From Schizophyllum amplum (taxonomy: Eukaryota > Basidiomycota > Agaricomycetes > Agaricales > Schizophyllaceae), in the NCBI GenBank assembly GCA_007026445.1, contig VDMD01000050.1, forward strand, positions 62,001-126,000: a stretch of DNA of 64,000 nucleotides, in the 5' to 3' direction. Below, in pieces: positions 1-64,000 of the stretch (positions are counted from its first letter, which is position 1; each line of letters opens with the position of its first letter). The notes below the pieces were generated by a model. It did no database searches. It was not told the DNA's origin and saw only the letters and a list, made by a program, of their open reading frames with translations. The position numbers were made by a program, and so were the translations under genes.

Positions 1-1349
1 TCTGCCATCGTTCGGATATGGACAGCGGTGCAGCCAAGGATTCCGCGTCGACACTGCCCGCATGCTCGCATGTCACCTTGAGCGTCAAGCGAGGCTCGTC
101 TTCAAGGTCCTGCCTGAGACGGTCGAGGACGACTGTCAAAAGCGTATCAGAAGGCTGCTCGCAGTAGCGGAAGCAGCGACGCACTGTTACTTTGCTCATC
201 GGACGAGACGAGCGTCTCTAGACCACAATCCTTCGATGCGACGCACTCGTCATCATCGTTGTTGCGCTTAGCATACAGACGGATTCTCAAGGTCAACGCT
301 CCCCGGGCGACGCTGATGGGCAATCAATATGTGCTGCGGATGCCGCATAGAACTCACAAGTCTGTCCGCGATTCCTGGTTGAGATCACAGATCTTGCTCT
401 CCCCATCGTCAATCGCAAATGTCGCGTATATGTGTCTCCATCGCGGGACCATATACGTCGTCTTGGTAATCCGCGGAAGACTGTCGTTGCCCGGGACATC
501 TAGACGAACGACTGGTCAGCGCAACACGCGTGTAGCACATCAGAGTCCGACTCACGATGTACGGTGTACAGATAGTCGCGATCTGGCCGTCGGGGCCTTG
601 GTTCAGAGGTGGACATGATGGACGTCGTGAGCAAGAAGCGCCGTACCCGCTCCGCCAACAGCTTCAGTCATGTGAGTTCCTCATGGCGGTGTACTTGGGT
701 TCGTGCCGTGCTGCCTGCCAGAGCCGTGCTTCCTGATAGACTCATCTCGTCCCGGGCGCAGATTGTGCTGTATTGAAAGCCTCCGCCGATCATAGCCGCA
801 ATCAAGCCGCAATGAACATGACATGCGATTTATATCAGTCGGTGTGCGCGGGTCCAGTATTGTGAAGGTACACCGGTCGCACAAGGAGTAACACCAACGC
901 TGAATCATGCGTGGGCGCGCATGACGAAAAAATTTGGGCGAGCATACAAGGCGGCAGGCTCGAGGGCGCGAGATGACGCTCGTCCAGATGACCGGTTTGA
1001 AGCTCTGACAAGTGCAAACGCATACATGCGTTAGTCGTTGCAGGACAAGATGAGGGGGTATCGCACGTACGCTGACGTGGAAAGATAACCATCGCTCGAC
1101 GAAAGAGAACGTCGTGTATCGAGTCGGCGGAGACAGGCGCCAGCGCGAGAGGGAAGACGATGCTGATGAACGTTGGTCGAGAGTGCGAGATCAGTGTACT
1201 TAGGGCTGTGAAAAGTGAGAATTAACGAGTGGAGGACAGGCATATTCACGATACGTACCATGATGACCATGCATGGGTTCGTCCGCAATACTCTCGTGTA
1301 ATTTTTCACGCCATATGAGCTCCACGCATTGCACGGAGCATGTGGTTGT

Positions 1350-2920
1350 GTTGAGCGTGGGCGACGATGATGAGCGCCGGCGTCGGTTACGGGAGGAAGT
1401 GACTTGCAAAACCGCATTTCTCGAAGCCGCAGGTATATTGCAATTTCTAACAGACTTTGTCAGGAAGCGAGAGACAGGCGTGAGTATCAGAATGTACAAA
1501 ATGAGATGGAAATCATCCCGAAAGCTGACGCTCGCGAGGGCAAAGGCGAGGGCGAGTCCAAAATCCTCCCAACGTGTAACCGAGACGACGCCTCGAGGTG
1601 GTCAGGGCAAGATTGTTCGCAGTCGTGGCCACGGCTTTGGAGTCGCCTTGAGGGGTAACGAAGGTGTATCTCCCTAACCAGTTTGCTGCCTACGCATCCC
1701 CTCGTGGCCGATCTAGTTCTCACTTTCCCATCGCGCCCGTGGATATATGTTCGATCTGCAGACAGTCAGAACTAACCAGCCGAAGGTATGTAACTTGACT
1801 AACCGAAGAGCGGACGGCGATACGCGTGCGAGATGGCTCCGGCATATAGCCTGCAGACAGTGGACAGACTATCCCAGTTATTGCAGGAGCGGTATCGACG
1901 CAAGGTTTGAGGTGTGCGGTGGCGTCCGAGAGCGTCGGCATGGCAGTAAGTCGTCGGGCAGTGGTCCAGCGTCCACCCTGCGCCAAGTCGCAGGACAATG
2001 ATCTTGGGTGGCAGTAGACGACGATGAACGCGAAGGAGGGGATCATCGGCATGTCACGGTGTATGTTCAGGACTAACGCGCCGAGCGCCATGTCGGGGAG
2101 CGGCGGAGGCGCATGGTCTCGTGTCCATGGGCATTCTACGTCTATATATGTTGGTGAGAGTCATATAAAGACAGCATGATTGACTCACACCGTAGAAACT
2201 GAGCAGAGCCAGAGCTATTTGACGGGCCCCATGATGGCGAGTGAGAGTTCGTTGTTCGATATGAGGGAGGGCGTTTACTGGCCATTTTCTCTATGTCGCG
2301 CCGTGAGCAAGGACTCTAGGGGAACATAAAGGCACTTACGGATGGCTTCACGCCGATTCTCGAGTGGTGGCGGATGGGACGTACGTTGTCTTACAGGCTC
2401 TGCTTGATTCGAAGAGCAAGAGATGTGACGCAGGGTGAAGACATAGGACGCAATGTGAAGGGGGGGGCCGTCATATTGGCAAGCATATAGACCAAGTATC
2501 GGACGCGCTGGTGACTCTTCCCATACAACTCGATCCGCAGTATCTACTGTAAACCTGCTCGTGGGTTAGCGTCAAAGCAGGCGATAGAGCAGTAGGACCA
2601 CGTACCTTGAACTTGAACGACCTCATTATACAGGCCATCGAACGCAGGGCTGGGCGCGCGCAGGTCAAGATGAGATCGCCATCGAACGATGTTGAACGTT
2701 CCTGCTTCGCCCAAGAGATTGCAATGCGGTCTATGAGCAGTGAAGAATGAACGAACAGGCGAGAGATAACTGGAGACACATGGGGGAGGAGAACAAGGAT
2801 GATGAGATGGCAAAGCGGCCGGATCGCGCCTTGTCCTCGCCCATCATCAGTACCAAACCGCGGAGTCCACCCTCTATGCTTACGATAGACGTCGCGGCCT
2901 CTACGAGCTCGGGCATCCGC
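1350..2920. repeat. Left copy of a diverged segmental duplication
   Basis: Several stretches match 6.9-8.6 kb in the same orientation. The CCGCAGGTATATTG... stretch near 1430 matches that near 7068, both running into a CAGACTT(T/C)GTCAGGAAGCGA block. The GGGGA(A/C)CATAAAGGCAC block near 2320 matches that near 8018 and is followed in both copies by GGCTTCACGCCGA. The copies differ by many substitutions and indels, so the duplication is old. Minus-strand reading of both copies gives short hydrophobic pieces (for example ending FLTKSV), so each may be the wreck of a membrane-protein gene; that last point is a guess. Confidence 0.55.
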
Positions 2921-4224
2921 AAAACAATAGATGCCTTGCCGTCTACAAACCCAATAACGGCCTGACCAGCTCTGCCCCATGTCAGGCTCTCGGGGACGTC
3001 AAGCTCCTAAGTACATAGCCCTCATACGCACTTGTCCTTCGATCGGAGCACCGCCGAGGATAAACTCCACCCATGCGGTCCCTTGCGCAGAAGACCGCGA
3101 ACGCCTTGCATGATGACTACGGTGCGTATGCTCACTCTCTCGCTGTACCGCACTTACATTCGCATAGCAATCATCTGCGTTCTATTTCGCCCCTACGAAC
3201 CACCCTCAACATCTGTTCGTCCACCCCTGCGGCGGTCGCCGTCCCGCCGCTCACCTCAACCCCATCGACGCATACGACGCCGACTGGCGATGATGTCTCC
3301 TCGACTCTTTCTCGTCTAGCTCCTCCGCAGCACCTACCACCACGTCTTCTGCGGACGCCCAAGCTCATGTCCGAATCGTATCCGTCGCCCCGGCCAAGAT
3401 CCCAGTCTTCACCGAACGACGAGGCCTACTCGACTCCGCTTCCACTCGACGATCGAGGCGACTCCTATCGCGATACGAAGACGGGCGACCACCTCCCTCA
3501 ATAAAGGCAGACTTGTGGATGGAACGGCGCTCCAGGACTCGCTGTGAACATGCAGCCGCTCGGACTTTATGGATACGATCACCCTCGCCAGCCCTGTACG
3601 CCCGGCATACCCGACGCGTGTCGCTTGACCGTCGCTTTACGACACTCCATGGCGCCTCGACTCCAGCATATCTCACCACATGTGCAGAAAATGCTACAAC
3701 TTCAGGTCCGTACTTCACGGTACGCTCTAGATTCTGTTTGTTGACTGGTGATCACAGGTGCATATCCGGGCGCGAGCTCCGCATCCCCGTCGTTTCGCCC
3801 AGGTCGCGGCCTATCGTTCCATGACCACGGGAATCTCGCTTAGAGGGGGACGCGTCTCACTCTCAAATCTTTCCTCTCCTCCAGCTTACTCAACAGTCTT
3901 AAGCTCTACGCGCGGCCGTCGAAAACCCTTCAGAAGCGCAAAGTCGTCAAAAGTCCGCACGGCCTATTCAACACGAGCGCTCCTCCCTCTCCGTGCTTTG
4001 GACGCGCGTCCACCGGTCTCCTTGGACTGCGCTCGTTCTCATTTGATACCTCAACCACGCAGGACGACCCGATCATGCACATACTGGCCCTCGTTCTTCG
4101 CCGTCTACCGAGTCACTGCCGACCAACTCGGGCATACGTGTTTCTCGCTTCACAGATTCGCTCTGACAGCTCTCGACGCTCGTCGAGGGACACAACAGAA
4201 GCGGCGACCCCGGACTACTTATAC

Positions 4225-4292
4225 GCTACCAGTTTGCACGAGCTACCAGTTTGCGCGAGCTACCAGTTTGCGCGAGCTACCAGTTTGCGCGA
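4225..4292. repeat. 17-bp tandem repeat, four copies
   Basis: The unit GCTACCAGTTTGCGCGA occurs four times in a row with a single mismatch in the first copy. The period is not a multiple of three, so it is not a protein repeat. It is probably a minisatellite produced by slippage. Confidence 0.9.
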
Positions 4293-4722
4293 TATGGGTG
4301 TGCGAGCAACTGCTGTTGTCGCGACATCCCTATCCTACTCATATGTACTTTGTCCTTGCATATAACTTACTCATCTCTCTCATTGTACTCGCCTTCAATC
4401 ACATCAGCTGCCCCCCACCCCATTGCACGAACTCCGAAGCAGAAAGCCATCGCGTGACACGTGTCTGTCTATTGTGGAACAAGACCTTCCTGAAGGGGAT
4501 CAAAGGCGGAAGCAAACCAGCGCTAGCGGCAGCAAAATGGAGGGGCGATTGAGTCTGATTGAAGCTGGATGTTCACTGTAGTGACTCAAGAGTGGGACCT
4601 TTAGTTAGTCGCGCATTCCTTCGAAGTGGGACTAGAGCTAAGAATCAGATCAATTTCTAGCGGCGGGTGGCAATGCAATGAATCCGATACTACCACAGCG
4701 TGAACGACCTTCTTGAAATGAT

Positions 4723-6378
4723 TCATCCAGAGTACCCGTCACTTCCCTCCACAGCTCCATATGCCGGTCCATCTTTCCCAAACATCTTGTGCAAGTCTCC
4801 GGCCAGAAGCTCAGGGACTTCGTACGCCGCAAAATGCCCACCCTTCTCGTGCTTTTCTTCAAATACCACATTGCCCAAGCGGTCCCTCCAACTGGCGAAA
4901 CGTCAGCGGCAGCAAACAGCTAAGTACTTAGCACAACAGTCAACTCACAGTTTCGGGCTGCCCATAATCTCTCCGGGAAAGATCGAGAATCCGAGCGGGA
5001 TGGGGCTCGCCTTTGACGGTGGCCGAGTGTCTTCTTGCCCTTTGTTGAACACTTCGTAGTAGATCCGCAACGACGCTGTGGGTCCAGCGCGAGAGAACCA
5101 GTAGATGGAGACCCAGGTCAGGACTGAGAAGCGATAAGATGCAGTCAGCGGTCGATTATCATGCACATCAAAGCGCGGCGCCCGCTGACCTTCGTCGTCT
5201 GTCCAGGGATAGTTGTCCGACCAAGAGACCAGCTTCTCGTGAATCCAGGCGAGAAGTCCGACCGGTGAGTCACTTATGCCATAACCGAGGGTTTGCGGCT
5301 TGGCTAACAAGCAATGCGTCAGTCGTACGTCGGGAGATCGTATGAGATGCGACTCACTTCGTTGGATGTGAAGGTAAGCGCTTTCTTGCTTCCGCCAATG
5401 CTCAGCGTTCTTGATCATAATCTGCTCTTCGGGCTCGTACGACGAGATGGAGAGGTCCTTTTCTTCGGCATCAGGCTGACCGCTATGGAGGAAAAGATCA
5501 GAGAAAACGACTAGCATGTGAGCTACCCGAAAGTACTCGGACTGCACTTACATAGGCATGTTGGTGTGCCACGCCTTGACGTGTTTTTCACCGTACGCCC
5601 TCGACATCGTTTGTGTAATCTTCAGATTTGATGCTTAGCAAATCGGCGCGAATGAAAAGAAAAAGGGAATATACCATTGCGCCCCAATCGCCGCCCTGGG
5701 CCACTAAGAAATTATTAGGGTGAGACCTTCAGAGGAGCTGTGCAACGCACCATACGTGGTATATCCCAGCGCTAGCATCAGCTTGTGGGCTGTCTGCTAT
5801 AGTCTCAGTACTGTAATGGCACCAAGTTGCAGTTTCTACGCGTACGTACCTCAGCGTACTGCGCGAGACCGAATCCCTTCTTGCGCGGCTGCTGCGAGAA
5901 GCCATATCCTGGCAGACTTAATGCGACAACGTGGAAGCTCGGCTGTCCGTTCGCGCCTCCAACAAGCAAAGGCGCTAACTTACGCGCCTCGATGAAGCTC
6001 CCCGGCCCTGAAAACCCAAAATTCAGCTCATAGTACGCGGAGACTCGCGATCCACACACAGCCATGAATGAAACACAGCGGGATCGCCCCCGCCTGCCCG
6101 CTCTTCATATGAACATAGTGGATGTTGAGTGTGCCGTGGCCCTCTACGTCGATGTCTCGCGTGAATTGGGGAAGCTCGTCGTTGATAGCGGCTTCCTGTG
6201 CGCGCCAGTCGAAGCCATCGCGCCATCGTGCGACGAGGCGCTTGATGTCTGCGAGCGGTGCGCCATAATCGCGTCCGGAATCCTCAAGTTCGTCGGGAAG
6301 GACTGTCAGCGCGAGCTTCTTCTGAAGTAACGTGAGCTGCTCGTCGGTAGTCGTGATCTTGAACGAAGTCTCCGTCAT
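4723..6378 (-). CDS. Microsomal-type epoxide hydrolase
   Basis: An alpha/beta-hydrolase-fold epoxide hydrolase that would open epoxides to vicinal diols through an Asp-ester intermediate. The start at 6378 gives MTETSFKITTTDEQL, an N-terminal EHN region of about 100 residues (ARWRDGFDWRAQE). Exon joining at about 6055/6015 yields the oxyanion-hole motif HGWPGSF. The nucleophile is the Asp in GGDWG near 5690. A lid segment with paired tyrosines (RIYYEV) lies near 5070, and the base is the His in KGGHFAAYEVPE near 4830. The protein ends GSDGYSG. There are at least six introns and about 400 residues, as expected for fungal members. All key residues are present. It stands alone and lacks the CGGCCGGCGG promoter word of the downstream cluster, so it is more likely a detoxification gene than a pathway enzyme. 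Confidence 0.9.
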
Positions 6379-6899
6379 TGTCGGCGAGGTGGGGAAGGCA
6401 GCGTATGGGATGATAGACGACGAGATCAGAGTGTTTTATACGTGCGATGCCCGTTATTATCGGCGCGGCGAGGGTCATCTTCTGTTCACACATATGATTG
6501 AGTTCAGGAAGTTGAGCGCTGAGCAACTGAACGTATGTATAGGTTGGAGGCCGTCCACTTACTAGTGAGCCTGTCTGTCGCCGAGAGTCGTCATGTGCGA
6601 TACATCATGAAGACATCACACGACCAGCGTTCGCGTTTGAGGTCAAGACGATGCGCGCATTTGAAGAGCAATGGGCGGTAGGTCCTGTGATGTCGGGGCG
6701 ACGAGAGGCGGCTTGCGCAAGGCTGACGATCATCAAGTCGCGGGAGGGCGATGGTGAGATGATGTCGGTCAACGTCCGCTGTGTGAACCCTACACTCTTG
6801 GTCAAGCTGAGCTCGCGTGATCTCGATGGTGATCTGTTTCTGTACTGCTAATGATAGACCAGAGACAGAAGTGCTGCGCTGACCAAGGGAAGAACCCCG

Positions 6900-8600
6900 A
6901 CCTCACGGGCAGATCGGACAGTCGACGCACGGGGGGCGGGGGCGTAGACAGGCTGCGGATGTCCAGTCCCGACGAGCTCAAGTCCATGACCGACGAGCTG
7001 CTCGACACGAGGGTTGGGCTGGATGCAGAAGAAGCCGAAGTCATTGCGTCGCCCGCCTCTTCCGCAGCCGCAGGTGTATCGCGGGTACCTAACAGACTTC
7101 GTCAGGAAGCGATAGATCGGCGTGGCATACAGAGCGTACGAAGGTGTGATGTAAATCGTTCCAAAAGCTTAGACTCACGACGGTGAGGGCAAAGGCAACG
7201 TCTCCAGCTATCTCCAAAGTCCTGTTAGCGCGCGGACAAGACGACACTATGGTAGTCAGCGCGACTGCTCCCGGTCGTAGCTGTGGTCGCGCCGTGGAGA
7301 ACCGAAGGCGCATCCAGATCCTCGACCCTGCCAACGCACTCCACGCGGTCGATGTGGTCTGCCTACCCCTTCGCGCCCGTCTACAGAAGATCATGTTCGT
7401 ACATCCCCCGGACCACAAAGCTCAATCTGTAGCGAGTCAGAACCAACCAGACGAGGGGAAGAGGGTCCACTAACAGAGGTACGGACGGCGAAGGGTGGTT
7501 CGACGCAGGATATAAGGTACGCATTGACGCGTAAATTGGCCGATGCCACGGGAGTAGCCAAATAACTTGGGGGAGGTGCAGCCAGTCGTTCAGCGTCCAC
7601 CGATGCAGCAAATTCAATATTGCAGGAGGATGATCACGGACGATGACGATGAACGCGAAGGATCTTGGGCGCGTCGGGTCATACGTTCAGTCCCGACGGC
7701 AACGAGTGCCATTTTGAGGGCCGGTGGAGGTTCATGGGAGTGCCATGTTGAGGGCCGGTGGAGGTTCATGGTCTTGTCCATCGCCGCACTACGTCTAGCC
7801 ATGTCGGTGAGAGCTTTATGATGATAGCAGAATTCATACGTACTGTACTTAGAAGACCTAAGGATAGAGGGAGTAGGGGAAGGAAGCAGAGTCTTGCGAC
7901 CGGACTGGGCTCACTATGGCGAGTCGGAGCTTATGGGTTCGAGACGAAGGAAGGGGAGTCGACGCGGTGCCACTGCGCGCGTTTGCCCGTCTTCTCTGTA
8001 TCGCGTGAACTTTCGGGGACCATAAAGGCACGCACTGAGGGCTTCACGCCGACTGATGGCGGATGAGACGTACGCTGTCTTGCATGCGTTGAAGGGCAGG
8101 AGAGGGCATAAGGTGAAGAGGGAAGCGCTTATTGGCAGGCGTATTGAACAACGAAATCTATGGTATCGTACGCGCTGGTGACTTTGGTATTCCATTTTGC
8201 ATGCAACCTCGTTCCGCAGTGTCTACCTGCTCGTGTATCAGCGTGGAGCAGGCGAGGCAGCAGCATTACAACGCACTTTTATGCAGTTCCCCCATGTTAT
8301 AGACTACCGAGCACCGGGCTGGGCGTGCGCAGGTCCGAGAACTGCAGGGGAGCTCCGAGGAAAGTGAATACGCTGCTTTGCCCTCTATAAGTCGCAGCTT
8401 GCTCGACCTGTACTGAATGCCCTGTTGGGTACGAGGGATGGGCGGAGGACGATAAGTCGGAGGAGGAGCTGGGGAGTACGCGAAGGAGAAGGACAAGGAT
8501 GAGGGGCCGGTGCTCCGCTGAGGAAAGCCGCTCGATCACTTGCTTCCGCCCATACTTATATATGGGCGACGACCGCGCACGGAAGACGCAGAACAAGACT
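6900..8600. repeat. Right copy of a diverged segmental duplication
   Basis: This is the partner of 1350-2920, in the same orientation, so the epoxide hydrolase gene lies between the two. Matching blocks occur in the same order (GCCGCAGGT..., then CATAAAGGCAC..., then GGCTTCACGCCGA). It also contains a 34-bp tandem duplication at 7704-7771. No intact gene is seen in either copy; a minus-strand hydrophobic stretch (EIAGDVAFALTVVSLSFW, near 7180) hints at a former membrane protein. Confidence 0.5.
7704..7771. repeat. 34-bp tandem duplication
   Basis: The unit beginning GAGTGCCAT and ending GGAGGTTCATGG is present twice, at 7704-7737 and 7738-7771, with a single substitution between the copies. 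The near identity means this duplication is much younger than the segment that contains it. Confidence 0.9.
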
Positions 8601-8945
8601 TAAAAGCGCACCTGAGACTCTTTTATGGCAAGAGAGCCACACGTTGTCCTCAGGCGAATGCGAACCCATGTCCCTCCTTCGCAGAGCAGGGAATACAGTG
8701 CGTTCCTACATAGTCCCTGTCAGTGTCAATAACAATCACCAGCTCATATCCGTCAAGATGCACGATGACAAGTCTACCGAGAAGGACTAGTTGGCATGGG
8801 GCTGCGTGGTAGGGAAGGGTCAGCCATGGTGAAGCCCAGAGCTCGACTTCAGCTTACGCCAGTACCTCGCGGAGTGGGTGTCATCCCATGATACTCCGCC
8901 CGGTCGCAGGGATATCAGACTCCATCCCCGGATGCCTCATTCAGG

Positions 8946-10086
8946 ATGCCTTCGAAAGTACGTAGCCAGACACTATGTACGATCCGCTCAATCTCACACG
9001 CTTGTCCAGTAGCCACACTGCCATTGGCTTGCCCGCGCCCAGGTCCCCTCGCTCCCCTCGTCCGCTATCAAGATTTGCGTCGCCCTGTGCCCCCTCGCGT
9101 CGCGTCGCTCGTGTCCGTCCAGTCTTTCGACGTCGGCCACGACCCCACCGGTCAGCGCCTCTCGTTTGCGCAACTCCCCTCCTGCGCGCTCGCCGTCGCG
9201 CTACACGGTACCATACCCATGCGCGTCGCCGAGGCAGGAGGACTCCACGTACTGCTCAGGGCGCACGCACGATCGTTGGCGGAGCGCGCGGTGGTGGGCA
9301 CGAAGGCGGAGTTGCGTCCTGTTGTGGTACCGCATTGGCTTGGGTTGAATCAGTCCGGCGGGCTCCAGGCGTGGGCTAGGGTACTCGTGGGGGATGACCG
9401 AACGACGAAGCTCGATGGTCAGACTGTGCGCTTGAAGAGTATCGCTGAAGGCAATTTTGTCAGCGAGAAGAGCGCATCGAGGCGCTCATGATGTGAGTGT
9501 ATGCTTTACACTGTCTACTCTTGTTGAACGAATGTAGGGCGCGCCACATCATACAGTTTAGCACGACCATCGGCGTCAAGCGCCTCGACGCGGTTTCCGC
9601 CAGATATCTGTGTTGAGAAGCTGCAGGCGCGGGTTGGGGAGCGCGCGTCCGACCTGCTCTACCACGGTGTCGACGCCCGCGAGTCCGAAGTTGACGAAGG
9701 AAAGGCAAGAGCGTTGCCTCTGTCATCCAGCCTTTCATCGCCAGTCCCGTGGGATACTGCGTTGAGGATGCGTTGGACACTTCAACGGGCGCCTTCGACA
9801 TGAAGGGGCTGCACGATACCAGCATAGACGTGTCGCATTGGTAAGAGAAATTGTACCTGGACGCGCGCCATGACTGTACGAGTGCTGCCGGTTCTCGACG
9901 ATCTTGAGGAGCCGGACTTGACGATTCTGAGGGACGAGTATCGGGGATATTGGACTGCCATAAATGGACTGTGAGTTCCGTGTATCAACCTCTCCTGTAC
10001 GAAATATCTGTAAGTTGAGACGCCATCTGAGCAGGAGTATAGCCATCGCAATCCTCGAAGGACTTGCGCGAGGTCTTGCGTGCTAG
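8946..10086 (+). pseudogene. Decayed gene of unknown function
   Basis: Coding-like segments follow one another on the plus strand but in different frames. 8946-9475 reads as one frame (FAQLPSCALAVALHGTIPM and later LKSIAEGNFVSEK), then come ARHIIQFSTTIGVKRLDAVS near 9541, EKLQARVGERASDLLYHGVD near 9617, SVIQPFIASPVGYCVEDALD near 9721, DEYRGYWTAINGL near 9935, and a tail ILEGLARGLAC ending at the stop 10084-10086. Some joins fit introns, but at least three (near 9465, 9615 and 9712) need a single missing base. I do not recognise the family. Without the lesions it would be a soluble protein of roughly 330 residues or more. Confidence 0.5.
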
Positions 10087-11937
10087 TAGGAAGAGGCGAA
10101 TACCAGCTGGCTTCCACGCTGTTGATCCTTGCTTGCATTTGTTTCTTTCAATGGACGATCGCACGTGGAGCAAACGTGACGAGCGCCATTGAGTCTGACA
10201 ATCAACCTTGCTTCCTGCCGTCACGTCGCCGCTTTCCTCGCACTGCGCAGCCCGCTAACACGCTAACTAGTGACGGATGCTCACCGAATCTGAGTGCGGT
10301 CGGACCACCGCGCGTCGTCGTCTCTGAACCGCGTGTCTGGGCATGATGATACTGTTCGGCGTCCTCGCAAACCCTCGAATCTCGATACCCTAGAACTGCT
10401 GAACGCCGACTGTGCGACTGATATGCGTCACATCAGCAGGGATTCGTCGACGCTGGTCGGCGTCATGCTCATCGCGCCCGCGCCATGGTCTTGGTGCGCC
10501 TCAGAAGCACCGTCAAAGTGGCTAAGCAAATACGTTCACGTCTACCACTGCGCGAATCTGGCCCGAACTCATGTGTGACTCCTCTTCGGCGGCTGCATCC
10601 TCGAGGCTGGGTCGAGGCAAGGTCAACGAGCTGTCTACAGCAACCGTGGACCAGAACCGCTGTGAACGAACGTTAATCTTGTCGCTCATTGACTCTGTCA
10701 AACCATGCAGAAGGCCGCTGAGCTCAGAGTACGCCCTCGTGATTTGATCGTGGCAACTTTGACTGCCCTTAGTCCGTGTGTTTCTCATCGCTACCGTCGA
10801 CCCCTTGTCACCTTGAACAGTTTCTGGATACGACAGACAGTTTATACTCGGTAAAGACCCGAATGCCATTCACCTCAAGCGAGACGCTGAATACATGTCG
10901 GACCGTCCCGCTGTGTTCCCGTCCATTCCTCCTGCTTGATTAAGTCGGTGACTCGGCACATTCCTACACCAGTGCTGCTATATTGGCCATGCCATTCACA
11001 AAGGCGTCCGCAGAAGAGCGGGACATAAGTACGTCAGTTTTCATTTTACTATACAAAAAAACCTTCGGCCGTTGTCACAGGCTTCTCACAAGCTGTTCAG
11101 GTCACGCATACATTCTAGACTGAAGATAGCTCTGACTACTGTTTATGGCGTCTTGCCCCTGCGCCTGCTCGCTGGTCGGATAGTTTGACATTGCACCATC
11201 TGGCAACCGACAGTCCTCACAAGCAGCCGAGTATCTTACCTCCGTTACGAGCGCAATCGCTTGCAGAGCGACATTATCCATATATCTGAATGGCGCTTAT
11301 CCCGATGTCATGGCGAGGAAGATCTCGTGCTCGAGGATGCGGGTGTGTATGACCGCAGTCATCGTCCGCACGGACAGCTTGTTGGACGAATTGTCACCGA
11401 TGAGTCGTGGCGCCTCCGATGTATCTTCACTCGATCGAAGGGACGGTTATCCGGGAACGTGCACTCGAACAGTGTGCCTGCGTTTAGTACAAGGGTCAGC
11501 TACTGGTAGGTGCAGCACCCAATTCCCGACTTCAAGTCTGACAATTCACGCGAATCAGGGCATGACGAAGTGCTTTCGAAGCATAGGACTCATCTGCACT
11601 CTGGACCGTGTTCACTTTGTAGCAGCGCGCTTACGTCCACGTGAAGTGAGCGTTGAGCTAGAAGAGACACGCTATCCCCAGATTAGATCAAGCGCACGGT
11701 CTTGGCCGTGTTGGTTGACGCGAGAAAGACGGCATGCATGTAAGTGGTTAATCTCGGACGAAGACTGCAGTCGCGGACTTTGGCGTCTACACGGAATTTG
11801 ACCTTGTTCTCCTCCGGATCTGGCAGTGCGAAGATGCTCTGTTCTCAGTGCGCTCATATCTCCCCGCGGTGTTCATATTTTGCCCGCGCGTTGGTTTTCC
11901 CATTTCTGCTCCCGTCTGTCGTGGTATCATCGTCTCA
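10087..11937. other. Intergenic, nothing recognised
   Basis: About 1.85 kb between a decayed gene and the first zinc-finger regulator. Open frames are short, differ in composition from the neighbouring genes and match no family I know. The CGGCCGGC promoter word does not occur here. Confidence 0.6.
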
Positions 11938-13198
11938 ATGACCATCCAACTCCCGCTCGAAGAGCTAACGCGTCTATGCGTATATGCTCACCTCTCCTCG
12001 ACGTCCGATGGCAACATCACCCTATCGGTCAGACCGTCGCCTCAGGGCATCGCGCACCCGGATGCACCCTCGCCTCGTACTGGCTATCAGATCAACTTCG
12101 AGACCAAGGCAACAGACAAGGGCACCGTGCTTGTCGTATCCGCCTCACTTTCCGAGCCGGATTCGTCGCTGGCACAGTCGCAAGGAAAGACTGTTGCAAG
12201 CCACGGTGCGTTTATATATCTCGCGCTTCTCGCTATGCTTATTCCTACAACATGGTAGACGGGCCGCAGCCCCATGTCAACACACAACCCGATCGTGAGT
12301 CTTCCTTTCCATTTCATTTGGCTTCGCTGACCACACATCGTATCCATAGGCATCGAAATGTCTGTTCCCGGCCCCAATAATCTCGTGGAGACGCACGTCG
12401 ATCACTCCGCCAACACTGCGTTAGATATGATTATGTTTGGCCCATGTGGTTCTGTCGGCTCAGACCTCTTTCCATGCTTCATCGACGATTTCCTGCCACA
12501 GACTGCATTCGCGCCGATGCATAGTACCATAGGTCAGTTCATACAGTATTCGGCGCGAGGATCTTAGAGCTTATAGACATGCAGATCCCGTCAACGCGTC
12601 AACAGGCTTGGATGACTTTTTTCCTCTGGACCAGCCTTGGTTCGCTGCCACCGTGCAGGAGCAACCTCAAGCTTCCGCCACGAACTTCTCCGCCCCTTCA
12701 TCCTCTCAATCACCCATGCCTCAGCCGCTTCCGTCTCCTACTTCGTCGTCCCCCCTATCAACAGCGACGTCCTCGCCCGACAGTGTCGCGAGCGCAGCCC
12801 AGCCGACCGGCCGGAAGCGCAAGCACACAGGTACATCATCGAGACCGCGGATCTTTGAGTGCCAGATGGGCTGCGACGAGGACTTCTCCCGGCAACATGA
12901 CCGCTTTCGTCATGAGGTCTCGAAGCACGGGCGGTCTTGCGAGTGGGTATGTGATACTTGCCATAAATTCTTCTCGTCGCGGAAGAACCTGCAAAAGCAC
13001 CTGTGCAATAAGAAGTCGCGATGGACCGCTCCTAGCTGTATGTGCTCAACTCCTAACATGTTCGGCAGTTGTAAGCTAAGTCTTCCCGATAGAAAGTGGT
13101 CTTTGTTTTCACACGCTCGTCATACTGGCCGTTGCGAGCTGGACTGTGGCCGCCTGTATACTCTAGATCAAGTGAAGATACTCACTGTCATATATTGA
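11938..13198 (+). CDS. C2H2 zinc-finger transcription factor (copy 1)
   Basis: A probable DNA-binding regulator. The start at 11938 (MTIQLPLEELTRLCVYA) is chosen because the paralogue at 30460 begins with the same module; an in-frame ATG 90 bases upstream is not conserved. Exon 1 encodes a conserved N-terminal region (LSVRPSPQG, GYQINFE). Small exons follow (about 12258-12293 and 12350-12532), then a Ser/Pro-rich linker from 12587, a basic GRKRKHT patch that could be a nuclear signal, and two zinc fingers near 12855-13020. Finger 1 (FECQMGCDEDF...) fits C-x3-C-x12-H-x4-H. Finger 2 (CDTCHKFF...KHLC) keeps C-x2-C-x12-H but has Cys close behind in place of the last His. The 3' end is uncertain: a donor follows RWTAP at 13037, and reading through reaches a stop at 13198. 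Confidence 0.75.
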
Positions 13199-13345
13199 GA
13201 ATCGTCAATCGTCAGTGTTACGCCTTCAAAGAGAAAGGTTTGCGGCACGGTAATCAAGCATCCCGCCCCTGTTCAAGACACAGTAATCCTCGCCGCGGTG
13301 ATGTTGATAGATATACGAGTCTACCAGGCGATTCCGAGTCACATT

Positions 13346-14103
13346 TCAGGTACGTGTAACATCTCTAGAATGCGCAGAGGAAAAATAATCCATCACTGCT
13401 ATCACTTCCATCAATGTCTGCGTCCTCGTCCCACGGGCAGCGTGGGCGAGATGTTGCTGAAAATCATGCTCAGCTGAGTATGAATGGGATAGGCGGAGTG
13501 GTCACCTCAACAGATTCCCATCCGTCGATGATGACATGGAAATCTTCGTCGTCTACGGCTACCGCGTCCATCTCGCCCGTAATTTCGCCCTTCTCCGAAC
13601 GTTCCTGCCTCCCTGAATGCATGTGGGCAATGATCCCGCGTGCTTTCTCGCGCGCTATCGTAGTACGCGCGACGAAAAAGCCGAACTTTTGGATAGGTGC
13701 CGTGATAACGGTCGCCCATGCCGCGCAGTCCACCGCTGAGAGATAGATCACGTATGGTCCACGCTCAACGGTGATGTGGGCCATGTATGCTTCGTAGGCT
13801 TCGCTTCGGAGGAACGTGTCTCGCGAGCCTAGCGAGTCCCACTCTGTAGAACGGGTCAAAGGAGGCGCTGGACCACCAGTGCCTGTGTCAACTCACGCAG
13901 CACGCAATAACCCTCTGACGGATTTTCCACTTGTTGACCGATGTACGTGCTGGAGATCGTCAGCGGTGTGAATCACCAGCTTGCTGACCAGCGCATACGC
14001 ACCGCTGCAAGCCGCGTACGCCGCTCAAGGCATCCCGTGCGCAAAGCGCTTTTGCTGATTCAAAGGGTGCGATTACGGAAATTTCGAGCAGAGAGGTAGT
14101 CAT
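13346..14103 (-). CDS. Small ABM-like (dimeric alpha/beta-barrel) protein, copy 1
   Basis: This is one of three paralogues in the cluster (others at 19701 and 40134). Exons: MTTSLLEISVIAPFESAKAL from 14103, then GQQVENPSEGYCVL near 13940, then EWDSLGSRDTFLRSEAYEAY from about 13858 to GWESVE near 13510, then a short last exon (HDFQQHLAHAARG) to the stop at 13346. Joined length is about 225 residues. The shared landmarks are the (Q/E)-(L/V/I)-E-(N/D)-P motif, a W-x-S segment, an (A/T)P(V/I)(Q/P)(E/K)F strand and a GW(E/K)S(V/H)E strand before an intron. Repeated short strands with a final GWES-type strand suggest a duplicated ferredoxin-like barrel as in ABM/Dabb enzymes, which catalyse oxygenation, cyclisation or hydration in polyketide and terpene pathways. 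The fold is an inference. A promoter word lies 86 bases upstream. Confidence 0.7.
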
Positions 14104-14188
14104 GGTGAGCAGCAGTCAAAGAAGCAGCAGCGCAAGTCCAGGATATCAAGGCGCCAGTAAAGTACCGTCAGAGCTGCTGCATGAGCAG

Positions 14189-14198
14189 CGGCCGGCGG
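14189..14198 (+). promoter_or_regulatory. CGGCCGGCGG promoter word, upstream of ABM-like copy 1
   Basis: An exact 10-base match 86 bases upstream of the start at 14103. It belongs to the set of ten sites found only in intergenic DNA of this cluster. Confidence 0.75.
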
Positions 14199-14512
14199 AT
14201 ACGTTATAGTCACGATGAGAAGGCGCGTCGGACTGATATCCTGAGCTCGGTAGCCCAGAACTGAGAAGCATAGTATCGGCGCCGCGGCCTTTGGCAGTGT
14301 CGTTGATGCGGGTCCCGTGGATGTTCATGCGAGATGAGAATGCGACATTGCACAATCACAAGCAGAGGGAAGATATTCTGGATTTTAGTATGGGAAGTGG
14401 GTTGGACACCGTGAGTGACTCTGAGTCTGAGAACAAGCCGTCGATTGCACGTATTTGCTTGTGTGCTTCGCCGCTCGCGCGCCGCTCGACGGCAAGTCGG
14501 ACCGGCCGCTAC

Positions 14513-14522
14513 CGGCCGGCGG
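14513..14522 (+). promoter_or_regulatory. CGGCCGGCGG promoter word, distal
   Basis: An exact match about 410 bases upstream of 14103, with a near-match (ACCGGCCGCT) directly before it at 14501-14510. Either it is a distal second site for ABM-like copy 1 or it marks a gene that no longer exists. Confidence 0.65.
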
Positions 14523-14889
14523 CCAGCTCAGGGGCTCGTCACACTCGACTCATGCCTTCTCGAAGCTTGTGGTCTCCCAATGGTGTCCTAGGTACCCAAC
14601 ACTTCGCAGACATGGCACGATATCGCCAATTTGACCTCAGCGTTTTTCTGGGTCCTTCCTCGAACATAGCTCGCACATACAGGGTCCAGTTTGAAGAGCT
14701 CCACTGACTGCCACCTTTTATTGCCTGAATACCCAATGATATGAGAGACAAGCGAACAAAATACCAACGACATAACACCTATCCCCTACTCGAGCGAGCA
14801 CATCTGATGAAGTATCACATCAAAGTCCCATTGTCCCTTGCGCATCGTCGACGCGATACTGAATGCATATAGCTCATGCACTGTCCCCC

Positions 14890-15466
14890 TTAAGCGAGGT
14901 TGATGGGAGTCGACGTGCCGCCCGACATGACGACGGGCGGGGTATAGTCGTCGTAGTTGTACGTGATGTAGGAGATGAGCTGAAAGACAGCATCAGCATC
15001 AAGATATTGGGCACACTCGCCGCGTATTGACTCACCAGCCAGTTGGTAATGTCAGAGCCCAGGGACGCGGTGACGTCGGGCATCTGAAGTGCTGTATAAG
15101 CCTATGCGTGAGCGTATAAACGTGTATAGGAGCTTACCGTCAGGTCCTGCTGAAGGACGTCCTGGTCCGCAGGGAAGTCGTTGCGAGCCAGCACGACGTA
15201 AGCCGAGCGGTCGCCGTTGGGCATCGTTCCCTGCAGCAGGAAGTCCACCGTCTTCGGTGTGTAGCGTGCCGCAGTCGAGTTGTACGTGACCGAGAACGTC
15301 TACAGGAATAGTCAGCTTTGCAACGATGCTCAGCGAGAGACAGACGTACCTGGCCAGCGCTGACCGTGTTGCTGCCGTCGATAGAGACCGCGCCGTAGCG
15401 AGCGGCCTCCTGAGCGAGGGCGCAGGTGGCGGCAGCGAGGACAGAGGTCAAGGCGAAGAAACGCAT
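14890..15466 (-). CDS. Small secreted protein
   Basis: Four exons give about 138 residues. Exon 1 (15350-15466) starts MRFFALTSVLAAATCALAQ, a clear signal peptide, followed by EAARYGAVSIDGSNTVSAGQ. Exon 2 starts TFSVTYNSTAARYTPKTVDF and ends in QQDLT. Exon 3 is short (MPDVTASLGSDITNWL). Exon 4 ends STPINLA with the stop at 14890. All junctions are GT-AG. The mature part is Thr/Ser/Asp-rich with no cysteines and a possible N-glycosylation site (NST). It resembles the many small secreted proteins of agaricomycetes; no function is claimed. It lacks the promoter word, so it is probably a bystander in the cluster. Confidence 0.8.
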
Positions 15467-16615
15467 GTTTAAGTGTGGAGGATGAAGATGGGATGTGAGG
15501 TGAGTGGATGAAGATGGACCGTCAGCAGGAGTCCTTTTATACTCGTCCTCATGGATCAGAATAGGTTGGTGCGAACCTGGTGCGCATGATCTTTGACCAA
15601 CGCCGAGGACGTGTAGGTAACGGGAGCCGTCGACATGCTCCCGAATCAGGACGGGTAGGAGCGGCGACGGGCTCGAAAAGCCGCGTAGACCTTCACAAAT
15701 ACCATGCGACGCGGGATGATTTGCAGAGATTCAGGCTCGTTATATCGCTATTACCGAGCCGTGCACCCTTGATCAAGCATGAGTAGCCGACCATCCCCTC
15801 AGAGGTAGAAGATGCATTGACAAAGTGGCTGATATTCGGAGGGAGCACTGCTGAATCCTGATTACGACGGTCCAAAATGATGACCTATACTTACATATCC
15901 AGGAGTTCAAACGTTCACCGACGGCATCAGTGATCAGCGCTGCATTGGCCGACGACGATCAACGACGATCACCTCGACGACAACGTCGCGGAAAGCATGA
16001 CCTCGGAATCTGGATGTTTCTGAATATGGTAAATAATAGATCATGATATGCGGCAAATATGCGGGCGCACCTCGTCGAATTACTGAATTGTGTACGAGGC
16101 ACTCTTTTGTGTTCGAGCCACAACAAGCTGAGCAGCCTTGGTCAGAACGTTGGCAAGTCTGTCGAGGGAGAAGATAGGAGAAGAGCGGGACCTTAGGTCC
16201 ACCGTTGTGACTCTGTGAGGACTATGGGAAGGGAAGACAGAAGGCAAGAGCACCGTCATGCGTCATGCGACGAAGCGGGGAGTGCTAGCCATCACGTAGC
16301 TAGCTAGACTATTCCTGCACCCTGCACTGTGCGGCCCACTGCCAGTCACCTGCGGATGATCGTACGTCGCCGGCAGTGCACTAGGACTCAGACGTTGAGA
16401 AGCAACCCCGACTTGACCGGCAGCCAAGCATCAGCTGGGGCCGAAGCAGCCCCCGAGAGGGCTGCGTACACGAGAGCTGGGCGAGAGTACCGGTCGATAA
16501 GCGGGCAGTCGAAGACCGTGGTCCGTGACGGAGCCTTGACACGCGATTCGGGAATTGCCGGTAGGCTTTCGGCGGACCAGTCTACTGATCTTACTCCTTC
16601 CATCACGCTGCGTTT
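15467..16615. other. Intergenic, nothing recognised
   Basis: Shared upstream region of the secreted protein (-) and the F-box gene (+). A GACGATCAACGACGATCACC short direct repeat lies near 15953-15975. No convincing coding sequence and no cluster promoter word. Confidence 0.6.
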
Positions 16616-18046
16616 ATGGCGTTTAACGTTCAGGCAGAGCAATCACAACACGAGCGCCTTGCTGACTCGCTCGAACTAGCGCCTGCAACTGGTCTCCAAT
16701 CCCTGCCGTCCGCAGCGACCGGTATTCAGTCCCTTCCGCCCGAACTCATCAGTAAAATCATAATCGACGCCCTCCCCGATGAATGGGCCGATGGACGGCC
16801 ACTTTCTATCATCCTTCCTGCAAGCCAGGTGTCCCACCACTTCCGCGAAGTATGCCTGAGCACTCCGAGCCTCTGGCAGCATGTGGTATACCGTAACGAC
16901 GATTACCTCGCCGACGAAATCGAGGCCCTTCGCGAGCACCTCCGCCGATCCGGAGACGCATCTCTGTGTATCGAGATGGGGGATCTTGATTATTTTGAGG
17001 ATGGCGCGGTGCTCGACGGTGACGATGACTGTACGGCTGAAGTATGGCGTCTGCTCTTTGCGCAATCCCGGCGATGGCGACAGGCGCTCCTGGTTCTAAA
17101 CGATCGTGTACCTGTGCCCGCGACATATACGCAGCCGCTAGACGTGTCGATGCTCGAGCGGGTGGCACTCGTCTACCGTGCCTATGGCGGAAACGGGATC
17201 CCCGAGCTCCCTGTATTGTGCTGGTTCGCCAACGCTCCCGCGCTTCGCCGCCTCGCGTTCACAGAGCCATTCTCCCCGTCGCGCGTGCTCGCTCCTTGGC
17301 CGCGCCTCACGCATCTCAAGATCACATCATCCATGCCAGGCTCCATCCGCGAGTGTGTCACCATATTGCCGCTCTGCAAGGCCCTCGAGCATTTCGTGGC
17401 GCAGATGTACAAGGTGGAGGTGGAAGGGACGCTGCCCGTGGTCGAAGTGCCCACCTTACGCACGATGGCGCTCAGGCGAGACGCATACAAGATTGGCCAC
17501 TATCTGCGCGCGCCTCGGCTGAACCGGCTTACAATTCGTTCCGAGTCCGCACAAAGCGACCTGGACACGATGGTCGCGATCGCTTCGCGAGGGCTACTGC
17601 TGGAGCTTCACCATCTGTCCGTCAAGGACCCCAGTGTCGACGCTTTGCAGTTCGGTCAGCTGCTGGAGCGCCTTCCTGCGCTCACTCACCTCGACGTTGA
17701 CGACATGCCCAGCGGACGTATCGATCACTTAGATGATGCAGCAACCTTCATAGACGTCATCCGGAAGGCCCCTCGCCTCCGCGCACTATCCCTGCAGCTG
17801 CTTATCTTCGGTGGACGATTTCCGGAAATCGTAGACCTGGTCGATACCGGACTTCCTCATCTGGAGAGGCTGAATCTCTACAACAGTCGAGGATACGTCC
17901 AGGAAGAAGAAAACGCTCACGATTACGAAGTTTGGATAGAGCACCTTCGGCTACGTGGTGTTCATGTGGAGACGTCGAGGATTATAGTTGGAGATGCAAG
18001 ATCGTGGATAAAGCAGCCAAGGGAGGAGGATTGGCTTCGCTTTTGA
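16616..18046 (+). CDS. F-box-like protein, single exon
   Basis: An uninterrupted 476-residue frame. Near residues 38-75 is an F-box-type segment: LPPELISKIIIDALPDE followed by ASQVSHHFREVCLSTPSLW. The Leu-Pro start, the hydrophobic core and the Trp of an F-box are all recognisable. The remainder has irregular leucine-rich strands (LPVLCWFANAPALRRLAF, LPALTHLDVDDM, LPHLERLNLY), the usual layout of the very large agaricomycete F-box/LRR family. It would act as a substrate adaptor of an SCF ubiquitin ligase. Such genes are numerous and fast-evolving in these genomes, and this one lacks the cluster promoter word, so a role in the pathway is not implied. Confidence 0.85.
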   Translation: MAFNVQAEQSQHERLADSLELAPATGLQSLPSAATGIQSLPPELISKIIIDALPDEWADGRPLSIILPASQVSHHFREVCLSTPSLWQHVVYRNDDYLADEIEALREHLRRSGDASLCIEMGDLDYFEDGAVLDGDDDCTAEVWRLLFAQSRRWRQALLVLNDRVPVPATYTQPLDVSMLERVALVYRAYGGNGIPELPVLCWFANAPALRRLAFTEPFSPSRVLAPWPRLTHLKITSSMPGSIRECVTILPLCKALEHFVAQMYKVEVEGTLPVVEVPTLRTMALRRDAYKIGHYLRAPRLNRLTIRSESAQSDLDTMVAIASRGLLLELHHLSVKDPSVDALQFGQLLERLPALTHLDVDDMPSGRIDHLDDAATFIDVIRKAPRLRALSLQLLIFGGRFPEIVDLVDTGLPHLERLNLYNSRGYVQEEENAHDYEVWIEHLRLRGVHVETSRIIVGDARSWIKQPREEDWLRF

Positions 18047-18138
18047 TAGGTGTCTCTGTGTATCATAACTACAGGCCGCATCCAGGTCGACATCGCGTAT
18101 ACACAAGATAAGGGTTCACTGTTGCTGCAACACTATAT

Positions 18139-19390
18139 TCAGTCAACGCGCCAGCCCCCGTCGATCGTGATCTAAGTAAACGCGAAGTCAGCCGCCGTTC
18201 GTGTGTGCTCATACATCGCAATGCTCACCGTCTGGCCTAACGATGTAGAAGGATGCAACAGACGATACTCGTCAGCAACGTTCTCTCTCGCTGACTTTCG
18301 GGCACGTACCGGTCACATAGCTGGACTCGACGCTGGCGAGGTATGACACCAGTGCGGCGATGTCCCCGGGCAGACCAACGCGCCGCATCGGTAGTGTTGC
18401 AGCTATCTGCAGCAGACTTAGATGGTGCTTACTGGAAGCGCAAGCCCGTCATACCGCAGGAAGGTCAATCTGTGTAGACACCTCTTCTGATCGCGCTAAG
18501 GTACAGTCATAATGGGCTCGAGGGGAGGTCAGGGAGGAACTCACTGAGAGGCGTGTCGATGGTGCCTTCCCCGCCACAGATTAGGACATATTGTAAAGCA
18601 CGCAAGAGAAGCATACCTGGTGCGTACGCGTTTGCCGTGATACCGTGCGGCCCAAGCTCCAGCGCTACAGGCGGGTCGGTGAGTCTGCGACGCTCGGCAC
18701 ACCTAACAACGTACCCGCAGTCTGAACAACGCCGCGCATAGCGAATTTACTGGCGTTGTATCCTGTGAAGCCAGGATACGCTGACGGTCTACCATGAGGA
18801 TGAAGTATGAGGCGGAAAGTACAATTTATTACCCATTTTACCCGCTAGCGACGACGCGGCAACTAACCGCCCCTCGCCATGCCCGAGCTCGATGATCTTC
18901 TTGGCGGCGTACTTGAAGCACAGGAAGACGCTGAGGCCATTGATTGCCATGGTGCGATTGAAGCCGGAGGCCGTCTCTGAAGTAGGCGTCAGACAGGAAC
19001 AGCCACAATGCTAGAGAATCTTGACCTTCGAGGAACGAACAGGCGGGTCCGATACCAGCGTTGGCCACCATCTACGCAAGCGTCAGAAATACACGACATC
19101 AAGCCGAGTACAAGAAAACTCGCCACATTGAACCCTCCGAGGGTGTTCGCCGTGCCCTCCACCATGGACTTGACGTCCTCCTCCTTGGATACATCACCTG
19201 TGAAGACAGCCGCCTTACCGCCGGCCTCTTCGACTGCCTTCGCTACCTCGTCGAGCGCCTCTGTTTTAGCCGGCAGATCACTAATTGCAACATCGAGCCC
19301 GTCGCGGGCAAGACGGATAGCGATGGCTTTTCCCATTCCTTGCGCAGCACCAGTGACCAGCGCGACACGACGAAGAGTAAAGGTAGACAT
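18139..19390 (-). CDS. Short-chain dehydrogenase/reductase (classical, FabG-like)
   Basis: An NAD(P)H-dependent oxidoreductase. It starts MSTFTLRRVALVTGAAQGMG at 19390 (cofactor motif TGxxxGxG). The NAG motif is MVANAGI near 19065. The catalytic Ser lies in AASSLAGKMG near 18840-18870 and YxxxK is in GYNASKFAMRG near 18755. Then follow ELGPHGITANAYAP, GTIDTPL and LPMRRVGLPGDIAALVSYLA. It ends ITIDGGWRVD at 18139. At least seven introns, about 260 residues, all catalytic residues present. The motif layout matches diacetyl/acetoin-reductase and 3-oxoacyl-reductase-like members; the substrate cannot be told. It is divergently transcribed from ABM-like copy 2 through a 310-base promoter carrying two sites of the shared word, so it is probably a tailoring enzyme of the cluster. 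Confidence 0.88.
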
Positions 19391-19450
19391 GTCGGATAGT
19401 AGCACGTCAGGTCATTGCCGACATTTTGTGATATAAGTCGAATGAGTGTG

Positions 19451-19458
19451 GCCGGCCG
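19451..19458 (-). promoter_or_regulatory. Core promoter word CGGCCGGC, SDR side
   Basis: An 8-base core match on the minus strand (plus strand GCCGGCCG), 60 bases upstream of the SDR start. Flanks (A-CGGCCGGC-CA) agree with those of the site at 33956. Confidence 0.6.
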
Positions 19459-19543
19459 TAGCAGCCAGCGACTGCGTGAAGCTCAACAGCGACAATCGCG
19501 GAGAGCTCGAGATGTATTCATTCCCTGAGGCCTGAAGCCCTAG

Positions 19544-19553
19544 CGGCCGGCGG
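19544..19553 (+). promoter_or_regulatory. CGGCCGGCGG promoter word between SDR and ABM-like copy 2
   Basis: An exact match 148 bases upstream of the ABM-like start (19701) and 154 bases upstream of the SDR start, so it could serve both genes. Confidence 0.75.
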
Positions 19554-19700
19554 TCGTTTACCCTCATGACGTCTACCGAGCGCGTTAGCAACGCAAGTTA
19601 CTCGGAATGAGTGAATGTATAGTAAATGTATAAAAACCATACCTATCGCGCATCTGGTCAAGCTATATCCGCCATCGGTTCGAGCATCTTGATCACCGCG

Positions 19701-20449
19701 ATGACCACTCTGCAGATACACACGTTCTCTCCGTTCGGAGAGGATACCGCCCAAGCGGTCAGGAAAGCGGCGGAGAGCGCAACTGGCCTGCAGAAGTACG
19801 TGGATATGCATTTTTTCTTGATCAAGCTGAGCCGTACGACAGAGTATACATAGGCCGCCAGTTGGAGAATCCGGAGCACGGATACTACGTCCTACGCAAG
19901 TGTCAGCTCCTTGTATTCGTCAGTTATTGCAGACGTTTACCATCGTTTGCGAATAGAGTGGGCGTCAGGCAGACAACCGTCGATCGACCGCACGCCCGAC
20001 CTTGTGGGGGCCGGGGTCCTGAAGCGCATCTCCTCCCCCACTACCGTGAAGATAACCAGCGAGAGCGAGCACCAAATACAGGCCGTCCTGGAAGCTCCTG
20101 TGCAAGAGTTTGCCATCGCCACGCTTAGGGCACCAGAGAATCGAGAGCAATGGGAGCATATCCTGGGATTGACCACGGAGGGCGTACGCGTCACGGAGGG
20201 GGCTATCGGGTCGATTCAAGGGCTTGCCGCGGATGATGATGGACGCTATGTGCTCATCCTGGGCTGGGAGTCGCACGAGGTAAGTGCACGATTTGTGTGC
20301 GCTTGCGGCGACGAGGTTGCTAAAGCTGAGACTAGGCGCACATGAGGGCCTTGGGGTCGGAATATGCAAAGGACGTGATGAAGCAGACGTTGGAATTGGT
20401 AGACTTTCAAGTCAAACACGCCGAGAAAGTGTCGTACGACGCTGTATAA
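19701..20449 (+). CDS. Small ABM-like (dimeric alpha/beta-barrel) protein, copy 2
   Basis: This is the second of three paralogues. It starts MTTLQIHTFSPFGEDTAQAV, followed after an intron by GRQLENPEHGYYVL near 19857, then IEWASGRQPSIDR near 19945, the strand APVQEFAIATLR near 20095, GRYVLILGWESHE ending near 20280, and after an intron AHMRALGSEYAKDVM to the stop at 20449. Length is about 215 residues. Segment order, intron positions around the ENP motif and after GWES(H/V)E, and overall size are the same as in copies 1 and 3, but sequence identity is low, so the copies diverged long ago. The enzymatic fold (ABM/Dabb-like) is inferred from strand pattern and context only. It is divergent from the SDR with a shared promoter. 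Confidence 0.7.
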
Positions 20450-21132
20450 TGAGGTGCTTTAGCTCAGGAGCCTCCGAGGTTGCTGTTGGCTTCCCGGGTG
20501 TCGAACGCGATCATGCGAATGCAGACCGGGTTGTTTTAGGTTCAAAGGTATTGCTATCTGTCGCGTGAGACGTTCACGTAGATAGGCCTCCAAAATTTGC
20601 AGAAGTTCAGCGAGGACATGAGGAATATTGACGACAGTCAAGCTTATGTGCATGCCATATGGTGGGGTGTCGGCTTATTTGGTCGTGTTATGCTCGGAGG
20701 GGCCCGGCGATGACGTAGGTACATATCGACGGCCCGTGCCATCCGAGCTCGACTTGAACTTGAACCACATCCTGCTCTTCACGTATGTCCCGGTCTCATC
20801 AGGTTGCTCATCGCAATATGTGGGAAAGCGAATGAGACAAAGGAGCTATGCCTACCCGCGTCCTCTGTTTGTACGCTCGCCACCGAATCTCAAATCCCCA
20901 CAAGCGCCACCTTACGCCCATGGCCACATTATGGTCATGAAAGGGGATATAATCGCTAGCTCTATATTTTCCCTTAGATATCAGCTACAACCCTCGGTCC
21001 GCCTTATTGCCTACTTTGGCGTCACTTCTGCGGCAAAGCGGCCGTATCTGTACTCGCTTCTGCCCTCACCGTCACCAGACTTGTTTGTTCTCCAGTCTCC
21101 GAGCTCGAGTATTCGGTCTTCAACCTCGTACT
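20450..21132. other. Intergenic, nothing recognised
   Basis: Upstream region of the secreted hydrolase. It holds a fairly long plus-strand open frame (20628-21269), but its composition and lack of motifs, and its overlap with the signal-peptide exon of the next gene in another frame, argue against it being a gene. Confidence 0.6.
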
Positions 21133-23217
21133 ATGTTGTGCAAGTCGGCAGCTTTGCTAGCGGGCGTACTCATCTCAGGAGTCAGCGCGCTCGACGGCCG
21201 ACGCCGCTCTTCTGTCATCGAAGTGAGTCCTGCTGTCTTCTTGAGAGTCTTCGGCTGACAAGGTCGTAGGATGACCATGGCATCGACTGGTTCCCATGCA
21301 GCGGTCTTGATGCGAAGTACAGCCACGGCGACGAGCTCAACATATCCTGCGGATACTACGACGTGCCATTAGACTGGGCAGACCATTCGGTAGGCGCTGC
21401 GAGTCTGGCGGTGGTGATCTATCCAGCCACGAAGAAACGACGAGGGACTATGTACATCAACGCCGGTACGTAAATATATGTGGCGAGACGTCTTTTGCAT
21501 CTGAGAGCTTTGTTCAGGCGGCCCTGGCTACTCAGGTATTGAGTTCTTACTCCAATACGGGCCGAATCATATCCGCAAGGCCATAGGCGAACACTACGAC
21601 TTCGTCGCCTGGGACCCGCGCGGCGTCGGGCACACCACGCCCGGGCCGCCGTCCTGCTTCCACACCGCCGAAGACTGGGAAGCGTACTTCAACGGCACGC
21701 TCGAGGAGACGGGCCTTGACATCAAAGGAAACCTCACCGATGATGATCAGCTGTACAAGTTTTACTCCCATGTTCCCGAGATGGAGAGGAAGTATCGGGG
21801 GCTGGGCAAGCGCTGCGCAGAGGCGGAGAGTAGTAAGACCCTCGCGTATCTGGGGTCGGCGGCTGCGGCGCGCGATATGGTCGCGCTGGCAGACTACTTG
21901 GATCCGGGGATACAGGAGCTCAATAGCTGGGGCTTTTCTTATGGCTCCATGGTTGGCTTCATCTTCGTGAACAGTGAGTGCTATCCATGTCATCTTCGTC
22001 CAGTATTTAATCGCGTCACAGTGTTCCCTGACCGCGTCGGTCATGTCGTCCTTGACGGATGCATGCGTCAGTATTTCGCGAACGCTGCCTCGCTGTACTG
22101 ACGCCTGTGTAGACCCCTTACTTTACGCGACTCGCCCAATCACGGAGGTGTGCATGCGCCCTCCTGACGGTCTGAATTAGCTTGTCGTATTGACCTCATC
22201 CTCCAGTATTATCTGAACAGCCTCGAATCCTCCGAGGAAACGTTCGGCGGCTTCGCCACTGGCTGCGCGATGGCCGGAAAAAACGGCTGCAAGCTTGTTC
22301 AGAGCGACAGCGACACAGCTGCTGATGTTGCACTGCGCATTCGTGGCATGCTTGACGTGTGTCCTTCCCTTTGCGCGCAAACAACTCGGTCGAATGAGTT
22401 CATCTACCTCATAGCTCGCTCACGACCTTTTCGAGTTCGGTGCTGACCTCACCGGAACCTACACCTCCGCGCAAGCCCGTGAACACCTGTATAACGTCAT
22501 GGCCACTCCGCTGCTCTGGTCCCAGCTCGCTGAGGAGATGCACGCATACGGGAAGGACCTCACCGCCATTGCCGCCAACACAACATGCTCCCGCGCACTC
22601 TCCATGAAGCAATCCGACGCAGACAGTGATATCGGTCCTCCCACGTACGAGTACGTCGCGATCTTATGTGGCGATAGCGTCGACGCGGGCAACATGTCGA
22701 TGCGTGGCGGCTTCGAGGCCATTGCCCGGGCGTCCAAGTACGTGTCGCCTCTGTTTGGCCCGCAGTGGCATATAGGTGTCCATATGTGCTTCGCCTGGCC
22801 GGCGCGTGCGGTCGAGCGCTACACGGGCCCGTGGGATAGTAAGCTGAAGAACCGCATACTTATCATCGGGAACTCCGTAGGTCATCTTTCTCTCGGTGCA
22901 GTGAATGGGCATACTGAATCACCCCGTCGTGCAGGTCGACCCGGAGACACCGTTCGGCAACGCGAAGCTCATGGCCGACTTGCTCGGGCACAACGCTGCT
23001 CTTGTGCGGCAGGATGGGTTCGGACATGTCTCCGTGGCAGAGAGGTCCAGTTGTATCACCAATATTATCAGCAGGTATTTTGAGGATGGCACGGTACGTG
23101 AGCAAACTAATCTCGTTGGGCGCAGCTCATGTGGCCCAGCTTGCGGAGGGCAGCGATGCGACGACATGTCCAATTGACGACGATGTTGTTCTCTTCCCTA
23201 ACTCGACCGTCGCATAG
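21133..23217 (+). CDS. Secreted alpha/beta hydrolase with TAP-like C-terminal domain
   Basis: Related to tripeptidyl-aminopeptidase-type and proline-iminopeptidase-type hydrolases. The start MLCKSAALLAGVLISGVSAL is a signal peptide. The oxyanion/HGxP-like loop is NAGGPGYSG near 21500, and FVAWDPRGVGHTTPGPPSC follows. The nucleophile is the Ser of WGFSYGSMVG near 21935. The TAP-like domain begins near 22400 (FGADLTGTY). The acid is the Asp in NSVDPETPFGNAKLM (joined across an intron at about 22873-22935) and the base is the His in DGFGHVSVAE near 23025. It ends DDDVVLFPNSTVA. It has about ten exons and roughly 540 residues; I traced the frame through the joins and found no lesion. It has no copy of the cluster promoter word, so membership in the pathway is unclear. 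Confidence 0.85.
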
Positions 23218-24102
23218 AAGGAAGGATAGCTAAGCGGCCTGTCCGTTGTGCAAGGCCTTTGGAACATGAGATGACCATGACTGGCGCATCCTCTTGTATT
23301 TCGATTCTCTGTGCTGGGATAATCGTGTCTCGCCTCGCAAAGACTCACAAAGAAGCGGGTCCCCTGATGTTACGATTGGAAAGGTGACTATGGTCAAATG
23401 TGCAGCAACACGGTGGTTATTTTGATGAGTTTGGACTTGGAGGTCCAAGCGGATGTCAATGAGGGCCGATCGGACCGAACATACAGTTTTTCTTGTCTCC
23501 CGATTCCCACGTACAACGTCTCCGTATGATGCGACTGGTGTTTTGCTTGCCTACCGTCAACGAATGCAAGATTGGGATTGAAGATAAACACCTGAACTCC
23601 GTGGCCTGTCTGGCTATGACAGGCAACGCGTTTGCGCATCGGCGTGACTCGCTGTTTGTTCGAATGTTCACTCAACGATCACTGCTCAAGCGCTCATCGA
23701 CATCCATGGGCTCGCGTCTCTATTCCATAGCATACTCTTTGGTAATGCTTGCTCATATTCAACTCTATGCTCGGCCTGCTGGCGAGGGCGAGAGAGCGGC
23801 CGGCGGCGACACTGACATGACTCTGGCAGTCGGGCTGTTTGACATACGGTGATAGTGGGCTAGTACGCCTAACTCGCGAGGATCGTTGACAGTGGTGATC
23901 TCCGCTTGACATGCACGCTCAGACTGGACACGGGCGCCTCGGAGTAACGGTCTACGAGTCATCGACGTGCCGCCTTCCGTCCCGAACAGTGAACCGAGCG
24001 CGAAGCCACAATGGGCCGCTGTGGATACTTTCTTGCTTTTCCCCGTCTCTTGCCTCCCCCCACCACTGTTTTCTCTTCGTCGCCGTCGTCGCCGCTATCA
24101 CG
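23218..24102. other. Intergenic, upstream region of the ABC transporter
   Basis: About 880 bases with no supportable gene. It contains one exact promoter word at 23797-23806. Confidence 0.6.
23797..23806 (+). promoter_or_regulatory. CGGCCGGCGG promoter word, upstream of the ABC transporter
   Basis: An exact match 297 bases upstream of the ABC start at 24103, flanked GAGAG and CGACA. Confidence 0.75.
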
Positions 24103-27100
24103 ATGGCAACGGAGTCGCATCGTCCCTCGCAATCCAGCGGTCCTAGCACAGTTGTAGATGAAGTGCCACCCGACAGCGCCCCGGTCAAATCAAAAGCTTC
24201 CGAAGACGCATTCGATTCCGATACACCCGATTCCGTCTCATTCTTCTCTTTGTTTAGGTGAGTGCAGTACCTCTACATGTCCCACAAACTTGCTCATTCG
24301 TCACAGATTCTCTACGACTACGGACCGCATTTTGAATGTCACGGGCGCCATAGCTGCAGTTGCCGCAGGCGCGGGCCAAGTTCGTCATCTGTCCCCATAA
24401 TATTATCATGCTAACTAGTGCGCGCTTTCTCTATAGCCGCTCATGACTCTTCTCTTCTCTAGACTCGCGCAGGACTTCTTGGTGTTTCAAACGATCCTCG
24501 GGCAAGCTGATGCAGGGGACGCGGCTGCGAGCGAACGTCTTCCTCAAGTGACGAGGCAGTTCTATCACTCGTCGAGCTTAAACGCGTCGTACATTGTGTA
24601 TCTCGGTGCGTTGCCGTCTTGAGATATCCGATCGAGGTCACTAATGGACGTCAGGGATCGGCATCTTTGTGGTGACCTACTTCTACATGCTCAGCTGGTC
24701 TTACACGGCGGAGGTCAATGCGAAGCGCCTGCGGGAGGAATATCTCAAGGCCACTCTTCGACAAGATATAGCCTACTTCGACAACGTCGGCGCCGGAGAA
24801 ATAGCAACTCGTATACAGACCGACACTCGTAAGTCGAGACCGTTTCAATGAATGTTTTTCACTCACATCCGACAGATATGGTGCAGCGCGGCATATCAGA
24901 GAAGGTTGCGCTCGTTTGCCAATACATGGGCGCGTTCATCGTCGGTTTCATCCTCGCCTTCATCCGGTCGTGGCGCCTCGCTCTCGCACTTTCATCCATC
25001 ATACCCTGCCTCGGCCTCTTCGGCGGGATACTGAACTACTTCACGACTAAATTTGTGCAGTAAGTAGGCTGATGTCGTTTCCGCGAGCTTACGCTTACGT
25101 ATACATCTTCTGCAGACGAACTACGAAGCACACGGCAGACGCCGGCACTGTTGCGGAAGAAGTCATATCGACGGTCCGCACTGCCAAGGCCTTCGGAACG
25201 CAGGGAACATTGGCAGGCATGTACGGACGTCACATCGAGCTGGCGTATAACGAGGACCTTAAGAACTCCATCGTGCAAGGCATGAGCTCCTCGGCATTTT
25301 TCTTCATTATCTATAGCTCTTACGGTCTTGGTACGTCCAAGTCTATGCAGGAAGGCTTATCACTAATTCTCACGTACCGTCTGCAGCCTTCAGCTTTGGG
25401 ACGACGCTGATTCTACACGGTCGCGGTATGTCTTGAGCGCCGCATATATACCGTTTAAATGACGACGAATCGATTGCAGCGGATCCCGGAGTTGTCATCA
25501 ACGTTTTTTTCGCTATTTTCATCGGCGCCTTCTCGATCGCGCTGCTTGCGCCCGAGATGCAAGGTGAGCTCGTCAGTCATACCACCATTGGGACGGCGCC
25601 TGATCAATGTTGCTCTAGCTATCAGTCAAGCTCGAGGCGCGGCGGCCAAGCTTTATGCTACCATAGACCGTGTCCCGAGCATAGACGCATATAACGAGAC
25701 CGGACTCAAGCCGGATATCGTCCAAGGAGATATCACGCTGACGGACATCAAGTTCGCATACCCGGTGAGTCTTGTATGTCTCACGCTCTGCGTATCTTGT
25801 GTTCTTATCGTTTTCAGGCTCGTCCAGATGTTCAAGTCGTCAAGGGCGTTAACTTGCACTTCCCGGCCGGAAAGACAACCGCTCTAGTCGGCGCATCCGG
25901 ATCTGGCAAATCGACGGCCATCTCCCTCGTCGAGAGGTTCTACGATCCGTTGGAAGGCGTTGTGCAGCTCGACGGCGTTAACCTGAAGGACTTGAACCTG
26001 AAGTGGCTGCGCTCTCAAATTGGACTCGTCAGTCAGGAGCCCACACTCTTCGCGACGACCATCAGGGTGCGTGTAGCCATGGGTGTCGGTCCGCCACGCA
26101 TATATCTGACCTACTCATCGCAGCAAAACGTTGCTCACGGGCTCATCAACACACGGTGGGAACACGCCGCGCCGGAGAAGCAATTCGAGCTGATCAAGGA
26201 GGCGTGCGTCACCGCGAACGCGGATGAGTTCATTGCGAAGCTTCCGGAAGGTTACGATACCATGGTCGGCGAGCGCGCCATGTTGCTCTCAGGCGGACAA
26301 AAGCAGCGGATCGCGATCGCGCGCGCCATCGTGGCAGACCCTCGAATCCTGCTCCTCGACGAAGCGACATCTGCGCTAGACACCCAGTCCGAAGGCATCG
26401 TCCAGGACGCGCTCGACAAGGCGGCCACGGGGCGCACGACCATTACAATCGCACACCGGCTTTCGACGATCAAGGACGCGGACGTGATCTTCGTCATGGG
26501 CGAGGGGCTAGTCCTGGAACAGGGCACGCACACCGAGCTGCTGCAGAACGCCGACGGTCCCTACGCGCGGCTCGTCGAGGCGCAGAATCTGCGGCAGGCC
26601 GAGGAGCGCGAGGTGAACGACGAAGAGGATGACGACGTGGAGGTGACGGAGAGCAGCGCATTCGAGAAAAGGCTGAGCAGGCGGTACAGTTACTCGCTGC
26701 GCCGCAACAGTATGACGCGATCCCTGGCGAGCGAGATATTGGAGGACCGGGCGCGAATTGAGCATGACGACGTCGAGGAGCACAGCGCGTTCTCGTTGTT
26801 CAAGCGGATGGCGCATATAAACCGCGACGAGACCATGTTCTATGTGTTTGGCGTGTTCGCGGCTATGTGCTCGGGGGCGGTGTATCCGGCGTTTGGGATT
26901 GTGTTTTGTGCGTGTCTCATTGCGAGTCATCTCTGTTTTTCTGATCTGTTTTGTAGCACAAGCGCTGACGGGTCTGGCCGCCGAAGATCCGGGCGAGAAG
27001 CGCAGGGAGGGCGACCGGAACGCGTTGTGGTTCTTCATCATTGCGCTCGCCTCGACTGCTGCCGCCGGCGTTCAGAATTACGTCTTCACCTCCACCGCTG

Positions 27101-29240
27101 CTGCTCTGACTGCGAAGCTGCGCACTCTGTGCTTCAAGGCCATACTTCGCCAGGATGGTGGGTGCAGAGACGTATGTCAAAGCTGCTCGATCTGACTCAT
27201 GTTTGCAGTGGTGTTCTTTGATGAAGAGGGGAATAGTGTGCGTACCTGCGCTGCTCTGAGTGCCAAGTTTCCTGATCGTCGCTTTCAGGCTGGAAGCCTC
27301 ACGTCGAGCTTGAGCGAAAACGCGCAGAAGATAAACGGGTTTGCGGGAATTACCCTTGGAGTGTGAGTCCTTGCCCGCGCTATGAGCACTAAGCGGTTAT
27401 TGACGGGAGACTTGCAGGATCATACAAAGCATGTCGACCCTCGTCTGCGGTATCGCCATTGGTACTGCGTAGTCTTGGAGAATTGGTCTAGTAGGCATGG
27501 GTACGCGTGAAAGCCCAACGTCCTCTATCATATCTGACATGGCGTCCCCTCGCAGCTTGCACGCCGATTTTGGTGTCCACCGGATACATCGCACTGGTAA
27601 GATCGCAATCGCCGTCGCTTATGTGGAGCGGAAGGCTTACATCTAAAACAGCGCGTGGTCGGTCTGAAGGATCAGAAGAATAAGAAGGCTCACGGGGAAT
27701 CTGCACAACTCGCTTGCGAAGCTGCGGGGGCCATACGGACCGTCGCTTCGCTGACGCGGGAGCACGACTGTTTGGCCCTATACAGCAAGAGTTTGGAGCA
27801 GCCGCTGAAGCGGTCCACCCGTGCTTCCGTCTGGGATAATGCGGTCTATGCCGCGTCGCAGGCGTCGTCTTTTTGGATCATCTCTCTGGTCTTCTGGTAT
27901 GGCGCGAAGCTGGTAGCCGCGAGGACGATTACGGTGTCGGCCTTCTTTGTGGCTCTAATGGTACGTAAGGGCGTATCATGTGGCGACTTATACGATATTG
28001 ATTACGAGACTAGAGTACAACGCTCGGTGCTATTCAAGCCGGGAACATGTTCGCCTTCGTGAGCGACATGTCTGGCGCTCGAGGGTCGGCGGCGGACGTC
28101 GTAGAGCTTCTCGACTCCCAGCCAGATATCGATTCGGAATCTATCGAAGGACGCAAGATCGACCGGGCGTCGACCAAGGGGCAGATCAAGTTCGAGAACG
28201 TGTACTTCAGGTGCGAGCGGCGGCTTTCATGTATGCCACAATTTCACCTTCTACGCAGGTATCCAACTCGCCCAGGTATTCGTGTCCTGCGTAAATTCGA
28301 CTTGACCATCGAGCCGGGCACGTATGTCGCGCTCGTCGGTGCGAGTGGGTCTGGAAAGTCCACGACGTGAGTACAGGCCGGCTGTATGTGTTTCTCGTCA
28401 TTGATGTGTTCGACAGTATCCAACTCATCGAGCGATTCTACGACCCGCTTCACGGTGCTCTATATGTGCGTCTAATATTCAATTCACACCCATGCCCATC
28501 TGAATTTTCTCCAGTTCGACGGGCAGCACATATCCGCGCTCAACATAACCGAGTATCGCAAACAAGTGGCGCTCGTCTCGCAGGAGCCGACACTGTACTC
28601 TGGCACCGTACGCTTCAATATCCTGCTGGGCGCTACGAAGCCGCACTCGGAGGTGACGCAGGAGGAAATAGACGAGGCGTGTCGGAAAGCGAACATCCTT
28701 GACTTCATTGGTCGTTTGCCGAAGTGCGTAGGCCGTAATACGTAGGTGTCAAATTCTTCTACTAACACAATATGCAGTGGATTCGACACGGAGGTCGGAG
28801 GGAAGGGCAGCCAACTTTCCGGCGGGCAGAAACGTGAGCAATCTCAGTTATGACCTCGCGTACCGCATACTGATCCTCGTATCTCATTAGAACGCATCGC
28901 TATCGCTCGCGCGCTGCTCCGGAATCCAAAAGTGTTGCTTCTGGATGAGGCCACGTCCGCGCTGGACTCTACCTCGGAGAAAATCGTGCAGGCCGCCCTC
29001 GACGAAGCCGCGAGAGGACGTACGACAATTGCTATCGCGCACAGACTGTCCACTATTCAGAATGCGGACAAGATGTGCGTTCACTGGTATCCTACATGCC
29101 GGGGACGACCTCACTGATATCTGCGCAGCTGCTTTATTAAGGAGGGGCGCGTCAGCGAGACCGGGACGCACGCAGAGCTGGTTGCTCTGAAGGGCGATTA
29201 CTACCAGTACGTGCAGATGCAGACTCTGAGCGCGAGGTAG
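24103..29240 (+). CDS. ABC-B full transporter (multidrug/MDR type)
   Basis: An ATP-driven membrane exporter with layout TMD1-NBD1-TMD2-NBD2, around 1250 residues in some 20 exons. It starts [19 protein letters not shown]1 includes [20 protein letters not shown] and a long membrane segment near 24900-25060. NBD1 has Walker [10 protein letters not shown] (25893), Q-loop LVSQEPTLF, signature LSGGQKQR (26286), Walker [13 protein letters not shown] (26347) and H-loop IAHRLST. An acidic/Ser-rich linker (26590-26780) follows, then TMD2 from 26830. NBD2 has Walker [10 protein letters not shown] (28340), signature LSGGQK|QR split by an intron, Walker [13 protein letters not shown] (28934) and IAHRLST. 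The stop is at 29240 after QMQTLSAR. Both ATPase sites are complete. A promoter word upstream suggests it exports the pathway product or gives self-protection. Confidence 0.93.
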
Positions 29241-30459
29241 GCTACGCTCGGTTGTGGGGTTCATGCTGTGGTACTTAATGTGGTGTGTTTATTCAATACT
29301 GAACAAGATCATTGGCTTTGCATATGCTGCCAGGAGCCCTTTCCATACCTTGGTACCGTGAAATTGTGCTTACTCAGTACGGACCGTTTGTTCGCGAAAA
29401 TGCTCTACTCCACGTTACGCGCTTCAGCTTCGGTCCCGTTTATGGTGAGTTGAAATCGTTCAGATCCTTTGCGAGCTGACACGTATTTTGAGCACAGGTT
29501 CCTTCACACGAAGTTCTTCAATGACCTCAGAGGCTGACTCCGTCGTGATGGGGTACTTTGAGAATCGAGGTGCTCTAGTCTCTATCATACGTCCGCGCAA
29601 GGCAATGGGGTATCATATGTCAATACGTAGGTGCCTCCCTCTCGGCGTGACCCCGATGCCGTTGACAGGAGACTCCAGCTAGCAACGTCCGATCGGCTTT
29701 GGTCCGGCTAGTGACCAAGGATGCTAGCCGTCGGCACACCAGTTCTGGTCGGCACGCCATTTCGGCCGTACTCCGAGTCGTCACCGTGACACGGAAAGCC
29801 AAAATCAGTGTCCGTCCGCGTCATCGTTCGTGAAGTCCGACGCTATGCCCCCCGTAGAGGCCCACGATGGATCCTTTCACGTATGTCTTACCCTTTCTTT
29901 GATTTTGTAACGAGGCGCGCGATGCCGAAACTAAAGCTCGAAATTAAAGGCATCGTTCGGATCCCGGGCGTGTGTCCTTTTGAGACGTCATTAGCTATCC
30001 CTTCAATGAAGACTGCACCCCGTGGTAGGATTGCCGCGGTGGACGTTTATAGACCTGCTGCCTTCCTGCTCGATGCCACCAGCATTCATCTCCACCTCGA
30101 CGGTGGAAGTACGTCGCAAGAACGCGTCGGTGCCGGGCAAGGCGATATCGTGCCCAATGACGCTACCATACCTGCCTGTAACGCGCTCGGCGGCATTGTC
30201 GCGCCGATATATTCGTCCGCTCGTCGACCGCAGCGTCTGCGCATGACAATTAAACCTGTACGTAACGCACAACGAAAGGTTGTTGCACACTCACGGAGTC
30301 GTCGGCAGCCTCAACGCTAGTCGGTGGTTGTGCTTGTCCTCCTCCGACGCCGTCCTTCGGTTTGGGCACGACGATAACCGGACGCGAGCGTCCATATAAC
30401 AGCAATAGTTGCCGTGTACATCGTCTTCTGTGCCCGCAAGCTATCATAACGACACAGAC
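29241..30459. other. Intergenic with short coding-like fragments
   Basis: Between the ABC gene and zinc-finger copy 2. The part at 29330-29682 is listed separately. From 29800 to 30300 there are open frames on both strands without motifs. No promoter word was found, which fits the idea that zinc-finger copy 2 is not in the same regulon. Confidence 0.5.
29330..29682 (+). pseudogene. Coding-like fragment of unknown family
   Basis: The plus strand reads PWYREIVLTQYGPFVREN and then RFSFGPVYG up to a plausible GT donor near 29441. A GT-AG join to about 29499 keeps a frame that runs to a stop at 29682 (SFTRSSSMTSEADSVVMGYF). The first piece has protein-like composition, but I do not recognise it and there is no clear start. 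It is probably a gene remnant; it could also be chance. Confidence 0.25.
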
Positions 30460-31682
30460 ATGTCCATCCAACTCCCGATTGAAGAGCTTACGCGCTTATG
30501 TGTGCATGCTCAGCTTTCGTCCTCGTCTGACGAAAGCATCACACTCTCAGTCAGACCGTCGCCCCAGGGAATCCCACATGCTCAGCCTCTTCCGCCACCA
30601 ACTGGGTACCAAATCAACTTTGAAATCAAGTCCACAAGCCAGGGAGCCACGCTCGTAGTGTCTGTAACACTGCCGCAACAGGAGATCAGCTCAGAATTTT
30701 CGGGCAGCATAAATAGCCACGGTACGCGCGCACGTCCTGTGATCTTTGTAACTGTCTCTTGTGCTCACCGGTCACCCTCAGGCGAGCGTTCCTCGGTCGA
30801 CGATCCGTCATACAGTGTGTTTTGTGTACATTGTGCGTGGCGGTATTGATCAGGACATACAGAATTGTTCATCGAGAAGGAGTCCACTCCTTCTGGCCTG
30901 CCAAACGCGACCTACACGTCTGGCCCGTCGGACGAGGACCTTCAATCATGCTCTCCCGTTGATCCGGGCTTCTTCCCGCCACTGTATAACGATTTGAATT
31001 TCTTCCCTCTTGCCAATGCCACGGTGGACTCGATGCAGGGGCTCACTGGTCAGTCATGCATCACTAATACAAGCTAATACACTGCTGGATAACTCATCTG
31101 TATGCAGATCCCATGATCTTATCCATGCTAGCCGGCTTATCCCCTTTGGAGCTAGCGAGCGGTACATGGAATCAACCTCCGAAGGACTCGACCGCTTCCC
31201 CTACCCTCCAAACGCCCGTATCACCCGTATCGCCCGCCATTCACTCGCCTGTGCTTCAGCCTCCGCCTTCCTCGTCCTCCTCGTCCCCTTCATTGTCTAC
31301 ATCGCCATCCGGGAGTCCAGCGCTTGCGCCCAATGTGACGCCCCGCAAGCGCAAGAGCAAGGATGAGCAGAAGCCGCGGACGTTGGAGTGCACCATGGGG
31401 TGCGAGGAGAGCTTCTCCAGGCAGCATGATCGCTTTCGGCACGAAGTCCTGAAGCACGGGCGGCCGTGCGACTGGGTATGCGACACGTGCCACAAGTTCT
31501 TTGGGTCTCAAAAGAACCTGGACAAGCATGCGTGCAACAAGAATTCGCGTTGGACGGCCCCTACTTGTGAGTGTGAAGCGTTTGATTCGAGGAGCCTGCC
31601 GCTACAGCTTGAACTCATCGACAGAGGAACACACATTGGAAATTCAGGGATCTACGCCTCATTCGATACGAGAGCGATCTAG
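30460..31682 (+). CDS. C2H2 zinc-finger transcription factor (copy 2)
   Basis: Paralogue of the gene at 11938. Exon 1 (30460-30721) begins MSIQLPIEELTRLCVHAQL and shares LSVRPSPQGIPH and GYQINFE with copy 1. A middle exon carries FIEKESTPSGLPNATY and ends in DSMQGLT before a donor at about 31050. The last large exon (from about 31108) has a Pro/Ser-rich linker, a basic PRKRKSKDE patch, and two fingers: LECTMGCEESF (C-x3-C-x12-H-x4-H) and CDTCHKFFGSQKNLDKHAC, with the same unusual second finger as copy 1. Exon boundaries match copy 1. The true 3' end is uncertain; a donor follows RWTAPT at about 31568 and read-through stops at 31682. It is probably a nuclear regulator. It lies directly 3' to the converging first P450. 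Confidence 0.75.
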
Positions 31683-31711
31683 ATTGCGTATTTACGCATA
31701 CCCATAGACTA

Positions 31712-33850
31712 TCACTGATCAGGTCCTATGCTATGCAAATCCATCTTCACGTCAGACCTACTGAAATTTCCCCTGCGGAACACCACGTCCATATTCTTCG
31801 GCAGACTCAGCGCGAACGGCGAGAACCCGTTCTTCAGCCCATCCATATGCGGCGAATCTGCCGGCAATTCCCACTCCCACTCACGCAGCAGCATTGAGAT
31901 GAGCGTGCGCATCTCGTAGAGCGCAAAATTCCGCGCAGGGCATTGACGTGGGCCGAGCGCGAAGGGCCTGGCGGTCATGTCAGTGACGGCAGACAGAGCC
32001 AAATGGAATGAGGCGACGCACATCCACAAGCCAGCATCTACGTGAGCGATCTCCTTGTCGTCGCGGTTCATGAAGCGCTCCGGCTTGAACGATGAGGGGC
32101 TGCAAATGTGGAGATGATCAGGGGGCGATGGGAGTGCTAAAGGAATAACAGACCTTGGCCAATAGCGCGGGTTATAATGGATCGCGCAGATGTTCAGAAT
32201 GACGGAGGTGTTGGCGGGGAGTACGTATCGTTTGCCAAGCGCGCTCACGAGCTCCGCCGGTCGTGCGCTTGCGCGGGGGACCATGTAGACCTGCGCAGCA
32301 TGTATAAGCGGATTATCCGAATCTTTGGGGGCACCACTACTCACAATGGGCGTGTTGATGCGCAGCGCTTCGCGGATGCAGGCCTGGATGAAAGGAAGAT
32401 CGTGCAGGTTATCTAGGTTCGGCTCGTCGGTCCCCATGGCGGCTAGGACCTCGGCGCGTGCGCGGACTTGCATCTCTGGGTGCTTGGCGAAAAAGTAGAC
32501 GAGGCTGGACATGGCGCCGGCGGTTGTGTCCTGAGAGGGGGCGTGGCTCAGCGAGGTAGCGCGTACAGTTACGACCTTTGAACTCACGTGTCCGGCAATG
32601 AAGAAGACGACCATATTGTCGCGAAACTCGACGTCACTCATTTCGGGCTAGAGCTTGCAGTCAGGGAGGTGTCGAAGGAGGAAGAAAATGAGGACATACC
32701 TCCTCAAGCATGTAGGTCAGCATGTCGTTGCCCTTGTTTTCTTTTTTCTGATCGAGGATGTTGGTAAACTTGGCGATGAGCGCGTCAATTTTGCGGATGA
32801 TGTCGCGACGAGGGATGAGCCTCTCAAGTCCAGGGAAGACGATATAGCTAAAATTCCATGAGGAAATGATAGTCATAACGGGCACGGACAAACAGGGGGT
32901 TGGCTATGCTGTCCATGACATGGCTGTACTCTTTGACGAAGGGTCTGTGGGACGGTCAGATTGAAGGTGCGGAATGAAGCCCGGAAACCGCACGTGTTGG
33001 TGTCCTCGATACTGTTGAAGTCCCAGCCAAAAGTTGTTGATCCGACGGCGTCCAGCGTGAACCGCTGGTCGGGAAAGGTCAGCTATACGGGAATCGAGAG
33101 ACGAAACCCATGGACACTGACCATGGCCAAGTCATCCCATTGCATTTTTCCGCCGTCTCCCATGACACGGAAAAGGCGATTAGCGAGATTGACGAAATCT
33201 TCGATGGGAAGATTGCTGCGAGACATGGGTTAGCGGATGGCGGGATGGACCAGCGCGATGCTTACCGTTGAAGCGCAGATTTGACCACGCGAGAATGGCG
33301 CTGCCAATTGATGCCGTTGGATAGGATAACATTGGTCTGATCGACGTAAATTAGTGATGTGAGTCTTGTTCAAAGGCTTTGGACGTCTACTTTACCCACA
33401 AGCCGCCATAGCAGCAGGTCATCTTCGAGCTTGGTGAGTATATAATCCGTGTTAACATGTACGAGTGCGTACCAGGAGGCTCCTCTTTTGGCCAAGTCAC
33501 GATGTCTGCGGAGATGTCCTTCGCAATCTGAACTTCGCTTGTATAATCTGCAGATATTGACGAGCTGAGACACCCACCTTATCATCGAGTACATGGACTA
33601 TCCAGCGGCCAAGCGCATAGACCAGCACCACGCCCTCGCCGCGCTCGGCGAAGGGGAGAAGCAAACGCTTGATACGCACATCTTCGACTTCTCCTGTGAA
33701 GTAGCTCCAGAGCAGTGGCAGGACAGGGACGCGGGGTAGATGAGCGAGCTCGGGGGGCGGCGTGAAGAGTCTTCGGCACGCGATGACGAGGAGACCGACT
33801 GCAGTGAGTAGCACCCAGTGCTCTTGCATCGCTGTGACGATTGTCGACAT
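31712..33850 (-). CDS. Cytochrome P450 (cluster P450-1)
   Basis: A haem-thiolate monooxygenase anchored in the ER by an N-terminal segment (HWVLLTAVGLLVIACRRLF). Family landmarks in order: C-helix NWQRHSR (WxxxR) near 33300, I-helix FFIAGH|DTTAGAMSS with the AGxDTT motif split by an intron near 32590-32535, K-helix ExxR in EALRIN near 32360, PERF in SFKPERFMNR near 32080, and the Cys-ligand loop FALGPRQCPARNFALYEMR near 31940. In that loop the position two after the Cys is Ala instead of the usual Gly. It ends SIGPDQ at 31712. About ten exons, around 520 residues, no frameshift seen. It is divergent from P450-2, with sites of the shared promoter word on both sides of the 500-base gap. The substrate is unknown. 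Confidence 0.9.
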
Positions 33851-33955
33851 GGCAAAAGTTGGACGAAGAGGCGTCTAGCTGGCACTCGCGTTATAAATGA
33901 GGTATGTGCAATGTTGACAGGTAGGCTCGTTACAGCGGATGAAGTGCGCACTTTG

Positions 33956-33963
33956 GCCGGCCG
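33956..33963 (-). promoter_or_regulatory. Core promoter word CGGCCGGC, P450-1 side
   Basis: A core match on the minus strand 106 bases upstream of the P450-1 start at 33850. Flanks match those of the SDR site at 19451. Confidence 0.6.
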
Positions 33964-34202
33964 TCCGCTCGTGTAGCGGCCGTCGCGGCCACATCCGAGG
34001 TCATGTACGACTTGGAAAGAGGAGAAGCGTGAATCTATATCAAGTAAGCCGAGAGGAGCACGGCTTCTGCGATGTTGTTAATGATGATATACCAGAGGAA
34101 CAGGGCCATGGTCGAAGGCAAGAGGTTGAATACGAGATCGTGGGAACTTCGTTTCCTTTGTTTGTAAGTATCTGCTCACATGTAAATACCGCAGAACCGG
34201 AC

Positions 34203-34212
34203 CGGCCGGCGG
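34203..34212 (+). promoter_or_regulatory. CGGCCGGCGG promoter word, P450-2 side
   Basis: An exact match 135 bases upstream of the P450-2 start at 34347. About 95 bases further on, 34307-34322 holds a perfect 6-base-arm palindrome, GGCCGG-TCTT-CCGGCC, made of the same half-site. Confidence 0.75.
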
Positions 34213-34346
34213 CAGATCGCGGTCATTGTACTCTTGGTTTCAACCGTCATCATGCGCAATAGACCCGTGTTCGGCTTCCCGGACAAAGGTCATGCCCGTT
34301 CTTATAGGCCGGTCTTCCGGCCACCTGAAGCTCTGTTATTGCGGTC

Positions 34347-36642
34347 ATGCTGGATACGCCGCTTGCATCTGCGCTCGTCATTTTTTCTCTGACGGTCCTA
34401 TGGATCGCGCTCAGACACAAGAAACCTTATGAGCACCTTCCTGGTCCAGACAGCACGTCGATAATGGGATACCTTCCTCAGCTGCATGACGAAAAATCAC
34501 TGCATAGTTTCCATTACAGCATGTGTGCTCGGTACGGTCATGTAGCGCGTCTGCGCGGAGGGTTCTTCGGGGTGCGTCACTATCTGACTCTGCTGTCATT
34601 CTTCTAATTGTGAACAACCTAGCTCCAGAAGGACGCGCTATACATCACAGACCCCCTTGCTCTACACTCGATCTTGGTGCGCGATCAGCGCGTCTTTGAA
34701 GAATCGACGGAGTTCAGAGGGTGTGTCGCGTCGCTCTCCTGCGCTCTATAAGTCACTCATCATGCACGTAGGCTCTTTGGTATCATTCACCACGGCGAAC
34801 ATACCGCTACGGCATATGGCACGTCTCTGCAGCTTCCTTTCGTATGCTGATATTGACATTTCTGCAGGCGCCGCTCATAAACGTCTGCGTCGGGTGCTCA
34901 ATCCAATATTCACAGCCGCTTTTGTCTCCAAGCTCTCGCCTATCTTTTACAAAATTGGTTTTCAACTCCGGGACAGGCTTGCTGGCATGCTTCAAAACGG
35001 GCCAGCTGAAGCCACCAATATCGACATGCTTGATCTCCTGACGCGCACCGCTCTCGAGCTCATCTCTCAGGGCGGCCTGGGACATTCATTCAATAGCTTC
35101 GAAGAGGACAGCAAGGAGTTTGACACGTTCCACGAGGCGCTGACGACTGTTCTGTGAGTCATCTCCCCTTCGAGTGAGCCAGCCACTCATCGAAGTAGGC
35201 CAATGGGCGGTCGCTTGTTCCTAGTTTTCCCCTTTCTCAATGGATGGCGCAAGATGAAGCCGGCTTGGCTTCGGGGATTTCTCTCTGCTACTGTCAGGTA
35301 CATTCCCTGGCCGTCTGCGCGCAGAGTGAGTTGGCTTGTAATGCCAGAGCCGTTGCCACATCTGATGCGCCTCCAAGTTTAAGTGGGCTGTTGATACGAT
35401 GCACCCCGTCTGCAAGCGACTGTTCATGGACAAGAAGAGGCTCATTGCGCAAGGGAGCATCAGCGAGCTCGAGAAGACAGTTTCAGGCGGGAAGGACTTG
35501 TCGTCCCTACTCAGTAGGCTTCCATCATAACCGTCTTCCCAATTCCACTTATCCGTCGTACTCAGTCGCACGCAACTTCGAAATAGACGATGCGGACAGG
35601 ATGGACGACGAGATGGTCATTGCCACGATGAGGTCTTACTCTTCTTTCCGTTCCGTATGACTACTGAGCCTCTCTGCAGCTCCATCGTCTTGGGCGGACA
35701 AGAGACCACTGCCGGAGCCTTATCCCGTCTTCTCTGTCTGATGGCAGAAAGACCTGACCTTCAGCGGCGGCTTCGCGAAGAGCTGAATACCGCACAGTCT
35801 GTGAGTCAACTACTTCGTGGTCGGAGACGTTCGTTGACCAAAGTAGGGCAAGGAGGACGACGAGGAGCTCGACTATTACGAGCTCGACAAACTGCCCCTC
35901 CTCGACGGCATCTGCAGGGAGGCACTGCGGGTATTCGCGCCCGTGACCTTCGTCTGGAGGGAGTGCGTTATGTTCACCAACTCCTGTCACTTTTTACTGA
36001 CATTTCCATAGGACCTACGAGGACAGCGTCGTGCCTCTGCAGTTTCCCATCCGGGACCCCGCGACTGGCGCGGAGACGCGGGAGCTCCTCATCACCAAGG
36101 GAACACCCGTCTACATCGGCATGGGCGCGGCGAACCGGTCTACGACAATCTGGGGCGCGGACGCGGCGGAGCTGAAGCCGGAGCGCTGGATGGAGAAGAG
36201 TATCGACGAGAGTACCCCGAATGGGGTGAAGATGCCTGGTGAGCACACTTTGGGCGATGCTGGGACGCGGCTGATGCTTGTATCATCGTAAGGGATATAC
36301 TCGAACATCATGACCTTCCTCGGTGGTGGCCGTGCGTGCCCGTGAGTCTTAACTTGGATTTTGCATCGTTGTGCATGACTGAAATGTCTACCTTGCAGTG
36401 GCATGAAGTTTGCGATCTTGGAAATCAGTGAGTACATGCTCCCGAGCGCCGTTCTTGCTATATTGAAACTCACTTGCTATCCAGAGCTCGTCCTGTCGAT
36501 CCTGATCCCCGCCTTCGAGTTCATCTCGTGTCCAGAGGAGATCGATTGGCGCCTAGGTATCACTGTTGGTCCGTACGTCAAGGGCAAGGAGGAGGCTGGG
36601 CCCAGTGTGCCTCTCATGGTGAAGAAAATCGGCGGACAGTAG
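34347..36642 (+). CDS. Cytochrome P450 (cluster P450-2)
   Basis: A second monooxygenase, of a different subfamily from P450-1 and P450-3. It starts MLDTPLASALVIFSLTVLWI (membrane anchor), then the proline hinge YEHLPGPDSTS. Further landmarks: GAAHKRLRRVLNPIFTAAF near 34875 (C-helix region typical of agaricomycete P450s), I-helix VLGGQETTAGALSRLL near 35690, K-helix ICREALRVFAPVTF near 35912, PERW near 36180, haem loop FLGGGRACPGMKFAILEI near 36318-36420, and a C-terminal SVPLMVKKIGGQ to the stop at 36642. About 14 exons, all key motifs intact. The haem Cys loop is split by an intron after GRACP. Its divergent promoter is shared with P450-1. Confidence 0.9.
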
Positions 36643-37218
36643 GTAGACATGAAGCTACAATTGATTTTTTGCTTGCGCACAGCGCCTATCGATCGTATAT
36701 GCATACTGAACTTCGCGACGTGTAGTGTTATTCCAGTGCAGTGTTAAAGCGACGACCTCATCCGCCGCGTGTATACTAGTCCACTGTCAACCTTCGCAAG
36801 AGTTGAGTGGGTGTGGCGACGTTGATGTTGTGTTTAGACAAGTGTCGGTTCGAGCTTTGTGAGAAGAAATGAAGATTAGCATGGGACTTCGTCGTCCGCG
36901 ATGAGATACATACTGGTGCAGAGTCGCCATCTCCACTCGGATGAGTTTGCTGTACGGGAGACAAAAGCTTGGAATGTAGAACAGAAAAGCGGTCAGCTGT
37001 ATAAGCCTACAAACGACAGAGTGATGCCGGCGAACAAAACCAGGTCACAATATGTGGCGCACGGCGCCTGGGCTCTATGTTCGTAGTATAGTACCTTCGA
37101 TAGGCGAACTGTGTATCGTGTATAGAAAGGAAGAAGGGATAGGTGGGATATCGATGTGTTATCTTTAGTCACTTCATTGTCACTACTTCAACTGCCCTGT
37201 TCTTCGACGACATCTACT

Positions 37219-39419
37219 TAATCCTCCGTACGCGCTCCCTCAATGAGATCCACCGCACTGGCGCTCCGGGGTACAATCGTGCACTCGAAATCATCCGCAC
37301 GCCTGCAATAAAGCAAAGTGAGTCAGTAAAACACGAACCAAGGAGGAAGGACCACGATTGAGAAGGACAAGGAGCGACAACTCACAGCACGAGAATTCCG
37401 CCGTACGTCCCCGGAACATCGACCTCCTTCCCGTCTTTCGTTGTCTTCTTTATGTCGAATGTGGCGAGGATGGACGCCAGGGCCTGCCAGAGGATTGCCT
37501 CAGCGAGGTAGCGGCCGACACAGACGCTGTCGATCGAGTGCATATCAGCCAGCGAACATGAGATAGCAGGCGTGCATGATATGCCACGCTCACCGCCTGC
37601 CGAACCCGAATGCAATCGAGTGCCAGTTGCGAAGGTCGCCCTCGAGGAAGCGTTCGGGGCGGAAGACATTCGGGTCCCCGAATGTATGCTCGTCGTAGCA
37701 CATCGCCCTACAAGGGAGCATCAGTCGGAAGAGCAATCTGTCCTATTATTCGTACCAGATGTTTGGTAGGATCGTCACGCCTGGATTACGCAAGTCAGAT
37801 CAGTAGGAGCACATGAAAAGAACGACCACCAACAGACCTTTGGGGATGAGGTAGCCGTTATATATCATGTCCTGCACCGGGCTGTGCGGCAGACCTACGC
37901 CGGTCATCAGCTTGAAGATACAGCTGAAGACGCTGAGCCTGCCCACGTACCAATCGGCAGCGGCGGATGCATGCGAAGGGTTTCCTTGATGACAGCATCG
38001 AGATATGGCAGCGACGGACGGTCGCCAAAGTTGGGCAGTCTCTCGGGGCCGACAACGGCGTCGATCTCGGCTTGCGCGCGTCGTTGTACTTCCGGATATC
38101 GCACAAGCTCAAGCATGAGCGCGCGCATGCCTGCGAGCGTCTTGGCATCGTCAGTGTCGGTGGGGCATTCGAAGATAGGGTTTGAGCGCCGTACCGTATC
38201 GCTGGCAGCTAGTAGCGACGTGTAAGTTGAATTATGCGGATGCACTTGTTGATATAAAGACCCACCGGCGAAGAACTGCGATGCAACGCCTTTGAAGCGC
38301 ACTTCGTCTTCCGTACTCGTAGCTCGGTCGAGGAGACTTCGCATCCAGGAAGGCGGTGCCGTTCCATTCGCCTGTACGATGCTTAAGCTGATAATGGCTC
38401 ATGGACAGCACGACTACTCACAATTTGCTGCTTCACGATATTGAACGGCAGATCTCGCATGACTTTGACGAACGCGTTGGAGCGAGCAGCCAGTCTGCTG
38501 AAGGTTGAAGAGGCAGCCGAAAGCCAGGACGGGAGGAACCTCACTGTGGCCCTCATCAGCCGACAAACCTCGAGTAGTCCAGAGTACGCACGTGGTGGGA
38601 ACAGGAACACAAGCTGAGATCCCGGTAGCGTAGCTTCCTCGAGGCAGTGGATTGCTCCCTCGGTAGCCTCCATCAGATCCTGGCCATTTTTCGACTCGGC
38701 GTCGAAGCCGTAGCAGATATTGATAGACATGGCGCTCACGCATCTGTGCTATGTTATGAGAGGGAGTACAAAGGCGAGGGGATGGGTATTGACTGGCGAA
38801 TATGTTCCATGAAATTATTGGGTTCGCGCAAAAACTGCACAAGCAGTTTGTTGATGCATGGCACGACAGCTGGGTAGTGCGAAGGGACGGCGCCTGGGTT
38901 GAATTCCTGGTGGAATGCGCGGCGCGCGAGACGCCACTCATCGCCATAGTGCAGATGGCCAATGTTCGTGCCCCAGCCAATTCTGAATGCGTGGATTCAG
39001 GTCAAATGAGAGCTGTATATGCGAATCAGGGGACTCACAAGCTGATCATCACATTTTGTGGCCGGTCGGAGGTCAGACCAGCGCTCTTGTCTAAGATCTC
39101 GTATGCGGCCTCGGCAGAGTTGATGACGAGCATCTCGCGAGTAAGCGCTTTGAGGTAGACAATGTCGCCTGTGTACAAGGTTAAACGGGGTTGACGGATG
39201 GTGTAGGTATTTCAAGAGCGCGTGTGACGTACCGTACGTTTGCCCCCATTCCATGTATTTCAGCCATGCGTTGTCCTGCGGCATCTGCAAGAGGTTCCCT
39301 AGCAGAGGCATGCGCGGGGGGCCTGGAGGAAGCGGTGTTGCCTGACGGTTTCTCGCGTACATGGCGAGCCCGCAGGCAAACAACACCGAGGCAGCCAGTA
39401 GCTGCGCGTCTGAGGTCAT
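37219..39419 (-). CDS. Cytochrome P450 (cluster P450-3)
   Basis: A third monooxygenase, resembling the agaricomycete P450s often labelled O-methylsterigmatocystin-oxidoreductase-like. It starts MTSDAQLLAASVLFACGLAM with the hinge LPPGPPRMPLLGNLLQMP. Further landmarks: GDEWRLARRAFHQEF near 38945 (WRxxRR), I-helix FFA|AASDT|T across two introns near 38275-38150, K-helix DAVIKETLRMHPPLP near 38000, WAMCYDEHTFGDPN and RPERFLEG near 37650-37710, and haem loop FGFGRR|VCVGRYLAEA (join at about 37594/37530). The last exon ends VDLIEGARTED at 37219. About 12 exons and 500 residues, no lesion found. A promoter word lies 161 bases upstream. Confidence 0.9.
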
Positions 39420-39579
39420 AGGCGGTGAGAAGAGTCAAGCGACGAGCAGGAGTGTGTAAGCTATAGAAGAAATAGAGGGATGCATGTATCGCTCGGAAGA
39501 GCTCGAACTGCGCTGGCGTACTTGGGGTCGGGCTGTCATGCATCGTGCATTCATGGACGGCGTTTAAACGGCTATACAG

Positions 39580-39589
39580 CGGCCGGCGG
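39580..39589 (+). promoter_or_regulatory. CGGCCGGCGG promoter word, P450-3 side
   Basis: An exact match 161 bases upstream of the P450-3 start at 39419. Confidence 0.75.
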
Positions 39590-39969
39590 ACTTGGTTGAA
39601 GTTCGTGGCGACTGCAACATCAGGCTACTCAGGCTAGTCTGTATATCTGACATACATCAGGAACGGAGAAGCAGCTGCAACGAGACACGGCGGGCAGGAA
39701 CAAGGTGCAAAGACTGCGATGAGAGCAGGAAGTGTGACACAACGGTGACAACAAACGTGATTCAGACATGTTCGGCAAAAGCCGTTCATTTTGCTTTACC
39801 GCCAAGTTGTTCTCCCACCCTCACCTCGTATACGTTCTACTATCCTCCAGGTCTCGCTTCCCACGCAGGTCCCACTCCACTATGCTCTAGCCGTGATCTA
39901 TGAAGCCAGCATGAAGCAGTTCGCTGTGATGATGATTTCAAGCCTGCAGCAATGCGCACCAGATGCGCA

Positions 39970-39979
39970 CGGCCGGCGG
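39970..39979 (+). promoter_or_regulatory. CGGCCGGCGG promoter word, ABM-like copy 3 side
   Basis: An exact match 155 bases upstream of the ABM-like copy 3 start at 40134, nearly the same spacing as at copy 2 (148 bases). Confidence 0.75.
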
Positions 39980-40133
39980 CGCTAGTTTAGCACCGTAACG
40001 GCGCCACGCGCTGAGCAATCTCGGCCGCTTGTCGTCTGCCAACCTGTCCGGGCAACGCATCGGCTGTGCTCGCATAAAGTAGGAAGGTCGCACGACTTCC
40101 GCAATCCTCAGTTGCATCATATCGTGAACTATT

Positions 40134-40928
40134 ATGCCGATCCTCGAACTTTTCGCGTCTGTCGGTTTCGATGAGGCGCAATCTCTGTCTGAAGTCAAGG
40201 ATGCAGCCGCATCTATAGCTGAAGGAGAAGCACTCGCACTGTATGTTCTTTCGCCGCCATCGTGGCAGAGGGTTTCCGATCTCCCGCGTCAGAGTATTTG
40301 CAGGACGTGAAATCGAGGATCCCAACTACGTTCACTGGGCGCTGGGTATGTACCCCAATCGAATGGTACAGTATGCTATGGCTCACTGTTGTCCGTCACC
40401 CACAGAATGGCCCTCGCTTCGCGCTCGCGACGTGTCGATGCAGGACGGCAGCTATCAAAGACTCATGAAGGCCGTCGGTTCGAGCATACGCCGAGGGCCC
40501 ATCGTGACTAGTCTCCTCGATGACCAGATCAAACCATTTTCAGGCATCCTGGACACACCGGTGCCAGAATTTGCGGTCACCAAGGTCAAGGGGCGGGCAG
40601 CGCGTGCGCAGGCCGCCCAAGCCATCGATGGCATGCTCGCCAACCCGCACGAGCGCACGACTCAGGGCGAGGTAGTGCTGCGTGGCATAGACGACGAGGA
40701 CTGCGTCATCTTCGTCGCGGGGTGGAAATCTGTGGAGGTGAGTTCGGTCCGGCGCTGAACAGATGCAATTGTCCTTCCATGCCCGTGGAACTCCAAAGCT
40801 GACTGTGCTTACCTTTGTAGGATCATATGTCGGAGCTGTCCAAGCCTTCGCAGAAGGCCGTGAATGATCTGGCGGAATCGTGCATGGAGGTTGTATACAT
40901 TGGTCATTGTTCAGGGAGGATACTCTGA
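40134..40928 (+). CDS. Small ABM-like (dimeric alpha/beta-barrel) protein, copy 3
   Basis: This is the third paralogue. It starts MPILELFASVGFDEAQSL at 40134. A second exon reads GREIEDPNYVHWAL (40307-40348). The third runs from EWPSLRARDVSMQDGSY at 40407 through DTPVPEFAVTKVKG near 40550 to FVAGWKSVE at 40738. The last exon (DHMSELSKPSQKAVNDL) ends at the stop 40926-40928. About 215 residues. The layout is the same as copies 1 and 2. In copy 3 the conserved ENP becomes EDP and GWES becomes GWKS. I infer a duplicated ferredoxin-like/ABM fold, as in small enzymes that tailor fungal metabolites. It is divergent from P450-3. Confidence 0.7.
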
Positions 40929-41177
40929 GTCTTGAGTTTTGAGGAGACGTCACGCGTCACAGCTCCAATGATTATGAAGGAAGTCAGAACGTTACAATGG
41001 CAAGTGTTGATGTGAATTCATTGGAAGATGGTCTTGAGTCTTGTCAAAGGAATTTTTTCTGTATGAGTAAGTATCTGAAGTCGAACCGAACAAATAAAGG
41101 GACATGCCGAAAAGGAGATAGCAAAGCCAAATATGCGCAAAGTGCATCTTGCCATTGTCCCCTTCATGCGCAAGTTG

Positions 41178-41187
41178 CCGCCGGCCG
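41178..41187 (-). promoter_or_regulatory. CGGCCGGCGG promoter word, upstream of the NRPS
   Basis: An exact match on the minus strand (plus strand CCGCCGGCCG), 79 bases upstream of the apparent NRPS start at 41266. Confidence 0.75.
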
Positions 41188-41265
41188 CAAAAGTTACCTC
41201 TAGATCAGCGACTACAATATTAATGATGAAGTTCGACTACGCAAAGCCGTACTCGACCCAGTGTC

Positions 41266-44200
41266 ATGGCAGTTGCACTTGCGTTCCCTTCGGATCTCCT
41301 TCACGCCAACGGCGTAACCAAGAGCGTTCACGAATTCCGGATTCCTGGGGCCATCCTCCAGCATTCTCAAACCCGCGATGTTCTTCTTCTCGCTGCGCTT
41401 TCTGCGGTCCATGTGCTGGCGACTGGCATTGAGGACGCGGCTGTAGGTGAGTTAATCTTTCATGCGTCCTGAGCAAGAGCTTCATTGCTGCTCATAGCAT
41501 TCGTGGACAACGAGGGTCGCATGCAATACATATCCCTTCATGTCGACGAGGACATGACGGCAGGAGAAGCTATCGCAGCTGTACAACATGCATTCACCAA
41601 GGCCCGCACCGTTGACACGCAAGATCGACTATCCGACATGAAACAGTTTTGTACAGCGCTAAATGTTCGTCACGGAAGGACGTTCAGTGCGTGATAATGT
41701 CCCTCTTGCAAACAGAGTTACTGATGTGCCACAAGTGGCTTCCCCTTGGCTGTATCGTCTGACGGCGTCCACTGCACCTTTGCCGGCGACGCGACCCTCT
41801 ATTCCCCGGCGAACATCTACAACATCGCCAGCAATGTCCTCGATGCGCTCAAAATTGTCGCCGAATCTCCCGCCACGTTAATCTCCGACTTCAGCTTTCC
41901 TAGCGCATTGTCAAGATTGCACAAGGCCGGCATATCTCTCGCACCCCCGCCTCCTCCGTCCCACGGGGTCAGAACTTTCCGCGACGCGTTCGCTCGCGCG
42001 GCATCAGCATATCCTACCAACGTCGCACTTACGGACGGCGAGACGGACTACAACTACGCCGAATTCGACGCGCTGACTGATATGCTGGCCGATGAGATAG
42101 CCGAAATTCTTTCTGGCGGCGCAGACACAGGATTCATCGCCACCTGCATCCCGTCGTCTCCTATCGCCATCATCGTCCTGTACGCCATAATCAAGTACGG
42201 AAACGCGTACGTTCCACTTGACGTGCGCTTGCCGACATCGCGCCTGAAGCACTCGCCGAAGACTCTGGCGCCGCGCTTCTCATCACATGCGCCGACTCGC
42301 CAGATATACCCGCAGGTTCTGTGCTCAGGCTGGACGTCTCGAACTTCTTGTCGAAGAACAAGCATCGTATGATGGACTGGACAGGCAGCAGCAGGACGCT
42401 GTGGGCGCGTCACGCCGAGCGAGCTGGCGTACGTTCTGTACACGAGTGGCATACTGGACTCCCGAAGGGCGTGCGCATGACGGTGTCCGCCGTCTTGTCC
42501 CTGATATACGATCGCGCTGTGGGACTCATTACGCCCGACATGCGTGTCGCACAGGTTCTCAACCTCGCGTGGACGGATGTCTGCTGGACACATGCTCTAC
42601 CCTCACTATGGGCGCAGCCCTCGTCTGCTTCTCCTCGTTTGAGGTCCTCGACCCTAAGAATCTCGCCAAACTGATTCGCCTCCGCCAGGTCAATGTCACT
42701 ACGTTCGCGACGTCACTTTTCCGCCAGGTGCTCTCGGTCGCGCCAGATCTGTTGCGAACATACGCCTGGTCGTCGTCGGTGGAGAGGCACTGGATTTCAC
42801 GCAGTGCCGCCGTTTCCGAGCCGTTCAATTCGACGGCCGAGTTGATCAATGGATACGGTCCTACTGAGACCTGCCTCATGGCGTAAGCTCTCTGCCATCG
42901 ATACGATATACTTGTAACTGATCAGCTTGACAGAACCGCCTACTCTGTCCATCGCTTGCTAGAGCAGGGCCCTGTGCCTATCGGCGGCCACTCAAGTATA
43001 CGCAGTGTGTCGTGCTTGACAAGCAAATGCGGCTGGCACCACCCGGGATACCTGGGGAGCTATACATCGGCGGGCGCGGTCTCGCTGCGGATACTTAAAC
43101 CGACCAGCCGAGACCGCCGCAGCGTTCGTCCGTATATCAATTCCAGGCCTCGATCAGCCACCATCCATTTCTATCGAACGGTGCGTGCTCTGTGAGATGC
43201 CGCTTTTCATCATCTGATGCGCGCATATCAGGGAGACCTCGTGAGGTGGCTTCCCAGCGGTGACATGCAATTCGAGAGACGCCTACAGGCGGGGCAGATT
43301 AAGATACGCGGACAGCGTCTTGAACTTGCGGAGGTCGAAGCCGTAATTGTGAGCAGTGGCCTGCGAAGGACGCTGCAGTCGTATATGTGAAGCCTGCGAC
43401 GGCCGGTCGCCATATCTCGCTGCGTTCGTGGTACCATCTCGCGACAACAACGCCGTACTCGACCCGCACGCGTTCGTGCGCGCGCTGAAGGCAGCGGTTC
43501 CTGCATATATGGTCCCGCACGCGGTCTATATCCAGGATACACTTCCACGAACAACAACGGGAAGCTTGACCGACGGGCTCTCGAAGGCATGGCGCTGCAG
43601 CGGGATACCGAGCCGGTAGACAACGGCGCAGCTAAGGCAACACACAATGGGGATCACTGCACGACGGAGACACCGAGGACCGTATCTGCGCTATCTACAG
43701 CCAGATCATCGGAGTCAAGCAGGTCCGCGCAGAGGATGACTTCTTCGATGTGGGCGGCCACTCGCTGCTCGCCATGCAGGTCAAGTGGCGCCTCGACAAG
43801 GAATTCGGTGCGTTATCACCATGCAGGATATTTCCAGGGAGCCACGCCGCGTCACCTCGCCAGCTTGCTCGAGAAGTCGACATGTACCTCCGTCAAGTCC
43901 ATCGCCGAGGTGGTACGCATGCTCCCCAACGCCAATGGGTCCGAATACCCGCTTTCCGCGGGTCCCGTGGCAGTACTCTGCGAGTAGCTCGCCGGGCGAT
44001 ATCGTCAGCCACTGCCCATTCTGGCTGAGGCTCAGGGGGCCGCTGGATGAAGACCTGCTCGAGCGTGCTGTACAGGATATGGCGCGTCGACAGGACATAC
44101 TCAGGACTGTCTTCATCGAAGCCGATGACGACCTTCGCGCGCGTGCTTGACTGGCTTCCCACTCTGGAGAAGGTCGATGTGCTGGGATGAAGGGGACGCC

Positions 44201-45221
44201 TCTGGCGGCGCGTCTGCCATCATGCGAGCAAACCGTTCGACATCGCGGGCGAGCCGCCTTTCCGTCCCACCCTCTTCCGTCTAGGGCCCCAGGAGTACGT
44301 GCTTTGCTCCCTCGACCATATCATTACCGATGGATTCTCGGAGGACGTCATCATCAAGGAGCTCGCGAATACTACGGCGCTCTCTGTGGCAGTCCGCCCC
44401 GTGCTTCCTGCGCTCCCGGTATCATGTGCCGACTTTGCCCGCTGGGAGCAGAGCGAGTCGTTCGCTGCGCTCATTGCGCCGCAATTGGACTACTGGGCAG
44501 CGCAGCTGCAGGGATCTTCTGCTGCAGCCTTTGTCGACGCTGAACTCCCCGACGCGAATCATTCGGCGCGGTCTACAGCTGGCGCCTGCGTGCCCATCGC
44601 GCTGTCCGAGTCGCTCGTGGCGCGCATCGACGCAGCGTGTACAGCCATGCGCGTGACGTTCACCATGGCGCTCATGGCGGCCCTGCGCGTCGTCCACTTC
44701 CGCCGCACAGGCATAGCCGACGCCGTCTCGGTGGGGCGACCGCCAACCGCCAGCGCTCGGAGATCGCACCGCTGCAGGGATTCTTCGCGACGGCGCTGAT
44801 GTACCGCATCCACGTCGCGCCAGGACAGACGTTCCGGGAGGTGCTGGAGCAGACGCGGACGCTGTCAGTCGAGGGCTTCGCCCACACCGATGCGCATATG
44901 GCGACGATCATGGAGGCGCTGTGGGCGCGCGCGCTGGCGCCGGGGAACGTGCCGATGCGCATCGCTATGGGCTATGTTATTCACGACGCTTCGTCCTGCG
45001 AGGCTGCAGGCGTCCAGATGGAGCGGATGGAGGTCAACATGCATGCGGTGCAGCTCGACATGGAGATATATTTCGGCCGCACGGCGGGGAGCGAGAAGGT
45101 GACGGGCGAGATCAACTATCGCAAGGACCTTTTCAGCGAATCGTACGTCCAGGGTCTAGCCGCGGAGACGAAGACCGTATTGGAGAAGTTTGCGGAGACA
45201 TCTGAGTTTTTGGTGGACTGA
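41266..45221 (+). pseudogene. Frameshifted non-ribosomal peptide synthetase (partial C - A - T - C)
   Basis: Order of parts: a region resembling the C-terminal half of a condensation domain (41266-41930); an adenylation domain (LTDGETDYNYAEF near 42030, YTSG/TGLPKG near 42440, NGYGPTE near 42847, GDLVRWL near 43230, IKIRGQRLELAEVEA near 43300); a thiolation domain with DDFFDVGGHSLLAMQ near 43740, Ser present; and a condensation domain with DHIITDG near 44312, where the first His of HHxxxDG is Asp but the catalytic second His stays. The stop is at 45221. Conserved motifs fall in successive frames separated by single-base steps, at about 42250, 42452, 42755, 42830, 43090, 43410, 43560 and 43825. 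A step inside the A3 loop cannot be an intron. Either it is a dead gene or the local sequence is faulty. It would have made or extended a peptide scaffold. Confidence 0.8.
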
Positions 45222-45438
45222 TAGATCTGGTTTTTCGGTGGATCATGATTTGTTGACCACATATTGATATTTCACCCTTCTCCTGCGTACTGTCCTCCTC
45301 TCTCGTAGCAGTCTCTTCGCATATATACGGCGGGCAGCGATGGCAAGGCGGCCCTTCCTTCCCTTGTACCAGATATATACCGTTCTACCAGTCCCGCTAG
45401 TAAATATGAACTCTGACTTGCAGTATACGAGCGCAGAG

Positions 45439-45468
45439 TTTTTGCCCGGGCATCGCCTGGGCAAAAAA
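45439..45468. repeat. Hairpin repeat, copy 1
   Basis: An imperfect palindrome with arms TTTTTGCCCGGGC and GCCTGGGCAAAAA. The same unit recurs at 46012 and 54193. In the minus orientation it resembles copy 3. Confidence 0.75.
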
Positions 45469-46011
45469 GTGACACACTAGTCCGATCAGCACGCCGCCGC
45501 GTACCGCGAGTGTTGCTCTAGCTTTGAATTGAGGCACCGCGACATGAAGAGTGGCAGGCAGAGGTAATCGTGAAGCCTCCTCGAACACGGCGTCCGGTCT
45601 CAGTTCGAGCACTTTGACGTCGCCTGTGCTAGAATGTTGGCCTGAAGGGCGTTAAGTATACTGTGCAGCGAAACGGGCATTGCGTCGAAAGACCTCTCGC
45701 CGCGTGTGGGCAGCGGGTGGGGTTGCCGGTCCGCCGATGCGAAGGGGGTGAAGGTGAAAGGCGAAGGTGAGATGAACACTGAAGTACTGAAGGTGAGGCG
45801 CGAAACCACCGTTCGGGTGAAGGGGCGGTAGATCTGGTTCCGGCCTTTGGTCCCTCACAGAATTCTGAGGCTCATACAGCGTCTGTCTATAGATGAATGA
45901 CTCGTCCCCTGTTATCGCGGACACGAAAGCCCGATGTCAATTTTCCTTTTGTCACAAAACTCGAGCAAACAACTGCAGGTCGCGTGCTATTGTGGCACGG
46001 TTCAATAAGCA

Positions 46012-46038
46012 TTTTGCCCAGGCAGTACCCGGGCAAAA
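46012..46038. repeat. Hairpin repeat, copy 2 (left arm of an outer inverted pair)
   Basis: TTTTGCCCAGGC-AGT-ACCCGGGCAAAA. The surrounding 45910-46060 matches the reverse complement of 54140-54290 beyond the hairpin: ATCGCGGAC, CCCGATGT, TTGTCACAAA, and TGACTCTCGAG after it. The two are therefore diverged inverted copies bracketing the transposon nest. Confidence 0.65.
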
Positions 46039-46108
46039 CTTGTTGACTCTCGAGACTGGTACACGGTAAGTATCTGTAGTGCAATATGGCTCCACCACCT
46101 CCTCCCCC

Positions 46109-47329
46109 TCAACTGAACAGCTCATGCTCGAGATCCAAGAGCTTGTTGATGCGGCCGAAATGTCTTCGTCGACGACGGCCAAGAACTTGAGTATTGCTGC
46201 ATCGTTCTGTGAGCGGATGCCGCGGGCATGCTCTCGGACCTCTGCGAGGAGGGCAGGGAATTCTTGGTGCGGCAGTTGCTGTTAAGGGTGCGCGCGTCCC
46301 AGAAGGGGTCAATGAGGACCAAGAGACCAAACTGGAGGCCTGTGAGCGCGAGCGAGAGCAAAAGGGTGAGCAGTGGCTTACAGCGCGGAAAACGTTGACG
46401 AGCTTGTATCTGCCCGCAACAATGGGCTGCATCACGTTCTTCTTCCACTTCGCAAACGCGGGGTCGTTGGCGATGTTGGCCAAGTCGAGGCTGCGGTGCT
46501 GTGAGAGGTACGCGCTGTGGCAGAACTTCTCTTTCTCGATGGAGCGGCCGCCTTTCGTATTACCGATAGCGGACCAGCGCATGCCGAACTCGATGTTGTC
46601 GATCGTGATGTACAGACGAGAGTTGAATGAGTTGACGTTGAGGGCGCCCTGCCTCGCGAGTATGCGCTGAAGGATGGCGATGCGTGAGCGTTGTGATCAA
46701 GACGCGAGCATGGCTACGCACATTATTCAGCAGCACGAGACGCCCTATGTCGTCCCCATGCACGTCCTGGCGATCTTGGAAGGACAAGGCGTGCAACGCT
46801 GCTGCGTGTGGTACGCACGCCTCCCAGTCTGCCGTGTCCTTGTCTTCCACCGATCGGAAGAGGAGAGCGAGGGAGCGATCCTCGAGCTCGCGGCGGGTCT
46901 TGTCCAGCGGCGGCGGACTGAACACAATGTCCCAGGCTTCCTCCTCCATCGTCCGAGTGGGTGCGCCGCGGTCGATGATGTGTTCAAGACGGGACTGGAT
47001 ATCGTTAGGCGCTGGTACGATCGTAGCAGGCGCAGGCGCGGCCTTGGTCTTATGGGCGGCAATGCGTATTACTCCACCCCCTTTGCTGACCGTCCTGAGG
47101 AGTGCAACCTTCGCCCTGAGCTGCTTGTCGAACGCCGCCTGCTGCTTCTTGGGGAGCGGCGAGAGCTGGGTGTCGAGGAGCGCGCCAAGCTTGCGCAGAA
47201 GCGGCTGTGTTTGGGAGAAAAATCCATGCGCATTTCGCTCGCCACCCGCCTCTTATACGCGGGGCGGGTCCGGTCGAATAAGCGTATGACAGCGAGTTCT
47301 TCCCCACTCATCGTGGCAGGAAAGAACAA
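46109..47329 (-). pseudogene. Decayed gene of unknown family
   Basis: The minus strand reads VIRLFDRTRPAYKRRVASEM near 47290, then in a shifted frame LLRKLGALLDTQLSPLPKKQ and KVALLRTVSKGGG. It continues with MEEEAWDIVFSPPPLDKTRR near 46949 and, after an intron near 46670, LYITIDNIEFGMRWSAIGNT, then KKNVMQPIVAGRYKLVNVFR near 46420. It ends INKLLDLEHELFS at 46109. The first shift sits in a T run near 47237, where one base appears to be missing; two more shifts lie near 46270 and 46155. I do not recognise the family; Lys/Arg-rich and helical segments suggest a soluble protein of about 350 residues. It lies just outside the young transposon and inside the older inverted pair, so it may be cargo of an older element. 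Confidence 0.45.
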
Positions 47330-47445
47330 AGCGCGCCGGTTACACGGTCACATGATTATGGCCTCAACGTAACCCACATTCTCCTCTTCATACTAATAGA
47401 GAACATAAGTAACCATCTCATGACTCGGCAATGCTGCTACACTGC

Positions 47446-47453
47446 AAAGCCCG
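47446..47453. repeat. Target-site duplication, left
   Basis: AAAGCCCG lies directly before the left terminal inverted repeat and again directly after the right one (54008-54015). Confidence 0.85.
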
Positions 47454-47641
47454 CACCTGGGTTACCCACCCCTGGTAACTAATTAGATGACATCCAACTG
47501 AGTTAGTTGACATCTAATTTGTTTCGTTTGCGTTGCTTTTGAGACACTTCAAGATTTCCTTCGAGATTCCCGCCCATAAGACTTCAAGTACTCGCCAATG
47601 ACGCCCGGCAGTTCCCGCAACGTCGGCAACGTCTCCGCCCC
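47454..47641. repeat. Left terminal inverted repeat of the outer element
   Basis: 188 bp, matching the reverse complement of 53819-54007 except for one extra G in the right copy (GAG-ACAC against GAGGACAC). The match degrades quickly beyond 47641. Confidence 0.9.
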
Positions 47642-47792
47642 GGGTTGTGCGGGCGCGTCACCCGACGCCTGCCGTTGATCACTTCAGGCCCGGCTCCGAT
47701 GCCGCCCATCACCGCCGTCGCCGCCGTCGTCGCGCTCGCCGCCGCACGTCCCGCCGTTCGCAAAGGAATCAAAAAGAAAATCAATTGTACTA

Positions 47793-50700
47793 AGGTAGCG
47801 GTCACCAGGAACTGTCACCTTTACGTAAGCCGATGACGTAATCGATCAAAGGGACAAATCTGAGGTCGACGCGACCCCGACCCGCGTTGGTGGTCTATGG
47901 CATAGCGAGGGCCCAGCGGATGCCTTCCTCAATGCATTATGAATGACAGTATATAAGAGCAGCAGCTGCAGGCCGATTACTTAGCTACAGAAGCTTTGAC
48001 CTGGGCCACCATCTCGGGTGGCAGCGTGCGGTGGCCGTGGTATTTGCGGTTCGCCCACGCCGCCTGAGCACCCGAAAGACCCTCTTTGTATGCAAATATG
48101 AACCGGGCTGATCTATTTGCATATCTACAAGACCATAAGTCAAAGCTCGCAGAACATAGCTGGAGACGTACCGACGAATCTGCAATAATGGGACGTCATC
48201 AAGACTTTCGAGCATCTTGCGCTCCATCTCGTCAATGGTTGCACTGCGTCGTGCCAGTCGATAGGCAAACTTCGCGGCACCCCAATACTGCTCAATGAAG
48301 TTGAGCTCGCAGTGATATTTAGGGTAAAAGTCGCAAATATGACCGCGTCGCTCGACGAGTTCTTGAAGGGCGGACTTGTTTGTGGCAAAGTCGGGCTGCG
48401 TGAACAGAAGCCGTCGACAGCAACAGTCCGTCCTCCCGGGCGCGCATTTGAAGCCCGGCGCGCATTCGGCTTTGAGCCCGCCCTCTGGCCAGAGCCCGCG
48501 CTCGCGGATGATGACTTCCATGCCCTTGAACCAGCCAGGCTTCTCTGGATGGTCGTCGGGGTAGTAAAAGTCCTGGAGGGTCTTGTCCTTGCCATAATAG
48601 CCGTGCCGCATGCGGGTGCCGCTGTTGTTGTGCGTCCACCCAGGCTTGGCAACTGTGTGAGGAGGTTCAGCGCGCGGCTTGGCAATTCTGGCTCGACGAT
48701 CACGCACATTTGACCATCTTTCGCGCGGACAGCGCATCCGCGGCGCGTTTCTGGTGGCTTGGGGCATTGTCGAACAGAAACAGGCCTTGTGCAAACCCCT
48801 TCGTGCGGCCCTCAAATATGTCGATGGCGCGATCGGTCTGCGCGAGGAGGTCATCAGCGTCAAACCAGCCTTCGCGGTTCTTTCCCGCCTTGAAGATGAC
48901 GCGCGCTTCTCTGGTGAAGCGTCAGCAAAGAATGCAAGGAGTGAAAACAGGCTACGCACTCGTCACCGTCCTTCAAACGCCCCCAATCGAGCGTGAGGAA
49001 GTCAGAAACCATGATCGACTGACCCTCGCCCTTAGGATGAGGTGCTGCGCGGGTGCCGCTGTGCTGCCAGTAGAGTCGCCGCTGGTCATTTTGATAGAAC
49101 GTCGACTCGTCGTGAGTGACGAGGATGAGGCGGAAAGGTTTGCCGGGGACGGTGAATCCGGCAGGGTGCGGGAGTTCATTGCCTTCGTTGTCGAACTTGA
49201 CGAACCGCTTCTCGTAACCCTCCCACCGCTTGCAGAAGGCGACTCGATCTGCAACAACGTCCGGACGCTCGTGCCCGTCAATATACATGCCATTGTGTTT
49301 TCTTTTGTACCGCCAGGACAGCTTGTTCAGCCAGCGACGTGCGGTGCGTTCTGAGATCGATGGCTTGCAGATGCCGGCTGATTTTGAAGATCTCTTGCAT
49401 CTCGGCGCTTGCGACGATGTCGCAGACGTCTGCCGAGACGATGAATTTGCCGTCCTTGACGCGTTCCGAGAGCTTCAACTGCATGTGTGTTGAGATGTCT
49501 TCGTCGTCGAGCACGTTTGAGTGCGTCTGGCCGTGCCGGTGGAATGGCAGTGTGTCATCGCGCAGATAATCCAGCAGCCAGTGTCTGATCGTTCTGGCAT
49601 GCCGATCGCTTTGGCCTTGCATTTTCGCAACTATGACTGACGCCTGACGCCAGGTGCACGGAAGCGCGTCGTCGAGATACAGATTCAGCAATCCGAGCAT
49701 CGCGCAGATTCGAGCTCGGAAGACAACGTCAAGCTTCTTGTTCTTGCTTTTGAGCGTCAAGCGGTCCCGTGCACGACGCAGGAGCACCTTGTCTTTCTGC
49801 AGAGCGAGGACATGGTCGGCGGCTCGATCGCCTGCAGTGCTCTCGGGGCAGTCTGGTGGCAAACGGCCTTCTCGCAGGTCCTTGAGCATCTGATCAACAA
49901 CGCGACGAGCTTCGGCCTGCTGCTCCGCTGTCTTCTTGTCACTTTCACTGCGCTCCGGCTCGCTTGGCGACTCCGAGTCGTTCTCGTGCTCGATCTGTCG
50001 CGCGTGTTGGAAGCATGCAGACATCGTGAGCTTTGCCCACGCACCTGGTTCTCGACGACTTGGACCTCATCCATCTCCGCATCTGTCCCTTCCGTCTCAT
50101 GTGCAACCTCGGATGACATCTGGTGTTCATCAAGATGGCCATGCCGCTCGCGTCCCGCAGCCGCCTGCTTGGGAAACATCAGTCCAAAGGCCTGGCACGA
50201 CAAATCACAAGGTGACTGACCACATTGTTCCCACTTGACGCTGACTTCTTCAGTGCCATGAAAGCACCCACACTCAGAAAGCCCTTCGACGCGAGGTCTC
50301 TCCCGTCCTTTGCGCGACGTTGCTGCGTCTTCTTCGATCGTCCATCATAGTGGTGAGGAGTTTGCCTTTTCTTGGGTGCTTCTCGCTCTCTTGCGACAGC
50401 AGCATCTCGAGCTTTTTCAAGGTGCTGGCGGAACTGAGCCAGTGCGCTTTCGGCTTCGATTTCCGGGCTGTCCCAATCGTCACGCGGGTCGTGGTCGTCG
50501 TCATCATCGTCCTCTGGCTCGGACTCGGAGACTTCACCGAGCTCGGGAAGCTCACTATCGCTATCCTCCATGTCAGACAGAGTCCAGTAGCTTTCTAGTT
50601 GAGGTTCCTCCAGTGAGGGCTCTGGTTCTGGCACCTGCACAGGCTCTGACAGCACGGTGAGCCGTTGGGTGAATTAACTAATGCAGTGACACACCTTTTA

Positions 50701-51143
50701 CCCTCTGGCGCTTATGACTTCGCGCATTTGCAGCGCAGGAGGCGCGAGCGACTGCTGCACGCTTCTTGGGAGGCATAGGTAAAGTGATGGGCAGCTCGGA
50801 CACTCCCAAACGCACCGTCGTTCGGCGGTGGAGGGACCACGTGGTGTCACGTGAGCGCATCACGTGACGGACAAATCCGATGTGTTCGTTTTTCGAAAAC
50901 AGCGCCAGAGCGCGTTCCATGGGTCGAGGAGGCGTTTGCGACGAAAAAACATGTTGACCTCATATCTCCCAAATTTTCTAGTCTTTTCGTTTTTTCTCTT
51001 AGTCGAATGGTAGAAGTAATCCATAGCTATCGTTTGACAAAAGAAAACAGAGGATAGAAGGCCTGACGACGGAGGACATAGGCGAGCAAAAGTCGGTTCG
51101 ATCAGCTTACGTAAGGGGCGACAGTTCCTGGTGACCGCTACCT
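47793..51143 (-). mobile_element. Inner Tc1/mariner-like DDE transposon, apparently complete
   Basis: Inverted ends AGGTAGCGGTCACCAGGAAC... occur at 47793 and, reversed, at 51143. They match for 24 bases and then imperfectly to about 42 bases (ACGTAAGC in both). TA dinucleotides at 47791-47792 and 51144-51145 fit the TA target duplication of this superfamily. The 3.35-kb element carries one transposase gene on the minus strand and sits inside the outer 8-bp-duplication element, so it inserted later than or travelled with it. Confidence 0.85.
47977..50776 (-). CDS. DDE superfamily transposase (basidiomycete Tc1/mariner-like)
   Basis: It cuts and pastes the inner element. The start MPPKKRAAVARASCAANARS at 50776 is basic. 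After an intron comes a long acidic segment (SDSELPELGEVSESEPEDDD near 50555), then a coiled/DNA-binding region to about 49300 (SISERTARRWLNKLSWRYKR near 49330 is helix-turn-helix-like). The catalytic domain has D1 in LVTHDESTFYQND near 49130, D2 in GLFLFDNAPSHQKRA near 48760, and E3 in YHCELNFIEQYWGAAKFAYR near 48290. A Cys-rich patch (GRTDCCCRRLLF) lies before E3. It ends RTLPPEMVAQVKASVAK at 47977. Introns at about 48955-48907, 48714-48660 and 48168-48100 restore one frame throughout; no lesion is visible, so it may be active. Confidence 0.88.
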
Positions 51144-51145
51144 TA

Positions 51146-53818
51146 CTACTACAACTAAGAGATATGTATCTGTAAGTGAGCGCTGCGGTAGGGCATGCGC
51201 CGTACGTGGAGAAGGCTGCAGGGAGACTGCGTGATCGGTGCAGGTGCGGGGGATTGCACGGCCATTCACGTCGTGTGGAGCGTGGAGGTGCGGGAGGCCC
51301 TGTCGCGCGTACGAGGGGGCTGCTAGGTACGCGGGATCGGGCGCGGTGGAAGCGTGGGCAATGGTATATGGGCGCGTTGCGGTGCGCATAGCGACCGGCA
51401 ATCTGCGACGGTCGCAAGCACAGCTGCCGCGCATGTCGCTGAGCACATGCGTGAGGTGAGTGGGGTGGGTGGGCGAGTGATGCGCGATCGGCAGGCCGTG
51501 TCGCGAGGGAGAGCGCGCAGGCGGCGACGCCGTGCTCGGGGCGTGCACATTGCGGCAGTGCGGTTGGTCGAGCTGGTGTGGAGAGCGGGGGAGAGGTCGG
51601 CGGAGGAGCCGTCAATGTTCATGAGGAGGTCGAGGGTGAGAGCAAGGGGGAAGGCAAGAGGGCGAGGGCGGAGGGCGAGAGCGAGGGACGACGCTTCTCG
51701 GTGTCGCCTATCGTACGCATGAGAAGACGCGGAAAGCGCGGGAGCGCTGTCCGTCGTGCTACTCTTTGCACTGCTCCGCGACGCCTGCCCCTCTGCCCGT
51801 GATGAGCTGCGCGGACGGCGCGAGGGGCAGCGCGAGGGGCAGCTCGGCCTCCGCGCCCCGGCCGGCCTACACCGGTGCCCCGCGCTCCCCAGCCAAGCCC
51901 GTGGCGTAGTACTATGAATAGTCATTTGGTCATTTTTTGAGTACGAGGTGGTGGTAACGCACCTGGGGTAGGCAACGCCTCAGGCGCGTCGCCCGCCATA
52001 TCCACCGCGGCGCGCTGTTGAGCGCGCTGAATTGCGCGAAAGTCGAGGAAGGGGGAGGGAGAAAGGTAATAGTAGGCGAGGAGGATAGCGGGAAGCGACC
52101 CCACCGCGCCGCGGTCGTGGTTGCTGGTCAAGATGTGTTGATCAGCGATGTTCGGTGCCTCGGACCGATCTCCGAGGTTCGCCGTCGTCGCTCTCAACGG
52201 CCTCGGAAACGTACCGTGGTGAGTTTGAGTTTCAATAATCCTCGGCAGTCTTGAGTAAATAGTGTACTAGATCGATTTTGAGAAAACTGTAAAGAGCTGA
52301 GCAAATTAAGGGCCTCAACTCGCACCTCACCTGTCTCGGGCACAAGCTCGAGTGTAAACCATTTCCCAAACTGTCGTTCCGACGTCGTTTTGACATCCCC
52401 CGCACATATCTTGACGGGATCGATTCAGTCAAAGCTGGGGGATGTACAATGAGTGCCCTCCTACATGCGTATGTACTTTATCATGGCTAAATATGTCTAG
52501 AAATAATAGAAATCAGCAATGGGTACACATAGAGAGGCTCATTAGTACTCGTGTCATGTTTAGGTATATTCCAAGGCCCTGAGACCCATCGCACACCTAG
52601 ATCATTGAATGGATACTGTACGTGGTGAGTGTATACGTAGTCACGGGCTCCAGAACGCGTCCGATGTTTGACAATCGCGTCCGCGTCAACCGCGGACGCG
52701 CTTTAATGAACGCGATCGTGACTGTTGAGTCACGTCGCGTCTTGCCTCCTCCCGCCACATCGTTTCGGACCGGCGCTCAACAGCGCGCTTGCCTACAGTC
52801 ACAGGTGCAGGGCTCATAGGTGCGTGTACTGCGCCGTGCACTGCTACAAGACACTGACGTGTTTACATTCTTTTTTTTTTCTCGCGATCGGGCGCGCGCG
52901 AAAACGCGCGTCGTTCGAGACGACGTGGGGGGGTCTCACCACTGCCACCTCCGCAGTAGTGAGACATGGGAAGACCCTCCCACGTCGCTTCGCACGACGC
53001 TCGCCCTCGCGCGTCTGCCTCAGGCGATCGAGGGCAAAGAACACGAAACAGGAGAGCACCGGCCGCCCACCGGGCTGCGCGTCGCCCCGGCCGTAACCCT
53101 CCCCTCCCCCTTTATCCCCACGCAAATTTGACGGCCAGCGCGCAATCTACACGCTCCAGAATGCGCCACGCAGCCTCAAAACGCGTCCACAGCAACGCGG
53201 CGAGCACGACCACCAACACCCCCCATCGCTCACCCCTTTCCGTGAGATGTCGCCGCCGCGAGCGTTAAGCGCGGGGAGCAACGCACACAGAGCTTGCACG
53301 GTCCAGACACGGCGGGCATCTGAGACGCGCTTTGCTATGCGAGCGCGCGTCCGATTGCCCTCCGCTTTGTGACCGCACGCGCTTGTACACCCGCCGCGCC
53401 TAGAGCGCGCACAGGATGCCAGTGGACACATCGCAGGCTCCACGCAGCGCTATGCACTGCAGACACACCTCCCCTCGCCAGCCCCTCGCTTACGCATTTT
53501 TTGCTTCATTAATAATAAATGTCACTTATAATAGCATCATATATTCATGTATCTATTCTTTTTTGCTATGCAATGCCGACGCCGCGTGCAGTGGCGAGCG
53601 CAATGACCCTGGCGACGAGCAATAGTGCCCATCGGCTGTGTGTGCAGCAACGAGGTCGGTGAGCAGCGAAGCAATGCGCATGTGTGAGACTGTGTGAGCA
53701 TTAAGGAATCCGAGTCACGCCGTGCATTCCGAGGCCGTTGACGGCATCGCCGACGACGCCGCCGACGCCCGCCACCAACGGCGGGCATCGCGTGACGCGC
53801 CCGCGCACCATGCGACCT
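51146..53818. other. GC-rich interior of the outer element, no gene recognised
   Basis: 2.7 kb with very biased composition. Long open frames exist on both strands (for example 51323-51925, -) but consist of Arg/Ser/Pro/Ala runs without motifs and overlap one another. One core promoter-word match occurs here by chance at about 51860. Confidence 0.6.
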
Positions 53819-54007
53819 GGGGCGGAGACGTTGCCGACGTTGCGGGAACTGCCGGGCGTCATTGGCGAGTACTTGAAGTCTTATGGGCGGGAATCTCGAA
53901 GGAAATCTTGAAGTGTCCTCAAAAGCAACGCAAACGAAACAAATTAGATGTCAACTAACTCAGTTGGATGTCATCTAATTAGTTACCAGGGGTGGGTAAC
54001 CCAGGTG
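53819..54007. repeat. Right terminal inverted repeat of the outer element
   Basis: 189 bp, the reverse complement of 47454-47641 with a single-base indel. Confidence 0.9.
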
Positions 54008-54015
54008 AAAGCCCG
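54008..54015. repeat. Target-site duplication, right
   Basis: AAAGCCCG, identical to 47446-47453. Confidence 0.85.
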
Positions 54016-54192
54016 CTACTGCTCACTGACCTACACAGCGCTCCTATACGTTGAATGCCGACATGAATTGCTGGGCCATATCCGGATCCGGACTCACGCC
54101 ACTGCGAATGGCCTTCCGAGAGCGCAACTCGAACTGTGCCAGCGACAGCCTCGAGAGTCACTGTTTAGTCACCATACATCATGAGTGCAAAG

Positions 54193-54220
54193 TTTTGCCC
54201 GGGCACTGCCCTGGCAAAAA
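54193..54220. repeat. Hairpin repeat, copy 3 (right arm of the outer inverted pair)
   Basis: TTTTGCCCGGGC-ACT-GCCCTGGCAAAAA. It lies in a region (54140-54290) whose reverse complement resembles 45910-46060. Confidence 0.65.
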
Positions 54221-54493
54221 CATGTCATCACGCGTCGAGTCGAGCGGCTTTGTGACAACATCGGGTTCTCGTCGTCCGCGATGATACAGTGGCACAGAGT
54301 GCAACATAACATAGTTTATGATACGCGCGGCAGGATCTATGGATGTAAGAATGGTGCGGATGTGAAGAGGGAGTACTAGCTAGTGTGGAGGAAGGAGAGG
54401 ATATGAGGAAGGAGTGACCTGAGGGACATGAGTATCATATACTTTGCACCGTTCAAGGCCTTCCGACCTTCGTGCTGCGTCCGGACAAGCGCT

Positions 54494-55934
54494 TTACGCC
54501 GAGAGCTTGGACTCACTGCGCGGCCGCGCGCCGTAACCGCCCTGTAAGACGCCTCTATAAGCATTGTCCCTCGCCCAAGGAGCCAACGATGACACGCACC
54601 TTCTCATACACGTTTTGGATCCACTGCATATTAGCTAGCAATCGAGTCCTCCTTGCGCACCCACGTCTGCGGCGTGCGCCCCTTCAACTTGTCCACAAAG
54701 GCCTCCAACTGATACCTATACGTCAGCCACCTATCCTCCCCCTTCGCCTCCACCCCCAAGGCCGCAAACGTGTACGCCTCTCCGGAGTCCGTACGCGCCG
54801 CCTTCCCCTTCGGCCGCACGTGTATGTTGTGATACACGCTCGAGAACGTCAAGTTCGTCAGCTCGAGCTCGCCCTTTTCGCACTTCACGACCGCGCGGAT
54901 GTTGATCATCCGCGGGATGAAGCCTCAGTGCGGGGCGCCGGCGTAGTCAAGGTGGATTAACCCCGTGGTGTCGTAGGGAAATGCGAGGTTGACGGTGGTG
55001 CGCTCGTCGACGGGGCCGTCGGTGGGGAAGGGCGGGGGCCCATGCGAGGCGGCGAGGACGCCGGTGGGGTCGGCGCCGGTGAGGTAGCGGGTGGCGTTCA
55101 AGGCGTAGCAGCCCATGTCCATGAGCGCGCCGCTACCGAGGGACCAGACAAAGCTGGGTGGGAGTCGTCAGTGGGTGGAGAATAATTTTGTAGGGAGAGG
55201 AGATGGCGCACCGGATGTCATTCTTGAGGATCATGCCGGAGGGTAGCGTGAAGTCGACGTCGGTGGACTGGCCCGCGCCGAGTTCGCCGCTCTCCAGGAT
55301 AGCTTTGGCGCGCTGAATGGATAGGTGGAATCTGTCGCGAGGGTTGAAGTAGCGGATGTGGACATCGATGCGGGAGTACGCACCGATGGTGAAGGCCTCT
55401 GAGAGAACCAGGTTCTTCTCCTCGGCGAACGCGAACATCTCGCGTACCTCCTCCGCCGTGTTTGTCATGGGCTTCTCGCACAGAACGTGCTTGCCTGCCG
55501 CGAGCGCCTTCGTGGCCTACTCGTTGTGCAGTCCATTCGGCAAAGGTTTGTGGATGGCATCGATCCCGGGGTTCTTGAGCATCACTGAGGGGAGGTCAGC
55601 GGCGAGTTGACACCCAAGGAGGTCCCACGCACCGTCATAAGTAGCATAGACGCGCTCGATGACATGGGTCTTTGCAAACTTCTCCGCACGCGCACGGTCG
55701 CGCGCGGCGACGCCCTTCTGCTTCAGCGCTCACAACCTCGGGATGCGTTTTGGCTGGGTTCGCGAGCGCGAGGGGCACAATCGCCGCGGCGCCATGGATC
55801 CCAAAGCGAACGGGGGCGCGCGCCTTGGGCACTTCCGTTGGGTAAAAGCCCTGCGAGATTCGTCAAAGACACAGTTGAGGAGTACGACAACCAGCGCTGC
55901 GCACCTTGTAAATGTGGCTGACGGTGTTCGGCAT
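54494..55934 (-). pseudogene. Broken Gfo/Idh/MocA-family oxidoreductase (tandem copy)
   Basis: A degenerate copy of the gene at 58675-60097, same strand and same exon order: MPNTVSHIYK from 55934, APVRFGIHGAAAIVPLAL near 55825, LAAGKHVLCEKPMTNTAEEV near 55500-55440, MDMGCYALNATRYLTGADPT near 55122, then RPRSESKLSA ending at 54494. Two Trp codons of the intact copy are stops here: the Trp before TKALAAGKH, near 55518 (TGG to TAG), and the Trp before the IPRM segment, near 54927 (TGG to TGA). A small insertion near 54636 creates a third stop before MQWIQNVYEK. The Rossmann start, the EKP motif and the C-terminal domain are still legible, so decay is recent. Confidence 0.85.
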
Positions 55935-57067
55935 GATGAGGTACTCAGAAGTCTGGCAATGCAAGCTCGCTCCCATCCTCATGTATAGTATGCCACAAAA
56001 TACATCATGAGTTCTAGATCACGTCGGTTATGCCGATATATCCGTGGACGCGGGTTGGCAGCGTCCGTCGCCGTCGCACAACCTGGCGAACTTACATAAT
56101 CAGCGCTAGGGTTATCCACGACAAGCGGTTAAACGGAGACATACCCCTGGTCCGGAGAAGAGTTCCATCGATTTCAAACATTGGGGAGAACTTGGCTTAG
56201 CTTTACATTGGCTTGTTGCGGTATAGAAGTGCAGAGTTCAAAGCAAAAGGGAGAACTTGGAGTGGACAAGCGCTGTTTACGCGAGCTTGCGTCGCATACA
56301 AACGCAAACTCATCATTGTGGGTCCAACTGTCATTGATCGGTGCCATCAAAGGGGCCTCTCGGGAGTCGGCAGAGTCGGGAGTCGGCAGTAATGACCAAC
56401 TTGCCCGGAGAACGGCAACGTTGCAACCTCACGCGGAATTGGGTTCAAATCTCGATGTGACTTTGAAGCTGCTTTGAAGACTGAGTGACTCTGAGTCTGA
56501 CGGGTGGCACTGGATCAATGTGACAGGTCAGTCCCATACCTCTCCCTTTCCTTTATGGCTAAAGCCGATGGGCTTCTGCAACTACACTGCAGTCCATCTA
56601 TAGCGCTTCGACCATGCACTTCTCAACTTGCTGGATCCCTGCAAGCAGCGGCAACGCAGTCGTCTCTGTCGGTGATCTGGATGCTATGATGATGATTCAT
56701 CGTCGGCGCGCGGTCTTGCCGCAAATCTATGTCAACAAGGACCTCGCCACGATGCTTATGACCCAACACTCAGCGCAGGCGCTGTTGTTCTCTTGTTCTG
56801 CGTGCCTCCTTCAGGACACGAGTTCGGAACACGGCATCAAAAGCGTCATAAACATGACGGCCTCCTCTGAATCTCTGTAAGCAACATCCTTTTGCAGGCC
56901 TGCAGTTCTCACGGAGACCTATCAATCCAACCTCAAACTCGCGGTGGCAAGAACGTCGGAAAGTCTAGAGGCTCAGTCAGCGACCATGATAAAAGGGTGC
57001 CCGTCCGAAGACGCCCACGTCAAGGAAACTCCCCATCTCCAGGAAGTCACCCAGTACGCCAGACAGC
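55935..57067. other. Intergenic, nothing recognised
   Basis: Upstream DNA of SDR-2 and of the broken oxidoreductase. No motif-bearing frame. Short direct repeats (GTCGGCAGAGTCGGGAGTCGGCAG) occur near 56367-56390. Confidence 0.55.
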
Positions 57068-58116
57068 ATGCCTTTCGGCCAGCCCCCCGTTCCCGAGCTC
57101 CCTGCGTCGCTTGACATCTCTGGCAAGACCGCCATTGTGACAGGAGGTAATGCCGGCCTCGGACTCGCCATCGCGCGCACGCTCCTCCAACGCGGCCTCT
57201 CCCACCTCATTCTCGCCGTTCGCACCCCCGCGAAAGGCGAGGACGCGAAGGGCCAGCTGCTCGCGGACCCCACAGTGGCTAAGCGCCCGACGCCGCCCAC
57301 CATCCAGGTCATGCCCCTCGACCTCTCCTCGCACGCCTCTGTCCTCGCATTCGCCAACCGCGTCGACCGCGAGGTCCCCCAGCTCCACATCGCCGTCCTC
57401 AACGCCGGCATCAACGCCTTCGACTTTGAGCTCGCGCCCGAGACCAAGAACGAGATGTCGTACCAAGTCAACTTCCTCTCCAACGCGCTCCTCGCCGTCC
57501 TCCTGCTTCCCGCCCTCCAGCGCACCACCGCAGCGGGTCCCACCCACCTCACCCTCGTCGGCTCGCGCATGGCGCTGAAGCACACGCTCGCGAAGCACCC
57601 CGTGTCAGCATCTCAGCCCGTCGCTGCGTACTTCAATGATCGCGCGAGCTTCGACTGGACGACGCGTTATGGCGACAGCAAGTATCTTGCGCTCGCCTTC
57701 TGGCACGCGCTCGCCGCCCATGTCGATAGCACGCGTGTCGTCGTCAACGCCGTCTGCCCGGGGCAGCTCAAGACGGGCCTAGCCGACGGCGCGCCGTCCT
57801 GGCTTACGTTCCTCATCATCAAGCCGATGCTCGCGCTGCGCGCGCGCTCGGCGGAGGAGGGCGCGCGGTGCATAGTGTATGGGGCCGTTGCAGCGGGGAA
57901 GGAGAGCCATGGGAAGCAGTTGGGGGACATGAATGTTGAGCCGTGAGTCTTCGTTGAAGTTCTGAAAGATGAGGAGACTGATCATGTTGAGCTAGATTGG
58001 TACCGTATGCGGAGACCCCGGCTGGTCGTGCTTTGGAGGAGAGAATCTGGAATGAGACGATGGAGATCGCCGAGGGTCTGAGCGCGGGAGCTCCTCAGAA
58101 GGCTGGGCTCGCGTGA
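57068..58116 (+). CDS. Short-chain dehydrogenase/reductase, retinol-dehydrogenase-like (SDR-2)
   Basis: Exon 1 runs 57068-57943 and starts MPFGQPPVPELPASLDISGK. The cofactor motif is TAIVTGGNAGLGLAIA (TGxxxGxG). LAVRT at the second strand end suggests NADP preference. The NAG motif is AVLNAGINAF, the catalytic Ser is in LVGSRMALKH, and the YxxxK is RYGDSKYLALAFW followed by VNAVCPGQLKTGLA. A GT-AG intron (about 57944-58001) joins to a short exon (LVPYAETPAGRALEERIWN) ending AGLA with the stop at 58116. About 335 residues, the usual length of fungal WW-domain-oxidoreductase/retinol-dehydrogenase-like SDRs. The substrate is unknown. It sits exactly in the gap between the two remnants of the older duplicated pair. 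Confidence 0.92.
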
Positions 58117-58139
58117 GCTCGCGTGGAGTGATACCTGGT

Positions 58140-58425
58140 GTTGGTGATATCGTACAATATATCTAGTTGTTTGTGCCTACAAGTCGTCAAGACGTGTGAA
58201 AGCTGCACGCGAAGTACGCACCAAGGATTCCTTCTCATTGCGTCCCCAACACCTTCGCCGCGAACGTCTCGTCCAACGTCGCTATTCAGACTGCTCATCG
58301 GGCGGCGGTCGTACGTTCAAAATTCATTTTTACCTCAGTCCGTCGTCTGCGTGTACACGCCGCCGTTGTAGCGAAACGTCTCCGTCTGCTCGCGTACTAG
58401 CTCTTCGATGGATCCAGGAACACAT
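58140..58425 (-). pseudogene. Remnant of the 3' end of a second GH2 gene
   Basis: This stretch aligns with 61090-61385, the 3' flank and last exon of the intact GH2 gene: TTGTGCCTACAAGTCGT, CGAAGTACGCACCAAG, ACACCTTCGCCGC(G/A)AACGTCTCGT and GTCGTCTGCGTGTA(C/G)ACGCC occur in both in the same order. Internal deletions and stops destroy the frame. It shows that a second GH2 copy once existed here. Confidence 0.8.
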
Positions 58426-58674
58426 AGGCTGAGCCACCGCCCGACGCTTCACGACGATGAGGCTTCCGGGATAGTGAAGCCACTAGCCAGTCTTTGCCTC
58501 CACCTAGACGTGCTTGACCTGCAACACCCAAGCTTGTCGTTGTGCATACGTACGTATGAATGCTGGTTCCACTGCATATAAAAAGTGTATTCCATATGAA
58601 AATTCGCCAGTCCAAGGGATTCGGGCCCTCCTGTTGAGTACTTGAGTCCCGACAGACCATATCAAGAGTCCCAC

Positions 58675-60097
58675 TCATGCCGAGAGCTTGAACTCGCTGC
58701 GCGGCCGCGCGCCATATCCGCCCTGCATGACGCCTCTCTCAGCATTGGTCCCCACCAAAGGAGCCAACACTCGCACGCACCTTTTCATACACATTCTCTA
58801 TCCACTGCATGTTCGCAATCGAGTCTTCCTTGCTAACCCACGTCTGCGGTGTGCGCCCCTTCAACTTGTTCACAAACGCCTCCAGCTGGTACCTGTACGT
58901 CATCCACCAGTCCTCCCCTGGCGCCGAGTCCACGCCCGAGGCACTGAACGTGTACGCCTTCTCCGTGCGCGCCGCCCTTCCCTCCGGCCGCACATATATG
59001 TTGTGGTACATGCTCGGGAACACAAAGTTGGTGAGCTCGACCTCGCCTTCATCACACTTGACAAGCGCGCGGAATTCTGGCATGTGCGGGATCAGGCCCC
59101 AGCGGAGCGGGCGAGCAAAGTCGAGGTGAAAGAGCGCGGTGGCGTCGTGGGGGAAGGCGAGGGAGGCGGTGGTGCGCTGGTCGACTGGACCGTCAGTGGG
59201 GAAGGGCGGGGGCTCGTGGGACGCGGCAAGGACGGTGGTGGGGTCCGCGCCAGTGAGGTAGCGGGCGATGTTGATTGCATAGGAGCCTGGGTCCATGAGC
59301 ACGCCGCCACCGAGGGACCAGACGTAGCTGGCGAGGGGTGAGATTAGCGTGTGGAAAGGATAGAGGTGGCGCCGGAAGTAGCGCACCGGATGTCGTTCTT
59401 GGGAACGAAACCTGAAGGCATCGTGAAGAAGACTTCGGTGGACTTGATCGCGCCGAGCTCGCCGCTATTTAGGATGGCTTTAGCACGCTGGGCGGAGGGG
59501 TGGAAGCTGTCGATGGGTCAATACGTGTTAATGCGAATGACGCGGTGGCACGCACCGATAGTGGAAGGCCTCCAGCAATACCAAGTTCTTCTCCTCCGCG
59601 AGCGCAAACATCTCGCGTACCTCCTCCGCCGTGTTCGCCATGGGCTTCTCGCACAAAACGTGCTTGCCCGCCGCGAGCGCCTTCATCGTCCACTCGTAGT
59701 GTAGTCCATTCGGCAGGGGGTTGTAGATGGCATCAATCTCGGGGTCCTTGAGCATCTCTGAGGGGAGGTCAGCATCTCGGACTTGGGCTCTGGGACCTCC
59801 CACCCACCATCATAGCTATCGTACACCCGCTCGACGCCGTGCGACTTGGCGAACTTTTCTGCGCGCGCACGGTTCCGTGCAGCAACGCCTTTGAGTACGA
59901 CCTCTGGATGGGATTTGGCGGGTATCACGAGCGCGAGGGGCGCGATCGCTGCGGCACCGAGAATCCCAAAGCGAATGGGCGCAGGCGCCTTGGGCACTTC
60001 TGTTGGGTACAAGCTCTGCGATCCGTCAGGGATACCATGGAGTGGTATGGCAAGTAACGCTGCGCACCTTGTAGATGCGGCGGACGGTGTCTAACAT
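58675..60097 (-). CDS. Gfo/Idh/MocA-family oxidoreductase (dihydrodiol / xylose dehydrogenase type)
   Basis: An NAD(P)-dependent sugar or diol dehydrogenase. A short first exon (MLDTVRRIYK at 60097) is followed by APIRFGILGAAAIAPLAL, the Rossmann GxxGxA-type motif. Then come IPAKSHPEVVLKGVAARNRA, PLPNGLHYEWTMKALAAGKH and the family signature LCEKPMANTAEEV with the Lys of the EKP motif, EAFHYR|FHPSAQR across an intron near 59550-59511, GVLMDPGSYAINIARYLTGA near 59290 and WMTYRYQLEAFVNKLKGRTP near 58890. After an intron the last exon is RGVMQGGYGARPRSEFKLSA to 58675. About 390 residues, with all signature parts present. It lies tail-to-head with a secreted GH2 glycosidase, a pairing that suggests breakdown of a released sugar. 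Confidence 0.9.
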
Positions 60098-61170
60098 GAT
60101 GAGGGCGAGGTGTGAGAGACAGAAAAGGTCCGCGCCCTCTGTTTAAATAAGCTACTGAATTCTGCCATACATCATGTGTCTTGGTCATAGCGGTTAGGCC
60201 TACCCGTGAACGTTTGAACGCGCAGAGTCGCGAACGCCAATCTGCACGGCGTTTGTCCGAGAGTCACGACACCGAGACGTATTGGAGAAATGTGTTCTGT
60301 CCAAACAAGGAACAATGGCGGTAATCGCTACAATCACATCACGCTACATACTCAAGCTCGTGATCTTGCGTTCGGGGGCGTACAGTGGGCATTGGGCGTC
60401 CCCTCTTCGCAACGGTGCCACCGTCGAAACCGACGACAACTAGCTCGTATACCAGAGCAGCCGCGCGTCTGGCACCTTCAACGGCATCGATATCAAGAGC
60501 GTCATATAATACTTCAAATGTCCTCGTTAGTGGGCGGAATTGTAGGTTCGGAGCAAGCCGACGGTTCTTCACTGTGAGTGTCTACTCGGGTGCTCGGAAC
60601 TGCGAGTTCCGAGCATGCGAGGGTCACAGGCCGTCACAAAGCCATAACGCGTGACATTTTCGAGGACGATGCACGCCAGGTCGACACCGATTATGCGTTC
60701 TGGGCTGCGTTCGACGATGCTGACTGCATCCTAGTCTGCCAGATTGTTGTTGGGCTGTTCGTAAGGCCCTGGCTGAGCGCTTAGCACCAGGACGCCATAT
60801 TGTCGGAAAACCGGTCCGGCCTTCCCAGATGATAGGCCTCCCTTGGTTTCGTGACGGCTCCTGTGCCCGTGCGGCTCACTACTCTTTTCCTTCGTAGAAA
60901 ACACAGACAGACTGAGAGCGGTCGATTCTACTTATCGTCTCATGAGCAACGTGTGTCAGAAATCACGTCCCCTGGCCAGGCTGGAATCTGGATCTGAGCA
61001 TGAACATCGCCAGCTGCGTGACGGAGCTCTGAATCGAAGTTTCGTGGAGTACGATCCCTGCTCTCCCAGCGTACTGTACAGTATAGTTTTTGCTGCTTGT
61101 GCCTACAAGTCGTAAAGTATGTACGAGGACTTCGTGCGAAGTACGCACCAAGTTTCCATGTCAAAGCCAA
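60098..61170. other. Intergenic; weak trace of coding sequence
   Basis: No gene can be supported. Plus-strand pieces near 60580-60760 (VLGTASSEHARVTG, DDADCILV) recall parts of the ABM-like family but are too short to call. Confidence 0.5.
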
Positions 61171-63325
61171 TCACAAGTACTGCGTCCCCGACACCTTCGC
61201 CGCAAACGTCTCGTACAGCGCCGCGATCGCCGCTTTCCACTCCGCCTCATCCACGCGGCTCACCGCACGGTCGTACGTCAGAAACCCGTTCACCTCGCCC
61301 TCCACGTCCGTCGTCTGCGTGTAGACGCCGCCGTTGCAGTCGAACAGCTCCGTCTGCTCACGCAGCTCCTCGATCACGCGCAGCGCGCGGTAATTCCACG
61401 CCTCGAGCGTCTTGTCGACCTCGTACGTCTCGTTGATCGCGCGGATCGCCTCCTGGTCGTTCCACAGGTGCTCGATAGAGACGTTGTGGCCGACGCCTGA
61501 TCATATACGAGTCAGTCAAGTGGTGCAAGTGAATCAAGTGATTTGCTTACCGCCAAACTCGCCCTGGAAGCCAATGCGCAGGCCATCGTACGGCACGGAG
61601 GCCGCAGAGACGAAAGGCGTGCCGCACTGCGGGCTGCTATAGTGGTGGTTGTCCTGGTAGTCGCCGACAGAGATGTTGAACACCTGGTACGCAAAATCGT
61701 TCCATCCCGACATCGAGTTGATCAGCTGGTGCCCGGCGACGAGCTCCCGTACGCGGTCCGTAAGGTGAATCTCGGGTGTGCTTTTGATTTGGCCCCAGCC
61801 CTCTGCGATGGAGTCAGCGTACGCTCGAGGAGAAGCAGGAAGACAGCATACCGTTGTAGATGACGAAGGAGAGAATACTCGGGAAGCTGGTATGCTTCTG
61901 CACAATGATGTCCAGCTCGCGCTCGAACTCGGCCTGCTCCTCGTCCGTGATCGTCGATACGTCCACGTTGTTCATCGCCGGCATGTCCTGCATCACAATC
62001 ATGCCCATGCTGTCCGCCGCCGCGTAGAACAGGTCGGGCTCGACCTTGATGTGCTTGCGCACAAAGTTCATCCCGAGGTTCTTCAAGTACTGCAGGTCGA
62101 ACACCATCGCCTCGTACGACGGCGGCGAGTGCAGGCCGTCAGGCCAGTAGCCCTGGTCGAGCGGGCCGAACTGGAAGACGGGATTGCCGTTGAGCACGAA
62201 GCGCGGGACACCGGCGACGGTCGCACGCTCAACAGTGCGGAAGCCGGTGTATGTCTGCGCGACGTCGTCGCCGACGGCGACGGTCACGTTGTACAGCGTC
62301 GGACTCTCGGGACTCCACGTCGCGGGAGCGGGGTCGACCTTGAAGGAGAATGGCGTGTTGGCGGTGCCGCTGGTGGAGAAGAAGGTCTGCGAGCCGTCGA
62401 TGGGGTCGATGAAGGTGATTTCGACGGGGGTGGAGGAGCCGTTGTTCGAGGTTGAGATTGTAGCATTCACGGAGCCATCGGCGGCGGCGCGAAGGTCGAT
62501 GTTCGTGATGTACTCAGTGCTGGGTACAGCCTCAATGGACACCGTCTGCCAGATTCCGCTGCAGGGCTGCCGAACTGCGTGAGCGACGCGGTCACGGGAC
62601 GAGACGCGATGCTTACCACGTAGAATATGTGTGAGGGGACAACGCGTTGTTTGCCCATGGGGCGATTGCTGATGGCATCCGTGGGGTCGTACACGTAGAC
62701 GATGAGCTCGTTGAAACCGCCCTTCACGATATTGGACGTAACATCGAAGAAGAACTTGTCGTAGCCGCCGGTATGGGACCCAACGTTGACGCCGTTAACG
62801 AAGATGGTGGTCTCGTAGTCGACCGCACCAAAATGCAAAGTGACATTCTGATCGAAGGATTGGGGGACCTCGAAGGACGTGCGATACCAGCTAGCGTGCG
62901 TCTCGGACTGGAGGGCAATGCCTGAAAGGCCACTCCTGATGTATTGCGTCAGTGCGAGTAAGCAGTGAGGAAAAGACGACGTACTCGATACAGTACGGGA
63001 CCAAGATGCGCTGCGCCAGCGTAGTGTTCACTGGTGGGTTCGCCACCTCGTCGGACGAGTTGGTAGCGGCAAACTGAAACTCCCATACACCATTGAGAGA
63101 TATCCAGTCGTCGCGTCTGAGCAATGGGCGCGGGTACTGTGGCCATACATTGTCCGGATCTGCTGCGACATCGTCCGTCCAGGGCGTTTTGAGCTTGGGC
63201 TCGACGAGAGCGTACGTCGCGTCCTCCGGACTGTCGTACGATGGTCGATCGTCCGTGAGGCCGCCGTTCTTGAGCAATGCAGCGCGCGCCGCAGCCGCCA
63301 ACGCAAGGAAGTACAGAGGGAGCAT
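61171..63325 (-). CDS. Secreted glycoside hydrolase family 2 enzyme
   Basis: A beta-glycosidase of the GH2 galactosidase/mannosidase/glucuronidase type. It starts MLPLYFLALAAAARAALLKN (signal peptide). The sugar-binding jelly-roll domain contains RRDDWISLNGVWEFQFA near 63100, HASWYRTSFEVPQ near 62900 and TIFVNGVNVGSHTGGYDKFF near 62760. An Ig-like domain follows (62540-62250), then the TIM barrel from about 62200 (NPVFQFGPLDQGYWPDGLHS, GMNFVRKHIKVEPDLFY). The acid/base Glu is in FVIYN|EGWGQ, split by an intron at about 61853-61806; the nucleophile Glu is in IGFQGEFGG near 61565. It ends TFAAKVSGTQYL at 61171. Five or more exons and about 650 residues, both catalytic Glu present. Extracellular cleavage of plant or fungal oligosaccharides is likely; exact specificity is not visible. 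Confidence 0.9.
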
Positions 63326-64000
63326 CGTGTACGCGCGGGGGTGGGGATGCGGGGTCTTCGACCCGGGCTTTTATGCTGGGGAAGGTGTGGGGGCCGCGGT
63401 CCGGAGTTTGTCGTGTGAAAGCCGATGCATCCTCATGACGAGGCGCTCACGAGGTCGCGCGCGCTTGATGCAAACGCGCTTGGGAGGGCCAGTGACCCGT
63501 TGAACCTATGCCAAGGGACGATATGACGCAAAACACATAGCGAGGCGGCTATTGATGGACCTCGACATGTTCAATTCATCCTTCTCTTCAGGAACAACCT
63601 TCACGAGTAGAGAGGATGGCGATCCGATTCAACTCGGTTCCTCCAGAGTGGTCTCCAGAAGTTATGCACGGATAATGCAAGGCATACGAAGGCCAGACGC
63701 TGTGTCCCGAATAAGGAATAGCTTGTACATTCCGCGGGACATCGTCCCCAGTTGACAAAGATGAAGGATGGAGGAGAAAAACGTTTGTTGACGATCCTTT
63801 GTCTTGGGCCTGTTGATCCGCACCTCGGTCCCGAACTCGAACTTCGACTTCTCCCACCTTCAAGCTTCTTGCCACCATCTGTCCCCTTGGCTGAAGCAGA
63901 GTCTTTACATTCTCCTGAAGCTGACCTTGTTACTTACTTGCTCAGTGCTATACCATACAGACGCGCGACAATGTCGTCACTGTGCTTGGCAAACTCCTTT
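63326..64000. other. Right edge, possible 3' part of a minus-strand gene
   Basis: At the very edge the minus strand reads KEFAKHSDDIVARLYGIALS, followed by a GTAAGT donor near 63932. This could be an exon of a gene that continues beyond the window. Downstream open frames lack motifs. Confidence 0.3.

What the first reader, a model, noticed from the sequence alone, without database searches (positions are those of the whole stretch)
14189..41187. A shared promoter word, CGGCCGGCGG, marks a hidden regulon
Seen directly: the exact 10-mer occurs at 14189, 14513, 19544, 23797, 34203, 39580, 39970 and (minus) 41178, and the 8-base core CGGCCGGC also at 19451 and 33956 (minus). All ten lie in intergenic DNA, 60-410 bases upstream of a start, before ABM-like copies 1-3, the SDR, the ABC exporter, P450-1, -2, -3 and the NRPS. 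The only other core match I found is in the GC-rich transposon at about 51860. Chance expectation for one 10-mer on both strands of 64 kb is about 0.1-0.3. CGG half-sites are classic targets of fungal Zn2Cys6 activators (established), yet the regulators inside the cluster are C2H2. The word may thus be read by an outside activator or by the unusual C2H2 pair (inference).
Basis: partly seen in the sequence, partly recalled or inferred. Interest (0 to 1): 0.88.

Follow-up and report, generated by a model that had tools for sequence, protein, structure and literature searches.

The report
Shared promoter word marks terpenoid regulon
A ten-letter DNA word sits in front of most genes of what looks like a mushroom metabolite gene cluster, and in front of a terpene-making gene 28 kb away, so it is most likely the docking site of a protein that controls the whole pathway.

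Summary
Confirmed: eight exact CGGCCGGCGG (shuffle mean 0.33), all intergenic. The two variant cores merge with them as YGGCCGGCSG: ten matches in the window, all in promoters. Of nine promoter regions in the span, six hold it; they serve nine of ten metabolic genes. Genome-wide the word is background: 243 in 49.65 Mb; outside this locus and its second copy no 30-kb stretch holds more than three. On that copy (contig C268, probably the other haplotype) all eight words and both cores are intact, although in two promoter regions only 10% and 19% of other 10-mers are. A ninth word, outside the window, is 241 bp upstream of a HAD-type terpene cyclase (AstC, E 7.6e-64). With an A-T-C NRPS, three P450s, an SDR and an exporter this resembles the astellolide pathway. 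Best reading: a cluster-specific regulator site of a sesquiterpenoid pathway. The reader protein is unproven; two in-cluster C2H2 proteins are nearest, and no Zn2Cys6 match lies on either contig. Co-expression and orthologous clusters were not testable. The kind is known; the member, its word and the terpene link appear new.

The parts
14189..14198 (+). word CGGCCGGCGG, 86 bp from the start codon of ABM1
   Evidence: intact on C268
14513..14522 (+). word, 410 bp from the start codon of ABM1
   Evidence: intact on C268
19449..19458 (+). variant TGGCCGGCCG in the divergent SDR|ABM2 promoter; on C268 it reads CGGCCGGCCG, a palindrome (8-base core intact)
19544..19553 (+). word in the divergent SDR|ABM2 promoter
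   Evidence: intact where 26 of 265 other 10-mers are
23797..23806 (+). word about 297 bp upstream of the ABC exporter
33954..33963 (+). variant TGGCCGGCCG in the divergent P450-1|P450-2 promoter
34203..34212 (+). word in the divergent P450-1|P450-2 promoter
39580..39589 (+). word in the divergent P450-3|ABM3 promoter
   Evidence: intact where 129 of 667 other 10-mers are
39970..39979 (+). word in the divergent P450-3|ABM3 promoter
41178..41187 (-). word 79 bp upstream of the likely NRPS start
13470..14103 (-). ABM-like gene 1 (start codon likely, exon structure uncertain, no Pfam match)
18139..19390 (-). short-chain dehydrogenase
   Evidence: Pfam adh_short_C2 3.4e-39 on the shorter model; longer start
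19701..20449 (+). ABM-like gene 2 (exon structure uncertain)
   Evidence: Pfam ABM E 0.027, below its cut-off, on a hand-joined query
24103..29240 (+). ABCB-type ABC exporter (first exons uncertain)
   Evidence: Pfam ABC_tran 2.5e-29 on frame 25695-27221; model
31508..33850 (-). cytochrome P450-1
   Evidence: Pfam p450 5.5e-57
34347..36646 (+). cytochrome P450-2
   Evidence: Pfam p450 3.9e-28 on the shorter model; start
37188..39419 (-). cytochrome P450-3
   Evidence: Pfam p450 2.5e-69
40134..40935 (+). ABM-like gene 3 (no Pfam match)
41266..45221 (+). single-module NRPS, adenylation - carrier - condensation
   Evidence: Pfam Condensation 1.5e-26 and AMP-binding 8.3e-15 on the spliced model; PP-binding 1.5e-8 on the open frame 43636-44025, which the spliced model does not carry
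12533..13078 (+). last exon of C2H2 regulator 1 (two fingers); no word anywhere in the window before 14189
   Evidence: Pfam zf-C2H2 1.3e-5
31068..31562 (+). last exon of C2H2 regulator 2 (two fingers), 65% identical to regulator 1 over query residues 56-165; nearest words 2.9 kb downstream and 7 kb upstream

Best explanation
The word YGGCCGGCSG, mostly CGGCCGGCGG, is the binding site of a pathway-specific transcription factor that co-regulates, most likely activates, a sesquiterpenoid cluster. It lies in the promoter regions of nine genes (ABM1-3, SDR, ABC exporter, three P450s, A-T-C NRPS) and of a HAD-type terpene cyclase 27.7 kb past the last cluster word. Proposed chemistry: the cyclase makes a drimane-type scaffold, the P450s and SDR oxidise it, the NRPS esterifies it, the ABC protein exports it. 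Shown here: positions, enrichment, exclusivity to this locus and its second copy, conservation on that copy, domain content.
For: Of nine promoter regions in the span, defined from gene models, six hold the word; no other 10-mer, apart from shifts of this one, is in more than two of the six or of the nine. One search gives P 1.9e-17 for six of six, but those six regions were chosen because they hold the word, so that figure is inflated. Ten of ten YGGCCGGCSG matches in the window are in these regions. Genome scan of 243 places: eight in 30 kb only here and on C268, next best three. On C268 8 of 8 words and 2 of 2 cores are intact; the product of local survival rates is 6.8e-5 for all ten, 5.7e-4 for the eight words. 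Flanks of the ten sites are no more alike than chance (mean identity 0.26), so this is not a copied promoter. Both orientations relative to the genes occur, which suits a DNA site rather than an RNA signal. The ninth word is 241 bp upstream of an AstC-like cyclase. AstA has A, T and C domains and the ast cluster pairs it with AstC, P450s and an SDR (PMC5024094, passages). C2H2 pair: close relatives only in this cluster and on C268; the next best are 34-50% identical over 36-97 residues. No Zn2Cys6 match on either contig.
Against: No expression, binding or product data. The conservation test uses two copies in one assembly; four of six promoter regions are too alike to say much (58-69% of 10-mers intact), and the ninth word's region is 98% identical between copies, so its conservation says little. 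Three promoter regions of the span lack the word: small secreted protein|F-box-like gene, the TAP-like hydrolase, and the stretch before C2H2 regulator 2; C2H2 regulator 1 has none either. A second HAD-type cyclase on the same contig (C256:143320-144318) and a copy on C216 lack it within 900 bp. A recalled recognition code gives finger 1 GCG, present in the word but not in TGGCCGGCCG, and finger 2 does not fit.
Confidence: 0.77

Rival explanations
1. The word is read by a regulator encoded outside the locus, for example a Zn2Cys6 activator that recognises its CGG triplets, and the C2H2 pair acts at other steps.
For: The word contains CGG triplets and a CGG-CCG pair; Zn2Cys6 proteins often bind such half-sites (recalled). 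The genome holds at least 33 PF00172 matches. The recalled recognition code of the C2H2 fingers fits poorly, and neither C2H2 gene has the word upstream.
Against: The word clusters only here and on C268, which suits a dedicated regulator; close relatives of the C2H2 pair are confined to this locus and its copy; no Zn2Cys6 match on C256 or C268, though the search reads no exon junctions.
Confidence: 0.36
2. Chance or composition: a GC-rich word recurring in CpG-rich intergenic DNA.
For: The word is all G+C, and elsewhere in the genome it behaves like other GC-rich words (31 of 71 sampled places intergenic, 34 exonic, 6 intronic).
Against: 8 against 0.33; no other 30-kb stretch but C268 holds more than three; one-mismatch neighbours are not enriched; no other 10-mer, shifts of this one apart, is in more than two of the six promoter regions.
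Confidence: 0.04
3. A relic: the promoters once shared a copied element or repeat, and the word is what remains.
For: Some cluster genes are duplicated (three ABM-like, two C2H2), so promoters could have been copied too.
Against: Outside the word, flanks of the ten sites average 26% identity, at most 37% (45 pairs), and the words occur in both orientations; on C268 the word outlasts its surroundings.
Confidence: 0.04
4. A DNA element that is not an activator site: a repressor, chromatin or core-promoter element used by this locus.
For: Nothing in the sequence tells activation from repression; four of the six promoter regions hold two sites.
Against: Genome-wide the word is not tied to promoters (71 of 243 places examined), which argues against a general core-promoter element.
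Confidence: 0.14

Closest known systems
Cluster-specific promoter motifs of Fusarium graminearum: a cluster with NRPS FGSG_11026 (motif forms such as CAGGGATCGGCC; that it is the malonichrome cluster is recalled) and the trichothecene cluster (TnAGGCCT, named as TRI6 motif); PMC4198257, passages read
   Same: One short word in the promoters of most structural genes of one metabolite cluster; the FGSG_11026 cluster also joins an NRPS, an ABC transporter and a putative C2H2 gene for which no motif is listed
   Different: Other words, ascomycete, other products; the trichothecene word is reported as a TRI6 binding motif (the paper notes a study with another motif), this word has no binding data
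Rua1, C2H2 activator of the ustilagic acid cluster of Ustilago maydis (PMC10098057, passages; 'C2H2' from a title seen in the reference list of PMC5706154; that its targets share a promoter element is recalled, the paper is not held)
   Same: Basidiomycete cluster whose genes are controlled by a C2H2 regulator encoded in it
   Different: One regulator instead of two paralogues; glycolipid pathway; its site was not compared here
Astellolide (ast) cluster of Aspergillus oryzae (PMC5024094, passages)
   Same: HAD-type terpene cyclase AstC, NRPS AstA with A, T and C domains, P450s, SDR, transporter; a Gfo/Idh gene is listed beside it
   Different: Four P450s and an MFS transporter there, three and an ABC exporter here; counterparts of AstG, AstI and AstK were not sought here; no ABM-like gene in the table passages seen; the terms 'promoter' and 'transcription factor' have no occurrence in that text
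Antrocin cluster (ancA-E) of Antrodia cinnamomea with two HAD-like terpene cyclases (PMC12001456, passages; the 'two' from a title in the reference list of PMC10126200)
   Same: HAD-type sesquiterpene cyclases in a mushroom cluster; here too two such genes lie on one contig
   Different: Sequences and gene order were not compared; whether antrocin genes share a promoter word is not told in the passages seen

Membership tests
cluster-specific transcription-factor binding site | over-represented in the promoters of one cluster against the genome | tested here: met
   6 of 9 promoter regions of the span, serving 9 of 10 metabolic genes; 8 in 27 kb against 0.13 expected from genome density
cluster-specific transcription-factor binding site | conserved under divergence | tested here: met
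   8 of 8 words and 2 of 2 cores intact on C268; one comparison, no other species
cluster-specific transcription-factor binding site | bound by a regulator; mutation changes expression | not testable with these tools
   no binding or expression data
cluster-specific transcription-factor binding site | present in orthologous clusters of related species | not testable with these tools
   no fungal genome collection held; protein search switched off
Zn2Cys6 activator site | a Zn2Cys6 regulator in or near the cluster | tested here: not met
   33 PF00172 matches in the genome, none on C256 or C268; a domain split by an intron could be missed
C2H2-regulated cluster (Rua1/TRI6 type) | C2H2 regulator genes inside the cluster | tested here: met
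   two paralogues, last exons at 12533-13078 and 31068-31562
C2H2-regulated cluster (Rua1/TRI6 type) | finger specificity agrees with the word | tested here: inconclusive
   by a recalled recognition code, applied by eye to the fingers, finger 1 reads GCG, absent from the variant TGGCCGGCCG; finger 2 does not fit
drimane-type sesquiterpene ester cluster (ast type) | HAD-type terpene cyclase | tested here: met
   AstC 22tz_A E 7.6e-64 over residues 9-343 of the 343 given; outside the window, joined to the cluster by the word
drimane-type sesquiterpene ester cluster (ast type) | single-module A-T-C NRPS | tested here: met
   A and C on the spliced model, carrier on an open frame between them; exon joins there are uncertain
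drimane-type sesquiterpene ester cluster (ast type) | separate HAD phosphatases (AstI/AstK) | not tested
   not searched for
drimane-type sesquiterpene ester cluster (ast type) | product is a drimane ester | not testable with these tools
   needs chemistry

The most novel reading that the evidence does not exclude
A pair of locus-specific paralogous C2H2 proteins, possibly as a heterodimer on the near-palindromic YGGCCGGCSG, controls a whole mushroom sesquiterpenoid-ester pathway, including a terpene cyclase left 28 kb outside the core cluster. The word would be a wiring mark by which scattered pathway genes can be found from sequence alone.
Probability: 0.35. Interest if true: 0.68.

Novelty: new member of a known kind. 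Interest (0 to 1): 0.56.

Why it matters
Pathway-specific promoter words are documented in ascomycetes; for mushrooms I know of few (recalled). This one defines a regulon sharply from sequence alone, joins a cluster without an evident scaffold enzyme to a HAD-type terpene cyclase outside it, and so predicts a product class. It gives a small set of decisive tests: two regulators, one word, ten genes.

Tried and rejected
Chance and GC-content explanations were rejected. A dispersed repeat or copied promoter was rejected on flank identity. A general promoter element was rejected on 71 of 243 genome places; these are the distinct ones among 90 fetched loci, taken in listing order, not a random sample, and none is from this locus or C268. 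A first crude coding test was too lax (69 of 71 'open') and is not used. A second shared motif was sought: TGCGCA occurs in 5 of 6 word-bearing regions, P 0.003 uncorrected, not claimed. A tandem array of CAAACTGGTAGC at 4225-4287 turned up in the word counts and is unrelated. The second cyclase promoters were searched for a degenerate word: best matches have two mismatches.

Mended on re-reading: the six promoter regions had been chosen because they hold the word, so its P value is inflated; one search repeats the count on nine regions taken from gene models.

Limits: homologous proteins could not be searched (database off), so relatives and orthologous clusters are untested. No fungal genome collection is held. 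The host is taken as a mushroom-type basidiomycete from gene structure alone (441 introns in 89 predicted genes). That C268 is the other haplotype is inferred from colinearity and 90-95% identity of the aligned stretches; an old duplicate would serve the argument equally. Of the 3,000 bases of L093 only 1,906 aligned. Gene models come from my own simple predictor and are approximate; ABM1, ABM2, the ABC first exons and the middle of the NRPS are weak. In print: the exact word is in 19 papers of the library, ten titles seen in the listing, none on a fungal metabolite cluster; the listings (6 of 7 papers; 1 of 1; 8 of 8; 15 of 52) showed no such motif for a mushroom cluster, by title and abstract start.
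Full report
What was claimed. A 10-mer, CGGCCGGCGG, recurs in the promoters of a fungal metabolite cluster and marks a hidden regulon.

The word is the most over-represented 10-mer of the window. One-mismatch neighbours are not enriched (13 against 8.5 with the exact ones counted in), nor is the bare GGCCGGC (19 against 13): the exact word matters. The two core-only sites, read on the plus strand, are both TGGCCGGCCG, so all ten fit YGGCCGGCSG. That pattern has ten matches in the window, expected 0.93, all ten in the promoters concerned; the 51859 core match does not fit it.

Where the sites lie. I trained a simple gene predictor on this genome and checked start codons. The sites fall in six intergenic regions: ABM1; SDR|ABM2; ABC; P450-1|P450-2; P450-3|ABM3; NRPS. 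These hold 13% of the bases between 14104 and 41265; other GC-rich 10-mers there are in them 11-13% of the time, the word 10 of 10. Three further promoter regions of the span lack it: small secreted protein (14890-15466)|F-box-like gene (open frame 16589-18046, Pfam just below cut-off), the TAP-like hydrolase (20646-23217), and the stretch before C2H2 regulator 2. So 6 of 9 regions hold the word, serving 9 of 10 metabolic genes. No other 10-mer, shifts of this one apart, is in more than two of the six or of the nine. The P of 1.9e-17 is for regions picked because they hold the word and is inflated. Flanks of the ten sites are no more alike than random DNA (mean identity 0.26). Both orientations relative to the genes occur.

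Genome-wide. The assembly has 49.65 Mb in 309 contigs and holds 243 words (the word read backwards gives 224). In 30-kb windows two places have eight, C256 (this locus) and C268; no other has more than three. Of 71 distinct places examined (of 243; the first in listing order), 34 are exonic, 6 intronic, 31 intergenic, much like other GC-rich words, and 10 of the 31 have a predicted start within 862 bp downstream. Elsewhere the word is background.

Conservation. C268 carries the same cluster in inverted order, 90-95% identical over the aligned parts of five stretches (15.5 kb fetched), probably the other haplotype. All eight 10-mers and both 8-base cores are intact. In the SDR|ABM2 promoter only 26 of 265 other 10-mers are intact (0 of 38 with two or more CpG), in P450-3|ABM3 129 of 667 (19 of 75); in the other four regions 58-69% are. 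The product of local survival rates is 6.8e-5 for ten sites. The T of TGGCCGGCCG at 19449 is C on C268, as Y allows. Caveats: one comparison, gapped alignments, sites treated as independent.

Beyond the window. A ninth word lies at C256:130871, matched at C268:4783. It is 241 bp upstream of a minus-strand gene starting at 130630, whose first 343 residues match AstC, a fungal HAD-type terpene cyclase, at E 7.6e-64 over residues 9-343. This gene was not used to define the word. A search of the genome gave five matches at four places: C256:129632-130630, C256:143320-144318, C216 and C268.

What the cluster may make. The NRPS is a single module. Adenylation and condensation are on the spliced model; the carrier domain is on an open frame between them that my spliced model leaves out, so the joins there are wrong. 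In the astellolide pathway AstA has adenylation, thiolation and condensation domains and esterifies an aryl acid to a drimane lactone, AstC cyclises farnesyl diphosphate, and P450s and an SDR take part (PMC5024094, passages). Three P450s, an SDR and an exporter here fit that scheme. Counterparts of AstG, AstI and AstK were not sought. Product class is inference.

Who reads the word. Two paralogous C2H2 genes lie in the cluster; close relatives are only here and on C268. Among 33 Zn2Cys6 matches in the genome none is on C256 or C268. Neither C2H2 gene has the word upstream. A recalled recognition code gives finger 1 the triplet GCG, in the main word but not in the variant; finger 2 does not fit. 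I hold the C2H2 pair at about 0.5 and an outside factor at about 0.4.

Compared with what is known. Cluster-specific promoter words are documented in Fusarium (PMC4198257, passages), with a close parallel in the cluster of FGSG_11026: NRPS, ABC transporter, and a putative C2H2 gene for which no motif is listed. Rua1 of Ustilago is a basidiomycete cluster regulator. The kind is therefore known. I found this word in print for no fungal metabolite cluster in the listings (ten of 19 titles seen, 15 of 52).

Verdict. A real, locus-specific, conserved cis-element that very likely marks a sesquiterpenoid regulon reaching outside the window; binding, reader protein and product are unproven.

Noticed in passing
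C256:143320-144318 (outside the window) and C216:3512-4510: A second HAD-type terpene cyclase, 86% identical to the first over the 333 residues compared (C216 copy 89%), about 14 kb further on, without the word within 900 bp upstream.
   Followed up: partly
C268:5086-6030: On C268 the cyclase matches in two overlapping frames (82% and 95%) although the DNA is 98% identical: a broken frame or an assembly error. Described only.
   Followed up: no
12666-42271 against C268: Divergence between the two copies is uneven: stretches of about 220 columns around the sites are 72% to 98% identical, ABM2 79% at protein level over residues 48-156, the last exon of C2H2 regulator 2 100%.
   Followed up: partly
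46122-50074: A transposase-like gene (47981-50074, minus; DDE_3 E 3.1e-6, just under its cut-off) with another predicted gene beside it lies between the NRPS and the distant cyclase; the distance from last cluster word to cyclase word differs by about 2.4 kb between C256 and C268 (positions).
   Followed up: no
54376-55934, 58675-60168 and C256:131911 onwards: Three similar stretches that look like Gfo/Idh/MocA oxidoreductases (family recalled; no scan run); a Gfo/Idh gene is also listed beside the ast cluster.
   Followed up: no
4225-4287: Tandem array with four copies of CAAACTGGTAGC at 17-base spacing.
   Followed up: no
promoters of the cluster: TGCGCA occurs eight times in 5 of 6 word-bearing promoter regions, P 0.003 uncorrected: a weak candidate for a partner site.
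   Followed up: no
13470-14103, 19701-20449, 40134-40935: Three small, apparently paralogous proteins with at best a sub-threshold match to ABM (E 0.027 for gene 2; none for 1 and 3) sit in the regulon; role unknown.
   Followed up: partly
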